64,000 nt of DNA. It comes from Gadus chalcogrammus. Taxonomy: Eukaryota; Chordata; Actinopteri; Gadiformes; Gadidae. Position 1 is the stretch's first letter; every line of letters starts with the position of its first letter. The stretch is from contig NC_079414.1 in NCBI RefSeq assembly GCF_026213295.1, forward strand, positions 6,377,847-6,441,846. Direction: 5' to 3'. The notes below the pieces were generated by a model, which saw nothing but the letters and a program-made list of their open reading frames with translations, was not told the origin of the DNA and did no database searches. A program made the translations under genes and the position numbers. Positions 1-64,000 of the stretch are shown here, piece by piece.

Positions 1-544
1 CTTCAAAGTGCTACTCCTATCACAAATCTTGTCCAATCATCTCGAAACTTGGCACATATGATCTTCCGGCCATGTTTGATAAAAAACATTGAATAGATTT
101 TTCAAATTCTAAACCGTTTGGCCGCTAAAGCCAATCAAATTTGGCGGCGAAGCCGCCAAACGGGATGTAAGCCCATATCTCAGCAGCCCTTTGACATATC
201 ATAACCAACCTTGGTATATAGACCTAAGACCCCATAAAGGTGACACTTAATGAATTTGGTGACCTTTGACCTCTAGGATGCGCTGTTATTAATGTTGATG
301 TGTTTTGACTCCTTTCTCCTCACATGAGTACATTTAAAACTTATTTTCAATGTATTGTGATACTCTCAGACCTCCCCGTATAGCTAGTATATTATTTCTT
401 GCAGAAATATCCGCGACAGCAAATGATATTCGACCGCGAAGCCCCTAAACTGGAAACACGCCAATATCTCAGCAGCCCTTTGACATATCATAACCAAACT
501 TGATACATAGACCCATAACATCATCATGGGGACACTCAATGAAT

Positions 545-603
545 TTAATAATAATAATAATAATAATACATTTAATTTAGAGGCGCCTTTCAAAACACCC
601 AAG
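545..603 (-). mobile_element. Short LINE/SINE 3'-tail fragment with (ATT)n
   Basis: Between GAATTT and GGTCACC this unit has an extra segment absent from all others: an AAT run, then TACATTTAATTTAGAGGCG and CCTTTCAAAACACCCAA. Read on the minus strand it ends in (ATT)n, as a retroposed 3' tail would. The wording resembles a common teleost LINE/SINE tail, but family assignment from so short a piece is tentative. Confidence 0.5.
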
Positions 604-1389
604 GTCACCATTGACCATTGACCTCTAGGGGGCGCTATAATTAATGAAGGCGTGTTTTAACTCCTCTCTCTTCACATGAGTACATTTCAAACTTATTTTT
701 AATGTCTGAGGATACTGCCAGACCTCCTTATATAGCTTATAAATGATTTCTCATTGCAACATCAGAACTTGGCCGCCATGTTGAAAGTTGTCAAAATCAG
801 TTGTAAAGTTCCACAGGCCACAAATGATGTCCAATCTTCATAAAACTTGGCATATATGATCTTCAGACCAAGCTGAACAAATACATTAAACAGCTTTCTC
901 AAATTCAAAACCGTTTGGCCGTGACAGGCAATCAAACATGACGGCGCTCATTAATGGGTAGACACTGCACTAGTGTGGCGATAAGCGGTACTTAATGTAT
1001 AATGCAACAATGACTATATTTACCATTCCGCCCACTTACAATATAAACTGCAATTCCCACTGGATTAGATGCTTCACGAACCACCGGCAGAACGGATGCT
1101 TGTTTACATTGTGTCTCTTTTAGGGATATTGTTCCGAATACCCCTATGTATTTGTGACATTTGTTCTGTCAGGCAGACTGTACTGCGCCCTTACCTCTAG
1201 GTGGGGTCATTTTCCCAATTGGTAAACATTGACGCATACTTGCATAGCGCTCATCCCACCGGCTGTCGGTATTGCCGATTACCGAGACGGTCGTCATGTA
1301 GCCCCCTGGCCGATTACGTCCGTCCGGCAGAATTTGCCTTCCGAGTCCCATTATGCTTGACACCCACATTGCTGCTCGCAGCTATATTT

Positions 1390-1690
1390 GGGTGTCAAGC
1401 AACTATGTTGCGAGACAACCTATTGTTATTGTACGAATTCCTATTATTGGGTGTCAAGCAACTATGTTGCGAGACAACCTATTGTTTTCGTACGAATTCT
1501 TATTATTGGGTGTCAAGCAACTATGTTGCGAGACAACCTATTGTTATTGTACGAATTCTTATTATTGGGTGTCAAGCAACTATGTTGCGAGACAACCTAT
1601 TGTTATTGTACGAATTCTTATTATTATTGGGTGTCAAGCAACTATGTTGCGAGACAACCTATTGTTATTGTACGAATTCTTATTATTATT
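1390..1690 (+). repeat. 59-62 bp minisatellite, five copies
   Basis: Copies begin with GGGTGTCAAGCAACTATG at 1390, 1449, 1508, 1567 and 1629, giving periods of 59, 59, 59 and 62. The 62-bp form differs by one TTA triplet. Each copy holds a GCAAC-TAT-GTTGC hairpin and ends in a short TTA run. A longer (TTA)n tract follows. The copies sit just downstream of the array landmark. Confidence 0.95.
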
Positions 1691-1701
1691 ATTATTATTA
1701 T

Positions 1702-1725
1702 GCTGCCATTGGAGTCAATGGCAGC
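1702..1725 (+). repeat. Perfect 10-bp-stem hairpin in block C (representative)
   Basis: GCTGCCATTG and CAATGGCAGC are perfect reverse complements around a GAGT loop. The element recurs after the TTA run of most units. Some units have single changes, such as GGTAGC in the right arm or CCATGG in the left. Confidence 0.8.
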
Positions 1726-2143
1726 CCATAGAACCGCTTGGCGAAAAGTTGTGAAATTTGGCACACTTGTTCAGGACTGCCCCATTAGCCCATTAAGCCA
1801 ATCTAAGGTCGCTAGCCCAACAGCTCTAGCGCCACCAACAGGTCAAAGTTGGGCATGCATTCATGTTCATAACTTTTGACCTATTCGACCAATTTTCACA
1901 AACCAGGTATCATTGGATTCCTTGAACCAAGCCCAGTTCAACAAACCCTATGACGTCATTGCGCCATGACGTATATGTCCGCCATCTTGGTTTATGTCAA
2001 AAACCTTCAAAATGCTACTCCTATCACAAATCTTGTCCAATCATCTCGAAACTTGGCACACATGATCTTCTGGCCATCCTTGATGAAAAACATCGAATAG
2101 ATTTGTCAAATTCAAAACCGTTTGCCCGCTAAAGCCAATCAAA

Positions 2144-2164
2144 TTTGGCGGCGAAGCCGCCAAA
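2144..2164 (+). repeat. Perfect 9-bp-stem hairpin in block A1 (representative)
   Basis: TTTGGCGGC and GCCGCCAAA pair perfectly around GAA. In other units the loop becomes TAA, GAG, AGA or AAA while the stem stays intact. One lineage (7,400, 9,030, 21,540 and related units) has lost it, reading AACCGCCAAGTTGCCAAA. Confidence 0.75.
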
Positions 2165-2767
2165 CAGGAAGTGAGCCGATTTCTCAGCATCCCTTTGACA
2201 TATCATAACCAGACTTGGTATATAGACCCATGGCCTCATAAAGGTGACACTGATTTAATTTGGTGACCTTTGACCTGTAGGGGGCGCTTGTTCAGGACTG
2301 CCCCATTAGCCCATTAAGCCAATCTAAGGTCGCTAGCCCAACAGCTCTAGCGCCACCAACAGGTCAAAGTTGGGCATGCATTCATGTTCATAACTTTTGA
2401 CCTATTCGACCAATTTTCACAAACCAGGTATTCGACCGCGAAGCCGCCAAACCGGAAACACGCCAATATCTCAGCAGCCCTTTGACATATCATAACCAAA
2501 CTTGATACATAGACCCATAACATCATCAGGGGGACACTCAATGAATTTGGTGACCATTGACCTATAGGGGGCGCTATAATTACTGAAGACGTGTTTTAAC
2601 TTCTCTCTCTTCACATGAGTACATTTCAAACTTATTTTTAATGTCTGAGGATACTGCCAGACCTCCTTATGTAGCTTATGAATTATTTCTCATTGCATCA
2701 GAACTTGGCCGCCATGTTGCAAGTTGTCAAAATCAGTTGAAAATTTCCACAGGCCACAAATTATGTC

Positions 2768-3425
2768 TGTGTTGTCTCTCCTGGCACTCATTTAATATTC
2801 TTACATTGATTTCTTAAATATGTATATGTAAAAACGGATGTAAATAATTACTTTACAGTTAAAATAAGCCAATGTATAAATTCATATTATTTGCCGTTTT
2901 AGGTTTGTTATTATTTCACTTCCGGTTTAGTCACTTCCTGTGACGTCATTTCCTGTTAAAAATCGTACCTCTGTAGAAGGAATGGCAGACATGTGCATCT
3001 TCTGATTGTAATCCGCTAGCATCCACATGAAAGCATCTAAGAGGCAATGCCGTAAGTTTGTTTAATCAATGCAAGACATGTTTAAGATAATATATTAGAG
3101 TGGATTTAGTTAAAAATAATGTTTGATGTGTTGTTAAAAACGTTTTGGTTAGCAATTGTGTACAAACTAAAATCAATGCAATTGGCATCAGAATGTCTTC
3201 ATGCAGTGTTAGACAGTTTATATTATTATTTACAACTATGTACAACATGCTGTTTAGTCAAATGTACATTCAGTATTTTTGTATTCTTTTATTTGCAGTT
3301 TTCACCGTCTGTTCATGAGGAATTGTGACAGTAAATGGTCAACCTTACTACGACTCTGTCTTCATTGGCTACGGTTTAACTCAGTGTTAAGTCAGGGTTA
3401 CAACACACTGCACGAGAACACTACA
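2768..3425 (+). mobile_element. Solo LTR, copy 1 (658 bp)
   Basis: The segment starts TGTGTTGTC, ends ACACTACA and is flanked by the 5-bp direct repeat ATGTC (2763-2767 and 3426-3430). It interrupts the A2 block exactly where other units read ATTATGTCCAATCTTC. TG...CA ends, a 5-bp duplication and no coding sequence fit a solo LTR left by recombination between the two LTRs of a retroelement. It contains CACTTCCGG and TGACGTCA words, probably part of its own promoter. Superfamily not determined. Confidence 0.8.
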
Positions 3426-4220
3426 ATGTCCAATCTTCATAGAACTTGGCATATATGATCTTCCGACCAAGCTGAACAAATGTATCAAACCGCTTTCTCA
3501 AATTCAAAACCGTTTGGCCGTGACAGGCAATCAAACTTGACGACGCTGATTAATGGGTAGACACTGCACTTGTGTGGCGACAAGCGGTACTTAATGTATA
3601 CTACAACAATGACTATATTTACCATTACGCCGATTTACAATATAAACTTCAATTCCCGATGGATTAGATGCTTCACGAACCACCTCCAGAACGGGTGCTT
3701 GTTTACATTGTGTCTCTTTTAGGAATATTGTTCCGAATACCCCTATGTATTTGTGACATTTGTTCTGTCAGGCAGACTGCATTGCCCCCTTACCTCTAGG
3801 TGGGGTCCTTTTCCCATTTACTCATCCCACCGGCTGTCGGTATTGCCGATTTCCGAGGCGGTCGTCATGTAGCCCCCTGGCCGATTGCGTCCATCCGGCA
3901 GAATAAGCCTACCGAGTCCGATTATGCTTGACACCCACATTGCTGCTCGCAGCTATATTTATTATTATTATCCTTCAATGGGAGTCAATGGCAGCCCATA
4001 GAACCGCTTGGCGAAAAGTTGTGAAATTTGGCACACTGGTTCAGGACAGCCCCATTAGCCCATTAACCAAATCTCAGGTCGCTAGCCCAACAGCTCTAGC
4101 GCCACCAACAGGTCAAAGTTGGACATGCATTCATGTTCATAACTTTCGACTTATTCGACCAATATTCACAAACCAGGTATCATTGGATTCCTTGAACCAA
4201 GCCCAGTTCAACAAACCCTA

Positions 4221-4260
4221 TGACGTCATTGCGCCATGACGTATAAATCCGCCATCTTGG
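4221..4260 (+). promoter_or_regulatory. CRE-like palindrome plus YY1-like motif (representative)
   Basis: TGACGTCA at 4221-4228 is the full CRE/ATF palindrome. CCGCCATCTTGG at 4249-4260 is the reverse complement of a strong YY1 consensus (CCAAGATGGCGG). The pair recurs about 20 bp apart near the end of block C in almost every unit. The sequence matches are visible; factor binding is inferred. Confidence 0.45.
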
Positions 4261-4533
4261 TTTATGTCAAAAACCTTCAAAATGCTACTTCTATCACAAA
4301 TCTTGTCCAATCATCTCGAAACCTGGCACACATGATCTTCTGGCCATCCTTGATGAAAAACATCGAATAGATTTGTCAAATTCAAAACCGTTTGCCCGCT
4401 AAAGCCAATCAAATTTTGCAGCGCAGCGGCCAAACCGGAAGTAAGCCCATATCTCAGCAGTTCTTTGACATATCATAACCAACCTTGGTACATAGACCCA
4501 TGACCCCATAAAGGTGACACTAAATTAATTTGG

Positions 4534-4558
4534 TGACCTTTGACCTCTAGGGGGCGCT
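4534..4558 (+). promoter_or_regulatory. DR1-like element overlapping a CTCF-core-like motif, block B1 (representative)
   Basis: TGACCTTTGACCT at 4534-4546 matches a nuclear-receptor DR1 (two AGGTCA half sites, one spacer base, reverse strand). It runs into CCTCTAGGGGGCGCT. Against the CTCF core CCASYAGRKGGCRS this has one mismatch (T for A at position 3). The combination recurs in block B1 of nearly every unit. Variants such as TAGGTGGCGC still fit the core. Confidence 0.45.
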
Positions 4559-4833
4559 GTTATTAATGTCGATGTGTTTTGACTCCTCTCTCTTCACATG
4601 AGTACATTTAAAACTTATTTTCAATGTCTAGTGATACTATTAGACCTCCCCGTATAGCTAGTATATTATTTATTGCAGAAATATCCGCGATAGCCGATGA
4701 TATTCGACCGCAAAGCCGCCAAACCGGAAACACGCCAATATCTCAGCAGCCCTTTGACATATCATAACCAAACTTGATACATAGACCCATAACATCCTCA
4801 TGGGGACACTCAATGAATTTGGTGACCATTGAC

Positions 4834-4849
4834 CCGTAGGGGGCGCTAT
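4834..4849 (+). promoter_or_regulatory. Second CTCF-core-like motif, block B2 (representative)
   Basis: CCGTAGGGGGCGCT, about 290 bp after the B1 site and in the same orientation. Most B2 blocks read CTCTAGGGGGCGCT here. Two such sites per unit give roughly fifty across the array. Confidence 0.4.
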
Positions 4850-5554
4850 AATTAATGAAGACGTGTTTTAACTCCTCTCTCTTCACATGAGTACATTTCA
4901 AACTTATTTTTAATGTCTGAGGATACTGCCAGATCTTCTTATATAGCTTATGAATTATTTCTCATTGCAACATCAGAACTTGGCCGCCATGTTGAAAGTT
5001 GTCAAAATCAGTTGTAAATTTCCACAGGCCACAAATTATGTCCAATATTCATGAAACTTGGCATATATGATCTTCAGACCAACCTGAACAAATAGATCAA
5101 ACAGCTTTCTCAAATTCAAATCCGTTTGGCCGTGACAACCAATCAAACATGACGGCGCTCATTAATGGGTAGACACTGCACTCGTGTGGCGATAAGCGGT
5201 ACTTAATGTATAATGCAACAATGACTATATTTACCATTCCGCCCACCTACAATATAAACTGCAATTCCCACTGGATTAAATGCTTCCCACTGGATTAGAT
5301 GCTTCACGAACTACCTCCAGAACGGATGCTTGTTTACATTGTGTCTCTTTTAGGGATATTGTTCTGAATACCCCTATGTATTTGTGACATTTGTTCTGTC
5401 AGGCAGCCTGTATTACGCCCTTACCTCTAGGTGGGGTCCTTTTCCCATTTACTCATCCCACCGGCTGTCGGTATTGCCGATTTCCGAGATGGTCGTCATG
5501 TAGCCCCCTTGCAGATTGCGTCCGTCTGGCAGAATTAGCTTACCGAGTCCCATT

Positions 5555-6922
5555 ACGCTTGACACCCACATTGCTGCTCGCAGCTATATTTGGGTGTCAA
5601 GCAACTATGTTGCGAGACAACCTATTGTTATTGTACGAATTCTTATTATTATTGGGTGTCAAGCAACTATGTTGCGAGACAACCTATTGTTATTGTACGA
5701 ATTCTTATTATTATTATTATTATTATTATGCTGCCATTGGAGTCAATGGCAGCCCATAGAACCGCTTGGCGAAAAGTTGTGAAATTTGGCACACTTGTTC
5801 AGGACTGCCCCATTAGCCCATTAAGCCAATCTCAGGTCGCTAGCCCAACAGCTCTAGCGCCACCAACAGGTCAAAGTTGGGCATGCATTCATGTTCATAA
5901 CTTTCGACCTATTCGACCAATTTTCACAAACCAGGTATCATTGGATTCCTTGAACCAAGCCCAGTTCAACACACCCTATAACGTCATTGCGTTATGACGT
6001 ATAAGTCCGCCATCTTGGTTTATGTCAAAAACCCTCAAAATGCTACTTCTATCACAAATCTTGTCCAATCATCTCGAAACTTGGTACACATGATCTTCTG
6101 GCCATGCTTGATGAAAAACATCGAATAGATTTGTCAAATTCAAAACCGTTTGCCCGCTAAAGCCAATCAAATTTGGCGGCGAAGCCGCCAAACAGGAAGT
6201 GAGCCGATTTCTCAGCATCCCTTTGACATATCATAACCAGACTTGGTATATAGACCCATGGCCTCATAAAGGTGACACTGATTTAATTTGGTGACCTTTG
6301 ACCTGTAGGGGGCGCTGTTATTAATGTCCATGTGTTTTGACCTCTTTCTCTTCACATGAGTACATTTACAACTTATTTTCAATGTCTGGTGATACTATCA
6401 GACCTCCCCGTATAGCTAGTATATTATAACTTGCACAAATATCCGCGACAGCCAATGATATTCAACCGCGAAGCCGCCAAACTGGAAAAACGCCAATATC
6501 TCAGCATCCCTTGGACAAATCATAACCAAACTTGATACATAGACCCATAACATCATTATGGGGACACTCAATGAATTTGGTGACCATTGACCTCTAGGGG
6601 GCGCTATAATTAATGAAGACGTGTTTTAACTCCTCTCTCTTCACATGAGTACATTTCAAACTTATTTTCAATGTTTAATGATACTGTCAGACCTCCCCAT
6701 ATATCTTGTAAATTATTTTGTTGATATTGTTCCGAATACCCCTATGTATTTGTGACATTTGTTCTGTCAGGCAGACTGCATTGCCCCCTTACCTCTAGGT
6801 GGGGTCCTTTTCCCATTTACTCATCCCACCGGCTGTCGGTATTGCCGATTTCCGAGGCGGTCGTCATGTAGCCCCCTGGCCGATTGCGTCCATCCGGCAG
6901 AATAAGCCTACCGAGTCCGATT
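5555..6922 (+). repeat. Isolated short array unit
   Basis: This 1,368-bp unit carries the same deletion breakpoint as the block at 10,150-19,391 but lies between long units. It has two minisatellite copies and one extra TTA triplet. It shows that the deleted form was spread by exchange or duplication within the array. Confidence 0.85.
5592..5715 (+). repeat. Minisatellite, two copies
   Basis: Copies start at 5592 and 5654 (period 62), at the same place in the array unit as the 1390 cluster. They are followed by a TTA run. Confidence 0.9.
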
Positions 6923-8535
6923 ATGCTTGACACCCACATTGCTGCTCGCAGCTATATTTATTATTATTATGCTGCCATTGGAGTCAATGGTAGCCCATAG
7001 AACCGCTTGGCGAAAAGTTGTGAAATTTGGCACACTGGTTCAGGACAGCCCCATTAGCCCATTAAGCCAATCTCAGGTCGCTAGCCCAACAGCTCTAGCG
7101 CCACCAACAGGTCAAAGTTGGGCATGCATTCATGTTCATAACTTTCGACCTATTCGACCAATATTCACAAACCAGGTATCATTGGATTCCTTGAACCAAG
7201 CCCAGTTCAACACACCCTATGACGTCATTGTGCCATGACGTATATTTCCGCCATCTTGGTTTATGTCAAAAACCTTCAAAATGCTACTTCTATCACAAAT
7301 CTTGTCCAATCATCTCGAATCTTGGCACACATGATCTTGTGGCCATGCTTGATAAAAAACATCGAATAGATTTGTCAAATTCAAAACCGTTTGTCCGCTA
7401 AAGCCAATCAAATTTAACCGCCAAGTTGCCAAACCGGAAGTAAGCCCATATCTCAGAAGCCCTTTGACCTATCATAACCAACCTTGGTAGAGAGACCCAT
7501 GACCGCATCACGGTGACACTGAATGAATTTGGTGACCCTTGACCTCTAGGTGGCGCTGTTATTAATGTCGATGTGTTTTGACTCCTCTCTCTTCACATGA
7601 GTACATTTAAAACTTATTTTCAATGTCTGGTGATACCATCAGACCTCCCCATATAGCTCATATATTACGTCTTGCAGAAATATCCGCGACAGCCAATGAT
7701 ATTCGAGCGCGAAGCCGGAAAACCGGAAACACGCCAATATCTCTGCAGCCCTTTGACATATCATAACCAAACTTGATACATTGACCCATAACATAATCAT
7801 GGGGACAATCAAAGAATTTGGTGACCATTGACCGCTAGGGGGCGCTATAATTAATGAAGACGTGTTTTAACTCCTCTCTCTTCACATGAGTACATTTCAA
7901 ACTTATTTTCAATGTCTGATGATACTGTCAGACCTACTCATATAGCTTATAAATTATTTCTCATTGCAACATCAGAACTTGGCCGCCATGTTGAAAGTTG
8001 TCAAAATCAGTTGTAAATTCCCACAGGCCACAAATTATGTCCAATCTTCATGAAACTCTGCATATATGATCTTCAGACCAAGCTGAACTAATGTGTTAAA
8101 CAGCTTTCTCAAATTCAAAACCGTTTGGCCGTGACAGGCAATCAAACTTGACGGCGCTCATTAATGGGCAGACACTGCACTCGTGTGGCGATAAGCGGTA
8201 CTTAATGTATAATGCAACAATGACTATATTTACCATTCCGCCCACTTAAAATATAAACTGCAATTCCCACTGGATCAGATGCTTCACGAACCACCTCCAG
8301 AAGGGATGCTTGTTTACATGGTGTCTCTTTTAGGGATATTGTTCCGAATACCCCTATGTATTTGTGACATTTGTTCTGTCAGGAAGACTGCATTGCGCCC
8401 TTACCTCTAGGTGGGGTCCTTTTTCCCATTTACTCATCCCACCGGCTGTCGGTATTGCCGATTTCCGAGGCGGTCGTCATGTAGCCCCCTGGCCAAATGC
8501 GTCCATCCGGCAGAATTAGCCTACCGAGTCCGATT

Positions 8536-10149
8536 ATGCTTGACACCCACATTGCTGCTCGCAGCTATATTTATTATTATGCTGCCATTGGAGTCAATGG
8601 TAGCCCATAGAACCGCTTGGCGAAAAGTTGTGAAATTTGGCACACTGGTTCAGGACAGCCCCATTAGCCCATTAAGCCAATCTCAGGTCGCTAGCCCAAC
8701 AGCTCTAGCGCCACCAACAGGTCAAAGTTGGGCATGCATTCATGCTCATAACTTTCGACCTATTCGACCAATATTCACAAACCAGGTATCATTGGATTCC
8801 TTGAACCAAGCCCAGTTCAACACACCCTATGACGTCATTGTGCCATGACGTATATTTCCGCCATCTTGGTTTATGTCAAAAACCTTCAAAATGCTACTAC
8901 TATCACAAATCTTGTCCAATCATCTCGAATCTTGACACACATGATCTTCTGGCCATGCTTGATAAAAAACATCGAATAGATTTGTCAAATTCAAAACCGT
9001 TTGTCCGCTAAAGCCAGTCAAATTTAACCGCCAAGTTGCCAAACCGGAAGTGAGCCAATTTCTCAGCATCCCTTTGACATATCATAACCAGGCTTGGTGT
9101 ATATAGACCAATGGCCTCATAAAGGTGACACTGATTGAATTTGGTGACCTTTCACCTCTAGGGGGCGCTGTTATTAATGTCGATGTGTTTTGACTCCTTT
9201 CACTTCTCATGAGTATATTTAAAACTTATTTTCAATGTCTGGTGATACTATTAGACCTATCAGTATAGCTAGTGTATTATTTCTTGCAGAAATATCCGCG
9301 ACAGCCAATGATATTCGACCGCGAAGCCGCCAAACCGGAAACACGCCAATATATCAGCAGCCATTTGACATATCATAACCAAACTTGATACATAGACCCA
9401 TGGCCTCATTAAGGTGACACTCAATGAATTTGGTGACCATTGACCTATAGGGGGCGCTGTTATTAATGACGATGTGTTTTAACTCCTCTCTCTTCACATG
9501 AGTACATTTCAAACTTATTTTTAACATCTGAGGATACTGCCAGACCTCCTTATATAGCTTGTGAATCATTTCTCATTGCAACATCAGAACTTGGCCGCCA
9601 TGTTGAAAGTTGTCAAAATCAGTTGAAAATTTCCTAAGGCCACAAATTATGTCCAATCTTCATGGAACTTGGCATATATGTTCTTCAGACCAAGCTGAAC
9701 AAAGGTATCAAACAGCTTTCTCAAATTCAAAACCGTTTGGCCGTGACAGCCAATCAAACTTGACGGCGCTCATTAATGGGTAGACACTGCACTCGTGTGA
9801 CGACATGCGGTACTTAATGCATAATCAAACAATGACTCTATTAACCATTCCGCCCGCTTACGATATAAACTGCAATACCCACTGGATTAGATGCTTCACG
9901 AACCACCTCCAGAACGGATACTTGTTTACATTGTGTCTCTTTTAGAGATATTGTTCCGAATACCCCTATGTATTTGTGACATTTGTTCTGTCAGGCAGGC
10001 TGTATTGCGCCCATACCTCTAGGTGGGGTCATTTTCCCACATAATGCTCATCCCACCGGCTGTCGGTATTGCCGATTTCCGAGACGGTCGTCATGTAGCC
10101 CCCTGGCCAATTGCGTCCATCAGGCAGAATTAGCCTACCGAGTCCGATT
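8536..10149 (+). repeat. Representative long array unit (about 1.61 kb) with internal duplications
   Basis: Used as the model of the long class. Order: landmark and TTA run (to about 8,580); block C, ending in the TGACGTCA palindrome (to about 8,850); block A1 (about 8,873-9,040); block B1 (about 9,041-9,330); block B2 (about 9,331-9,600); block A2 (about 9,600-9,770); and a head segment leading to the next landmark. B1 and B2 align along their whole length: both run through TGACATATCATAACCA, GGTGACC, GGGGGCGCT, CACATGAGTA and CAGACCTCC-like words. A1 and A2 share GTCCAATC, CAAATTCAAAACCGTTTG and CCAATCAAA words. The unit therefore grew by old internal duplications before it was amplified in tandem. 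Confidence 0.85.
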
Positions 10150-10186
10150 ATGCTTGACACCCACATTGCTGCTCGCAGCTATATTT

Positions 10187-10366
10187 GGGTGTCAAGCAAC
10201 TATGTTGCGAGACAACCTATTGTTTTTGTACGAATTCCTATTATTATTGGGTGTCAAGCAACTATGTTGCGAGACAACCTATTGTTATTGTACGAATTCT
10301 TATTATTGGGTGTCAAGCAACTATGTTGCGAGACAACCTATTGTTATTGTACGAATTCTTATTATT
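10187..10366 (+). repeat. Minisatellite, three copies
   Basis: Copies start at 10187, 10249 and 10308 (periods 62 and 59). They account for the 180 bp by which this unit exceeds the 1,244-bp minimum. Confidence 0.9.
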
Positions 10367-12854
10367 ATTATTATTATTATGCTGCCATTGGAGTCAATGG
10401 CAGCCCATAGAACCGCTTGGCGAAAAGTTGTGAAATTTGGCACACTTGTTCAGGACTGCCCCATTAGCCCATTAAGCCAATCTAAGGTCGCTAGCCCAAC
10501 AGCTCTAGCGCCACCAACAGGTCAAAGTTGGGCATGCATTCATGTTCATAACTTTTGACCTATTCGACCAATTTTCACAAACCAGGTATCATTGGATTCC
10601 TTGAACCAAGCCCAGTTTAACACATCCTATGACGTCATTGCGCCATGACGTATATGTCCGCCATCTTGGTTTATGTCAAAAACCTTCAAAATGCCACTCC
10701 TATCACAAATCTTGTCCAATCATCTCGAAACTTGGCACACATGATCTTCTGGCCATCCTTGATAAAAAACATCGAATAGATTTGTCAAATTCAAAACCGT
10801 TTGCCCGCTAAAGCCAATCAAATTTGGCGGCGAAGCCGCCAAACAGGAAGTGAGCCGATTTCTCAGCATCCCTTTGACATATCATAACCAGACTTGGTAT
10901 ATAGACCCATGGCCTCATAAAGGTGACACTGATTTAATTTGGTGACCTTTGACCTGTAGGGGGCGCTGTTATTAATGTCCATGTGTTTTGACCTCTTTCT
11001 CTTCACATGAGTACATTTACAACTTATTTTCAATGTCTGGTGATACTATCAGACCTCCCCGTATAAATAGTATATTATAACTTGCACAAATATCCGCGAC
11101 AGCCAATGATATTCAACCGCGAAGCCGCCAAACTGGAAAAACGCCAATATCTCAGTATCCCTTGGACAAATCATAACCAAACTTGATACATAGACCCATA
11201 ACATCATTATGGGGACACTCAATGAATTTGGTGACCATTGACCTCTAGGGGGCGCTATAATTAATGAAGACGTGTTTTAACTCCTCTCTCTTCACATGAG
11301 TACATTTCAAACTTATTATCAATGTTTAATGATACTGTCAGACCTCCCCATATATCTTGTAAATTATTTTGTTGATATTGTTCCGAATACCCCTATGTAT
11401 TTGTGACATTTGTTCTGTCAGGCAGACTGCATTGCCCCCTTACCTCTAGGTGGGGTCCTTTTCCCATTTACTCATCCCACCGGCTGTCGGTATTGCCGAT
11501 TTCCGAGGCGGTCGTCATGTAGCCCCCTGGCCGATTGCGTCCATCCGGCAGAATAAGCCTACCGAGTCCGATTATGCTTGACACCCACATTGCTGCTCGC
11601 AGCTATATTTATTATTATTATTATGCTGTCATTGGAGTCAATGGCAGCCCATAGAACCGCTTGGCGAAAAGTTGTGAAATTTGGCAAACTTGTTCAGGAC
11701 TGCCCCATTAGCCCATTAAGCCAATCTAAGGTCGCTAGCCCAACAGCTCTAGCGCCACCAACAGGTCAAAGTTGGGCATGCATTCATGTTCATAACTTTT
11801 GACCTATTCGACTAATTTTCACAAACCAGGTATCATTGGATTCCTTGAACCAAGCCCAGTTCAACACATCCTATGACGTCATTGCGCCATGACGTATATG
11901 TCCGCCATCTTGGTTTATGTCAAAAACCTTCAAAATGCTACTCCTATCACAAATCTTGTCCAATCATCTCGAAACTTGGCACACATGATCTTCTGGCCAT
12001 CCTTGATGAAAAACATCGAATAGATTTGTCAAATTCAAAACCGTTTGCCCGCTAAAGCCAATCAAATTTGGCGGCGAAGCCGCCAAACAGGAAGTGAGCC
12101 GATTTCTCAGCATCCCTTTGACATATCATAACCAGACTTGGTATATAGACCCATGGCCTCATAAAGGTGACACTGATTTAATTTGGTGACCTTTGACCTG
12201 TAGGGGGCGCTGTTATTAATGTCCATGTGTTTTGACCTCTTTCTCTTCACATGAGTACATTTACAACTTATTTTCAATGTCTGGTGATACTATCAGACCT
12301 CCCCGTATAGCTAGTATATTATAACTTGCACAAATATCCGCGACAGCCAATGATATTCAACCGCGAAGCCGCCAAACTGGAAAAACGCCAATATCTCAGT
12401 ATCCCTTGGACAAATCATAACCAAACTTGATACATAGACCCATAACATCATTATGGGGACACTCAATGAATTTGGTGACCATTGACCTCTAGGGGGCGCT
12501 ATAATTAATGAAGACGTGTTTTAACTCCTCTCTCTTCACATGAGTACATTTCAAACTTATTATCAATGTTTAATGATACTGTCAGACCTCCCCATATATC
12601 TTGTAAATTATTTTGTTGATATTGTTCCGAATACCCCTATGTATTTGTGACATTTGTTCTGTTAGGCAGACTGCATTGCCCCCTTACCTCTAGGTGGGGT
12701 CCTTTTCCCATTTACTCATCCCACCGGCTGTCGGTATTGCCGATTTCCGAGGCGGTCGTCATGTAGCCCCCTGGCCGATTGCGTCCATCCGGCAGAATAA
12801 GCCTACCGAGTCCGATTATGCTTGACACCCACATTGCTGCTCGCAGCTATATTT

Positions 12855-12972
12855 GGGTGTCAAGCAACTATGTTGCGAGACAACCTATTGTTATTGTACG
12901 AATTCTTATTATTGGGTGTCAAGCAACTATGTTGCGAGACAACCTATTGTTATTGTACGAATTCTTATTATT
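12855..12972 (+). repeat. Minisatellite, two copies
   Basis: Copies start at 12855 and 12914 (period 59). The host unit is 1,362 bp, which is 1,244 plus 118. Confidence 0.9.
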
Positions 12973-14216
12973 ATTATTATTATTATGCTGCCATTGGAGT
13001 CAATGGCAGCCCATAGAACCGCTTGGCGAAAAGTTGTGAAATTTGGCACACTTGTTCAGGACTGCCCCATTAGCCCATTAAGCCAATCTAAGGTCGCTAG
13101 CCCAACAGCTCTAGCGCCACCAACAGGTCAAAGTTGGGCATGCATTCATGTTCATAACTTTTGACCTATTCGACCAATTTTCACAAACCAGGTATCATTG
13201 GATTCCTTGAACCAAGCCCAGTTCAACAAACCCTATGACGTCATTGCGCCATGACGTATATGTCCGCCATCTTGGTTTATGTCAAAAACCTTCAAAATGC
13301 TACTCCTATCACAAATCTTGTCCAATCATCTCGAAACTTGGCACACATGATCTTCTGGCCATCCTTGATGAAAAACATCGAATAGATTTGTCAAATTCAA
13401 AACCGTTTGCCCGCTAAAGCCAATCAAATTTGGCGGCGAAGCCGCCAAACAGGAAGTGAGCCGATTTCTCAGCATCCCTTTGACATATCATAACCAGACT
13501 TGGTATATAGACCCATGGCCTCATAAAGGTGACACTGATTTAATTTGGTGACCTTTGACCCGTAGGGGGCGCTGTTATTAATGTCCATGTGTTTTGACCT
13601 CTTTCCCTTCACATGAGTACATTTACAACTTATTTTCAATGTCTGGTGATACTATCAGACCTCCCCGTATAGCTAGTATATTATAACTTGCACAAATATC
13701 CGCGACAGCCAATGATATTCAACCGCGAAGCCGCCAAACTGGAAAAACGCCAATATCTCAGTATCCCTTGGACAAATCATAACCAAACTTGATACCTAGA
13801 CCCATAACATCATTATGGGGACACTCAATGAATTTGGTGACCATTGACCTCTAGGGGGCGCTATAATTAATGAAGACGTGTTTTAACTCCTCTCTCTTCA
13901 CATGAGTACATTTCAAACTTATTATCAATGTTTAATGATACTGTCAGACCTCCCCATATATCTTGTAAATTATTTTGTTGATATTGTTCCGAATACCCCT
14001 ATGTATTTGTGACATTTGTTCTGTCAGGCAGACTGCATTGCCCCCTTACCTCTAGGTGGGGTCCTTTTCCCATTTACTCATCCCACCGGCTGTCGGTATT
14101 GCCGATTTCCGAGGCGGTCGTCATGTAGCCCCCTGGCCGATTGCGTCCATCCGGCAGAATAAGCCTACCGAGTCCGATTATGCTTGACACCCACATTGCT
14201 GCTCGCAGCTATATTT

Positions 14217-14275
14217 GGGTGTCAAGCAACTATGTTGCGAGACAACCTATTGTTATTGTACGAATTCTTCTTATT
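14217..14275 (+). repeat. Minisatellite, single copy
   Basis: One copy. The host unit is 1,303 bp, which is 1,244 plus 59. The TTA tail begins with CTTCTTATT instead of CTTATT. Confidence 0.85.
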
Positions 14276-15519
14276 ATTATTATTATTATGCTGCCATTGG
14301 AGTCAATGGCAGCCCATAGAACCGCTTGGCGAAAAGTTGTGAAATTTGGCACACTTGTTCAGGACTGCCCCATTAGCCCATTAAGCCAATCTAAGGTCGC
14401 TAGCCCAACAGCTCTAGCGCCACCAACAGGTCAAAGTTGGGCATGCATTCATGTTCATAACTTTTGACCTATTCGACCAATTTTCACAAACCAGGTATCA
14501 TTGGATTCCTTGAACCAAGCCCAGTTCAACAAACCCTATGACGTCATTGCGCCATGACGTATATGTCCGCCATCTTGGTTTATGTCAAAAACCTTCAAAA
14601 TGCTACTCCTATCACAAATCTTGTCCAATCATCTTGAAACTTGGCACACATGATCTTCTGGCCATCCTTGATGAAAAACATCGAATAGATTTGTCAAATT
14701 CAAAACCGTTTGCCCGCTAAAGCCAATCAAATTTGGCGGCGAAGCCGCCAAACAGGAAGTGAGCCGATTTCTCAGCATCCCTTTGACATATCATAACCAG
14801 ACTTGGTATATAGACCCATGGCCTCATAAAGGTGACACTGATTTAATTTGGTGACCTTTGACCTGTAGGGGGCGCTGTTATTAATGTCCATGTGTTTTGA
14901 CCTCTTTCCCTTCACATGAGTACATTTACAACTTATTTTCAATGTCTGGTGATACTATCAGACCTCCCCGTATAGCTAGTATATTATAACTTGCACAAAT
15001 ATCCGCGACAGCCAATGATATTCAACCGCGAAGCCGCCAAACTGGAAAAACGCCAATATCTCAGTATCCCTTGGACAAATCATAACCAAACTTGATACCT
15101 AGACCCATAACATCATTATGGGGACACTCAATGAATTTGGTGACCATTGACCTCTAGGGGGCGCTATAATTAATGAAGACGTGTTTTAACTCCTCTCTCT
15201 TCACATGAGTACATTTCAAACTTATTATCAATGTTTAATGATACTGTCAGACCTCCCCATATATCTTGTAAATTATTTTGTTGATATTGTTCCGAATACC
15301 CCTATGTATTTGTGACATTTGTTCTGTCAGGCAGACTGCATTGCCCCCTTACCTCTAGGTGGGGTCCTTTTCCCATTTACTCATCCCACCGGCTGTCGGT
15401 ATTGCCGATTTCCGAGGCGGTCGTCATGTAGCCCCCTGGCCGATTGCGTCCATCCGGCAGAATAAGCCTACCGAGTCCGATTATGCTTGACACCCACATT
15501 GCTGCTCGCAGCTATATTT

Positions 15520-15578
15520 GGGTGTCAAGCAACTATGTTGCGAGACAACCTATTGTTATTGTACGAATTCTTATTATT
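15520..15578 (+). repeat. Minisatellite, single copy
   Basis: One copy. The host unit is again 1,303 bp. Confidence 0.85.
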
Positions 15579-16822
15579 ATTATTATTATTATGCTGCCAT
15601 TGGAGTCAATGGCAGCCCATAGAACCGCTTGGCGAAAAGTTGTGAAATTTGGCACACTTGTTCAGGACTGCCCCATTAGCCCATTAAGCCAATCTAAGGT
15701 CGCTAGCCCAACAGCTCTAGCGCCACCAACAGGTCAAAGTTGGGCATGCATTCATGTTCATAACTTTTGACCTATTCGACCAATTTTCACAAACCAGGTA
15801 TCATTGGATTCCTTGAACCAAGCCCAGTTCAACACATCCTATGACGTCATTGCGCCATGACGTATATGTCCGCCATCTTGGTTTATTTCAAAAACCTTCA
15901 AAATGCTACTCCTATCACAAATCTTGTCCAATCATCTCGAAACTTGGCACACATGATCTTCTGGCCATCCTTGATGAAAAACATCGAATAGATTTGTCAA
16001 ATTCAAAACCGTTTGCCCGCTAAAGCCAATCAAATTTGGCGGCGAAGCCGCCAAACAGGAAGTGAGCCGATTTCTCAGCATCCCTTTGACATATCATAAC
16101 CAGACTTGGTATATAGACCCATGGCCTCATAAAGGTGACACTGATTTAATTTGGTGACCTTTGACCTGTAGGGGGCGCTGTTATTAATGTCCATGTGTTT
16201 TGACCTCTTTCTCTTCACATGAGTACATTTACAACTTATTTTCAATGTCTGGTGATACTATCAGACCTCCCCGTATAGCTAGTATATTATAACTTGCACA
16301 AATATCCGCGACAGCCAATGATATTCAACCGCGAAGCCGCCAAACTGGAAAAACGCCAATATCTCAGTATCCCTTGGACAAATCATAACCAAACTTGATA
16401 CATAGACCCATAACATCATTATGGGGACACTCAATGAATTTGGTGACCATTGACCTCTAGGGGGCGCTATAATTAATGAAGACGTGTTTTAACTCCTCTC
16501 TCTTCACATGAGTACATTTCAAACTTATTATCAATGTTTAATGATACTGTCAGACCTCCCCATATATCTTGTAAATTATTTTGTTGATATTGTTCCGAAT
16601 ACCCCTATGTATTTGTGACATTTGTTCTGTCAGGCAGACTGCATTGCCCCCTTACCTCTAGGTGGGGTCCTTTTCCCATTTACTCATCCCACCGGCTGTC
16701 GGTATTGCCGATTTCCGAGGCGGTCGTCATGTAGCCCCCTGGCCGATTGCGTCCATCCGGCAGAATAAGCCTACCGAGTCCGATTATGCTTGACACCCAC
16801 ATTGCTGCTCGCAGCTATATTT

Positions 16823-16940
16823 GGGTGTCAAGCAACTATGTTGCGAGACAACCTATTGTTATTGTACGAATTCTTATTATTGGGTGTCAAGCAACTATGT
16901 TGCGAGACAACCTATTGTTATTGTACGAATTCTTATTATT
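16823..16940 (+). repeat. Minisatellite, two copies
   Basis: Copies start at 16823 and 16882 (period 59). The host unit is 1,362 bp. Confidence 0.9.
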
Positions 16941-19900
16941 ATTATTATTATTATGCTGCCATTGGAGTCAATGGCAGCCCATAGAACCGCTTGGCGAAAA
17001 GTTGTGAAATTTGGCACACTTGTTCAGGACTGCCCCATTAGCCCATTAAGCCAATCTAAGGTCGCTAGCCCAACAGCTCTAGCGCCACCAACAGGTCAAA
17101 GTTGGGCATGCATTCATGTTCATAACTTTTGACCTATTCGACCAATTTTCACAAACCAGGTATCATTGGATTCCTTGAACCAAGCCCAGTTCAACAAACC
17201 CTATGACGTCATTGCGCCATGACGTATATGTCCGCCATCTTGGTTTATGTCAAAAACCTTCAAAATGCTACTCCTATCACAAATCTTGTCCAATCATCTC
17301 GAAACTTGGCACACATGATCTTCTGGCCATCCTTGATGAAAAACATCGAATAGATTTGTCAAATTCAAAACCGTTTGCCCGCTAAAGCCAATCAAATTTG
17401 GCGGCGAAGCCGCCAAACAGGAAGTGAGCCGATTTCTCAGCATCCCTTTGACATATCATAACCAGACTTGGTATATAGACCCATGGCCTCATAAAGGTGA
17501 CACTGATTTAATTTGGTGACCTTTGACCCGTAGGGGGCGCTGTTATTAATGTCCATGTGTTTTGACCTCTTTCCCTTCACATGAGTACATTTACAACTTA
17601 TTTTCAATGTCTGGTGATACTATCAGACCTCCCCGTATAGCTAGTATATTATAACTTGCACAAATATCCGCGACAGCCAATGATATTCAACCGCGAAGCC
17701 GCCAAACTGGAAAAACGCCAATATCTCAGTATCCCTTGGACAAATCATAACCAAACTTGATACCTAGACCCATAACATCATTATGGGGACACTCAATGAA
17801 TTTGGTGACCATTGACCTCTAGGGGGCGCTATAATTAATGAAGACGTGTTTTAACTCCTCTCTCTTCACATGAGTACATTTCAAACTTATTATCAATGTT
17901 TAATGATACTGTCAGACCTCCCCATATATCTTGTAAATTATTTTGTTGATATTGTTCCGAATACCCCTATGTATTTGTGACATTTGTTCTGTCAGGCAGA
18001 CTGCATTGCCCCCTTACCTCTAGGTGGGGTCCTTTTCCCATTTACTCATCCCACCGGCTGTCGGTATTGCCGATTTCCGAGGCGGTCGTCATGTAGCCCC
18101 CTGGCCGATTGCGTCCATCCGGCAGAATAAGCCTACCGAGTCCGATTATGCTTGACACCCACATTGCTGCTCGCAGCTATATTTATTATTATTATTATGC
18201 TGCCATTGGAGTCAATGGCAGCCCATAGAACCGCTTGGCGAAAAGTTGTGAAATTTGGCACACTTGTTCAGGACTGCCCCATTAGCCCATTAAGCCAATC
18301 TAAGGTCGCTAGCCCAACAGCTCTAGCGCCACCAACAGGTCAAAGTTGGGCATGCATTCATGTTCATAACTTTTGACCTATTCGACCAATTTTCACAAAC
18401 CAGGTATCATTGGATTCCTTGAACCAAGCCCAGTTCAACAAACCCTATGACGTCATTGCGCCATGACGTAAATGTCCGCCATCTTGGTTTATGTCAAAAA
18501 CCTTCAAAATGCTACTCCTATCACAAATCTTGTCCAATCATCTTGAAACTTGGCACACATGATCTTCTGGCCATCCTTGATGAAAAACATCGAATAGATT
18601 TGTCAAATTCAAAACCGGTTGCCCGCTAAAGCCAATCAAATTTGGCGGCGAAGCCGCCAAACAGGAAGTGAGCCGATTTCTCAGCATCCCTTTGACATAT
18701 CATAACCAGACTTGGTATATAGACCCATGGCCTCATAAAGGTGACACTGATTTAATTTGGTGACCTTTGACCTGTAGGGGGCGCTGTTATTAATGTCCAT
18801 GTGTTTTGACCTCTTTCTCTTCACATGAGTACATTTACAACTTATTTTCAATGTCTGGTGATACTATCAGACCTCCCCGTATAGCTAGTATATTATAACT
18901 TGCACAAATATCCGCGACAGCCAATGATATTCAACCGCGAAGCCGCCAAACTGGAAAAACGCCAATATCTCAGTATCCCTTGGACAAATCATAACCAAAC
19001 TTGATACATAGACCCATAACATCATTATGGGGACACTCAATGAATTTGGTGACCATTGACCTCTAGGGGGCGCTATAATTAATGAAGACGTGTTTTAACT
19101 CCTCTCTCTTCACATGAGTACATTTCAAACTTATTATCAATGTTTAATGATACTGTCAGACCTCCCCATATATCTTGTAAATTATTTTGTTGATATTGTT
19201 CCGAATACCCCTATGTATTTGTGACATTTGTTCTGTCAGGCAGACTGCATTGCCCCCTTACCTCTAGGTGGGGTCCTTTTCCCATTTACTCATCCCACCG
19301 GCTGTCGGTATTGCCGATTTCCGAGGCGGTCGTCATGTAGCCCCCTGGCCGATTGCGTCCATCCGGCAGAATAAGCCTACCGAGTCCGATTATGCTTGAC
19401 ACCCACATTGCTGCTCGCAGCTATATTTATTATTATTATTATGCTGCCATTGGAGTCAATGGCAGCCCATAGAACCGCTTGGCGAAAAGTTGTGAAATTT
19501 GGCACACTTGTTCAGGACTGCCCCATTAGCCCATTAAGCCAATCTAAGGTCGCTAGCCCAACAGCTCTAGCGCCACCAACAGGTCAAAGTTGGGCATGCA
19601 TTCATGTTCATAACTTTTGACCTATTCGACCAATTTTCACAAACCAGGTATCATTGGATTCCTTGAACCAAGCCCAGTTTAACACATCCTATGACGTCAT
19701 TGCGCCATGACGTATATGTCCGCCATCTTGGTTTATGTCAAAAACCTTCAAAATGCTACTCCTATCACAAATCTTGTCCAATCATCTCGAAACTTGGCAC
19801 ACATGATCTTCTGGCCATCCTTGATGAAAAACATTGAATAGATTTGTCAAATTCAAAACCGTTTGCCCGCTAAAGCCAATCAAATTTGGCGGCGAAGCCG

Positions 19901-22900
19901 CCAAACAGGAAGTGAGCCGATTTCTCAGCATCCCTTTGACATATCATAACCAGACTTGGTATATAGACCCATGGCCTCATAAAGGTGACACTGATTTAAT
20001 TTGGTGACCTTTGACCTGTAGGGGGCGCTGTTATTAATGTCCATGTGTTTTGACCTCTTTCTCTTCACATGAGTACATTTACAACTTATTTTCAATGTCT
20101 GGTGATACTATCAGACCTCCCCGTATAGCTAGTATATTATAACTTGCACAAATATCCGCGACAGCCAATGATATTCAACCGCGAAGCCGCCAAATTGGAA
20201 AAACGCCAATATCTCAGTATCCCTTGGACAAATCATAACCAAACTTGATATATAGACCCATAACATAATCATGGGGACACTCAATGAATTTGGTGACCAT
20301 TGACCTCTAGAGGGCGCTATAATTAATGAAGACGTGTTTTAACTTCCCTCTCTTCACATGAGTACATTTCAAGCTTATTTTCAATGTCGGATGATACTGT
20401 CGGACCTCCCCATATCGCCTATGAATTATTTCTCATTGCAACATCAGAACTTGGCCGCCATGTTGAAAGTTGTCAAAATCAGTTTTAAATTTCCGAAGGC
20501 CACAAATTATGTCCAATCTTCATGAAACTTGGCAAATATGATCTTCAGACCAAGTTGAACAAATGCCTTAAACAGCTTTCTCAAATTCAAAACCGTTTGG
20601 CCGTGACAGCCAATCAAACTTGACGTTGCTCATTAATGGGTAGACACTGCACTCGTGTGGCGCTCATTAATGGGTAGACACTGCACTCGTGTGGCGACAA
20701 GCGGTACTTAATGTATAATGCAACAATGACTATATTTACCATTCCGCCCACCTACTATATAAACTGCAATTCCCACTGGATTAGATGCTTCACGAACCAC
20801 CTCCAGAACGGATGCTTGTTTACATTGTGTCTCTTTTGGGGATATTGTTCCGAATACCCCTATGTATTTGTGACATTTGTTCTGTCAGGCAGACTGTATT
20901 GCGCCCTTACCTCTAGGTGGGGTCATTTTCCCACATAATGCTCATCCCACCGGCTGTCGGTATTGCCGATTACCGCGACGGTCGTCATGTAGCCCCCTGG
21001 CCGATTACGTCCGCCCGGCAGAATTAGCTTACCGAGTCCCATTATGCTTGACACCCACATTGCTGCTCGCAGCTATATTTATTATTATTATTATGCTGCC
21101 ATTGGAGTCAATGGTAGCCCATAGAACCGCTTGGCGAAAAGTTGTGAAATTTGGCAGACTGGTTCAAGACAGCCCCATTAGCCCATTAAGCCAATCTCAG
21201 GTCGCTAGCCCAACAGCTCTAGCGCCACCAACAGGTCAAAGTTGGGCATGCATTCATGTTCATAACTTTCGACCTATTCGACCAATATTCACAAACCAGG
21301 TATCATTGGATTCCTTGAACCAAGCCCAGTTCAACACACCCTATGACGTCATTGTGCCATGACGTATATTTCCGCCATCTTGGTTTATGTCAAAAACCTT
21401 TAAAATGCTACTTCTATCACAAATCTTGTCCAATCATCTCGAATCTTGACACACATGATCTTCTGGCCATGCTTGATAAAAAACATCGAATAGATTTGTC
21501 AAATTCAAAACCGTTTGTCCGCTAAAGCCAATCAAATTTAACCGCCAAGTTGCCAAACCGGAAGTAAGCCCATATCTCAGAAGCCCTTTGACCTATCATA
21601 ACCAACCTTGGTAGAGAGACCCATGACCACATCACGGTGACACTGAATGAATTTGGTGACCCTTGACCTCTAGGTGGCGCTGTTATTAATGTCGATGTGT
21701 TTTGACTCCTCTCTCTTCACATGAGTACATTTAAAACTTATTTTCAATGTCTGGTGATACTATCAGACCTCCCCATATAGCTCATATATTACGTCTTGCA
21801 GAAATATCCGCGACAGCCAATGATATTCGAGCGCGAAGCCGGAAAACCGGAAACACGCCAATATCTCTGCAGCCCTTTGACATATCATAACCAAACTTGA
21901 TACATTGACCCATAACATAATCATGGGGACACTCAAAGAATTTGGTGACCATTGACCGCTAGGGGGCGCTATAATTAATGAAGACGTGTTTTAACTCCTC
22001 TCTCTTCACATGAGTACATTTCAAACTTATTTTCAATGTCTGATGATACTGTCAGACCTACTCATATAGCTTATAAATTATTTCTCATTGCAACATCAGA
22101 ACTTGGCCGCCATGTTGAAAGTTGTCAAAATCAGTTGTAAATTCCCACAGGCCACAAATTATGTCCAATCTTCATGAAACTCTGCATATATGATCTTCAG
22201 ACCAAGCTGAACTAATGTGTTAAACAGCTTTCTCAAATTCAAAACCGTTTGGCCGTGACAGGCAATCAAACTTGAAGGCGCTCATTAATGGGTAGACACT
22301 GCACTCGTGTGGCGATAAGCGGTACTTAATGTATAATGCAACAATGACAATATTTACCATTCCGCCCACTTAAAATATAAACTGCAATTCCCACTGGATC
22401 AGATGCTTCACGAACCACCTCCAGAAGGGATGCTTGTTTACATGGTGTCTCTTTTAGGGATATTGTTCCGAATACCCCTATGTATTTGTGACATTTGTTC
22501 TGTCAGGCAGACTGCATTGCGCCCTTACCTCTAGGTGGGGTCCTTTTTCCCATTTACTCATCCCACCGGCTGTCGGTATTGCCGATTTCCGAGGCGGTCG
22601 TCATGTAGCCCCCAGGCCAATTGCGTCCCTCTGGCAGAATTAGCCTACCGAGTCCGATTATGCTTGACACCCACATTGCTGCTCGCAGCTATATTTATTA
22701 TTATTATTTACCTGACATGGGAGTCAATAACAGCCCATAGAACCGCTTGGCGAAAAGTTGTGAAATTTGGCAAACTTGTTCAGGACAGCCCCATTAGCCC
22801 ATTAAGCCAATCTCAGGTCGCTAGCCCAACAGCTCTAGCGCCACCAACAGGTCAAAGTTGGACATGCATTCATGTTCATAACTTTCGACCCATTCGACCA

Positions 22901-24312
22901 ATATTCACAAACCAGGTATCATTGAATTCCTTGAACCAAGCCCAGTTCAACAAACCATATGACGTCATTGCGCCTTGATGTATATTTCCGCCATCTTGGT
23001 TTATGTCAAAAACCATCAAAATGCTACTTCTATCACAAATCTTGTCCAATCATCTCGAAACTTGGCACACATGATCTTCTGGCCATCCTTGATGAAAAAC
23101 ATCGAATAGATTTGTCAAATTAAAAACCGTTTGCCCGCTAAAGCCAATCAAATTTGGCGGCAGAGCCGCCAAACAGGAAGTGAGCCGATTTCTCAGCATC
23201 CCTTTAACATATCATAACCAGACTTGGTATATAGACCCATGGCCTCATAAAGGTGACACTGATTTAATTTGGTGACCTTTGACCTGTAGGGGGCGCTGTT
23301 ATTAATGTCGATGTGTTTTGACTCCTCTCTCTTCACATGAGTAAATTTAAAACTTATTTTCAATGTCTGGTGATACTATCAGACCTCCTTGTTTAGCTAG
23401 TATATTATTACTTGCCGAATTATCCGCGACATTCAATGATATTTGACCGCGAAGCCGCCCAACTGGAAACACGCCAATATCTCAGCAGCCCTTTGACATA
23501 TCATAACCAAACTTGATACATAGACCAATTACCCCATCATGGGGACACTTAATGAATTTGGTGACCATTGACCTCTAGGGGGCGCTATAATTAATGAAGA
23601 CGTGTTTTAACTCCTCTCTCTTCACATGAGTACATTTCAAACTTATTTTCAATGTCTGATGATACTGCCAGACCTCCTTATTTAGCTTATGAATTATTTC
23701 TCATTGTAACATCAGAACTTGGCCGCCATGTTGAAAGTTGTCAAAATCAGTTGAAAATTTCCACAGGCCACAAATTATGCCCAATCTTCATGGAACTTGG
23801 CATATATGATCTTCAGACCAAGCTGAACTAATGTGTTAAACAGCTTTCTCAAATTCAAAACCGTTTGGCCGTGACAGGCAATCAAACTTGACGGCGCTCA
23901 TTAATGGGTAGACACTGCACTCGTGTGGCGATAAGCGGTACTTAATGTATAATGCAACAATGACTATATTTACCATTCCGCCCACTTAAAATATAAACTG
24001 CAATTCCCACTGGATCAGATGCTTCACGAACCACCTCCAGAAGGGATGCTTGTTTACATGGTGTCTCTTTTAGGGATATTGTTCCGAATACCCCTATGTA
24101 TTTGTGACATTTGTTCTGTCAGGCAGACTGCATTGCGCCCTTACCTCTAGGTGGGGTCCTTTTTCCCATTTACTCATCCCACCGGCTGTCGGTATTGCCG
24201 ATTTCCGAGGCGGTCGTCATGTAGCCCCCTGGCCAAATGCGTCCATCCGGCAGAATTAGCCTACCGAGTCCGATTATGCTTGACACCCACATTGCTGCTC
24301 GCAGCTATATTT

Positions 24313-24430
24313 GGGTGTCAAGCAACTATGTTGCGAGACAACCTATTGTTATTGTACGAATTCTTATTATTGGGTGTCAAGCAACTATGTTGCGAGACAA
24401 CCTATTGTTATTGTACGAATTCTTCTTCTT
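24313..24430 (+). repeat. Minisatellite, two copies in a long unit
   Basis: Copies start at 24313 and 24372. They lie in a long unit, so the minisatellite is not confined to the short class. The unit also carries a 10-bp deletion in the CCCATTAGCCCATTAAGCC segment near 24,523. Confidence 0.9.
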
Positions 24431-27400
24431 ATTATTATTATGCTGCCATTGGAGTCAATGGTAGCCCATAGAACCGCTTGGCGAAAAGTTGTGAAATTTG
24501 GCACACTGGTTCAGGACAGCCCCATTAAGCCAATCTCAGGTCGCTAGCCCAACAGCTCTAGCGCCACCAACAGGTCAAAGTTGGGCATGCATTCATGTTC
24601 ATAACTTTCGACCTATTCGACCAATATTCACAAACCAGGTATCATTGGATTCCTTGAACCAAGCCCAGTTCAACACACCCTATGACGTCATTGTGCCATG
24701 ACGTATATTTCCGCCATCTTGGTTTATGTCAAAAACCTTCAAAATGCTACTTCTATCACAAATCTTGTCCAATCATCTCGAATCTTGACACACATGTTCT
24801 TCTGGCCATGCTTGATAGAAAACATCGAATAGATTTGTCAAATTCAAAACCGTTTGTCCGCTAAAGCCAATCAAATTTAACCGCCAAGTTGCCAAACCGG
24901 AAGTAAGCCCATATCTCAGAAGCCCTTTGACCTATCATAACCAACCTTGGTAGAGAGACCCATGACCGCATCACGGTGACACTGAATGAATTTGGTGACC
25001 CTTGACCTCTAGGTGGCGCTGTTATTAATGCCGATGTGTTTTGACTCCTCTCTCTTCACATGAGTACATTTAAAACTTATTTTCAATGTCTGGTGATACT
25101 ATCAGACCTCCCCATATAGCTCATATATTACGTCTTGCAGAAATATCCGCGACGGCCAATGATATTCGAGCGCGAAGCCGGAAAACCGGAAACACGCCAA
25201 TATCTCTGCAGCCCTTTGACATATCATAACCAAACTTGATAGATAGACCCATAACATAATCATGGGGACACTCACTGAATCTGGTGACCATTGACCTCTA
25301 GGGGGCGCTATAATTAATGAAGACGTGTTTTAACTCCTCTCTCTTCACATGAGTACATTGCAAACTTATTTTCAATGTCTGATGATACTGTCAGACCTCC
25401 CCATATAGCTTACAAATTATTTCTCATGGCATCATCAGAACTTGGCCACCATGTTGAAAGTTGTCAAAATCAGTTGTCAATTTCCACAGGCCACAAATAA
25501 TGTCCAATCTTCATAAAACTTTGCATATATGATCTTCCGACGAAGCTGAACAAATGTCTCAAACCGCTTTCTCAAATTCAAAACCGTTTGGCCGTGACAG
25601 CCAATCAAACGTGACGGCGCTCATTAATGGGTAGACACTGCACTCGTGTGGCGATAAGCGGTACTTAATGTATAATGCAACAATTAATATATTTACCATT
25701 CCGCCCACCTACATTATAAACTGCAATTCCCACTGGATTAGATGCTTCACGAACAACCTCAAGAACGGATGCTTCTTTACATTGTGTCTCTTTTAGGGAT
25801 ATTGTTCCGAGTACCCCTATGTATTTGTGACATTTGTTCTGTCAGGCAGACTGCATGGCGCCCTTACCTCTAGGTGGGGTCCTTTTCCCATTTACTCATC
25901 CCACCGGCTGTTGGTATTGCCGATTTCCGAGGCGGTCGTCATGTAGCCCCCTGGCCGATTGCGTCCATCCAGCAGAATTAGCCTACCGAGTCCGATTATG
26001 CTTGACACCCACATTGCTGCTCGCAGCTATATTTATTATTATTATGCTGCCATTGGAGTCAATGGCAGCCCATAGAACCGCTTGGTGAAAAGTTGTGAAA
26101 TCTGGCACACTGGTTCAAGACAGCCCCATTAGCCCATTAACCCAATCTCAGGTCGCTAGCCCCACAGCTCTAGCGCCACCAACAGGTCAAAGTTGGACAT
26201 GCATTCATATTCATAACTTTCGACTTATTCGACCAATATTCACAAACCAGGTATCATTGGATTCCTTGAACCAAGCCCAGTTCAACGAACCCTATGACGT
26301 CATTGCGCCATGACGTATATTTCCGCCATCTTGGTTTATGTCAAAAACCTTCAAAATCCTACTACTATCACAAATCTTGTCCAATAATCCCGAAACTTGG
26401 TACACATGATCTCCTGGCCATGATTGATTCAAAACATCTGATAAACTTTTCAAATTCAAAACCGTTTGCCCGCTAGAGCCAATCAAATTTGGCGGCAAAG
26501 CCGCCAAACCGGATGTGAGCCCATATCTCAGCAGCCCTTTGACATATCATAACCAACCTTGGTACATAGACCCAAGTCCCCATAGAGGTTACACTGAATG
26601 AATTTGGTGACCTTTGACCTCTAGGGGGCGCTGTTATTAATGTCGATGTGTTTTGACTCCTCTCTCTTCACATGAGTATATTTAAAACTTATTTTCAATG
26701 TCTAGTGATACTATCTGACCTCCCCATATAGCTCGTATATTACTTCTTGCAGAAATAACCGCGACAGCCAATGATATTCGACCGCGACGCCCCCAAACCG
26801 GAAACACGCCAATATCTCAGCAGCCCTTTGACATATCATAACCAAACTTAATACATAGACCCATAACATCATCATGGGGACACTCAATCAATTTGGTGAC
26901 CATTGACCTCTAGGGGGCGCTATAATTAATGAAGACGTGTTTTAACTCCTCTCTCTTCACATGAGTACATTTCAAACTTATTTTCCATGTGTGATGATAC
27001 TGTCAGACCTCCTCATATAGCTTATAAATTATTTCTCACGGCAACATCAGAACTGGGCCACAATGTTGAAAGTTGTCAAAATCAGTTGTAAATTTCCACA
27101 GCTCACAAATTATTTCCAATCTTCATGAAACTTTGCATATATGATCTTCAGAACAAGGTGAACAAATGTGTTCAACAGCTTTCTCAAATTCAAAACCGTT
27201 TGGCCGTGACAGGCAATCAAACGTGACGGCGCTCATTAATGGGTAGACACTGCACTCGTGTGGCGCTCATTAATGGGTAGACACTGCACTCGTGTGGCGA
27301 CAAGCGGTACTTAATGTATAATGCAACAATTACTATATTCACCATTCCGCCCACTTACGATATAAACTGCAATTCCCACTGGATTAGATGCTTCACGAAC

Positions 27401-29302
27401 CACCTCCAGAACGGATGCTTGTTTACATTGTGTCTCTTTGAGAGATATTGTTCCGAATACCCCTATGTATTTGTGACATTTCTTCTGTCAGGCAGACTGC
27501 ATTGCGCCCTTACCTCTAGGTGGGGTCCTTTTCCCATTTACTCATCCCACCGGCTGTCGGTATTGCCGATTTCCGAGGCGGTCGTCATGTAGCCCCCTGG
27601 CCGATTGCGTCCATCCGGCAGAATTAGCCTACCGAGTCCGATTATGCTTGACACCCACATTGCTGCTCGCAGCTATATTTATTATTATTATTATGCTGCC
27701 ATTGGAGTCAATGGCAGCCCATAGAACCGCTTGGCGAAAAGTTGTGAAATTTGGCACACTTGTTCAGGACTGCCCCATTAGCCCATTAAGCCAATCTCAG
27801 GTCGCTAGCCCTACAGCTCTAGCGCCACCAACAGGTCAAAGTTGGACATGCATTCATGTTCATAACTTTCGATCCATTTGACCAATATTCACAAATCAGG
27901 TATCATTGGATTCCTTGAACCAAGCCTACTTCGACACACCCTATGACGTCATTGCGCCATGACGTATATTTCCGCCATCTTGGTTTATGTCAAAAACCTT
28001 CAAAATGCTACTTCTATCACAAATCTTGGCCAATCAACTCGAATCTTGGCAAACATGATCTCCCGGCCATGCTTGATAAAAAACATTGAATAGATTTTTC
28101 AAATTCAAAACCATTTGCCTGCTAAAGTCAATCAAATTTGGCGGCTAAGCCGCCAAACCGGATGTAAGCCCATATCTCAGCAGCCCTTTGACATATCATA
28201 ACCAACCTTGTTAGGTAGACCTATGACCCCATAAAGGTGACACTAAATGAATTTGGTGACCTTTGACCTCTAGGGGGCGCTGTTAATAATGTCGATGTGT
28301 TTTGACTCCTCTCTCTTCACATGAGTACATTTAAAACTTATTTTCAATGTCTAGTGATACTATTAGACCTCCCCATATAGCTAGTATATTATTTATTGCA
28401 GAAATATCCGCGACAGCAAATGATATTCGAACGCGAATCCCCCAAACCGGAAACACGCCAATATCTCAGCAGCCCTTTGACATATAATAACCAAACTTGA
28501 TAAATAGACCCATAACATCATCATGGGGACACTCAATGAATTTGGTGACCATTGACCTCTAGGGGGCGCTATAATTAATGAAGGCGTGTTTTAACTCCTC
28601 TCTCTTCACATGAGTACATTTCAAACTGATTTTTAATGTCTGAGGATACTGCCAGACCTCCTTATATAGCTAATCAATTATTTCTCATTGCAACATCAGA
28701 ACTTGGCCACCATGTTGAAAGTTGTCAAAATCAGTTGTAAATTTCCACAGGCCACAAATTGTGTCCAATCTTCATAGAACTTGGCATATATGATCTTCCG
28801 ACCAAGCTGAACAAATATATCAAACTGCTTTCTCAGATTCAAAACCGTTTGGCCGTGACAGCCAATCAAACTCGAGTGGCGCTCATTAATGGGTAGACAC
28901 TGCACTCGTGAGGCGATAAGCGGTACTTAATGTATAATGCAACAATGACTATATTTACCATTCCGCCCACTTAAAATATAAACTGCAATTCCCTCTGGAT
29001 TAGATACTTCACGAACCACCTCCAGAAGGGATGCTTGTTTACATTGTGTCTCTTTTAGGGATATTGTTCCGAATACCCCTATGTATTTGTGACATTTGTT
29101 CTGTCAGGCAGCCTGTATTGCGCCCTTACCTCTGGGTGGGGCCCTATTCCCATTTACTCATCCCACCGGCTGTCGGTATTGCCGACTTCCGGGACGGTCG
29201 TCATGTAGCCCCCTGGCCGATTACGTCCATCCGGCATAATTAGCCTACCGAGTCCCATTATGCTTGACACCCACATTGCTGCTCGCAGCTATATTTATTA
29301 TT

Positions 29303-29361
29303 GGGTGTCAAGCAACTATGTTGCGAGACAACCTATTGTTATTGTACGAATTCTTATTATT
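29303..29361 (+). repeat. Minisatellite, single copy
   Basis: One copy, separated from the landmark segment by an extra TTATTA compared with most other insertions. Confidence 0.85.
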
Positions 29362-30030
29362 ATTATTATTATGCTGCCATTGGAGTCAATGGTAGCCCAT
29401 AGAACCGCTTGGCGAAAAGTTGTGAAATTTGGCACACTGGTTCAGGACAGCCCCATTAGCCCATTAAGCCAATCTCAGGTCGCTAGCCCAACAGCTCTAG
29501 CGCCACCAACAGGTCAAAGTTGGGCATGCATTCATGTTCATAACTTTTCGAGCTATTCGACCAATATTCACAAACCAGGTATCATTGGATTCCTTGAACC
29601 AAGCCCAGTTCAACACACCCTATGACGTCATTGTGCCATGACGTATATTTCCGCCATCTTGGTTTATGTCAAAAACCTTTAAAATGCTACTTCTATCACA
29701 AATCTTGTCCAATCATCTCGAATCTTGACACACATGATCTTCTGGCCATGCTTGATAAAAAACATCGAATAGATTTGTCAAATTCAAAACCGTTTGTCCG
29801 CTAAAGCCAATCAAATTTAACCGCCAAGTTGCCAAACCGGAAGTAAGCCCATATCTCAGAAGCCCTTTGACCTATCATAACCAACCTTGGTGACCGGCTG
29901 TCGGTATTGCCGATTTCCGAGGCGGTCGTCATGTAGCCCCCTGGCCGATTGCGTCCATCCGGCAGAATTAGCCTAACGAGTCCGATTATGCTTGACACCC
30001 ACATTGCTGCTCGCAGCTATATTTATTATT

Positions 30031-30089
30031 GGGTGTCAAGCAACTATGTTGCGAGACAACCTATTGTTTTTGTACGAATTCCTATTATT
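30031..30089 (+). repeat. Minisatellite, single copy
   Basis: One copy with the same extra TTATTA spacing as the copy at 29,303. The two therefore probably descend from one event, although the intervening unit is truncated. Confidence 0.85.
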
Positions 30090-32789
30090 ATTATTATTAT
30101 TATCCTTCAATGGGAGTCAATGGCAGCCCATAGAACCGCTTGGCGAAAAGTTGTGAAATTTGGCACACTGGTTCAAGACAGCCCCATTAGCCCATTAACC
30201 CAATCTCAGGTCGCTAGCCCAAAAGCTCTAGCGCCACCAACAGGTCAAAGTTGGACATGCATTCATGTTCATAACTTTTGACCCATTCGACCAATATTCA
30301 CAAACCAGGTATCAATGGATTCCTTGAAACAAGCCCAGTTCAACACACCCTATGACCTCATTGCGCCATGACGTATATTTCCGCCATCTTGGTTTATGTC
30401 AAAAACCATCAAAATGCTACTTCTATCACAAATCTTGTCCAATCATCTCGGAACTTGGCGCACATGATCTTCTGGCCATCTTTGATAAAAAACATTGAAT
30501 AGATTTGTCATATTCAAAACCGTTTGCCCGCTAAAGCCAGTCAAATTTGGCGGCGAAGCCGCCAAACAGGAAGTGAGCCAATTTCTCAGCATCCCTTTGA
30601 CATATCATAACCAGGCTTGGTATATAGACCAATGGCCTCATAAAGGTGACACTGATTGAATTTGGTGACCTTTGACCTCTAGGGGGCGCTGTTATTAATG
30701 TCGATGTGTTTTGACTTCTTTCACTTCACATGAGTATATTTAAAACTTATTTTCAATGTCTGGTGATACTTTTAGACCTATCAGTATAGCTAGTGTATTA
30801 TTTCTTGCAGAAATATCCGCGACAGCCAATGATATTCGACCGCGAAGCCGCCAAACCGGAAACACGCCAATATATCAGCAGCCATTTGACATATCATAAC
30901 CAAACTTGATACATAGACCCATGGCCTCATTAAGGTGACACTCAATGAATTTGGTGACCATTGACCTATAGGGGGCGCTGTTATTAATGACGATGTGTTT
31001 TAACTCCTCTCTCTTCACATGAGTACATTTCAAACTTATTTTTAACGTCTGAGGATACTGCCAGACCTCCTTATATAGCTTATGAATCATTTCTCATTGC
31101 AACATCAGAACTTGGCCGCCATGTTGAAAGTTGTCAAAATCAGTTGAAAATTTCCTAAGGCCACAAATTATGTCCAATCTTCATGGAACTTGGCATATAT
31201 GTTCTTCAGACCAAGCTGAACAAAGGTATCAAACAGCTTTCTCAAATTCTAAACCGTTTGGCCGTGACAGCCAATCAAACTTGACGGCGCTCATTAATGG
31301 GTAGACACTGCACTCGTGTGGCGACATGCGGTACTTAATGCATAATGCAACAATGACTCTATTAACCATTCCGCCCGCTTACGATATAAACTGCAATACC
31401 CACTGGATTAGATGCTTCACGAACCACCTCCAGAACGAATACTTGATTACATTGTGTCTCTTTTAGAGATATTGTTCCGAATACCCCTATGTATTTGTGA
31501 CATTTGTTCTGTCAGGCAGGCTGTATTGCGCCCATACCTCTAGGTGGGGTCATTTTCCCACATAATGCTCATCCCACCGGCTGTCGGTATTGCCGATTTC
31601 CGAGACGGTCGTCATGTAGCCCCCTGGCCAATTGCGTCCATCAGGCAGAATTAGCCTACCGAGTCCGATTATGCTTGACACCCACATTGCATCTCGCAGC
31701 TATATTTATTATTATTATTATGCTGCCATTGGAGTCAATGGTAGCCCATAGAACCGCTTGGCGAAAAGTTGTGAAATTTGGCACACTGGTTCAGGACTGC
31801 CCCATTAGCCCATTAAGCCAATCTCAGGTCGCTAGCCCAACAGCTCTAGCGCCACCAACAGGTCAAAGTTGGGCATGCATTCATGTTCATAACTTTCGAC
31901 CTATTCGACCAATATTCACAAACCAGGTATCATTGGATTCCTTGAACCAAGCCCAGTTCAACACACCCTATGACGTCATTGTGCCATGACGTATATTTCC
32001 GCCATCTTGGTTTATGTCAAAAACCTTCAAAATGCTACTTCTATCACAAATCTTGTCCAATCATCTCGAATCTTGACACACATGATCTTCTGGCCATGCT
32101 TGATAAAAAACATCGAATAGATTTGTCAAATTCAAAACCGTTTGTCCGCTAAAGCCAATCAAATTTAACCGCCAAGTTGCCAAACCGGATGTAAGCCAAT
32201 ATCTCAACAGCCCTTTGACATATCATAACCAACCTTGGTATATAGACCCAAGCCCCCATAAAGCTGACACTGAATGAATTTGGTGACCTTTGACCTCTAG
32301 GGGGCGCTGTTATTAATGTCGATGTGTTTTGACTCCTCCCTCTTCACATGAGTACATTTAAAAATTATTTTCAATGTCTGGTGATACTATCAGACCTCCC
32401 CGTATAGCGAGTATATTATATTTTGCAGAAATATCCGCGGCAGCTGATGATATTCGACCGCGAAGCCGCCAAACCGGAAACACGCCAATATCTCAGCAGC
32501 CCTTTGACATATCATAACCAAACTTGATACATAGATCCATAACATCATCAGGGGGACACTCAATGAATTTGGTGACCATTGACCTATAGGGGGCGCTATA
32601 ATTACTGAAGACGTGTTTTAACTTCTCTCTCTTCACATGAGTACATTTCAAACTTATTTTTAATGTCTGAGGATACTGCCAGACCTCCTTATGTAGCTTA
32701 TGAATTATTTCTCATTGCATCAGAACTTGGCCGCCATGTTGCAAGTTGTCAAAATCAGTTGAAAATTTCCACAGGCCACAAATTATGTC

Positions 32790-33448
32790 TGTGTTGTCTC
32801 TCCTGGCACTCATTTAATATTCTTACATTGATTTCTTAAATATGTATATGTAAAAACGGATGTGAATAATTACTTTACAGTTAAAATAAGCCAATGTATA
32901 AATTCATATTATTTTGCCGTTTTAGGTTTGTTTTTATTTCACTTCCGGTTTAGTCACTTCCTGTGACGTCATTTCCTGTTAAAAATCGTACCTCTGTAGA
33001 AGGAATGGCAGACATGTGCATCTTCTGATTGTAATCCGCTAGCATCCACATGAAAGCATCTAAGAGGCAATGCCGTAAATTTGTTTAATCAATGCAAGAC
33101 ATGTTTAAGATAATATATTAGAGTGGATTTAGTTAAAAATAATGTTTGATGTGTTGTTAAAAACGTTTTGGTTAGCAATTGTGTACAAACTAAAATCAAT
33201 GCAATTGGCATCAGAATGTCTTCATGCAGTGTTAGACAGTTTATATTATTATTTACAACTATGTACAACATGCTGTTTAGTCAAATGTACATTCAGTATT
33301 TTTGTATTCTTTTACTTGCAGTTTTCACCGTCTGTTCATGAGGAATTGTGACAGTAAATGGTCAACCTTACTACGACTCTGTCTTCATTGGCTACGGTTT
33401 AACTCGGTGTTAAGTCAGGGTTACAACACACTGCACGAGAACACTACA
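32790..33448 (+). mobile_element. Solo LTR, copy 2 (659 bp)
   Basis: Same LTR, same insertion position and same ATGTC duplication (32785-32789 and 33449-33453) as copy 1, with only scattered differences. The flanking array sequence on both sides also matches copy 1. It is a duplicated segment, not a second insertion. Confidence 0.8.
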
Positions 33449-33947
33449 ATGTCCAATCTTCATAGAACTTGGCATATATGATCTTCCGACCAAGCTGAAC
33501 AAATGTATCAAACCGCTTTCTCAAATTCATAACCGTTTGGCCGTGACAGCCAATCAAACTTGACGACGCTGATTAATGGGTAGACACTGCACTTGTGTGG
33601 CGACAAGCGGTACTTAATGTATACTACAACAATGACTATATTTACCATTACGCCGATTTACAATATAAACTTCAATTCCCGATGGATTAGATGCTTCACG
33701 AACCACCTCCAGAACGGGTGCTTGTTTACATTGTGTCTCTTTTAGGAATATTGTTCCGAATACCCCTATGTATTTGTGACATTTGTTCTGTCAGGCAGAC
33801 TGTATTGCGCCCTTACCTCTAGGTGGGGTCCTTTTCCCATTTCCTCATCCCACCGGCTGTCGGTATTGCCGATTTTCCGAGACGGTCGTCATGTAGCCCC
33901 CTGGCCGATTACGTCCATCCGGCAGAATTAGCCTACCGAGTCCCATT

Positions 33948-35191
33948 ATGCTTGACACCCACATTGCTGCTCGCAGCTATATTTATTATTATTATTATGC
34001 TGCCATTGGAGTCAATGGCAGCCCATAGAACCGCTTGGCGAAAAGTTGTGAAATTTGGCACACTTGTTCAGGACTGCCCCATTAGCCCATTAAGCCAATC
34101 TAAGGTCGCTAGCCCAACAGCTCTAGCGCCACCAACAGGTCAAAGTTGGGCATGCATTCATGTTCATAACTTTTGACCTATTCGACCAATTTTCACAAAC
34201 CAGGTATCATTGGATTCCTTGAACCAAGCCCAGTTCAACAAACCCTATGACGTCATTGCGCCATGACGTAAATGTCCGCCATCTTGGTTTATGTCAAAAA
34301 CCTTCAAAATGCTACTCCTATCACAAATCTTGTCCAATCATCTTGAAACTTGGCACACATGATCTTCTGGCCATCCTTGATGAAAAACATCGAATAGATT
34401 TGTCAAATTCAAAACCGTTTGCCCGCTAAAGCCAATCAAATTTGGCGGCGAGGCCGCCAAACAGGAAGTGAGCCGATTTCTCAGCATCCCTTTGACATAT
34501 CATAACCAGACTTGGTATATAGACCCATGGCCTCATAAAGGTGACACTGATTTAATTTGGTGACCTTTGACCTGTAGGGGGCGCTGTTATTAATGTCCAT
34601 GTGTTTTGACCTCTTTCTCTTCACATGAGTACATTTACAACTTATTTTCAATGTCTGGTGATACTATCAGACCTCCCCGTATAGCTAGTATATTATAACT
34701 TGCACAAATATCCGCGACAGCCAATGATATTCAACCGCGAAGCCGCCAAACTGGAAAAACGCCAATATCTCAGTATCCCTTGGACAAATCATAACCAAAC
34801 TTGATACATAGACCCATAACATCATTATGGGGACACTCAATGAATTTGGTGACCATTGACCTCTAGGGGGCGCTATAATTAATGAAGACGTGTTTTAACT
34901 CCTCTCTCTTCACATGAGTACATTTCAAACTTATTATCAATGTTTAATGATACTGTCAGACCTCCCCATATATCTTGTAAATTATTTTGTTGATATTGTT
35001 CCGAATACCCCTATGTATTTGTGACATTTGTTCTGTCAGGCAGACTGCATTGCCCCCTTACCTCTAGGTGGGGTCCTTTTCCCATTTACTCATCCCACCG
35101 GCTGTCGGTATTGCCGATTTCCGAGGCGGTCGTCATGTAGCCCCCTGGCCGATTGCGTCCATCCGGCAGAATAAGCCTACCGAGTCCGATT
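33948..35191 (+). repeat. Isolated short array unit downstream of a solo LTR
   Basis: Exactly 1,244 bp with no minisatellite copy. It is nearly identical to the unit at 18,148-19,391, including the shared variant GACGTAAATGTCC, and has the same deletion breakpoint. It is separated from the main short-unit block by about 14 kb of long units. Confidence 0.85.
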
Positions 35192-37336
35192 ATGCTTGAC
35201 ACCCACATTGCTGCTCGCAGCTATATTTATTATTATTATCCTTCAATGGGAGTCAATGGCAGCCCTTAGAACCGCTTGGCGAAAAGTTGTGAAATTTGGC
35301 ACACTGGTTCAAGACAGCCCCATTAGCCCATTAACCCAATCTCAGGTCGCTAGCCCAAAAGCTCTAGCGCCACCAACAGGTCAAAGTTGGACATGCATTC
35401 ATGTTCATAACTTTTGACCCATTCGACCAATATTCACAAACCAGGTATCATTGGATTCCTTGAACCAAGCCCAGTTCAACACACCCTATGACGTCATTGC
35501 GCCATGAGGTATATTTCCGCCATCTTGGTTTATGTAAAAAACCATCCAAATGCTACTACTATCACAAATCTTGTCCAAACATCTCGAAACTTGGCAAACA
35601 TGATCTCCCGGCCATGCTTGATAAAAAACATCGAATAGATTTTTCAAATTCAAAACCATTTGCCCGCTAAAGTCAATCAAATTTGGCGGCTAAGCCGCCA
35701 AACCGGATGTAAGCCCATATCTCAGCAGCCCTTTGACATATCATAACCAACCTTGGTAGGTAGACCTATGACCCCATAAAGGTGACACTAAATGAATTTG
35801 GTGACCTTTGACCTCTAGGGGGCGCTGTTATTAATGTCGATGTGTTTTGACTCCTCTCTCTTCACATGAGTACATTTCAAACGTATTATTAATGTCTGGT
35901 GATACTATAAGACCTCCCCGTATGGCTAGCACATTATTTCTTGCAGAAATATCCGCGACAGCCAATGATATTCGACCGCGAAGCCGCCAAACCGGAAACA
36001 CGCCAATATCTCTGCAGCCCTTTGACATATCATAACCAAACTTGATATATAGACCCATAACATCATCATGGGGACACTCAATGAATTTGGTGACCATTGA
36101 CCTCTAGAGGGCGCTATAATTAATGAAGACGTGTTTTAACTCCCCTCTCTTCACATGAGTACATTTCAAGCTTATTTTCAATGTCGGATGATACTGTCGG
36201 ACCTCCCCATATCGCCTATGAATTATTTCTCATTGCAACATCAGAACTTGGCCGCCATGTTGAAAGTTGTCAAAATCAGTTTTAATTTTCCACAGGCCAC
36301 AAATTATGTCCAATCTTCATGAAACTTGGCAAATATGATCTTCAGACCAAGTTGAACAAATGCATTAAACAGCTTTCTCAAATTCAAAACCGTTTGGCCG
36401 TGACAGCCAATCAAACTTGACGTTGCTCATTAATGGGTAGACACTGCACTCGTGTGGCGCTCATTAATGGGTAGACACTGCACTCGTGTGGCGACAAGCG
36501 GTACTTAATGTATAATGCAACAATGACTATATTTACCATTCCGCCCACCTACTATATAAACTGCAATTCCCACTGGATTAGATGCTTCACGAACCACCTC
36601 CAGAACGGATGCTTGTTTACATTGTGTCTCTTTTGGGGATATTGTTCCGAATACCCCTATGTATTTGTGACATTTGTTCTGTCAGGCAGACTGTATTGCG
36701 CCCTTACCTCTAGGTGGGGTCATTTTCCCACATAATGCTCATCCCACCGGCTGTCGGTATTGCCGATTACCGAGACGGTCGTCATGTAGCCCCCTGGCCG
36801 ATTACGTCCGCCCGGCAGAATTAGCTTACCGAGTCCCATTATGCTTGACACCCACATTGCTGCTCGCAGCTATATTTATTATTATTACGCTGCCATGGGA
36901 GTCAATGGCAGCCCATAGAACCGCTTGGTGAAAAGTTGTGAAATTTGGCACACTGGTTCAGGACAGCCCCCCCAGCCAATCTCAGATCACTAGCCCAACA
37001 GCTCTAGCGCCACCAATAGGTCAAAGTTGCACATGCATTCATGTTCATAACTTTCGACCCATTTGACCAATATTCACAAATCAGGTATCATTGGATTCCT
37101 TGAACCAAGCCTACTTCGGCACACCCTATGACGTCATTGCGCCATGACGTATATTTCCGCCATCTTGGTTTATGTCAAAAACCTTCAAAATGCTACTCCT
37201 ATCACAAATCTTGGCCAATCAACTCGAATCTTGGCAAACATGATCTCCCGGCCATGCTTGATAAAAAACATTGAATAGATTTTTCAAATTCAAAACCATT
37301 TGCCCGCTAAAGTCAATCAAATTTGGCGGCAAAGCC

Positions 37337-38541
37337 AAATGGTTTGATAGCCCTACATGGTTTGATACAAACAAACTATCATTAAACTTAAGCAAAACAA
37401 AATTAATGTTATTTGGTAACTGCAGAAAAAACACAGAAATACATATAAATATAAATGGAGTTGAAATTGAAAGAGTTTACGAAAATAAATTTCTTGGGAT
37501 TATAATCGACGAACGATTCAGTTGGAAATCACACATTACACACGTACAATCAAAACTATCAAGAAGCATTTATGTATTAAACAAAGTAAAATTGGTTCTA
37601 GATCAAAAATCACTCCGTATTCTCTACTGTTCACTAGTCTTACCATACCTCAATTACTGTACGGAAGTCTGGGGCAACACGTACAAAACTTCATTACATT
37701 CACTTACTATTCTCCAAAAAAAAGCCATTCGCATTATTCACAATGTGAGATATCTGAATCACACTAACCCACTATTCATACGGTCAAAATTATTAAAATT
37801 CACAGATCTGGTGGAATTTCAAACCACACAGATAATGTTTAAGGCTAAAATCAACATATTACCCTTAAACATACAAAAATTATTCAGTGATCGTGAGGGG
37901 GGGTTATAATTTAAGGGGAAAATTAAATTTCAAAGTGAACAGCGTCCGTACGACCAGGAAAATGTTTTGTATTTCAATATGTGGTGTAAGACTGTGGAAC
38001 AGTTTGAGTGGGGAGATCAAGGAATGTCCAAACATTAATCAGTTTAAAATAAAATACAAAGAATTGATTTTTACAAGGTAAAGGGATGAAGAAGGTGTCT
38101 AACATAGTGTATATGTTTTCATGTATGTATATATTGGACAATCACTTTAGAATATTGAATGTTGAATTAGATATTATTAAAAGATAACTTGACAATATTA
38201 TTAGATAAATACGCAGGTAGTAATGAATTGTATCATATTGTAAACTAATGTATATTAATATACAATTATTTTTTGATGATTATTATATAAGGAAGCTAAT
38301 CATTATAGATAAATAAATTAGGAAGAAGGGGTGAGATTAAATAAGTTTTCTTCTTCTCACCCCTTTTCGAACAGGTAAAGCAAGTGTAAGACAGTTTCTT
38401 CTTTTGTGGTTTTCATTGTGTGTAAACATTACTTTATTGTAACTGTCCACTTGTTTCATTTATTTGATTGTTTATTATTATTATTTTTTATTATTATTTA
38501 CTTGTTTGAAATAAAAACTTTTTCAATTCAATTTCAATTCA
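37337..38541 (+). mobile_element. 5'-truncated CR1/jockey-like (Rex1-like) LINE in the array
   Basis: The array sequence TTTGGCGGCAAAGCC breaks at about 37,336 and resumes at AAAACCGGATG near 38,541. The insert holds the last part of a reverse transcriptase ORF, an AT-rich 3' UTR, AATAAAAAC and a TTCAATTCAA repeat tail. This is the form expected of target-primed reverse transcription with 5' truncation. Protein wording resembles fish Rex1/CR1-type elements; the clade name is from recall, not a search. Exact ends and target duplication are unclear. Confidence 0.75.
37340..38081 (+). pseudogene. C-terminal reverse-transcriptase fragment of the truncated LINE
   Basis: The first frame, to 37,909, reads through typical post-catalytic LINE RT features: NKLSLNLSKTK, KFLGIIID, SLVLPYLNYC and VWGNTY. 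These match the thumb and C-terminal region of CR1/jockey-superfamily RTs. The frame breaks in a run of seven G near 37,900 and continues in another frame (YNLRGKLNF, then FCISICGVRLWNSL) to a stop at 38,081. The palm catalytic motif (xADD) lies upstream of the truncation and is missing. The ORF's apparent start in array sequence is fortuitous. It cannot encode a working enzyme. Confidence 0.75.
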
Positions 38542-39144
38542 AAACCGGATGTAAGCCAATATCTCAGCAGCCCTTTGACATATAACCAACCTTGGTACAT
38601 AGACCCATGACCCCATAAAGGTGACACTGAATGAATCTGGTGAGATTTGACTTCTAGGGGGCGCTGTTATTAATGTCGATGTGTTTTGACTCCTCTCTCT
38701 TCACATGAGTACATTTAAAACTTATTTTCAATGTCTAGTGATACTATCAGACCTCCCCGTATAGCTAGTATATTATTTCTTGCAGAAATATCCGCGACAG
38801 CCAATGATATTCGACCGCGAAGACGCCAAACCGGAAACACGCCAATATCTCAGCAGCCCTTTGACATATCATAACCAAACTTGATACATAGACCCATAAC
38901 ATCATCAGGGGGACACTCAATGAATTTGGTGACCATTGACCTATAGGGGGCGCTATAATTAATGAAGACGTGTTTTAACTTCTCTCTCTTCACATGAGTA
39001 CATTTCAAACTTATTTTTAATGTCTGAGGATACCTCCAGACCTCCTTATGTAGCTTATGAATTATTTCTCATTGCATCAGAACTTGGCCGCCATGTTGAA
39101 AGTTGTAAATCTGTTGAAAATTTCCACAGGCCACAAATTATGTC

Positions 39145-39803
39145 TGTGTTGTCTCTCCTGGCACTCATTTAATATTCTTACATTGATTTCTTAAATATTT
39201 ATATGTAAAAACGGATGTGAATAATTACTTTACAGTTAAAATAAGCCAATGTATAAATTCATATTATTTTGCCGTTTTAGGTTTGTGATTATGTCACTTC
39301 CGGTTTAGTCACTTCCTGTGACGTCATTTCCTGTTAAAAATCTTCCCTCTGTAGAAGGAATGGCAGACATGTGCATCTTCTGATTGTAATCCGCTAGCCT
39401 CCACATGAAAGCATCTAAGAGGCAATGCCGTAAGTTTGTTTAATCAATGCAAGACATGTTTAAGATAATATATTAGAGTGGATTTAGTTAAAAATAATGT
39501 TTGATGTGTTGTTAAAAACGTTTTGGTTAGCAATTGTGTACAAACTCAAATCAATGCAACTGGCATCAGAATGTCTTCATGCAGTGTTAGACAGTTTATA
39601 TTATTATTAACAACTATGTACAACATGCTGTTTAGTCAAATGTACATTCAATATTTTTGTATTCTTTTATTTGCAGTTTTCACCGTCTGTTAATGAGGAA
39701 TTTTGACAGTAAATGGTCAACCTTACTACGACTCTGTCTTCATTGGCTACGGTTTAACTCGGTGTTAAGTCAGGGTTACAACACACTGCACGAGAATACT
39801 ACA
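39145..39803 (+). mobile_element. Solo LTR, copy 3 (659 bp)
   Basis: Third copy, with the ATGTC duplication at 39140-39144 and 39804-39808. By eye it is more diverged than copies 1 and 2 (for example AATCTTCCCTCTG, AACTCAAATC and GAATTTTGACAG differences). It therefore separated earlier or lies outside the region being homogenised. Confidence 0.8.
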
Positions 39804-40555
39804 ATGTCCAATCTTCATAGAACTTGGCATATATGATCTTCCGACCAAGCTGAACAAATGTATCAAACCGCTTTCTCAAATTCAAAACCGTTTGGCCGTG
39901 ACAGCCAATCAAACTTGACAGCTCAAACAGTGGATCAAACAGCTTTCTCAAATTCAAAACCGTTTGGCCGTGACAACCAATCAAACATGACGGCGCTCAT
40001 TAATGGGTAGACACTGCACTCGTGTGGCGATAAGCGGTACTTAATGTATAATGCAACAATGACTATATTTACCATTCCGCCCACCTACAATATAAACTGC
40101 AATTCCCACTGAATTAAATGCTTCCCACTGGATTAGATGCTTCACGAACAACCTCCAGAACGGATGCTTCTTTACATTGTGTCTCTTTTAGGGATATTGT
40201 TCCGAATACCCCTACGTATTTGTGACATTTGTTCTGTCAGGCAGACTGCATTGTGCCCTTACCTCTAGGTGGGGTCCTTTTCCCATTTACTCATCCCACC
40301 GGCTGTCGGTATTGCCGATTTCCGAGGCGGTCGTCATGTAGCCCCCTGGCCGATTGCGTCCATCCGGCAGAATTAGCCTACCGAGTCCGATTATGCTTGA
40401 CACCCACATTGCTGCTCGCAGCTATATTTATATTTGAAATTCGTCCCAATCGCAAAGATGTCATTTGTAGAGGAGATGATTTTGCTTTGTGTCATCCGAA
40501 ATTAGCCAAAGAAGGCGGAAAAAGTGTAGGCCTACGCAGAGCTGACATGTGACAC

Positions 40556-40591
40556 CGCTCACCAACCCGCCGATTTGCGGGTTGGTGAGCG
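40556..40591. repeat. Perfect 15-bp inverted repeat with 6-nt loop
   Basis: CGCTCACCAACCCGC (40556-40570) and GCGGGTTGGTGAGCG (40577-40591) are exact reverse complements around CGATTT. It lies about 120 bp outside the array edge. Role unknown; it could be one end of an unrecognised foldback element. Confidence 0.85.
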
Positions 40592-41005
40592 TTAATAGGT
40601 CTACTCCTTGCCAAAGCAGGAGAACATTAAAATAAAAAGGTCAGGTATATAGTATAATATAAGTATAAATCGTTAAATACAATATATATATAAAAAGGTA
40701 TCCGTATTTACCGTATGGTGTGAATGGGCCTAATCCGTGATCCGTTGCACCACTAGAAATTACTAACATTATGCAAGGTCTACGTTCGTGCAGTAATAGG
40801 CCTATTATTGTAAATTATATCACATAAAAAAAGCAGTAGCTAACGTTAATTGAATCAAACAAATAGCGGTTGTTTTTGCTCCAAAAAGCTTGACTTACCT
40901 CGATGATAGTTCCTTCAAAAAAGAGAAAACTTTCCATCTGATTTGCGCGGTAGCCAGGCGACCCTCTCATCCAATGGCGAGCTCAGTTGGCGCTGTGTGC
41001 TTCAA

Positions 41006-41097
41006 GATTCCGATTGGCTCAGAGAAATGTCAATTATAAGAAAGATTCTGAAGCAAGTGCTGAGATTCCGATTGGCCCAGAAATGTCAATTATAAGA
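41006..41097 (+). repeat. Imperfect direct duplication of a 34-36 bp segment
   Basis: GATTCCGATTGGCTCAGAG at 41006 recurs as GATTCCGATTGGCCCAG at 41064, each followed by AAATGTCAATTATAAGAA. The spacing is 58 bp. Each copy contains an ATTGG (inverted CCAAT) box, seen here only as a motif. Confidence 0.8.
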
Positions 41098-41126
41098 ATG
41101 ATCCAATAATTGTTTGCAATTCTGGA

Positions 41127-41143
41127 CCCCCCCCCCCCCCCCC
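41127..41143 (+). repeat. Poly-C tract (17 bp)
   Basis: An uninterrupted run of 17 C after TCTGGA. Length is likely to vary between individuals or with sequencing error. Confidence 0.95.
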
Positions 41144-42161
41144 AAAAGAAAACTCTCCGGTTCTACACGATCCACGTATATTACCAAATTGACCAAGAAA
41201 ACGGCGATTGTCGCCGAAAAGCGACAAGTTTGCAGCTCTGTGTGTCTGTCATCGCATACACCTCTCCTTGCTCTGTCAATAACATATCCATACCTTATAT
41301 ATTCCTTTAACCTTATTCGTGGAAAACTTTACGAACTGTTGCTGATTATGATATGTTATTTATACAAACAATATTTTTCTAATGGTGGACAACCAAAACA
41401 GAACCGATTCAAATCCTGCTGTTATTTGATCTCCTCATGTGACTGTTAGTCCTTGCTCGGCGGTGGTAGTTTGTAGGCTCCGGGTGTGTCTGCCTCTGGT
41501 TCTGGAACTTTTGTTTCTATTGCAGAAATACAAACTCATGTACAGCAGTTAGTTGTTCAAAAACATATTTCCATTAATTCTAATTTTAATTGTTTTACAG
41601 TATCTACTTTGATTTAATTTCACACTACATCCCTCCTTGCGCATTGCTTCAGCCATGCGCATTGAATGACAACCAAACCTAACAACGCCGTAGTGCAAAC
41701 AAGTTGCTATAACCAAAAAGATGTAAAAGGGAAATAACAATGTTAAAATGTGCATGTTCAATATCACTTCTGTGTTAACCGTATCTCATAATAACAGTTG
41801 CCTTCATCATACTACCCGATTGTCCTGCACTAACTATGTATATTGGATGACCTAATCTTCATTTATTCTACCTATTGCTCGCATTTGATGTTGTCCACAC
41901 TTTGATTCACTCCTATGTACATCGCATACCACATCAAACGTGCATACGCCTTATTCTCTGCACAACATCCTATTGCGCCACCTTTTGCATACCACATCAA
42001 ACGTGCATATGTCTTAGCAAAGTGAAGTAAGGTAAAACCCAGTTTTATCTTTACTTATTTTATAGCTATACATGTCCCGGACACGTTCATTACTATTTCC
42101 AAAACAGTTTTTTTAGCTACGCAGGTCCCAGACCTAACTATACCATTACATGAACAGTATT

Positions 42162-42308
42162 TAGGGGTCCAAGCCAACAGGTTGGATCCCTATTGTTTTT
42201 GTAGTGTTTTTAGGGGTCCAAGCCAACAGGTTGGATCCCTATTGTTTTTGTAGTGTTTTTAGGGGTCCAAGCCAACAGGTTGGATCCCTATTGTTTTTGT
42301 AGTGTTTA
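42162..42308 (+). repeat. Three tandem copies of a 49-bp unit
   Basis: Copies start TAGGGGTCCAAGCC at 42162, 42211 and 42260, essentially identical. Each contains a CCAAC-AG-GTTGG hairpin and ends TTTTTGTAGTGTTT. After the third copy the sequence passes into a longer repeat, so the 49-bp unit looks like an amplified end of that repeat. Confidence 0.9.
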
Positions 42309-43030
42309 TTATACTTACCTCCTTCAAAGTGGTACCACAGCCCAAACCGTAAATGGTGCAGACACGCCAATTGCATGACTAGATCCAGGTCTGTGCGGAC
42401 ACCGAACCTCCCACAGTCCAACCGTAGGCCACGCCCATTTGCGTCTATTAATTTTTTTCGCAAAATCTCGAAAACCGCTAAACTGCCTTTTCCCTACTTC
42501 CACTTTTTTTGACCAATCGCCACCAAACTTTGCACACAACATCTTCAGACGCACACGAAAAGAAATCTAATCTATAATAGAAAACTATTTTGCCTCGACC
42601 GTCGATGACGAAACGGTAGCGTTTTGAATATTTGTTTATTAGCTACGTTACACTTCGAGTCCAAATTTTACACACATGTTGGTGCTACCCTTAATGTCGT
42701 TCGATAGAAATTTCGGAAAATTTCGCAATTAGGGCTGCGCAATAAACGAGGAAATTGTATATCTTCTACAAAATTTCGCCAGTAGGGGAACGAGGAAATA
42801 GTTTTTCTCCTAATTGGCCAAAGGAATGATCTGAAAACGCGTTTGGGGATATAACTCCCACACCGAACCTCCCACAATCAAAACCTTTATATCCACAGGT
42901 TCACGGTAGCGTTTTGAACACATGCTTCGCGTTGTGCCGGCAAAATGCACATTTCTTGTTGGCCAATGGAATGTTCTGAAGACGCGTTTTGGGCTATAAC
43001 TTACACCGAACCTCCCACAGTAAAAACCTT
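42309..43030. repeat. Dispersed-repeat-like sequence of unknown family
   Basis: It continues directly from the 49-bp repeats. Phrases such as GACCAATCGCCACCAAACTT and ACATCTTCAGACG resemble in style the ATGATCTTCAGACCAAG phrases of the main array. ACACCGAACCTCCCACA occurs three times (near 42,398, 42,861 and 43,004). I see no coding frame and cannot name the family. Confidence 0.5.
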
Positions 43031-43383
43031 TGGTAACACTTTATAATAACTACTAGGGGTGTAACGGTACACAACAGTCACGGTTCGGTACGTACCTCGG
43101 TTTTGAAGTCACGGTACGGTACAGGACGGTTCGGTTCATAGTTATGGTGAAAAAACGGATTGTTTGACAGAACGAACATAAGTTTAATTAGTAACGAATT
43201 AAACACAAGTTTTAGCTGTCAGTATGAAACATACAAATAAAATGTGTAACAAATATAAAAAAAATACTGCTGCAATTCTCCAATAACCCTAACATAAAAT
43301 GAATGAAAAATCCAGTGTTAATGCTCAGTCTAGACTCTAGGCTCTTTAAGCTGGTATGTAAACAAAGAGTATGTAAACTTTAA

Positions 43384-43998
43384 AGGCTGGTTTATGCTCG
43401 GTTACGTAAGCGTAAGCGCAAGCGCAAGAGGCCCTTGCGCGCCCTTGCGCCCCCCTTGCGCGACTTCTCACGTCTTGCGTGCGTCGGGTGATTTTTCTAG
43501 ACTTGCGTCATTTTTTACGTAAGCTTTTACGCGAGCCGCCCAGCCTGCAAGGCTGTGATTGGTTTGCTGGTCTGGTTACTACTTCCTGTCTGGAGTATCA
43601 CCCGGCAGGCTCATATACAAAAGCATTAACCTGAAGTGAAGTTAACTTTGCTGCCAACACATTATGTCGTTTTAAAATGTAGAGAGATATGCACATTTAT
43701 ACAACCCCAATGATCAACAACTTCATCACCCCTGTTCCTCTGTCTGTTGCCATCATTCACTGTGTATGGGGAGAACACGATCTGGCACATAAACAAACCA
43801 ACGACTCCCACAGACAAAGACGTCATTCTCGAGGTCGTCTTCAACGAAAAACTTTCCTCCACATATTACTCCACCTACTGTTCTGGCGGTAAATTGCTTG
43901 GCAACACGCGCAACCTAAAAGGGAGCATGAATTGCTTTGAGTAAATTTTGCGCAACAACGTAACACCAACGCTGAAGCATGCAGCCGCCTTAAGGGTT
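43384..43998. mobile_element. Probable nested MITE inside the hAT element
   Basis: TAAAGGCTGGTTTATGCTCG near 43,384 and, on the opposite strand at about 43,998, TTAAGGCGGCTGCATGCTTC are imperfect terminal inverted repeats. Next to the left end are GC-rich repeats of the GCGCAAG/CTTGCGC type. The structure suggests a PIF/Harbinger-like or other MITE, but termini and target duplication are not clear. Confidence 0.4.
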
Positions 43999-44121
43999 TA
44001 AAGAAAATATTCCTGCAGCTCTCTAAAGCTCTGAAGTTCTCATAAATATAAATATCAATCATTAAATAAATAAAAGTGCAACTGCAGCCTTAACTTAAAT
44101 TACAGTTTATGTATTTTATAA

Positions 44122-44177
44122 TCTATTGGTGTTTTCATTGCCTCTCGTAGGTCAGAGGCAATGAAAACACCAATAGA
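44122..44177. repeat. Perfect 24-bp inverted repeat with 8-nt loop
   Basis: The arms at 44122-44145 (starting TCTATTGGTG) and 44154-44177 (ending CACCAATAGA) are exact reverse complements around CGTAGGTC. It lies inside the hAT element. A stem this perfect in otherwise decayed DNA suggests recent origin or a small foldback insertion. Confidence 0.9.
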
Positions 44178-44878
44178 CCTGGTGATGGCATTTGCCCGTT
44201 CTGAATTCCCAGACAGGTGTAGGGCTTGATTAAATAGTGTAGGGAGCTGGGTTTGAACGGTTTGAACAACTTTTTTTAATTTTGCAGCGGTGACAGTAAC
44301 ACCTGGATGGTGCTGTCACGTTAAAATTGTACCGGGGGCGAAAATTTTGTGCATGTTCGATGTGTTTCCATTTGCATAGACGATCGCTGTTGAACAATGT
44401 CTGCACACGGCTTTCGACTTGTCCACTCGTCTTTCCCCATTGTGATAATTAACCTGGAATCCAAAGTTCTCCCACACTTGGGATTTAAATTACAGGGGGG
44501 CATCTTCAAGCTCCGGTTTTCTGTTGTCGCTCGCCATGCAGTTCGCTGTCAGTTCGCTAGTAGACATCAATCCACACACAGTCGCGATCACGCTCTGCTA
44601 CTGCTACTACGCTGAGTTCGCGCACGTGCGAGCCGAGCCTAATAAGGCTAAACGGTCCGGGGGGAACTCCGACTTCAAGTTTTAAGTTCCGCACCGCAAA
44701 ACAAGCCTTTACATTCGCCATATTAACGCTATGTACGCCACATTTACGGACCGCGGTACACCTCTGTAACCGCACCGAAGTGCCTGTACCGTGACGGTTC
44801 GGTTCAAATACGTGTACCGTTACACCCCTAATAACTACACACAATTCATCATTTATTAAGCATTCGTTACCTATTAGG

Positions 44879-45116
44879 TAATGGTTTGTTCACCATTAGT
44901 TATTTATTGTTCATACATAACGTATCATTAGTAAAGCATTTCTTCACACAGTTATAAATGCGTTTGTTCATAGTAAATAAGCCTTCTAAAAAACTATTAA
45001 ATAATGGTTTGTTCACCATTAGTTATTTATTGTTCATACATGACGTATCATTAGTAAAGCATTTTTTCACACAGTTATAAATGGTTTGTTCATAGTAAAT
45101 AAGCCTTCTAAAAAAG
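44879..45116 (+). repeat. Two tandem copies of a 123-bp unit
   Basis: TAATGGTTTGTTCACC starts at 44879 and again at 45002. The copies are about 95% alike by eye and end in AAGCCTTCTAAAAAA. They belong to the interrupted GGTAACACT-type element. Confidence 0.85.
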
Positions 45117-45177
45117 TAATTTTACCATTATTATCTAGGTCACAGCAAGATACAAGATATTATCTAGATACAGCAAG

Positions 45178-46535
45178 ATGATCAAAGCTACACTGTATCC
45201 TTCCCGAAGCTGGACAAGAAAGAGACAGAAACAGCCAAAACAACATACCAAAGTGAATCAACAAGATCACTCAACGCCAAATGCTAAACTACCCAAAGCT
45301 AAAGTTATCAGCCGGATTAGCCCGTCACTGAAATTAACCCTGCCACTGAAGAACCGGTTCCTGCCACTTCAAGAGTCCACGAACGAGCCTGCCACCCATG
45401 CACCCCTGAGCCCCGAGATGCGTCCGGACGGACAGTGCGGACAGAGACGGAACATGAACCAGTCGCCATGGAGGCGAGCTGCGCATGCCTCGGCCACCTG
45501 TGCACCCCTGAAATGTGTCCGGACAGACGGTACGGACAGACATGGAACAACCAGTCGCCACGGAGGCGGGCTGCGCATGTGTCTGCCACCATCCAACAAG
45601 GGCCCATCTCAGAGGAAGCAGATGAACCAGACACTCTGATTATAGGAGACTCAACCATCAAGGATATAACCGGTAAGAAGATCAAAACATGCAACTTCCC
45701 ATATGGAATGGTTAGTGAAATCAACCATAAACTAGCCAAAATCAAATTGGAAAACCCCAAAATCTCACAGATTATTGTGCATGCAGGATTTAATGATATT
45801 CAAAGAGAACAGTCAGAACTTCTGAAGAGGGATTACACTGATCTATTGGATACACTGGACAAAATACACATCAACTCATTCATCAGTGGACCCATACCAG
45901 CAGTTGACAGGGGAATAAACAGATTCAGTCGTCTACTTGCACTGAATACATGGCTTTCCAGAGTCTGCAATGAAAGAGGAAGGGGCTTTATTGACAATTT
46001 CAACTTATTCTGGGGGCGCAAATATCTTTTCAGGGCAGATGGCCTACACCCAAACAGGTTAGGCTCAAAACTGTTGAGGGACAATCTTCTCTTCTCGCTT
46101 TACGCACAGGCCACAATCTTGCCATGGTCTGACGCACAGGCCACAATCAGAGCACAGGTTGAGAAGAAGCGAGACTACAGCCTCCCCCACACATCTACTC
46201 TGCCACTATCTGACACACAGATAGCAGACAGCCCACAGACCTTGAAGAGAGACAACAGCCCGCCCGACGCCATCAACACTGTGCCTTCCCCAATCGCTGA
46301 TGCTGGCTTGACGAGGAACGCCCACCCCCCTCCTCTGCATTACAGACCAAAGACCTTGAAGAGAGACAACAGCCTGCCCGACACCATGGACACCGTGCCC
46401 TCCCCATCGCTGATGCTGGCTTGGCGAGGAACGGCCACCCCCCTCCTCATCTCTCCCATAGCCACAACAACTCCAGCTCCACTGTCTCCTCCCTTTGCGA
46501 TTTTCCAGCTGAATTTAAGAAACAGGAATATGTAG
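45178..46535 (+). pseudogene. L2 LINE ORF1 with SGNH/GDSL esterase-like domain, frameshifted
   Basis: The N-terminal part is basic (TRKRQKQPKQHTK) and read from 45,178. The reading frame changes between about 45,435 and 45,639 inside an imperfect duplication of roughly 90 bp (PWRRAAH / PRRRAAH). The second frame carries an esterase-like domain: block I IIGDSTIKD (Gly-Asp-Ser, serine codon at 45,651), an HAGFNDI block with G-x-N-D, and ADGLHPNRLGSK with the D-x-x-H pair. Such esterase domains are known in ORF1 of CR1/L2-group LINEs, where the ORF1 protein binds RNA; exact role uncertain. The C-terminus is Pro-rich with a repeated KRDNSPPD/KRDNSLPD segment. Either the frame change disables this copy or the true start lies in the second frame. 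Confidence 0.75.
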
Positions 46536-46726
46536 GCATCAAACTTGCATCTGTGTCAATGATAGCATCGCCAGGTCATTCCCACAGGCTGATAACACCA
46601 AAGCGGAGGGCGCCCCAGCCCCCCGCCCCCTGTACTGATAGTAGTCCTGAGTATTACTGAGACAAAAAAGGGTTCAGCCGTAGACAAAGTATAAAGGACG
46701 TTTCGCATAATCTGCTGAACCCAAGG

Positions 46727-49682
46727 TTGCCTATGTCAAAACATGGCAACTTTTGCATTCCTGCTGTAACCACTAAGAGAGTAAACAAAGGGAAACTTAG
46801 ACACACTGCTAACCTCACAAATCTCATACATATTTCCTCCAAACCAAAAACAACCTTAAAGCCTATCAACAACACCATCAGGATGGGTCTACTTAATGTT
46901 AGGTCTCTTAATAACAAATCATTTTTAGTTAATGATTTTATTACCACCTCTAAACTGGATTTTATGTTTTTAACTGAAACATGGCTGGAACAAAATAACA
47001 GTGCAACCGTTCTGATAGACAGCTCCTCCCAACTATAACTTTTTTGATGCATGTAGATCTGGAAAAAGAGGTGGAGGGGTTGCTGTTATATTTAAAAATG
47101 ATTTTCAGGGGAAACAGATGTTATTTGGTGATTTTCCATCATTCGAATACCTTTGTGCTGTATTGAAATGCTCCCCCAGAGTTCTCCTATTAATTATTTA
47201 CAGGCCACCCACATACTCTGCAAATTTTTTCGATGAATTCACAGAATTATTGTCTAGCATCTCCACAGACTTTGATTGTCTAGTTATAACTGGTGACTTC
47301 AATTTTCATACTGATGATTTGAATGACAAGTGTGCAAAAAAACTTTTTACCATTTTGGACACATTTGAACTGTCCCAACATGTGAAAGAGACTACTCATT
47401 GTAAGGGCCACACTCTAGACCTGGTTATCACAAAGGGCCTCAATGTTTCTGATCTCTCTGTGACTGATCCTTCCTTGTCTGACCACTTTTGTGTTTTCTT
47501 TAATATATCTTTTATTCCCGACATACAGACAAAATCAAATACTGTCAAAAAACGGTATATCAATGAAGAATCGTATGTACTTTTTAGAAAGGCCATCTCC
47601 TTACTACCACCTCTCAACCCATGTTCTGCTGATGATCTTGTAGAAAATATTAATTTGAAAATTTTGAAAATCATGGATGTCATTGCACCTTATAAGGTTA
47701 AAACGATTTCTGGAAAGCAAAAGGCACCCTGGAGGAAAGCTGCCTCTGTAACAGCACAGAAAAAAGAATGCAGGAAGGTTGAACGCATCTGGCGTAAAAC
47801 AAAACTTCATATTCACCATGATATCTACAAAGAGAGCCTCCGTGCCTACAATTCAGGCTTAAAAAGTGCTAGAGAAACATTTTTCTCCAATATCATTAAA
47901 ACCAACACTAATAATGCAAAAACCCTGTTTGCAACTGTTGACCGACTGACCAACCCCCCAACACAAATTCCACCTGATCTCCATTCCACGCAGAAATGCA
48001 ATGAGTTTGCAGCTTTTTATACTGATAAAATTGAAGGCATCAGACACGCCATCAATATCTCCACTTCAAACAAAAATGTTGGACTACCACCCTGTTCAGG
48101 CAAAAGTAACGTGGCAGGGATGGCATGCTTTAATGTTATTGACTCTAAAACTCTTGTGGAAACTGTTACACAACTAAAGCCATCCACCTGTTGCCTTGAT
48201 TCTTTACCTACCAACCTCTTTAAGAATGTTTTTGACTGCCTAGCAATAGACATATTGCAGATAGTTAACAACTCTCTCCAGTCAGGCAACTTCCCAAAAG
48301 CCCTGAAAACTGCAGTTATTAAACCCCTTTTAAAAAAGCGGAGCCTAGATACCTCTATTATTAACAACTACAGACCAATATCAAATCTGCCCTTCATAAG
48401 TAAAATCATTGAGAAAGTTGTCCTCCAGCAACTTAATCACTTCCTGGCATCAACTGGTTGTTATGACACCTTCCAATCAGGATTTCGACCCCTGCACAGC
48501 ACTGAGACCGCCCTCATTAAAGTTGTAAACGACATCCGTCTTAACACAGACTCTGGCAAAACCTCAATACTAATGCTACTAGACCTCAGTGCTGCATTCG
48601 ACACTGTAGACTGTGCAATACTTTTGGACAGGTTAGAAAACTGGGTGGGGCTTTCAGGCACAGTCTTAAATTGGTTCAGATCCTACCTACAAAATAGGAA
48701 CTACTTTGTTTCCATCGGCGACTTTGTATCAGAATCAACCAACGTGATGTGTGGAGTCCCACAAGGTTCGATCTTAGGACCCTCTTTATTCAACATCTAC
48801 ATGCTCCCACTAGGGCAAATCATGCATAATAACAATATTGACCATCATTGCTATGCTGATGACACGCAAATCTATGTATCGCTATCACCAAATGACTATC
48901 GGCCCATAGATCTGCTGTGCCAGTGCATTGAGCAAGTGAAAGACTGGATGTGCCGAAATTTCCTTCAGCTAAATGAGGATAAAACAGAGATAATTGTATT
49001 TGGTGCTAAAACGGAAAGGCTTAAAGTAACCCAACACCTTCACTCTCTGTCCCTGAAAACCTCAATCAAAGCCAGAAACCTAGGGGTTATCATGGATTCT
49101 GATTTACATTTCGAAAGTCACATCAAATCAGTTACAAAATCTGCATATTATCACCTTAAAAATGTAGCAAGACTTAGAGGGCTCATGTCCACAGAAGACT
49201 TGCAAAAACTTGTACATGCCTTTATCACTAGTAAGCTTGATTACTGCAATGGTCTCCTTACAGGTCTCCCAAAACAAACTCTAAGGAAGCTTCAGCTTGT
49301 TCAGAATGCTGCTGCTAGAGTTTTAACAAAGACCAAACAATTTGAACACATTACACCAATTCTTAAATCGTTACATTGGCTTCCTGTAGGTCAGAGAATT
49401 GATTTTAAAATCATGTTGCTAACCTATAAATCCCTACATGGTTTAGGCCCAAAATATTTAACTGATATGCTTCCACTACATAAGCCTTCTAGAACACTAA
49501 GATCTTCTGAGACCAATCTGTTAATTATCCCCAGAGTAAACACGAAACATGGGAAAGCAGGATTTAGTTACTATGCAACAAATAGCTGGAATAAACTCCC
49601 TGAGGATTTAAGACTTGCCCCAACTCTGAGCACCTTCAAAACAAGATTGAAGACTTTTATGTTTGCTTTAGCTTTCTGCTAA
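46727..49682 (+). pseudogene. L2 LINE ORF2: endonuclease plus reverse transcriptase, one frameshift
   Basis: The first frame (to about 47,030) starts the APE-type endonuclease: LLNVRSLNNKS, then LTETWL with the catalytic Glu. A one-base shift near SSSQL/APPN moves the frame to that of 47,118-49,682. There the endonuclease continues with IIYRPP, ITGDFNFH and SDHF (catalytic His codon about 47,484). The reverse transcriptase follows: NYRPISNLPF, LLDLSAAFDTVD, GVPQGSILGP and YADD at 48,852-48,863, then the C-terminal region ending KTRLKTFMFALAF. The 854-residue second frame is uninterrupted. The enzyme nicks DNA and copies its own RNA in place. The single frameshift probably inactivates this copy unless it is a sequencing error. 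Confidence 0.85.
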
Positions 49683-50127
49683 ATCTTAAATACTTTACCT
49701 TTATTTTACTAAAATGCCTTTTTAACTTTCCCTTTATTTTCTATTTTTACCAGAAAAATACATGATCTGATACCAGAGAGAAAGGTTGCTGTGCTAGAGT
49801 CCTAGAAGCTGGGTTAGAGTCCTAGAATATTGTCCTTTAGGTCGGGTTGTAGTCCCGACTTGGGTTCCAGACTGTTGATCTGATCTTAAATTACTTTCGA
49901 TTTAATTTTCTCACTTTCTTAAATACATTGCACTTTCAATTTTACTTACTAAAAAGCCTTTTTAACTTTCTATTTTACTCATTTCTTTGCATATGTTTTC
50001 TTTTACTTATCTATTATTTTATTTTAATGCATAACAATGTTTATATGTGAAGCACTTTGAGTCTGCCTTGTGTATGAAAAGTGCTATATAAATAAAGTTA
50101 ACTTGCCTTGCCTTGCCTTGCCTAGGT

Positions 50128-50640
50128 ACTTAGGAATGTATAAGGCCGGTTAAAACCTGGAAGTTGATGATTAACAGACTATCTAGACCTACATTTGTTC
50201 ATGCCTTAAAAAAAATGTTATGATTTAGAAATAGGCCTCAACTAATAGCTGGGGTGTTAATACATATGTTACAAATACTTACCAATTAGGTTATCCATGA
50301 TTAATTCATGAGTTACTACGGATTATTTGACTACATGGTGTGAGCCCATCTAAAGTGAGCACTTTCTATGCTTTACAAAGCATTTATAAATGAATTGCAA
50401 ACATAACCTGGACACAAATATGTATTATTATATTTGGACATGCCTTCAGAACTATGCCTACGGATAGTTAGTGTTACTGCATCTTTAACAAGCACTTAAC
50501 AACACTTCAATTCATGATTAACTCATGAGTTACTACGGATTAGTTGACTACATGGTGTGAGCCCATCTAAAGTGAGGACTTGCTATGCTTTACAAAGTAT
50601 TTATAAATTATTGGCTAGCAGATACCAAAGAGACACAAGT
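50128..50640 (+). repeat. AT-rich repeat downstream of the L2 with a duplicated 90-bp segment
   Basis: TCATGAGTTACTACGGATTA with following sequence to TTTACAAAG...TTTATAAAT occurs at about 50,301-50,394 and again at about 50,519-50,610. In wording and base composition it resembles the DNA transposon interrupted by the L2, so it may be that element's right part. No gene seen. Confidence 0.5.
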
Positions 50641-50850
50641 TAAAACAAAATATTATTTTAAGAAAAGGGAAAGAAGCTATGTGCTGAAGTGCTGAAAACG
50701 TACAAATATTTATTTTAAACTACATAAATTCTTCTTTTCAACAAAGAACACACAACAAAAAAATACAGATAAAATATGAACAGTGGTATTGTACAGAAAA
50801 TGTAAAAATTACTTTACAGGAACACATGTAAAGCATAATACAAAATGCAA

Positions 50851-51052
50851 TTATTTCTTTTTCAGTGGTAGCAGCTTACCACTGGCTTTAAGCGTGTTGA
50901 CTGCGTCAACTATTTCTACATCGCCTAGAATTGTCAAGGCACAGTGTTCCGCAAATGCTTTCAATTTTGTGGAATGGGTATACGTTTTCAAAGCTTCCTT
51001 GTACTGGTCTGGGGCAGCAATGGAAAGCTTGGCGATTGGTGCATTGACCACA
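50851..51052 (-). CDS. Unassigned terminal-exon-like ORF (about 66 aa)
   Basis: The minus strand reads VVNAPIAKLS, then EALKTYTHSTKLKAFAEH, and ends LLPLKKK before a TAA at 50,851. Composition is balanced and protein-like, with amphipathic stretches and a lysine-rich C-terminus. There is no good ATG, but TTTTTGCAG immediately upstream would serve as a splice acceptor, and AATAAA-like signals lie downstream on this strand. The acceptor is part of the terminus of an adjoining transposon. I recognise no family. It could be the last exon of a separate gene, or a lost exon of the SAM-domain gene or a paralogue. Upstream exons were not found. Confidence 0.35.
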
Positions 51053-51680
51053 CTGCAAAAAGTCGGCTTTAAAAAATAAGAAAAAAAAGTAATAAAATGA
51101 GGAATATATTACTTAAAATAAGCAAAATTATCTTCCAACAGAACAGGAAGATTTGACTTAACAAGATTTTTAAAAACAAGTGAATATATCTAGCCTTAAA
51201 AACCCAGGGATATCTTAAAACTAGTGTGTTTAGACTAATAACAAGTAGATTTGTATTGGTTCAAGGAAAATATTTAAGAATTATTTTCTCAATATGTAGG
51301 ACAATGTGCTTAAAATCAGCATATGCTAGTGCCATCATCTTCAAATAAGGTTTCATGCAAGTAAATATATCTTAAAGTCAGTACAGCCAAACTTCAAACA
51401 AGTACATTTGTCTAGATAAGCAAACCAAATTTAAGAATAGTTTTCTTGATATATAGGAAAATATACCTTTTATTCAACATATGCTAGTATTATCAGCTCC
51501 AAACAAGGACTTATGTTAGGCAACATACACTGCAATCAAGTATATTCGCCTAGATAATGAGAACAATTTAAGAATTATTTATTCTAGTATGTAGAACAAA
51601 ATCACATAAATTTAGTATCCAATGCTACTGTAAAATTCTTTAAATAAGAGTAAATTCCCTAACACTTAAGGGAGAAAAAA
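51053..51680. mobile_element. DNA transposon remnant with CACTGCAAAAA terminus and about 145-bp internal repeats
   Basis: CACTGCAAAAA at 51,053 is a terminus I associate with common teleost hAT-like non-coding elements. Inside, three related segments carry TTTAAGAATTATTTTC-like and ATATGTAGGA-like words near 51,277, 51,430 and 51,570. The opposite terminus (TTTTTGCAGTG) was not found, so the right end is uncertain. Confidence 0.5.
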
Positions 51681-51802
51681 CATTTATCAGGCTTGGTACA
51701 GGTAAACAAATACATGAATCTGAATTTTTTTTCAAAGTCTTTATTGCCTTTCAAGTACAACTTTTCCTTTACAGTAGAAACAGTAAAAGCCTGAACTTAC
51801 CA

Positions 51803-52097
51803 TTACAGGAAAAATGTGACGATTTTTCATATAGTTCTCCGTTTTGAGGTCAAGGAGTACTGTCGGTAAGAAAGCCCCCCAAAAACAATCGGTTTTACCT
51901 AGCAAGAGTTGCATCAGCCAGCAGCTAACACAGACAGGCAGCTACAGCTCTTCACTCTGGGGGCATGGCAGCTTCCATGTACATGCAACTCTTGCTAGGT
52001 AAAACAGATTGTTTTTGGGGGGCTTTCGTACCGACAGTACTCCTTGACCTCAAAACGGAGAACTATATGAAAAATCGTCCGATTTTTCCTGTAATAA
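51803..52097. repeat. Large imperfect inverted repeat, hairpin 1
   Basis: The left arm (about 51,803-51,920) and right arm (about 51,986-52,097) are reverse complements over roughly 110 bp. Shared words include ACCTAGCAAGAGTTGCAT / ATGCAACTCTTGCTAGGT, AGGTCAAGGAGTACTGTCGG and ATTTTTCATATAGTTCTCC. The spacer contains GGCAGCTACAGCTCTTCACTC. Part of it is open on the plus strand (51,965-52,255), but I read this as fortuitous. Confidence 0.8.
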
Positions 52098-52099
52098 TA

Positions 52100-52495
52100 C
52101 GTTTTGAAGATCATGTGCCGAGCTGGACTGTTTTATTGGAGAAATCCGACGAGTTTTTACATAGATCTCCATTTCAAGTCACAGAGTACTGTCAATACAA
52201 AAAAAACAAAACGGTTTGGTCTTACCTAGCTCGAGTTGCATCAGCCAGCAGCTAACACAGACAGGCAGCTACAGCTCCTCACTCTGGGGGCATGGCAGCC
52301 TCCATGTACATGCCCCCAGAGTTTAGCACTGTAGCTGCCTGTCTGCGTTAGCTGCTGGCTGAGCTAGGTAAAACCAAACAGTTTTTTTCCGTACCGACAG
52401 TACTCTTTGACTTGAAATGGAGATATGTAAAAACTCATCAGATTTTTCCAAATAAACACTCCAGCTCGGCGCATGATCTTCAATGAAGATTTTTT
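52100..52495. repeat. Large imperfect inverted repeat, hairpin 2, paralogous to hairpin 1
   Basis: The left arm (about 52,104-52,315) and right arm (about 52,312-52,490) pair through AGATCATG, CGAGCTGGA / CCAGCTCGG, TCCATTTCAAGTCA, AGTACTGTC, CAGCCAGCAGCTAAC and GCAGCTACAG words. The spacer words (CAGACAGGCAGCTACAGCTC, GGGGGCATGGCAGC) are shared with hairpin 1, so one is a diverged copy of the other. The two structures cover nearly 700 bp. Confidence 0.75.
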
Positions 52496-52529
52496 AAAGA
52501 GCAAACTAAAAAGTGAAAAACATGCATCT

Positions 52530-52680
52530 ATCTACATGAGGAAGTCATGTCCTGGCTGTGGATAGTATCCAAGAGAACTTGCGCAGACAGAAGTGTGCAC
52601 ACTTACGATATCTAAGGTGAAAGATAATGCATGCCATTTTACATTGTGCTAACATCAATATCCTTTTTTGGGAAGGTCAT
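52530..52680 (-). pseudogene. Decayed duplicate of the SAM-gene last exon
   Basis: This segment matches 52,831-52,987 inside the terminal exon: ATGAGGAAGTCATGTCCTGG, a TGGATRGYATCCARGAGAAC-type stretch, AAGGTGAAAGAT and ATATCC with TTTTGGGAAGGTCA all align in order. Indels break the frame. The preceding bases (GCAAACTAAAAAGT) also recur just before the real exon's 3' flank (near 52,700), so the duplication covers the exon and its downstream flank. Confidence 0.75.
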
Positions 52681-52791
52681 GCAGCTGAACTTAACAGCAA
52701 ACTAAAAAGTAAAAAACACGTAAGGCAAAAAAAAAAAAAAGCCACAGCCTCAAAACAAACCAAAACAAGATTATCCACTCTCATTTCCACT

Positions 52792-53094
52792 TTAAGCTAA
52801 GAATTTCTTCCACTCGCCTATAGCCTTCCTATATGAGGAAGTCATGTCCTGGTCGTGGATGGCATCCAGGAGAACCTCGGTCTGCAGCACAGACATGAGT
52901 GTGGCAACGCACTTGGGATATGTAAGGTGAAAGATGCATGCCATGAGATACATTACGCTAGCATCGATATCCTCTTTTGGGAAAGTCAACACAGGGGTGG
53001 TTCCAATAGATAGTATGCAGTTAGTTTCACTGACAACAACGACCGGGCTGGAGAGTGGTCTTGCTCGTAGAAAGGTGTTGGGGTCTTCTGTAGG
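52792..53094 (-). CDS. SAM-like gene terminal exon 8
   Basis: Acceptor TTTGTCAG|CCTACA, stop TAA at 52,792-52,794. It reads PTEDPNTFLRARPLSSPVVV, TFPKEDIDASVMYLMA, HLTYPKCVATLMSVLQTEV and ends GEWKKFLA. A decayed copy of this exon lies about 110 bp downstream. Confidence 0.75.
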   Translation of the reverse strand, partial: PTEDPNTFLRARPLSSPVVVVSETNCILSIGTTPVLTFPKEDIDASVMYLMACIFHLTYPKCVATLMSVLQTEVLLDAIHDQDMTSSYRKAIGEWKKFLA

Positions 53095-56000
53095 CTGACA
53101 AACACAAAAAGAAAAAGAAATACCACAATGCACTTTTTGTATTGTATGGTAAAGTAAATGTGAAAATTCTTATGCATATACATTTTCTTACCTTAAGGAT
53201 GTGAAGCAAAGCCTCACTTGCATGTCCCAACTTCTTGGGTGGAGCCACAGGTGATGGAAATAAGTCTGGCAATGCCTTCATCAGGGCGATTGACTGCTGT
53301 GCTGTTAAAAAACAAGACAAAAAAGTAATTTTTAAAAAAGTAGTTTTTCTGCAGCCAGTTATTAAACAAACATTAATACTTCTGTGGGATTCTCAATTGT
53401 TATGTTCTGTAATAACCTTTGTCCAACAGTGGAGGCCTCATGACCTTCTTGAAAACGCCATAAAACTGTGCCCTCTCAAAAAAGGTTGCCCGCCGGGTAT
53501 TTAGTTCAGGTAGGAAGTGGGGGTTCCCTTGATCGAGGATCCGCCGGAGTTCATCCATTAGCTAACACACAGGGAGACAAAAGATAGAGAAGAGATGTAA
53601 AAATTAAAATTTACATTACAATTCAAATCTAACAGAGTTAAACTTTAACCTTCGGATGAGACATTAAACCGAGGTCACGACTCACTGTGGTCATTAAAGA
53701 TCCCATGGCACTTATTGCAAAGAGTAGGGGGTTCCCCAGTGTCCTGGCTAAATTCCCAACCTGGCCCCCTAATCATCCCCTCACTCTAATTGACTTATTC
53801 AGATCCTCACTCTCCACCTCAAGCTTGTGTGTGGTGAGTGTTTTGGAACATAATGGTTGCCGCATCACCAGGGGCGGACTGGCCATCGGGAATACCGGGG
53901 ACATCCCCGGTGGGCCGATGGCCCAAAATACTATTATGTACCGGCCCACGCCCATCATCGCATCAGCCCTACAATGGTTATCACAGCGGCACAAGCGTAA
54001 TTTTCTCCAAGAGCTATACCTATCTAATCACAGTCGCACTGACTGACTTTTATACTGCTACTCGCAATCGGTCTTCACACTCATGGTGACTATTTTTCAA
54101 TTTTTTTTTTAGTGTCTTCTAATATGTGTTTTACAGACTTCGGAAGTCCAAAGTAAGAAAAGATCTCCACCTTATTAATAAACACCTCTAAATTGGTTCT
54201 TACACAGCCGAAGTGTTCTCAGCTGTGCGGATTGAGGTAGAGAATTTGGATTTGCATACATACACGCAACGCGGCACCCAGTTCTACGCATGCGCTCAAC
54301 CCATGAGGAGAAAGGGATTGTTTGCGGCGAATGTCTCCAGCTTGAGACCCGCTGAGGGACCACCGCCGGAGGCGGAGGTGCCTAAGCGCTGCCCGGCAAC
54401 GATCCCTTTCTCCTCCTTGTCGTGGTTCAGTCTACTTCACATTGATGAGGACGTTGAAGAACCAGGAACGTCGGAGAACCCAACGCGGTCGTTTGAGATT
54501 CATAATATCGGCTCACACATCTTTTGGCCGTTATAATATTATATGATATAGATATCTATGTAGGCTATATGATAATATTTTGATATAGAGCTCCAGGACT
54601 CCCGTGTGTTCTAGAATATTTACAGAACACGGCTAAAGGCTGTGTGAGCCTCGCCATTGCGATACATCCACTGTAAACAGAGCGCATGGTGGCTGCAAGC
54701 TGCTCAGGGCCACACCCCCACCCTCCTCCTTGACCCGCCTCGCTCCTCCTCATTTGCATTATAGCTACAGCCACCAAAACAGCGCATTTGGGGGAAGCTC
54801 AATGTGCGACTGGCTCGGAGTGGCTATAACTCTGCACCACGGCTGAATTTCGGGAACGTCGTTATGTAACTTACTGTTTTGTTATGCACCTTCAGCACCC
54901 CTACACACACAAACAATCACACACCCAGCATGCAACACTACTGATACCACTGATGTTCACACCCCATCGTATGTTCTGTTCTGTTCATTTCTAATATATT
55001 GTTCATGCTAATTCTACCCTCTGATTCCAGTTTCTTTATTGTGTGGTCTTTCTCTGCTGACATTCATTCCTTAAGGCTTTGTAGTTATACTTGTATAACC
55101 ATCTGATACTAGCCAAGAGTTAAGCATATTCATCTAGCAAACTATACCTACCTTGGAGTGTTACAATAGCCAATAATCATTTTATTCCATGTGTCCATCC
55201 AGGCAAATTGGTGGATCCAAATGTTATTAAAAAACAAACATACATATATGATGTAATTTCTTTGTAATCATCCAAAATAATGTTAAGTGTATGGGTATTT
55301 TTCCCAGAAGGCCACTGACTGTTCGATACGAGCGATCCATTGAGTGGGCAACGCGGCGTGTACTTAGTGGGCCGCGCGCCGTGTATTGAGTGGGCCGGTC
55401 TGACAGAAACTCCCGGGCCACTTTTTTCCCCCAGTCCGCCCCTGCGCATCACCCAGGTGGGTGCTACACATTGGTGGTGGTTAGCGAGTGTTGTAATTCC
55501 TAGGCTTAGGAAGCAGAGGGCTGCATAAAATGAATACATATGCTTACATAGTCCAATTCTCCAAAGCAGGGATACGCCTCAAGGATCTTGACAGGCCTGT
55601 CCTGCTCCTTAGTCACATCGGAGTCAATGAATGCGCGTCTTGACTGGAATTCAAGGTCTAGGAGCTGGGCAACATCCTTCTTGTTTGGCCTGGCCTTGGT
55701 TTTATACATGTCCTGCAGAGTTTTATAATGTCTTGCCTGATACTGCAGGCTGTCCTGCAGTCAATTAACATTTAAACATAGCCATACCAAACATTAAAGG
55801 CTTTAGAGGGAGCTAGAGCATTCGGGATTTTTTCTAAACAGCCTATTTAATATTCTACTTCCAGAATCCCATGACAGTTCAAGCTAATATGACTCAAAAC
55901 ATGCTGCCGACGGCAGCATGTTAAGATTGTTAAGACCATCATTTCCATTTCAGACATTACAGGTTAACTGGGCCATTAACACGCAAATACACACGTCACC

Positions 56001-59000
56001 ATTTTATAAAATTGGATTATTCGCCATCTCCCCTAGAGTTAGATAAGTGAACAAAAACATTTTTGTCTCCGTGCATGCATTGTTGTAGTGCGGCAGCGCC
56101 CCCGCTAGGTTAGCTTATGCAAATTTAGACGAGGCGAAGTCAATACGTGCCTAGGAGATCACCTCGTCTTAATCTAAATTGCCATTTGTACTGGTTGTGA
56201 AGACAGAGGCTCACTTTTACTCATGACATACTATCTGGCTACAAAGGATTCCATTCACTATGCTAAGCTAAGCTAACCTAGCAGGTGTGCTGCCAGACTA
56301 TGACATTGCATGCACTGAGACAAATGCGTTTGCCCACTTATTTACCTCTAGGGGAGACGGTGAATATCCCAATTTTATAAAACGGTGGCGTGTTCCTTTA
56401 AAAAAGGACACTAATAGATGAATAATCCAGAACAAAAAAGGTTTGAAATTGCATGATAACATTGCTGAATTTACTTAGACATGGAATTGTCCTTGTTCAA
56501 AGTAATAATAGAAGCTCCATTAATACTGAAAAAAATATCCACCATTTCAATTTGTGCACTTACCATACGATTGTTCAATCTGTGGAGTGCTACAGCGTGG
56601 TGGTGATCTCTCCAAGATCACAGTAGAGGTGGTGGAGTCATCAGTCTCATCAGTGGACGTCTCCTGTCTGGACTGAAAGCTAAGTCTCCGTGCCTTCTTT
56701 CGCAAAGGAGTTGCTCCCTGCTGCTTTTTAGGAGTTGAAACATTTTGGACTCTTTTTAGGAGCTGTTTCTTCAGATATTCCTGACAAGACAGACACAGAA
56801 CAGGTTGTGTAATAAATAACATTAAATAAAATCGTATACAGTAATGAAGGCGTACAAGCAGACACGACTGATGAATAGTGTCTTACCCACTCAGCCCCAC
56901 TCTTGGCAGATTGGTCCCGAAGCCTTGGGTAGTAGTCCAGTAGGCGCTTTGCCATAAATGTGAGCTCCCGGTTGCATGGATATTTAAAATCATCCTCTGT
57001 TGCTCTTTTGATTGCAATCATGCTCGTGATGGTATTTCTTATTAATCTGCAACGAAGATCTTTGGACAGGCTAAAGTCTCCCTCTTTTCCAGCACGCTGT
57101 TGGTCAAAGAAGGCACTCCTTGCAAGCTCTAATTCTGTGTCTGTGTATATGACATACGTTGGGCTGACAAGTTGTACCGTTCTGCCATGTTGGGGTCTTG
57201 GGCTTGGAGAGGGGAGGGAGGATGGAGAAAAAATGGGGGATGGAGAGGGGAGAGGGTTGGAGGAAGACAAAGAGGAAGGAAATGGATGTTGGGGAAGAGG
57301 AGGTGGGTGGGTGGGGCTGAATTCACTGCTTCCTGGTCTATGCAGCTCTGATTCTTGACCCTGTATAAAAGATACACGTATTTATTGGTAATTATAAAAA
57401 CAAGGAGCTGACTGACAGCCTGACAGCCACCAAACAAGAAATCTGAAATCTGCTGAAATCTATCATTACCTCATTTTCATCATGACTGAGTCTCCAGATG
57501 GTTCTCCTTCTCAGGAAGTGTTCTGGACCAGGAAAAAGGTCACGCAAGTCCTCCTTTGTGAGGCTTGGCAGCATATCTTTGCTTATATTAGCAGCTGAAA
57601 AACAAATATTGCCACACATTAAATATTTGTTAATGAATTTGCTAATACAGGGGTTTTCAAAGTGTGAGAGAGTGAGCCCCCCCTCAGAGAAAAAAATTCA
57701 GCTGAGCCCCCCCCCTCCCCAATTTTTTTTTCTAAAGACCTGTGTTTTGAAAGCTATCTTAATTATTTTACACATTTTAAACATCTCTGATGATAATTTT
57801 AAAACATTTGAAACATATTTTTTAAACATTTTAAACATATTTCTGAAACATTACATCTTTGTGCGTTTTTAAACACATTTCTTAACACAATTTAACAACT
57901 TTATCTAAGCATGTTTTAGCTTAACCTTTTTTAAATACATTTGAACATCTTAATCTGTGTAAACTGCCAGTTTACAGATTCATTCAGGGTCCCCGACTCT
58001 GAATTTTCAGAGTCTAATCAGATCTGCTTTTTCAGTCCAGAGATTCGACTATTCGGCGGGGTTTGTTTACCGGCGTTGCTATGGTGACCTAAATTATTAT
58101 AAGCAACTGAAAACGATGCCGGTTTGAAACTAAAACTGTGATTCTGAAAAAAGTATAAATGCTATCAAAATTCCGTTTGGATAGTATTGAAGATACAAGT
58201 GTGTAGATTTGTTCAATGGTTGGAACGATGGTAAACGGTTGAAAAATGAATGAGATACGATGTCTAGAAGTAGGTGTATCAGAATGGGCAGACGTCTTCA
58301 ATGAAAACAGCTGAAAACGAAGCGGTATGAAACAAACGGTGGTTCTGAAGAAATTTTAAATGATATCGAAATTCTGTTTGGATATTATTGAAGATACAAG
58401 TGTGTAGATTTGTTAAATGGTTTGCATGAAGATAAACGGTTGAAAATTGATTTAGTTAGGTTACTTCTACAGTTGAAGTACGATTGATGATTTGAATCAT
58501 CGACTTTCAGGTTTTTCTTCGGGTTTATTTTTTTCTCACGTCGCGCCCCCCCTGAAGAACTCTGGCGCCCCCCAGGGGGGGCGCGCCCCACAGTTTGAAA
58601 ACCACTGTGCTAATACGTTGTCCATTGAGAAAATATGTCATATGAATATTGTTAAACTGTTTTTAAAACGCCTTGCGAGTTGCGTGAAAAGTAGGCAAAC
58701 TGTCCCATTTCTAGCATGCACATGTTTTTGTTGCGCGTATCACGCAGGCAGCGTGCAAACACTCAAACCTGCTAACATGGGAGCCGGTGTCGTGCCAAAA
58801 AGTGATCGTCTGCCAGAATCTGATTTGTGACCGCGGGAGCGCGCACAGCAGCCCGTTGTGCGTGCTCCCGTGGCCACAAATCAGATTCTGGCAAATGATC
58901 ACTTTTTGGCACGACACCGGAAAAAAACTGACACGCCACGCAGCTGACACGCTCATGCATGCACTCAGTCTGAATTAGCCCTAAAGATTCTTTATTTTGA

Positions 59001-59812
59001 CCAACTGAAAATAAGAACCTGGCAAACTGCATGTAATATGTATTATATAACTATAATAGCTACCGGAGAAATCAACAAACAAATACATCTTAATTTATTC
59101 CTACTTTACTTTAAATCATTAAATATTAGTAGGGGGGAGGAAAGCGTCTGCGTCTTTACAAAGACAGGTTACCTTAATTTCAGAACAGCCACTGAACCTT
59201 GAAAACTTAAAACACAGATATCCCAATCATACTAACGTTAGAAAATGTCACCGAAATTAGTTTCACTAGTTCACAGTAACGTTAACAGTATATTTTAAAA
59301 GTGATAACGTCAACGTTAGAGGTTGATAATAGAAAGGGCGCCAAAGAGTGCTAACGTTACCTCTAAGCTAAACAGAGATGTCCATTATCGAAGGCTAATT
59401 GAAAATAATTTGCACCATAACACTGTTTCTGGCATTAAAACACAATTAATTACGTCAACTAGTATCGTTTGTGCTATTATTAGCAGTTTACAGTGGACAT
59501 TTAGGGGCATACGTTCTAGCTAGCTAGTTAGTTTGTTCGTTTAAATTAGTATGTTGACGTGAATGTGTTGACCAATGTTCCATTTCAAATAAATGTTAAC
59601 TTCCAGAGGACAAGTTTGGATATAAACGAACATACAATACCTTTTAGTATTTCAGCTGCTACTTTATCCATGCCCGCTTCGTCCATAGTGTAGGCTAAAA
59701 CGAATTGCTGAGTCTCCTTCCAAATCCACGATGCAATCTGCTGAAAGTTCCGTCGTGCACCTGACCTTCTACGTAACGGACCTTTTTCGCGCTTTGATAT
59801 GGAAGCTACCAT
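52792..59812 (-). CDS. SAM-domain protein, SAMD3-like teleost family (8 recognised exons)
   Basis: The exons read, in order: 59641-59812, 57470-57594, 56887-57360, 56564-56780, 55548-55754, 53417-53561, 53192-53301 and 52792-53094, giving about 584 residues. Introns have GT/AG ends, and reading phases agree at six of seven junctions. The exception is exon 4 (ends phase 1) to exon 5 (starts phase 0), which implies a missed microexon, another splice site or a lesion. Residues about 47-93 resemble a SAM domain (protein-protein interaction). About 115-170 is Pro/Ser-rich. A basic stretch (PLRKKARRL) near 282 could be nuclear-targeting. The C-terminal half has HLTYPKCVATL and APPKKLGHASEALLH blocks, which I recall from uncharacterised, multicopy teleost proteins labelled 'SAMD3-like'. 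Molecular function is unknown. The start is the first ATG of an open exon ending in a good junction. All larger introns contain transposons. Confidence 0.7.
53192..53301 (-). CDS. SAM-like gene exon 7
   Basis: Acceptor TTAACAG|CACAGC, donor AAG|GTAAGA. It reads QQSIALMKALPDLFPSP, then PPKKLGHASEALLHILK, in phase on both sides. Confidence 0.7.
53417..53561 (-). CDS. SAM-like gene exon 6
   Basis: Acceptor GTGTTAG|CTAATG; the donor AAAG|GTTATT is weak but GT-type. It reads LMDELRRILDQGNPHFLPEL, then ERAQFYGVFKKVMRPPLLDK. It is in phase with exons 5 and 7. Confidence 0.65.
53640..55500 (+). mobile_element. SINE-like dispersed repeat, split by a hAT insertion (intron 5)
   Basis: The left part, 53,640-53,868, contains ATGAGACATTAAACCGAGGT, GTGGTCATTAAAGATCCC and TGGCACTTATTGCAAAGAG, phrases I recognise from a common teleost short repeat. 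The right part, 55,453-55,500, continues CCAGGTGGGTGCTACACATT. Removing the hAT element and one copy of CGCATCAC rejoins the repeat seamlessly. Family name not assigned. Confidence 0.6.
53869..55444. mobile_element. hAT-type transposon, 1,576 bp, in intron 5
   Basis: The left end is CAGGGGCGGACTGGCCATC and the right end CCCCAGTCCGCCCCTG, forming terminal inverted repeats. The 8-bp duplication CGCATCAC flanks both sides (53861-53868 and 55445-55452). The interior includes an open stretch at 54,213-54,536 of unknown meaning and a GATATAGATATC-rich spot near 54,540. No intact transposase, so it is non-autonomous or an internally deleted copy. Confidence 0.85.
55548..55754 (-). CDS. SAM-like gene exon 5
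   Basis: Acceptor CTGCAG|GACAGC, donor TAT|GTAAGC, 69 codons: DSLQYQARHYKTLQDMYK, then AQLLDLEFQSRRAFIDSD and RPVKILEAYPCFGEL. This highly conserved-looking block marks the start of the C-terminal domain. The acceptor gives phase 0 and so needs an intervening piece after exon 4. Confidence 0.7.
55991..56397. mobile_element. Palindromic MITE with arms of about 105 bp (intron 4)
   Basis: The left arm (about 55,991-56,100: CACGTCACCATTTTATAAAA, then CATCTCCCCTAGAG) pairs with the right arm (about 56,283-56,397: CTCTAGGGGAGACGGTG, then TTTTATAAAACGGTGGCGTG). Mismatches are scattered. The middle has a second inverted pair (TTTAGACGAGG / CCTCGTCTTAATCTAAA). It resembles a frequent teleost non-coding foldback family ending GGAACACGCCACC. 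Confidence 0.75.
56564..56780 (-). CDS. SAM-like gene exon 4 (basic, Ser/Thr-rich linker)
   Basis: Acceptor TTGTCAG|GAATAT, donor TATG|GTAAGT, 72 codons plus one base. It contains a KKQLLKRVQN helix, basic PLRKKARRL and an acidic Ser/Thr stretch (ETSTDETDDSTTST). It leaves phase 1, which does not match the obvious acceptor of exon 5. Confidence 0.7.
56887..57360 (-). CDS. SAM-like gene exon 3 (Pro/Ser linker and conserved block)
   Basis: Acceptor ATACAG|GGTC, donor TGG|GTAAGA, 158 codons in phase 0. It begins with a low-complexity Pro/Ser segment (TC-rich DNA, 57,190-57,310) likely to evolve fast. A structured region follows: TELELARSAFFDQQ, RCRLIRNTITSMIAIKR and ELTFMAKRLLDYYPRLRD. The last part resembles a helical segment conserved in the family, as far as I recall. 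Confidence 0.75.
57470..57594 (-). CDS. SAM-like gene exon 2 (SAM core)
   Basis: Acceptor TTTCAG|CTGC, donor GAG|GTAATG. The 42 codons carry LPSLTKEDLRDLFPG and FLRRRTIWRL, the pattern of the central and last helices of a SAM domain. It joins exon 1 in phase. A hAT element lies 53 bp upstream in intron 1. Confidence 0.75.
57648..58607 (-). mobile_element. hAT-like non-autonomous element, copy A (960 bp, intron 1)
   Basis: One end is CAGGGGTTTTCAAAGTG, the other TTTGAAAACCACTG, with TGCTAATA duplicated on both sides (57640-57647 and 58608-58615). It is nearly identical to the element at 61,929 but in reverse orientation. Internally a segment of about 170 bp is present twice, with ACACTTGTATCTTCAATA-type words on the minus strand. 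No transposase frame. Confidence 0.9.
58784..58920. repeat. 137-bp imperfect palindrome (foldback element, intron 1)
   Basis: The left arm from 58,784 (CCGGTGTCGTGCCAAAAAG) and the right arm ending at 58,920 (CTTTTTGGCACGACACCGG) pair over about 67 bp each, with only a few mismatches. Almost no spacer lies at the centre (near 58,852). It may form the core of a larger MITE. Short frames open in this segment on both strands are by-products of the palindrome. Confidence 0.85.
59641..59812 (-). CDS. SAM-like gene exon 1 (start codon)
   Basis: The ATG is at 59,812. The 57 codons begin MVASISKREKG and include an Arg-rich stretch (RRRSGARR) and the first SAM-like helix (MDKVAAEILK). The donor is AAAAG|GTATTG. 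It leaves one base, which completes the first codon of exon 2 (Ala). Confidence 0.7.
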
Positions 59813-60199
59813 TTCATAATGAGGGGTGACTGAAATATGTCAAATGTTAAAAATATTGATAGTATGCTTAAATGATGCAGTCATGGGTCAAATATCATAC
59901 AATTATTCCAAAAATATAACGTTACATTTCATTCCACATGTTAATTGCAGATGTTATTGTATACATAAAACTCTTGATCACAGTCCTTCCCTATAATTAG
60001 GTAATATCCTGAACCCACATGAAATTCATGTTGCCATCATGTTACGTTCTTTCCCCCGCAGTCACAATTCAACGAGGATACGTTCTTTCCCCCGCCGTTT
60101 TCGTGATCTTCATTTGCAACCTTACCTCATTGTTTGCTCTCAGTAAATTTCAAGATGCTTTGGAGATGCGTTATCTGCATGGTTTTTGTTACCTACTCA
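59813..60199. other. Upstream region of the SAM-like gene, no gene seen
   Basis: AT-rich sequence directly upstream of the exon 1 start codon on the minus strand. It should contain the 5' UTR and promoter, but I see no clear TATA box or first non-coding exon. TACGTTCTTTCCCCCGC is repeated at 60,043 and 60,082. Confidence 0.4.
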
Positions 60200-60660
60200 C
60201 TAAAACTGTTAATGAGCCATTATAATCGATTGCACAGTCGCAGCCCTGATTTCAGGTTGCTCTGTGGCATAGTCAGTTTCGTTCTCAGTGGGTGCTGGTC
60301 TCCGCCAGGGCTGCGCCTTGTCACCAATCCTGTTTGTGATATACATGGACAGGATATCGAGGCGTAGTCGTGGTGGGGAGGGGTTGCAGTTCGGTGGTCT
60401 GAGGATCTCGTCACTGCTTTTTGCAGATGATGTGGTCCTCATTGGATCATCGGCCTGTGACCTTCAGCACTCACTGGATCGGCTGGCGGCCGAGTGTGAA
60501 GCGGCTGGGATGAGGATCAGCACCGCTAAATCTGAGGCCATGACTCTTAGCAGGAAACCGGTGGATTGCTTACTCCGGGTAGGAAATGAGTCCTTAGCCC
60601 AAGTGAAGGAGTTCAAGTACCTCGGGGTCTTGTTCGCGAGTGAGGGTACTATGGAGTGTG
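60200..60660 (+). pseudogene. RTE-clade (Rex3-like) reverse transcriptase fragment
   Basis: The frame from 60,288 reads GLRQGCALSPILFVIYMDRI, then LLFADDVVLIGSSA with the catalytic F-A-D-D, AECEAAGMRISTAKSEAM and VKEFKYLGVLFASEGTMEC. This is the palm region of an RTE-type LINE as found in many fish. Homology stops abruptly at about 60,660. Upstream sequence seems related in another frame, with a break near GTGGGTGCTGG. Both ends are missing, so it is a dead internal fragment. The remainder of the open frame (to 60,764) is unrelated. Confidence 0.75.
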
Positions 60661-61176
60661 GCTTTATTTGTTTCACGGCTTTATTTGTGGAAATCATTCT
60701 ATTACAAATTGTGAGAATATGCGTGTTTTTTTTATTGGTGAAGATTATTATTAGGCTAATGTAGCTAGCTAGTTTAGTATGGAAGCCCATTCCCGCCACA
60801 GGGAAAAAAAAAAAAACACAAACTATCTCATAATTATGAGATTAAAAGTCATAATAACGAGATTTAAAGTCATAATTACGAGATTTAAAGTCATAATTAC
60901 GAGATTTAAAGTCATAATTACGAGATATAAAGTAGGGCTGCAGGATATATCGGCTATGTACGATATATCGATATAATTTCCAAGGGGATACAAGATTTGA
61001 CAATATCGTTTATATCGATATGCGTTAAAATGGTCAGTTTCCCCCGCAAGCGTCTACAGCGCTTGCCTTGGAGACTGTGAGCGCGACCCCTCCCCATCCC
61101 ACTCTGTCTTTCCGAACGTGCCGTGTGCAAAGACGCCTCATTCCCGCCCCCGCCGCCCCCTCACAACACAACAAGC

Positions 61177-61478
61177 ATGGATGATACCCGTAAAGAAAAC
61201 GAGACGGCGGCGGGAGACGAAATTGTTTCAAAGAGGAGAAACAACGGCTCCATAATGTGGAAATAGTTTGGGTTTAAAAAAAACAGATGAGCAGCAGCTG
61301 CAGGTCATCTGTAGAGAGTGTAGCAAAACCGTTGCGACTAAAAGTGGAAGCACGACAAATCTGTTCCACCATTTACAGCAGCGGCACAAAGTGCAGTAGG
61401 AGGAATGCGTAAAACTCCGTGGCTGTGCTGCTGCATCACCGGCCGCGACAGTTTCTTCTGCCCCGAAACCAGGGCCGG
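61177..61478 (+). pseudogene. Broken BED-type zinc finger of a hAT transposase
   Basis: From an ATG at 61,177 the frame reads MDDTRKENETAAGDE and reaches MWK before a TAG at 61,264, where the family has Trp. A run of eight A near 61,275 then shifts the frame. In the next frame VICRECSKTVATKSGSTTNL and FHHLQQRHK show the C-x2-C and distal His residues of a BED finger, which binds DNA in hAT transposases and ZBED proteins. The rest of the transposase is absent. Confidence 0.75.
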
Positions 61479-61928
61479 CGCTCGGCAAATGTGTTGGGGG
61501 CGCCCTCTGGTGACGCTCTTAATTAATTAATTAAAATATACGAAACAAGCGAAATGAAACCAAACATGTTCCCAAATGGAACGGAGAAGGGAGGGGGCGG
61601 GGGATTAAAGTTACGGCGCACTGAAACCCTCACCAAAGTACGCAGGACAATGCGACGAAGCCAATGCTCTTAATGGTAGCTAATGTGTGTAACCTACAGC
61701 TTTATATTGTTTTGCATAGGTGATTATTTTGTGAAGGTGAAAAACGTCCCTTTTTTTTTTTACATGTTCATTCAATTATGTTGAAAATAACGATACAAAA
61801 TCACATGTTGCATTCATACTGACCTATGTTTTAATAAAAGTGCTTGCAACATCTCACATGTGGCTTTTGACTTACAAAAAAAACATCTAACCCACTCTAG
61901 AAAATATCGAGATATATATCGTATATCG

Positions 61929-62867
61929 CAGTGGTTTTCAAACTGTGGGGCGCGCCCCCCCTGGGGGGCGCCAGAGTTCTTCAGGGGGGGCGCGACGTGA
62001 GAAAAAAATAAACCCGAAGAAAAACCTGAAAGTCGATGATTCAAATCATCAATCGTACTTCAACTGTAGAAGTAACCTAACTAAATCAATTTTCAACCGT
62101 TTATCTTCATGCAAACCATTTAACAAATCTACACACTTGTATCTTCAATAATATCCAAACAGAATTTCGATATCATTTAAAATTTCTTCAGAACCACCGT
62201 TTGTTTCATACCGCTTCGTTTTCAGCTGTTTTCATTGAAGACGTCTGCCCATTCTGATACACCTACTTCTAGACATCGTATCTCATTCATTTTTCAACCG
62301 TTTACCATCGTTCCAACCATTGAACAAATCTACACACTTGTATCTTCAATAATATCCAAACGGAATTTTGATAGCATTTATACTTTTTTCAGAATCACAG
62401 TTTTAGTTTCAAACCGGCATCGTTTTCAGTTTCTTATAATAATTTAGGTCACCATAGCAACGCCGGTAAACAAACCCCGCCGAATAGTCGAATCTCTGGA
62501 CTGAAAAAGCAGATCTGATTAGACTCTGAAAATTCAGAGTCGGGGACCCTGAATGAATCTGTAAACTGGCAGTTTACACAGATTAAGATGTTCAAATGTA
62601 TTTAAAAAAGGTTAAGCTAAAACATGCTTAGATAAAGTTGTTAAATTGTGTTAAGAAATGTGTTTAAAAACGCACAAAGATGTTGTAATGTTTCAGAAAT
62701 ATGTTTAAAATGTTTAAAAAATATGTTTCAAATGTTTTAAAATTATCATCAGAGATGTTTAAAATGTGTAAAATAATTAAGATAGCTTTCAAAACACAGG
62801 TCTTTAGAAAAAAAAAAAAAAAAATCTCTGAGGGGGGGCTCACTCTCTCACACTTTGAAAACCCCTG
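61929..62867 (+). mobile_element. hAT-like non-autonomous element, copy B (939 bp), nested
   Basis: The left end is CAGTGGTTTTCAAACTG, the right end CACTTTGAAAACCCCTG, with GTATATCG duplicated (61921-61928 and 62868-62875). It is the inverted twin of the element at 57,648, differing mainly in short runs (poly-A/C length) and scattered bases. It is inserted in the BED-finger hAT relic, in that element's CGATATATCG-rich right part. Confidence 0.9.
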
Positions 62868-63075
62868 GTATATCGCCATTCAGCCAAAAAATATTGGGAT
62901 ATCATATTTTGCCCATATCGTGCAGCCCTAATATAAAGTCATAATTATGAGATTATAAATCATAATTACGAGATTTAAAGTCATAATTATGAGATTAAAA
63001 GTCATAATTACGAGATTTAAAGTCATAATTATGAGATTTAAAGTGATAATAACGAGATATAAAGTCATGACATCT

Positions 63076-63345
63076 AGATGGTTTACATTAAGAGATCAGT
63101 GTCGTAACGTCATGGAGTTGGATCACCACATTGAGCAATATTTCCAAAGACGATATACAAATGATGAAATTCTGGCAGTATTGGCTGAGGTGCATGGGGT
63201 AGTGCTGAGCAAGCGGACACTTTTCTGAGAGAGACAGATTCTGAGAGAGAAAAGATTGTGGCGCAGGAAGGGCAAGACAGATGTGGCCGAGGTGGCAGCT
63301 TTCATTGAAGCGCAACTCCAAACGTCTGGGCAGTGTCATGGCCAG
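63076..63345 (+). pseudogene. Decayed transposase/integrase-like N-terminal region
   Basis: After the left 21-bp repeats one frame reads HHIEQYFQRRYTNDEILAVL, then GVVLSKRTLF and a stop at 63,226. Just beyond, in a related frame, come REKRLWRRKGKTDVAEVAAF, then IEAQLQTSGQCHG. This looks like a helix-turn-helix DNA-binding segment (residues recognising 'IEQYF...GYT..EI...L...HG...S.RTL' patterns) as found before the DDE core in some integrase-like proteins of fish. The family is from memory and tentative. The catalytic part is missing or replaced. Confidence 0.45.
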
Positions 63346-63905
63346 TACCGCGGGAAGTAGGGGTGCTGGGGGTGCTGCAGCACCCCCTGTCTGAGGCCCT
63401 GTCTTATCACAGAAAACGATTATTTCTAAAAACGCCGGCCAAAGTGGAGATTTCTGAAAACGCCGGTTATGTGTTGTCGTGTCAACGGGGAGAAACGGGA
63501 TTTTAGGTTCTGAAGCGTCACATTATGCACCAGGAAATGCTTAACGTCATGTGAGCGCCCGCTGTACCGTATTGGTCCGAATATAAACACAAACCCCACT
63601 GTAAGACGACCTATATTTGGAAAAAAGACCAGATCTTGTTTTTATAAATAAATAAATTGTATTCATTGAAATAATATACGAAAATAAAAAGGCATAGAAT
63701 AAAACACTGCATTGCCACTAAACAGTAGTGCAAATAGGCCGTACTGATGTGTACACCAAAGACTATTCCTGACACTCCTCTGCCCCGCTGTGTTCGCTCT
63801 GGCTGTGGTCGCTCCGCACTGTTTCGGCCTAGTAGCGCGTGCCGCTCTGTCGTGCCGATTTCGAACTTGAAGGAAGTGAGGTCAGGGGGCAGGCTAACCG
63901 TCGAA
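63346..63905. other. Interior of the outer transposon, unclassified sequence
   Basis: It holds a 20-bp palindrome at 63,368-63,387, then AACGCCGG words repeated at 63,431 and 63,459, then ATTGGTCCGAATATAAAC with AAGACGACCTATATTTGG near 63,570-63,620, suggestive of a further DNA repeat. An open minus-strand frame (63,611-63,934) shows no familiar domain. No gene seen. Confidence 0.4.
63368..63387. repeat. Perfect 20-bp palindrome
   Basis: GGGGGTGCTGCAGCACCCCC is its own reverse complement, with no spacer. Confidence 0.9.
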
Positions 63906-64000
63906 AGTCTCGTAATTATGACTTTAAATCTCATTATTATGACTTTTTTATCTCGTTATTATGACTTTATATCTCGTAATTATGACTTTAAATCTCGTAA

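What the first reader, a model, noticed from the sequence alone, without database searches (positions are those of the whole stretch)
1..40432. Macrosatellite array with regularly spaced CTCF-like and YY1-like sites, comparable in layout to mammalian DXZ4
Seen: nearly every unit has two TAGGGGGCGC cores within a YAGRKGGCRS context, about 290 bp apart, all in the same orientation. A perfect YY1-type CCGCCATCTTGG also recurs in each unit. That is roughly fifty CTCF-like and over twenty YY1-like matches in 40 kb. Known: the mammalian DXZ4 macrosatellite is a tandem array whose units bind CTCF and YY1 and which acts in chromosome folding. Inference: this array could be an independently evolved architectural element, a boundary or loop anchor, whose strength scales with copy number. 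Variants (TAGGTGGCGC) stay within the CTCF consensus, hinting at constraint, though shared descent explains most of it.
Basis: partly seen in the sequence, partly recalled or inferred. Interest (0 to 1): 0.75.

Follow-up and report, generated by a model that had tools for sequence, protein, structure and literature searches.

The report
Jumping-gene tandem array with CTCF-like motifs
A stretch of about 48 kilobases on a fish chromosome is built from end-to-end copies of a small mobile element, and each copy carries sequence motifs that look like docking sites for the genome-folding protein CTCF; the motifs came with the element, and no dedicated chromosome-folding job has been shown.

Summary
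In detail: 42 exact TAGGGGGCGC cores (chance 0.03) and 24 CCGCCATCTTGG in the array. Units also have a third, weaker CTCF-like site on the minus strand and, in long units, a second YY1-like site, both missed.

It is not a DXZ4-like single-locus invention. Units have the anatomy of HINEs, non-autonomous Helentron-type rolling-circle transposons: subterminal inverted repeats, 5' stem, ATT tract, 3' palindrome, exact head-to-tail joins. Close copies (97-100%) sit on ten other contigs, and solo insertions exist, so the motifs are transposon-borne. A second, distantly related HINE-like family, also tandem, has CTCF-like sites at aligned positions.

Constraint is mixed. Among 23 array units the two main sites are as diverse as the rest, but their changes fall on matrix-tolerant positions (P 0.003-0.009). 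In six old solo copies the homologous site is weakened (three) or lost (three), while young solo copies match the array.

Best reading: a HINE-derived macrosatellite carrying CTCF-type modules of the transposon. Occupancy, insulation and function were not shown; searches for the host CTCF gene and for an autonomous partner did not complete.

The parts
1..40428 (+). tandem array of HINE-like units (family F1); it continues about 7.6 kb to the left of the window (C3:6370238-6418274 in all, about 48 kb)
5591..6958 (+). example short unit (lacks consensus 1061-1431)
5592..5602 (+). 5' subterminal inverted repeat GGGTGTCAAGC, repeated with the ~60-bp minisatellite; folds with GACAACC downstream
   Evidence: z -3.6
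6925..6935 (+). 3' subterminal inverted repeat GCTTGACACCC, exact complement of the 5' one
6941..6952 (+). 3' palindrome GCTGCTCGCAGC, followed by the TATATT end
   Evidence: hairpin no better than shuffles, z 0
5855..5873 (-). CTCF-like site M TGACCTGTTGGTGGCGCTA, 16.4 bits
6006..6017 (-). YY1-like site Y1 CAAGATGGCGGA
6299..6317 (+). CTCF-like site A TGACCTGTAGGGGGCGCTG, 22.8 bits
6588..6606 (+). CTCF-like site B TGACCTCTAGGGGGCGCTA, 23.6 bits
31115..31126 (-). YY1-like site Y2 CAACATGGCGGC, in a long unit
7220..7227 (+). TGACGTCA (CRE-like, name recalled); 22 of the 25 in the window lie 28 bp before a Y1 core, the other 3 lie elsewhere
   Evidence: 0.64 expected by chance
10186..19427 (+). 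block of seven short units differing by 0.2-0.7% from their neighbours
37337..38541 (+). insertion in the last unit, with an open frame that resembles a LINE C-terminus (resemblance recalled; no Pfam match)
42160..42959 (+). degraded copy of the second HINE-like family F2, outside the array

Best explanation
The array is a macrosatellite built from a non-autonomous, Helentron-type rolling-circle transposon (HINE-like). Copies were laid end to end at their exact termini and further multiplied by exchange in ATT tracts, and unit subfamilies moved between chromosomes. A unit brings about three CTCF-type and one or two YY1-type motifs that belong to the transposon. Shown: anatomy, end joins, spread over many contigs, solo copies, motif strength, CTCF-type sites in a second, alignable family. 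Inferred: the way the copies were joined and moved; that CTCF binds when the DNA is accessible, making the array a dense cluster of possible loop-extrusion stops, as a by-product of the transposon rather than a dedicated host element.
For: Ends: subterminal inverted repeats GGGTGTCAAGC and GCTTGACACCC, 5' stem, ATT tract, 3' palindrome, as defined in PMC4067079 (Background and part 1 of Results read) and PMC7492417 (passages). Of 25 3' ends in the window, 8 run directly into TGGGTGTC, 2 through TATTATT, 14 into an ATT tract without the 5' repeat, 1 is the array end. 762 3' ends with up to 3 mismatches genome-wide, control 0. Solo insertions L014 and L031 have both ends and A, B, M and Y1. Of 23 window units compared with the fetched loci, 11 (nine of them short units) have a relative within 1.3% at another locus; neighbours outside the short block differ by 3-10%, mostly 6-10%. 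One long unit has matches printed as 100% (rounded) on C13, C95 and C8. Tandem Helitron clusters are known in bat and silkworm and ascribed to bypassed termination (PMC4067079 passage).
Against: No autonomous Rep/helicase partner with these ends was shown (the PF14214 search did not complete). No empty site was compared. The 3' hairpin folds no better than shuffles. 14 of 24 internal junctions lack the 5' repeat, and the short block has units identical to each other, so local amplification made a good part of the array. CTCF binding is inferred from matrices recalled from memory; the host CTCF gene was not verified.
Confidence: 0.75

Rival explanations
1. The CTCF-type module serves the transposon itself: active HINE lineages keep it because bound CTCF holds chromatin open or places copies at loop anchors, and dead copies lose it.
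For: F1 and F2 align better than base shuffles (local 43.4 against a maximum of 29.6 of 100; A2/B module 47.1 against a maximum of 28.1, B2/A module 26.0 against 24.2 of 200), and 19-mers over the CTCF cores reach the best match count (15) in both module alignments. Changes in A and B among array units are matrix-tolerant (11 events, mean -1.50 against neutral -3.66, P 0.003; 0.009 if M is counted in; about 0.005 with another spectrum), while ten changes at B in four old solo copies average -4.81 against neutral -3.30. 98 of 100 listed places of a site-masked pattern score 19 bits or more; 98 of the 100 lie on C2, and the other 1238 places were not listed. Site M repeats 19 of 21 bases of site A inverted, without flanking similarity (shuffle maximum 15, 400 shuffles).
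Against: Only 11 events, not independent. Diversity at A and B is average. The full 19-bp sites are less remarkable than their cores in the F1/F2 alignments: 68 of 375 windows match as well as A2, 29 of 359 as well as B2; other stretches also reach 15. Two other registers and the upstream part alone do not beat shuffles. Three of six old copies still score above 12.6 bits at B. Six of 319 sampled 21-mers of the unit have a second copy with 19 or more matches, these within a longer internal repeat. The module could bind another protein.
Confidence: 0.22
2. The motifs are passive passengers: young copies still resemble their source and old ones decay, with no function for host or transposon.
For: Average diversity at A and B. 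At B, six old solo copies have 22 changes in 111 cells against 8.8% overall; 9 of the 22, by hand count, come from L035, where the stretch may have been replaced. The F2 copy in the window is visibly changed at B2 (not scored).
Against: CTCF cores at aligned positions in two families about 68% identical where aligned, and tolerant changes among array units.
Confidence: 0.45
3. A host architectural element, boundary or loop anchor, like DXZ4, FIRRE or D4Z4.
For: Dense, strong CTCF-type motifs of one polarity (46 at p<=1e-6, all +) with YY1-type motifs; Dxz4 sites also share polarity (PMC6985041 passages).
Against: Many loci, and units shared between them. F2 has no YY1-type site above 12 bits. 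Deleting the CTCF-rich Firre locus left its TAD boundary in place (PMC5899154 abstract).
Confidence: 0.12
4. The conserved module binds something else: a nuclear receptor on TGACCTTTGACCT (DR1-like, recalled) or a transposon protein.
For: The 21-bp match between A and M includes CTTTGACCTG as well as the CTCF core.
Against: F2 keeps TAGG(T/G)GGCGC but not TTTGACCT at its two sites.
Confidence: 0.15

Closest known systems
HINE / Helentron rolling-circle transposons (PMC4067079; oyster Cg_HINE, PMC7492417)
   Same: subterminal inverted repeats, 5' complementary repeat, microsatellite, internal tandem repeats, 3' palindrome, T-rich flanks; no coding capacity seen; fish are known hosts of Helentrons
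   Different: whole units form an array of 48 kb; carries CTCF- and YY1-type motifs; autonomous partner not shown
Tandem Helitron clusters of bat and silkworm (PMC4067079 passage)
   Same: copies in tandem, explained there by bypassed termination
   Different: here a fish HINE-like element with mixed subfamilies and many ATT-tract junctions
DXZ4 / Dxz4 macrosatellite (PMC6985041, PMC3491370 passages)
   Same: kilobase tandem units with CTCF- and YY1-type motifs; the mouse form also has an internal VNTR, more than 5% unit divergence and is not GC-rich like the human one
   Different: DXZ4 is one X-linked locus with shown occupancy, human form 62.2% GC; this array is 42% GC, one of many, transposon-made, without binding data
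Transposon-borne CTCF sites in zebrafish (SINE3-1a, HATN9_DR; PMC9341505 passages)
   Same: transposons supplying CTCF sites in a teleost
   Different: other transposon classes, and not described there as tandem arrays in the passages seen
DINE-1-like elements supplying male-specific-lethal complex binding sites in Drosophila miranda (PMC4067079 Background)
   Same: HINE-type elements delivering chromatin-protein sites
   Different: different protein; there it rests on published work, here on motifs only

Membership tests
HINE | subterminal inverted repeats near both ends | tested here: met
   11 bp, exact complements
HINE | 5' inverted repeat complementary to the subTIR, and microsatellite | tested here: met
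   stem z -3.6; ATT tract
HINE | 3' palindrome near the terminus | tested here: met
   GCTGCTCGCAGC 6 bp from the end; hairpin energy no better than shuffles
HINE | T-rich target without duplication | tested here: inconclusive
   L014, L029, L030, L031 flanked by T-rich DNA; no empty site compared
HINE | autonomous Helentron with the same ends | not tested
   The genome search with PF14214 sent 16 times, never answered
DXZ4-type macrosatellite | single locus (X-linked) | tested here: not met
   units on C2, C3, C4, C7, C8, C12, C13, C16, C20, C69, C95, C96; sex linkage not tested
DXZ4-type macrosatellite | CTCF and YY1 motifs in the units | tested here: met
   motifs only, matrices recalled
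DXZ4-type macrosatellite | CpG-rich unit (human form; the mouse form is not GC-rich) | tested here: not met
   42% GC, CpG o/e 0.74 in the array, 0.70 in the flank
DXZ4-type macrosatellite | CTCF occupancy and contact boundary | not testable with these tools
   no ChIP or Hi-C data on hand

The most novel reading that the evidence does not exclude
Rolling-circle HINE lineages of this fish carry a CTCF docking module as part of their own life cycle. It has been kept since the ancestor of two strongly diverged families, occurs duplicated and in inverted orientation within F1, and erodes once copies die. End-to-end concatenation then turns it into arrays of dozens of CTCF-type sites on many chromosomes, which could act as clustered extrusion stops or meet as hubs.
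Probability: 0.2. Interest if true: 0.8.

Novelty: new variant of a known kind. Interest (0 to 1): 0.45.

Why it matters
It links three known things that I did not find joined in the listings of nine literature searches: HINE transposons, transposon-made macrosatellites and transposon-borne CTCF motifs. If the motifs are occupied, a mobile element has built natural multi-site arrays at many loci, with its strong sites in one polarity. With the solo copies as single-unit controls, one genome would let one ask how CTCF-site number and orientation set insulation strength, and whether transposons profit from recruiting CTCF.

Tried and rejected
Purely local satellite homogenisation: rejected as the whole story, because 11 of 23 units have a relative within 1.3% at another locus while neighbours outside the short block differ by 3-10%; within the short block local amplification is likely too. 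TAGGTGGCGC as a sign of constraint: it is an inherited allele. Loci L009-L020 were fetched by an exact motif match, so they were not used for decay tests. Old solo copies: nine places carry the variant 5' end; L033 and L037 were dropped because their bodies do not align, L036 as a local duplicate of L035; six were counted, four (L035 and L039 left out there for a replaced or gapped site). Site M is conserved in the six old copies (2 changes in 114 cells, P 0.002), but 40 of 1194 windows are as low and its neighbourhood is conserved too, so no motif-specific constraint is claimed for it. Array units u01, u03, u22 and u27 were left out of the diversity counts as partial or interrupted. The F1/F2 shuffles kept base content only, a weaker control than dinucleotide shuffles. 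Rfam and tRNA scans gave nothing. A paper met in a reference list was not held.
Full report
What is there. The window starts inside a tandem array that ends at 40428. It lies on contig C3 of a 630-Mb genome in 168 contigs and runs from about C3:6370238 to 6418274, some 48 kb; between C3:6358500 and that start no copy was found at E<=1e-10.

The motifs. A typical unit has two + sites (A and B, mostly 19-24 bits), one weaker - site (M, 16.4 bits), Y1 and, if long, Y2. Exceptions are, such as the first pair in the window (352 bp apart, the left one 12.7 bits) and a 14.8-bit A site at 38648. A and B lie in an internal repeat about 289 bp apart. TGACGTCA occurs 25 times against 0.64 expected, 22 of them 28 bp before a Y1 core.

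What the unit is. Units run from a 5' subterminal inverted repeat GGGTGTCAAGC, often repeated in a ~60-bp minisatellite, through an ATT tract, to GCTTGACACCC-ACATT-GCTGCTCGCAGC-TATATT. The 5' end folds into a strong stem (z -3.6); the 3' hairpin is no better than shuffles. This is the anatomy given for HINEs in PMC4067079 (Background and part 1 of Results read; passages) and PMC7492417 (passages). Of 25 3' ends in the window, 8 join directly to the next 5' end, 2 through TATTATT, 14 enter an ATT tract without the 5' repeat, and 1 ends the array. I infer end-to-end insertion or bypassed termination for the first group and exchange in ATT tracts for the third.

Not one locus. The 18-mer TGACCTCTAGGGGGCGCT occurs 586 times genome-wide, control 0. 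The 3' end occurs 762 times with up to 3 mismatches, control 0. Copies 97-100% identical to one window unit sit on C2, C7, C8, C12, C13, C16, C20, C69, C95 and C96 (only 40 of 700 candidates were scored), and C4 has units 0.1-0.6% from window units. On C2 copies are spread over about 115 kb, of which I read only the two ends. Solo insertions with both ends exist, for example L014 and L031. Of 23 window units compared, 11 (nine of them short) have a relative within 1.3% at another locus, whereas neighbours outside the short block differ by 3-10%, mostly 6-10%.

A second family. A different repeat of 871 bp, F2, with the same kind of ends (AGGGGTCCAAGCC ... CTTGGACCCC, palindrome AACTGCTTGCAGTT) also forms head-to-tail copies, some inserted in F1 units, and has two CTCF-type sites, up to 26.4 bits. 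Its consensus has no YY1-type site above 12 bits. F1 and F2 align better than base shuffles in the whole (43.4 against at most 29.6) and in two modules (47.1 against 28.1; 26.0 against 24.2), with A2 opposite B and B2 opposite A; two other registers and the upstream part alone do not beat shuffles. 19-mers over the CTCF cores reach the best match count, 15, but so do other stretches, and the full 19-bp sites rank lower (68 of 375 and 29 of 359 windows match as well). A degraded F2 copy lies in the window at 42160-42959.

Constraint, for and against. For: changes in A and B among array units are matrix-tolerant (11 events, mean -1.50 against -3.66 expected, P 0.003; 0.009 with M counted in; 0.005 under a simpler spectrum). 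98 of 100 listed places of a site-masked pattern score 19 bits or more, two score 13.5 and 11.8; 98 of these places are on C2, and 1238 of the 1338 were not listed. M repeats 19 of 21 bases of A inverted, without flanking similarity. Against: diversity at A and B is average for the unit (43rd percentile). In six old solo copies, sampled by their 5' end, B is weakened (14.5, 12.7 and 15.8 bits, still above the 12.6-bit cut) or lost (three), with 22 changes in 111 cells against 8.8% overall; 9 of the 22 come from one copy. Young solo copies have the same motifs as the array, so nothing is array-specific. The pattern, kept in lineages that multiplied and eroding in old copies, fits a module useful to the transposon, but passive descent from intact sources explains much of it.

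How it most likely works. Shown: transposon anatomy, array structure, motif strength, spread. Inferred: if CTCF reaches these sites, the 46 strong + sites in 40 kb would stop cohesin mainly from one side, as for the common polarity of Dxz4 sites (PMC6985041 passages). CTCF-dense loci need not be boundaries: deletion of Firre left its TAD boundary in place (PMC5899154 abstract). Zebrafish transposons are known to supply CTCF-bound sites (PMC9341505 passages).

Compared with the known. It works, at most, like DXZ4; it is not a member, since the single locus was tested and not met, nor is the unit CpG-rich as in the human form. It meets the tested structural features of HINEs, with target site and autonomous partner open. 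Searches for HINE or Helitron arrays with CTCF sites and for cod CTCF or satellite work (PMC13011446 has no occurrence of CTCF in its main text) showed no report of this combination in their listings; I read no listed paper beyond those named here.

Noticed in passing
window:45321-49682: LINE with a GDSL-like first frame (31.5 bits, just below the Pfam cut-off of 32.9) and an endonuclease plus reverse-transcriptase frame of 887 aa, 85% identical to a Gadus morhua protein over 74% of the query.
   Followed up: partly
window:2762-3420, 39146-39800: An insert of roughly 650 bp shared by several units (probably also in the unit at 31707-33983), with its own TGACGTCA at 2941, 32964 and 39319; seen by eye.
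   Followed up: no
L024:2840-7001: Tandem copies of the second HINE-like family F2 directly joined to an F1 unit on C2, with CTCF-type sites of up to 26.4 bits.
   Followed up: partly
window:60828-60933, 62932-63068, 63908-64000: Repeats of about 21 bp of the type TCATAATTACGAGATTTAAAG at three places, the last in inverted orientation.
   Followed up: no
window:44871-45115 and 46228-46448: Two-copy tandem repeats of 123 and 114 bp.
   Followed up: no
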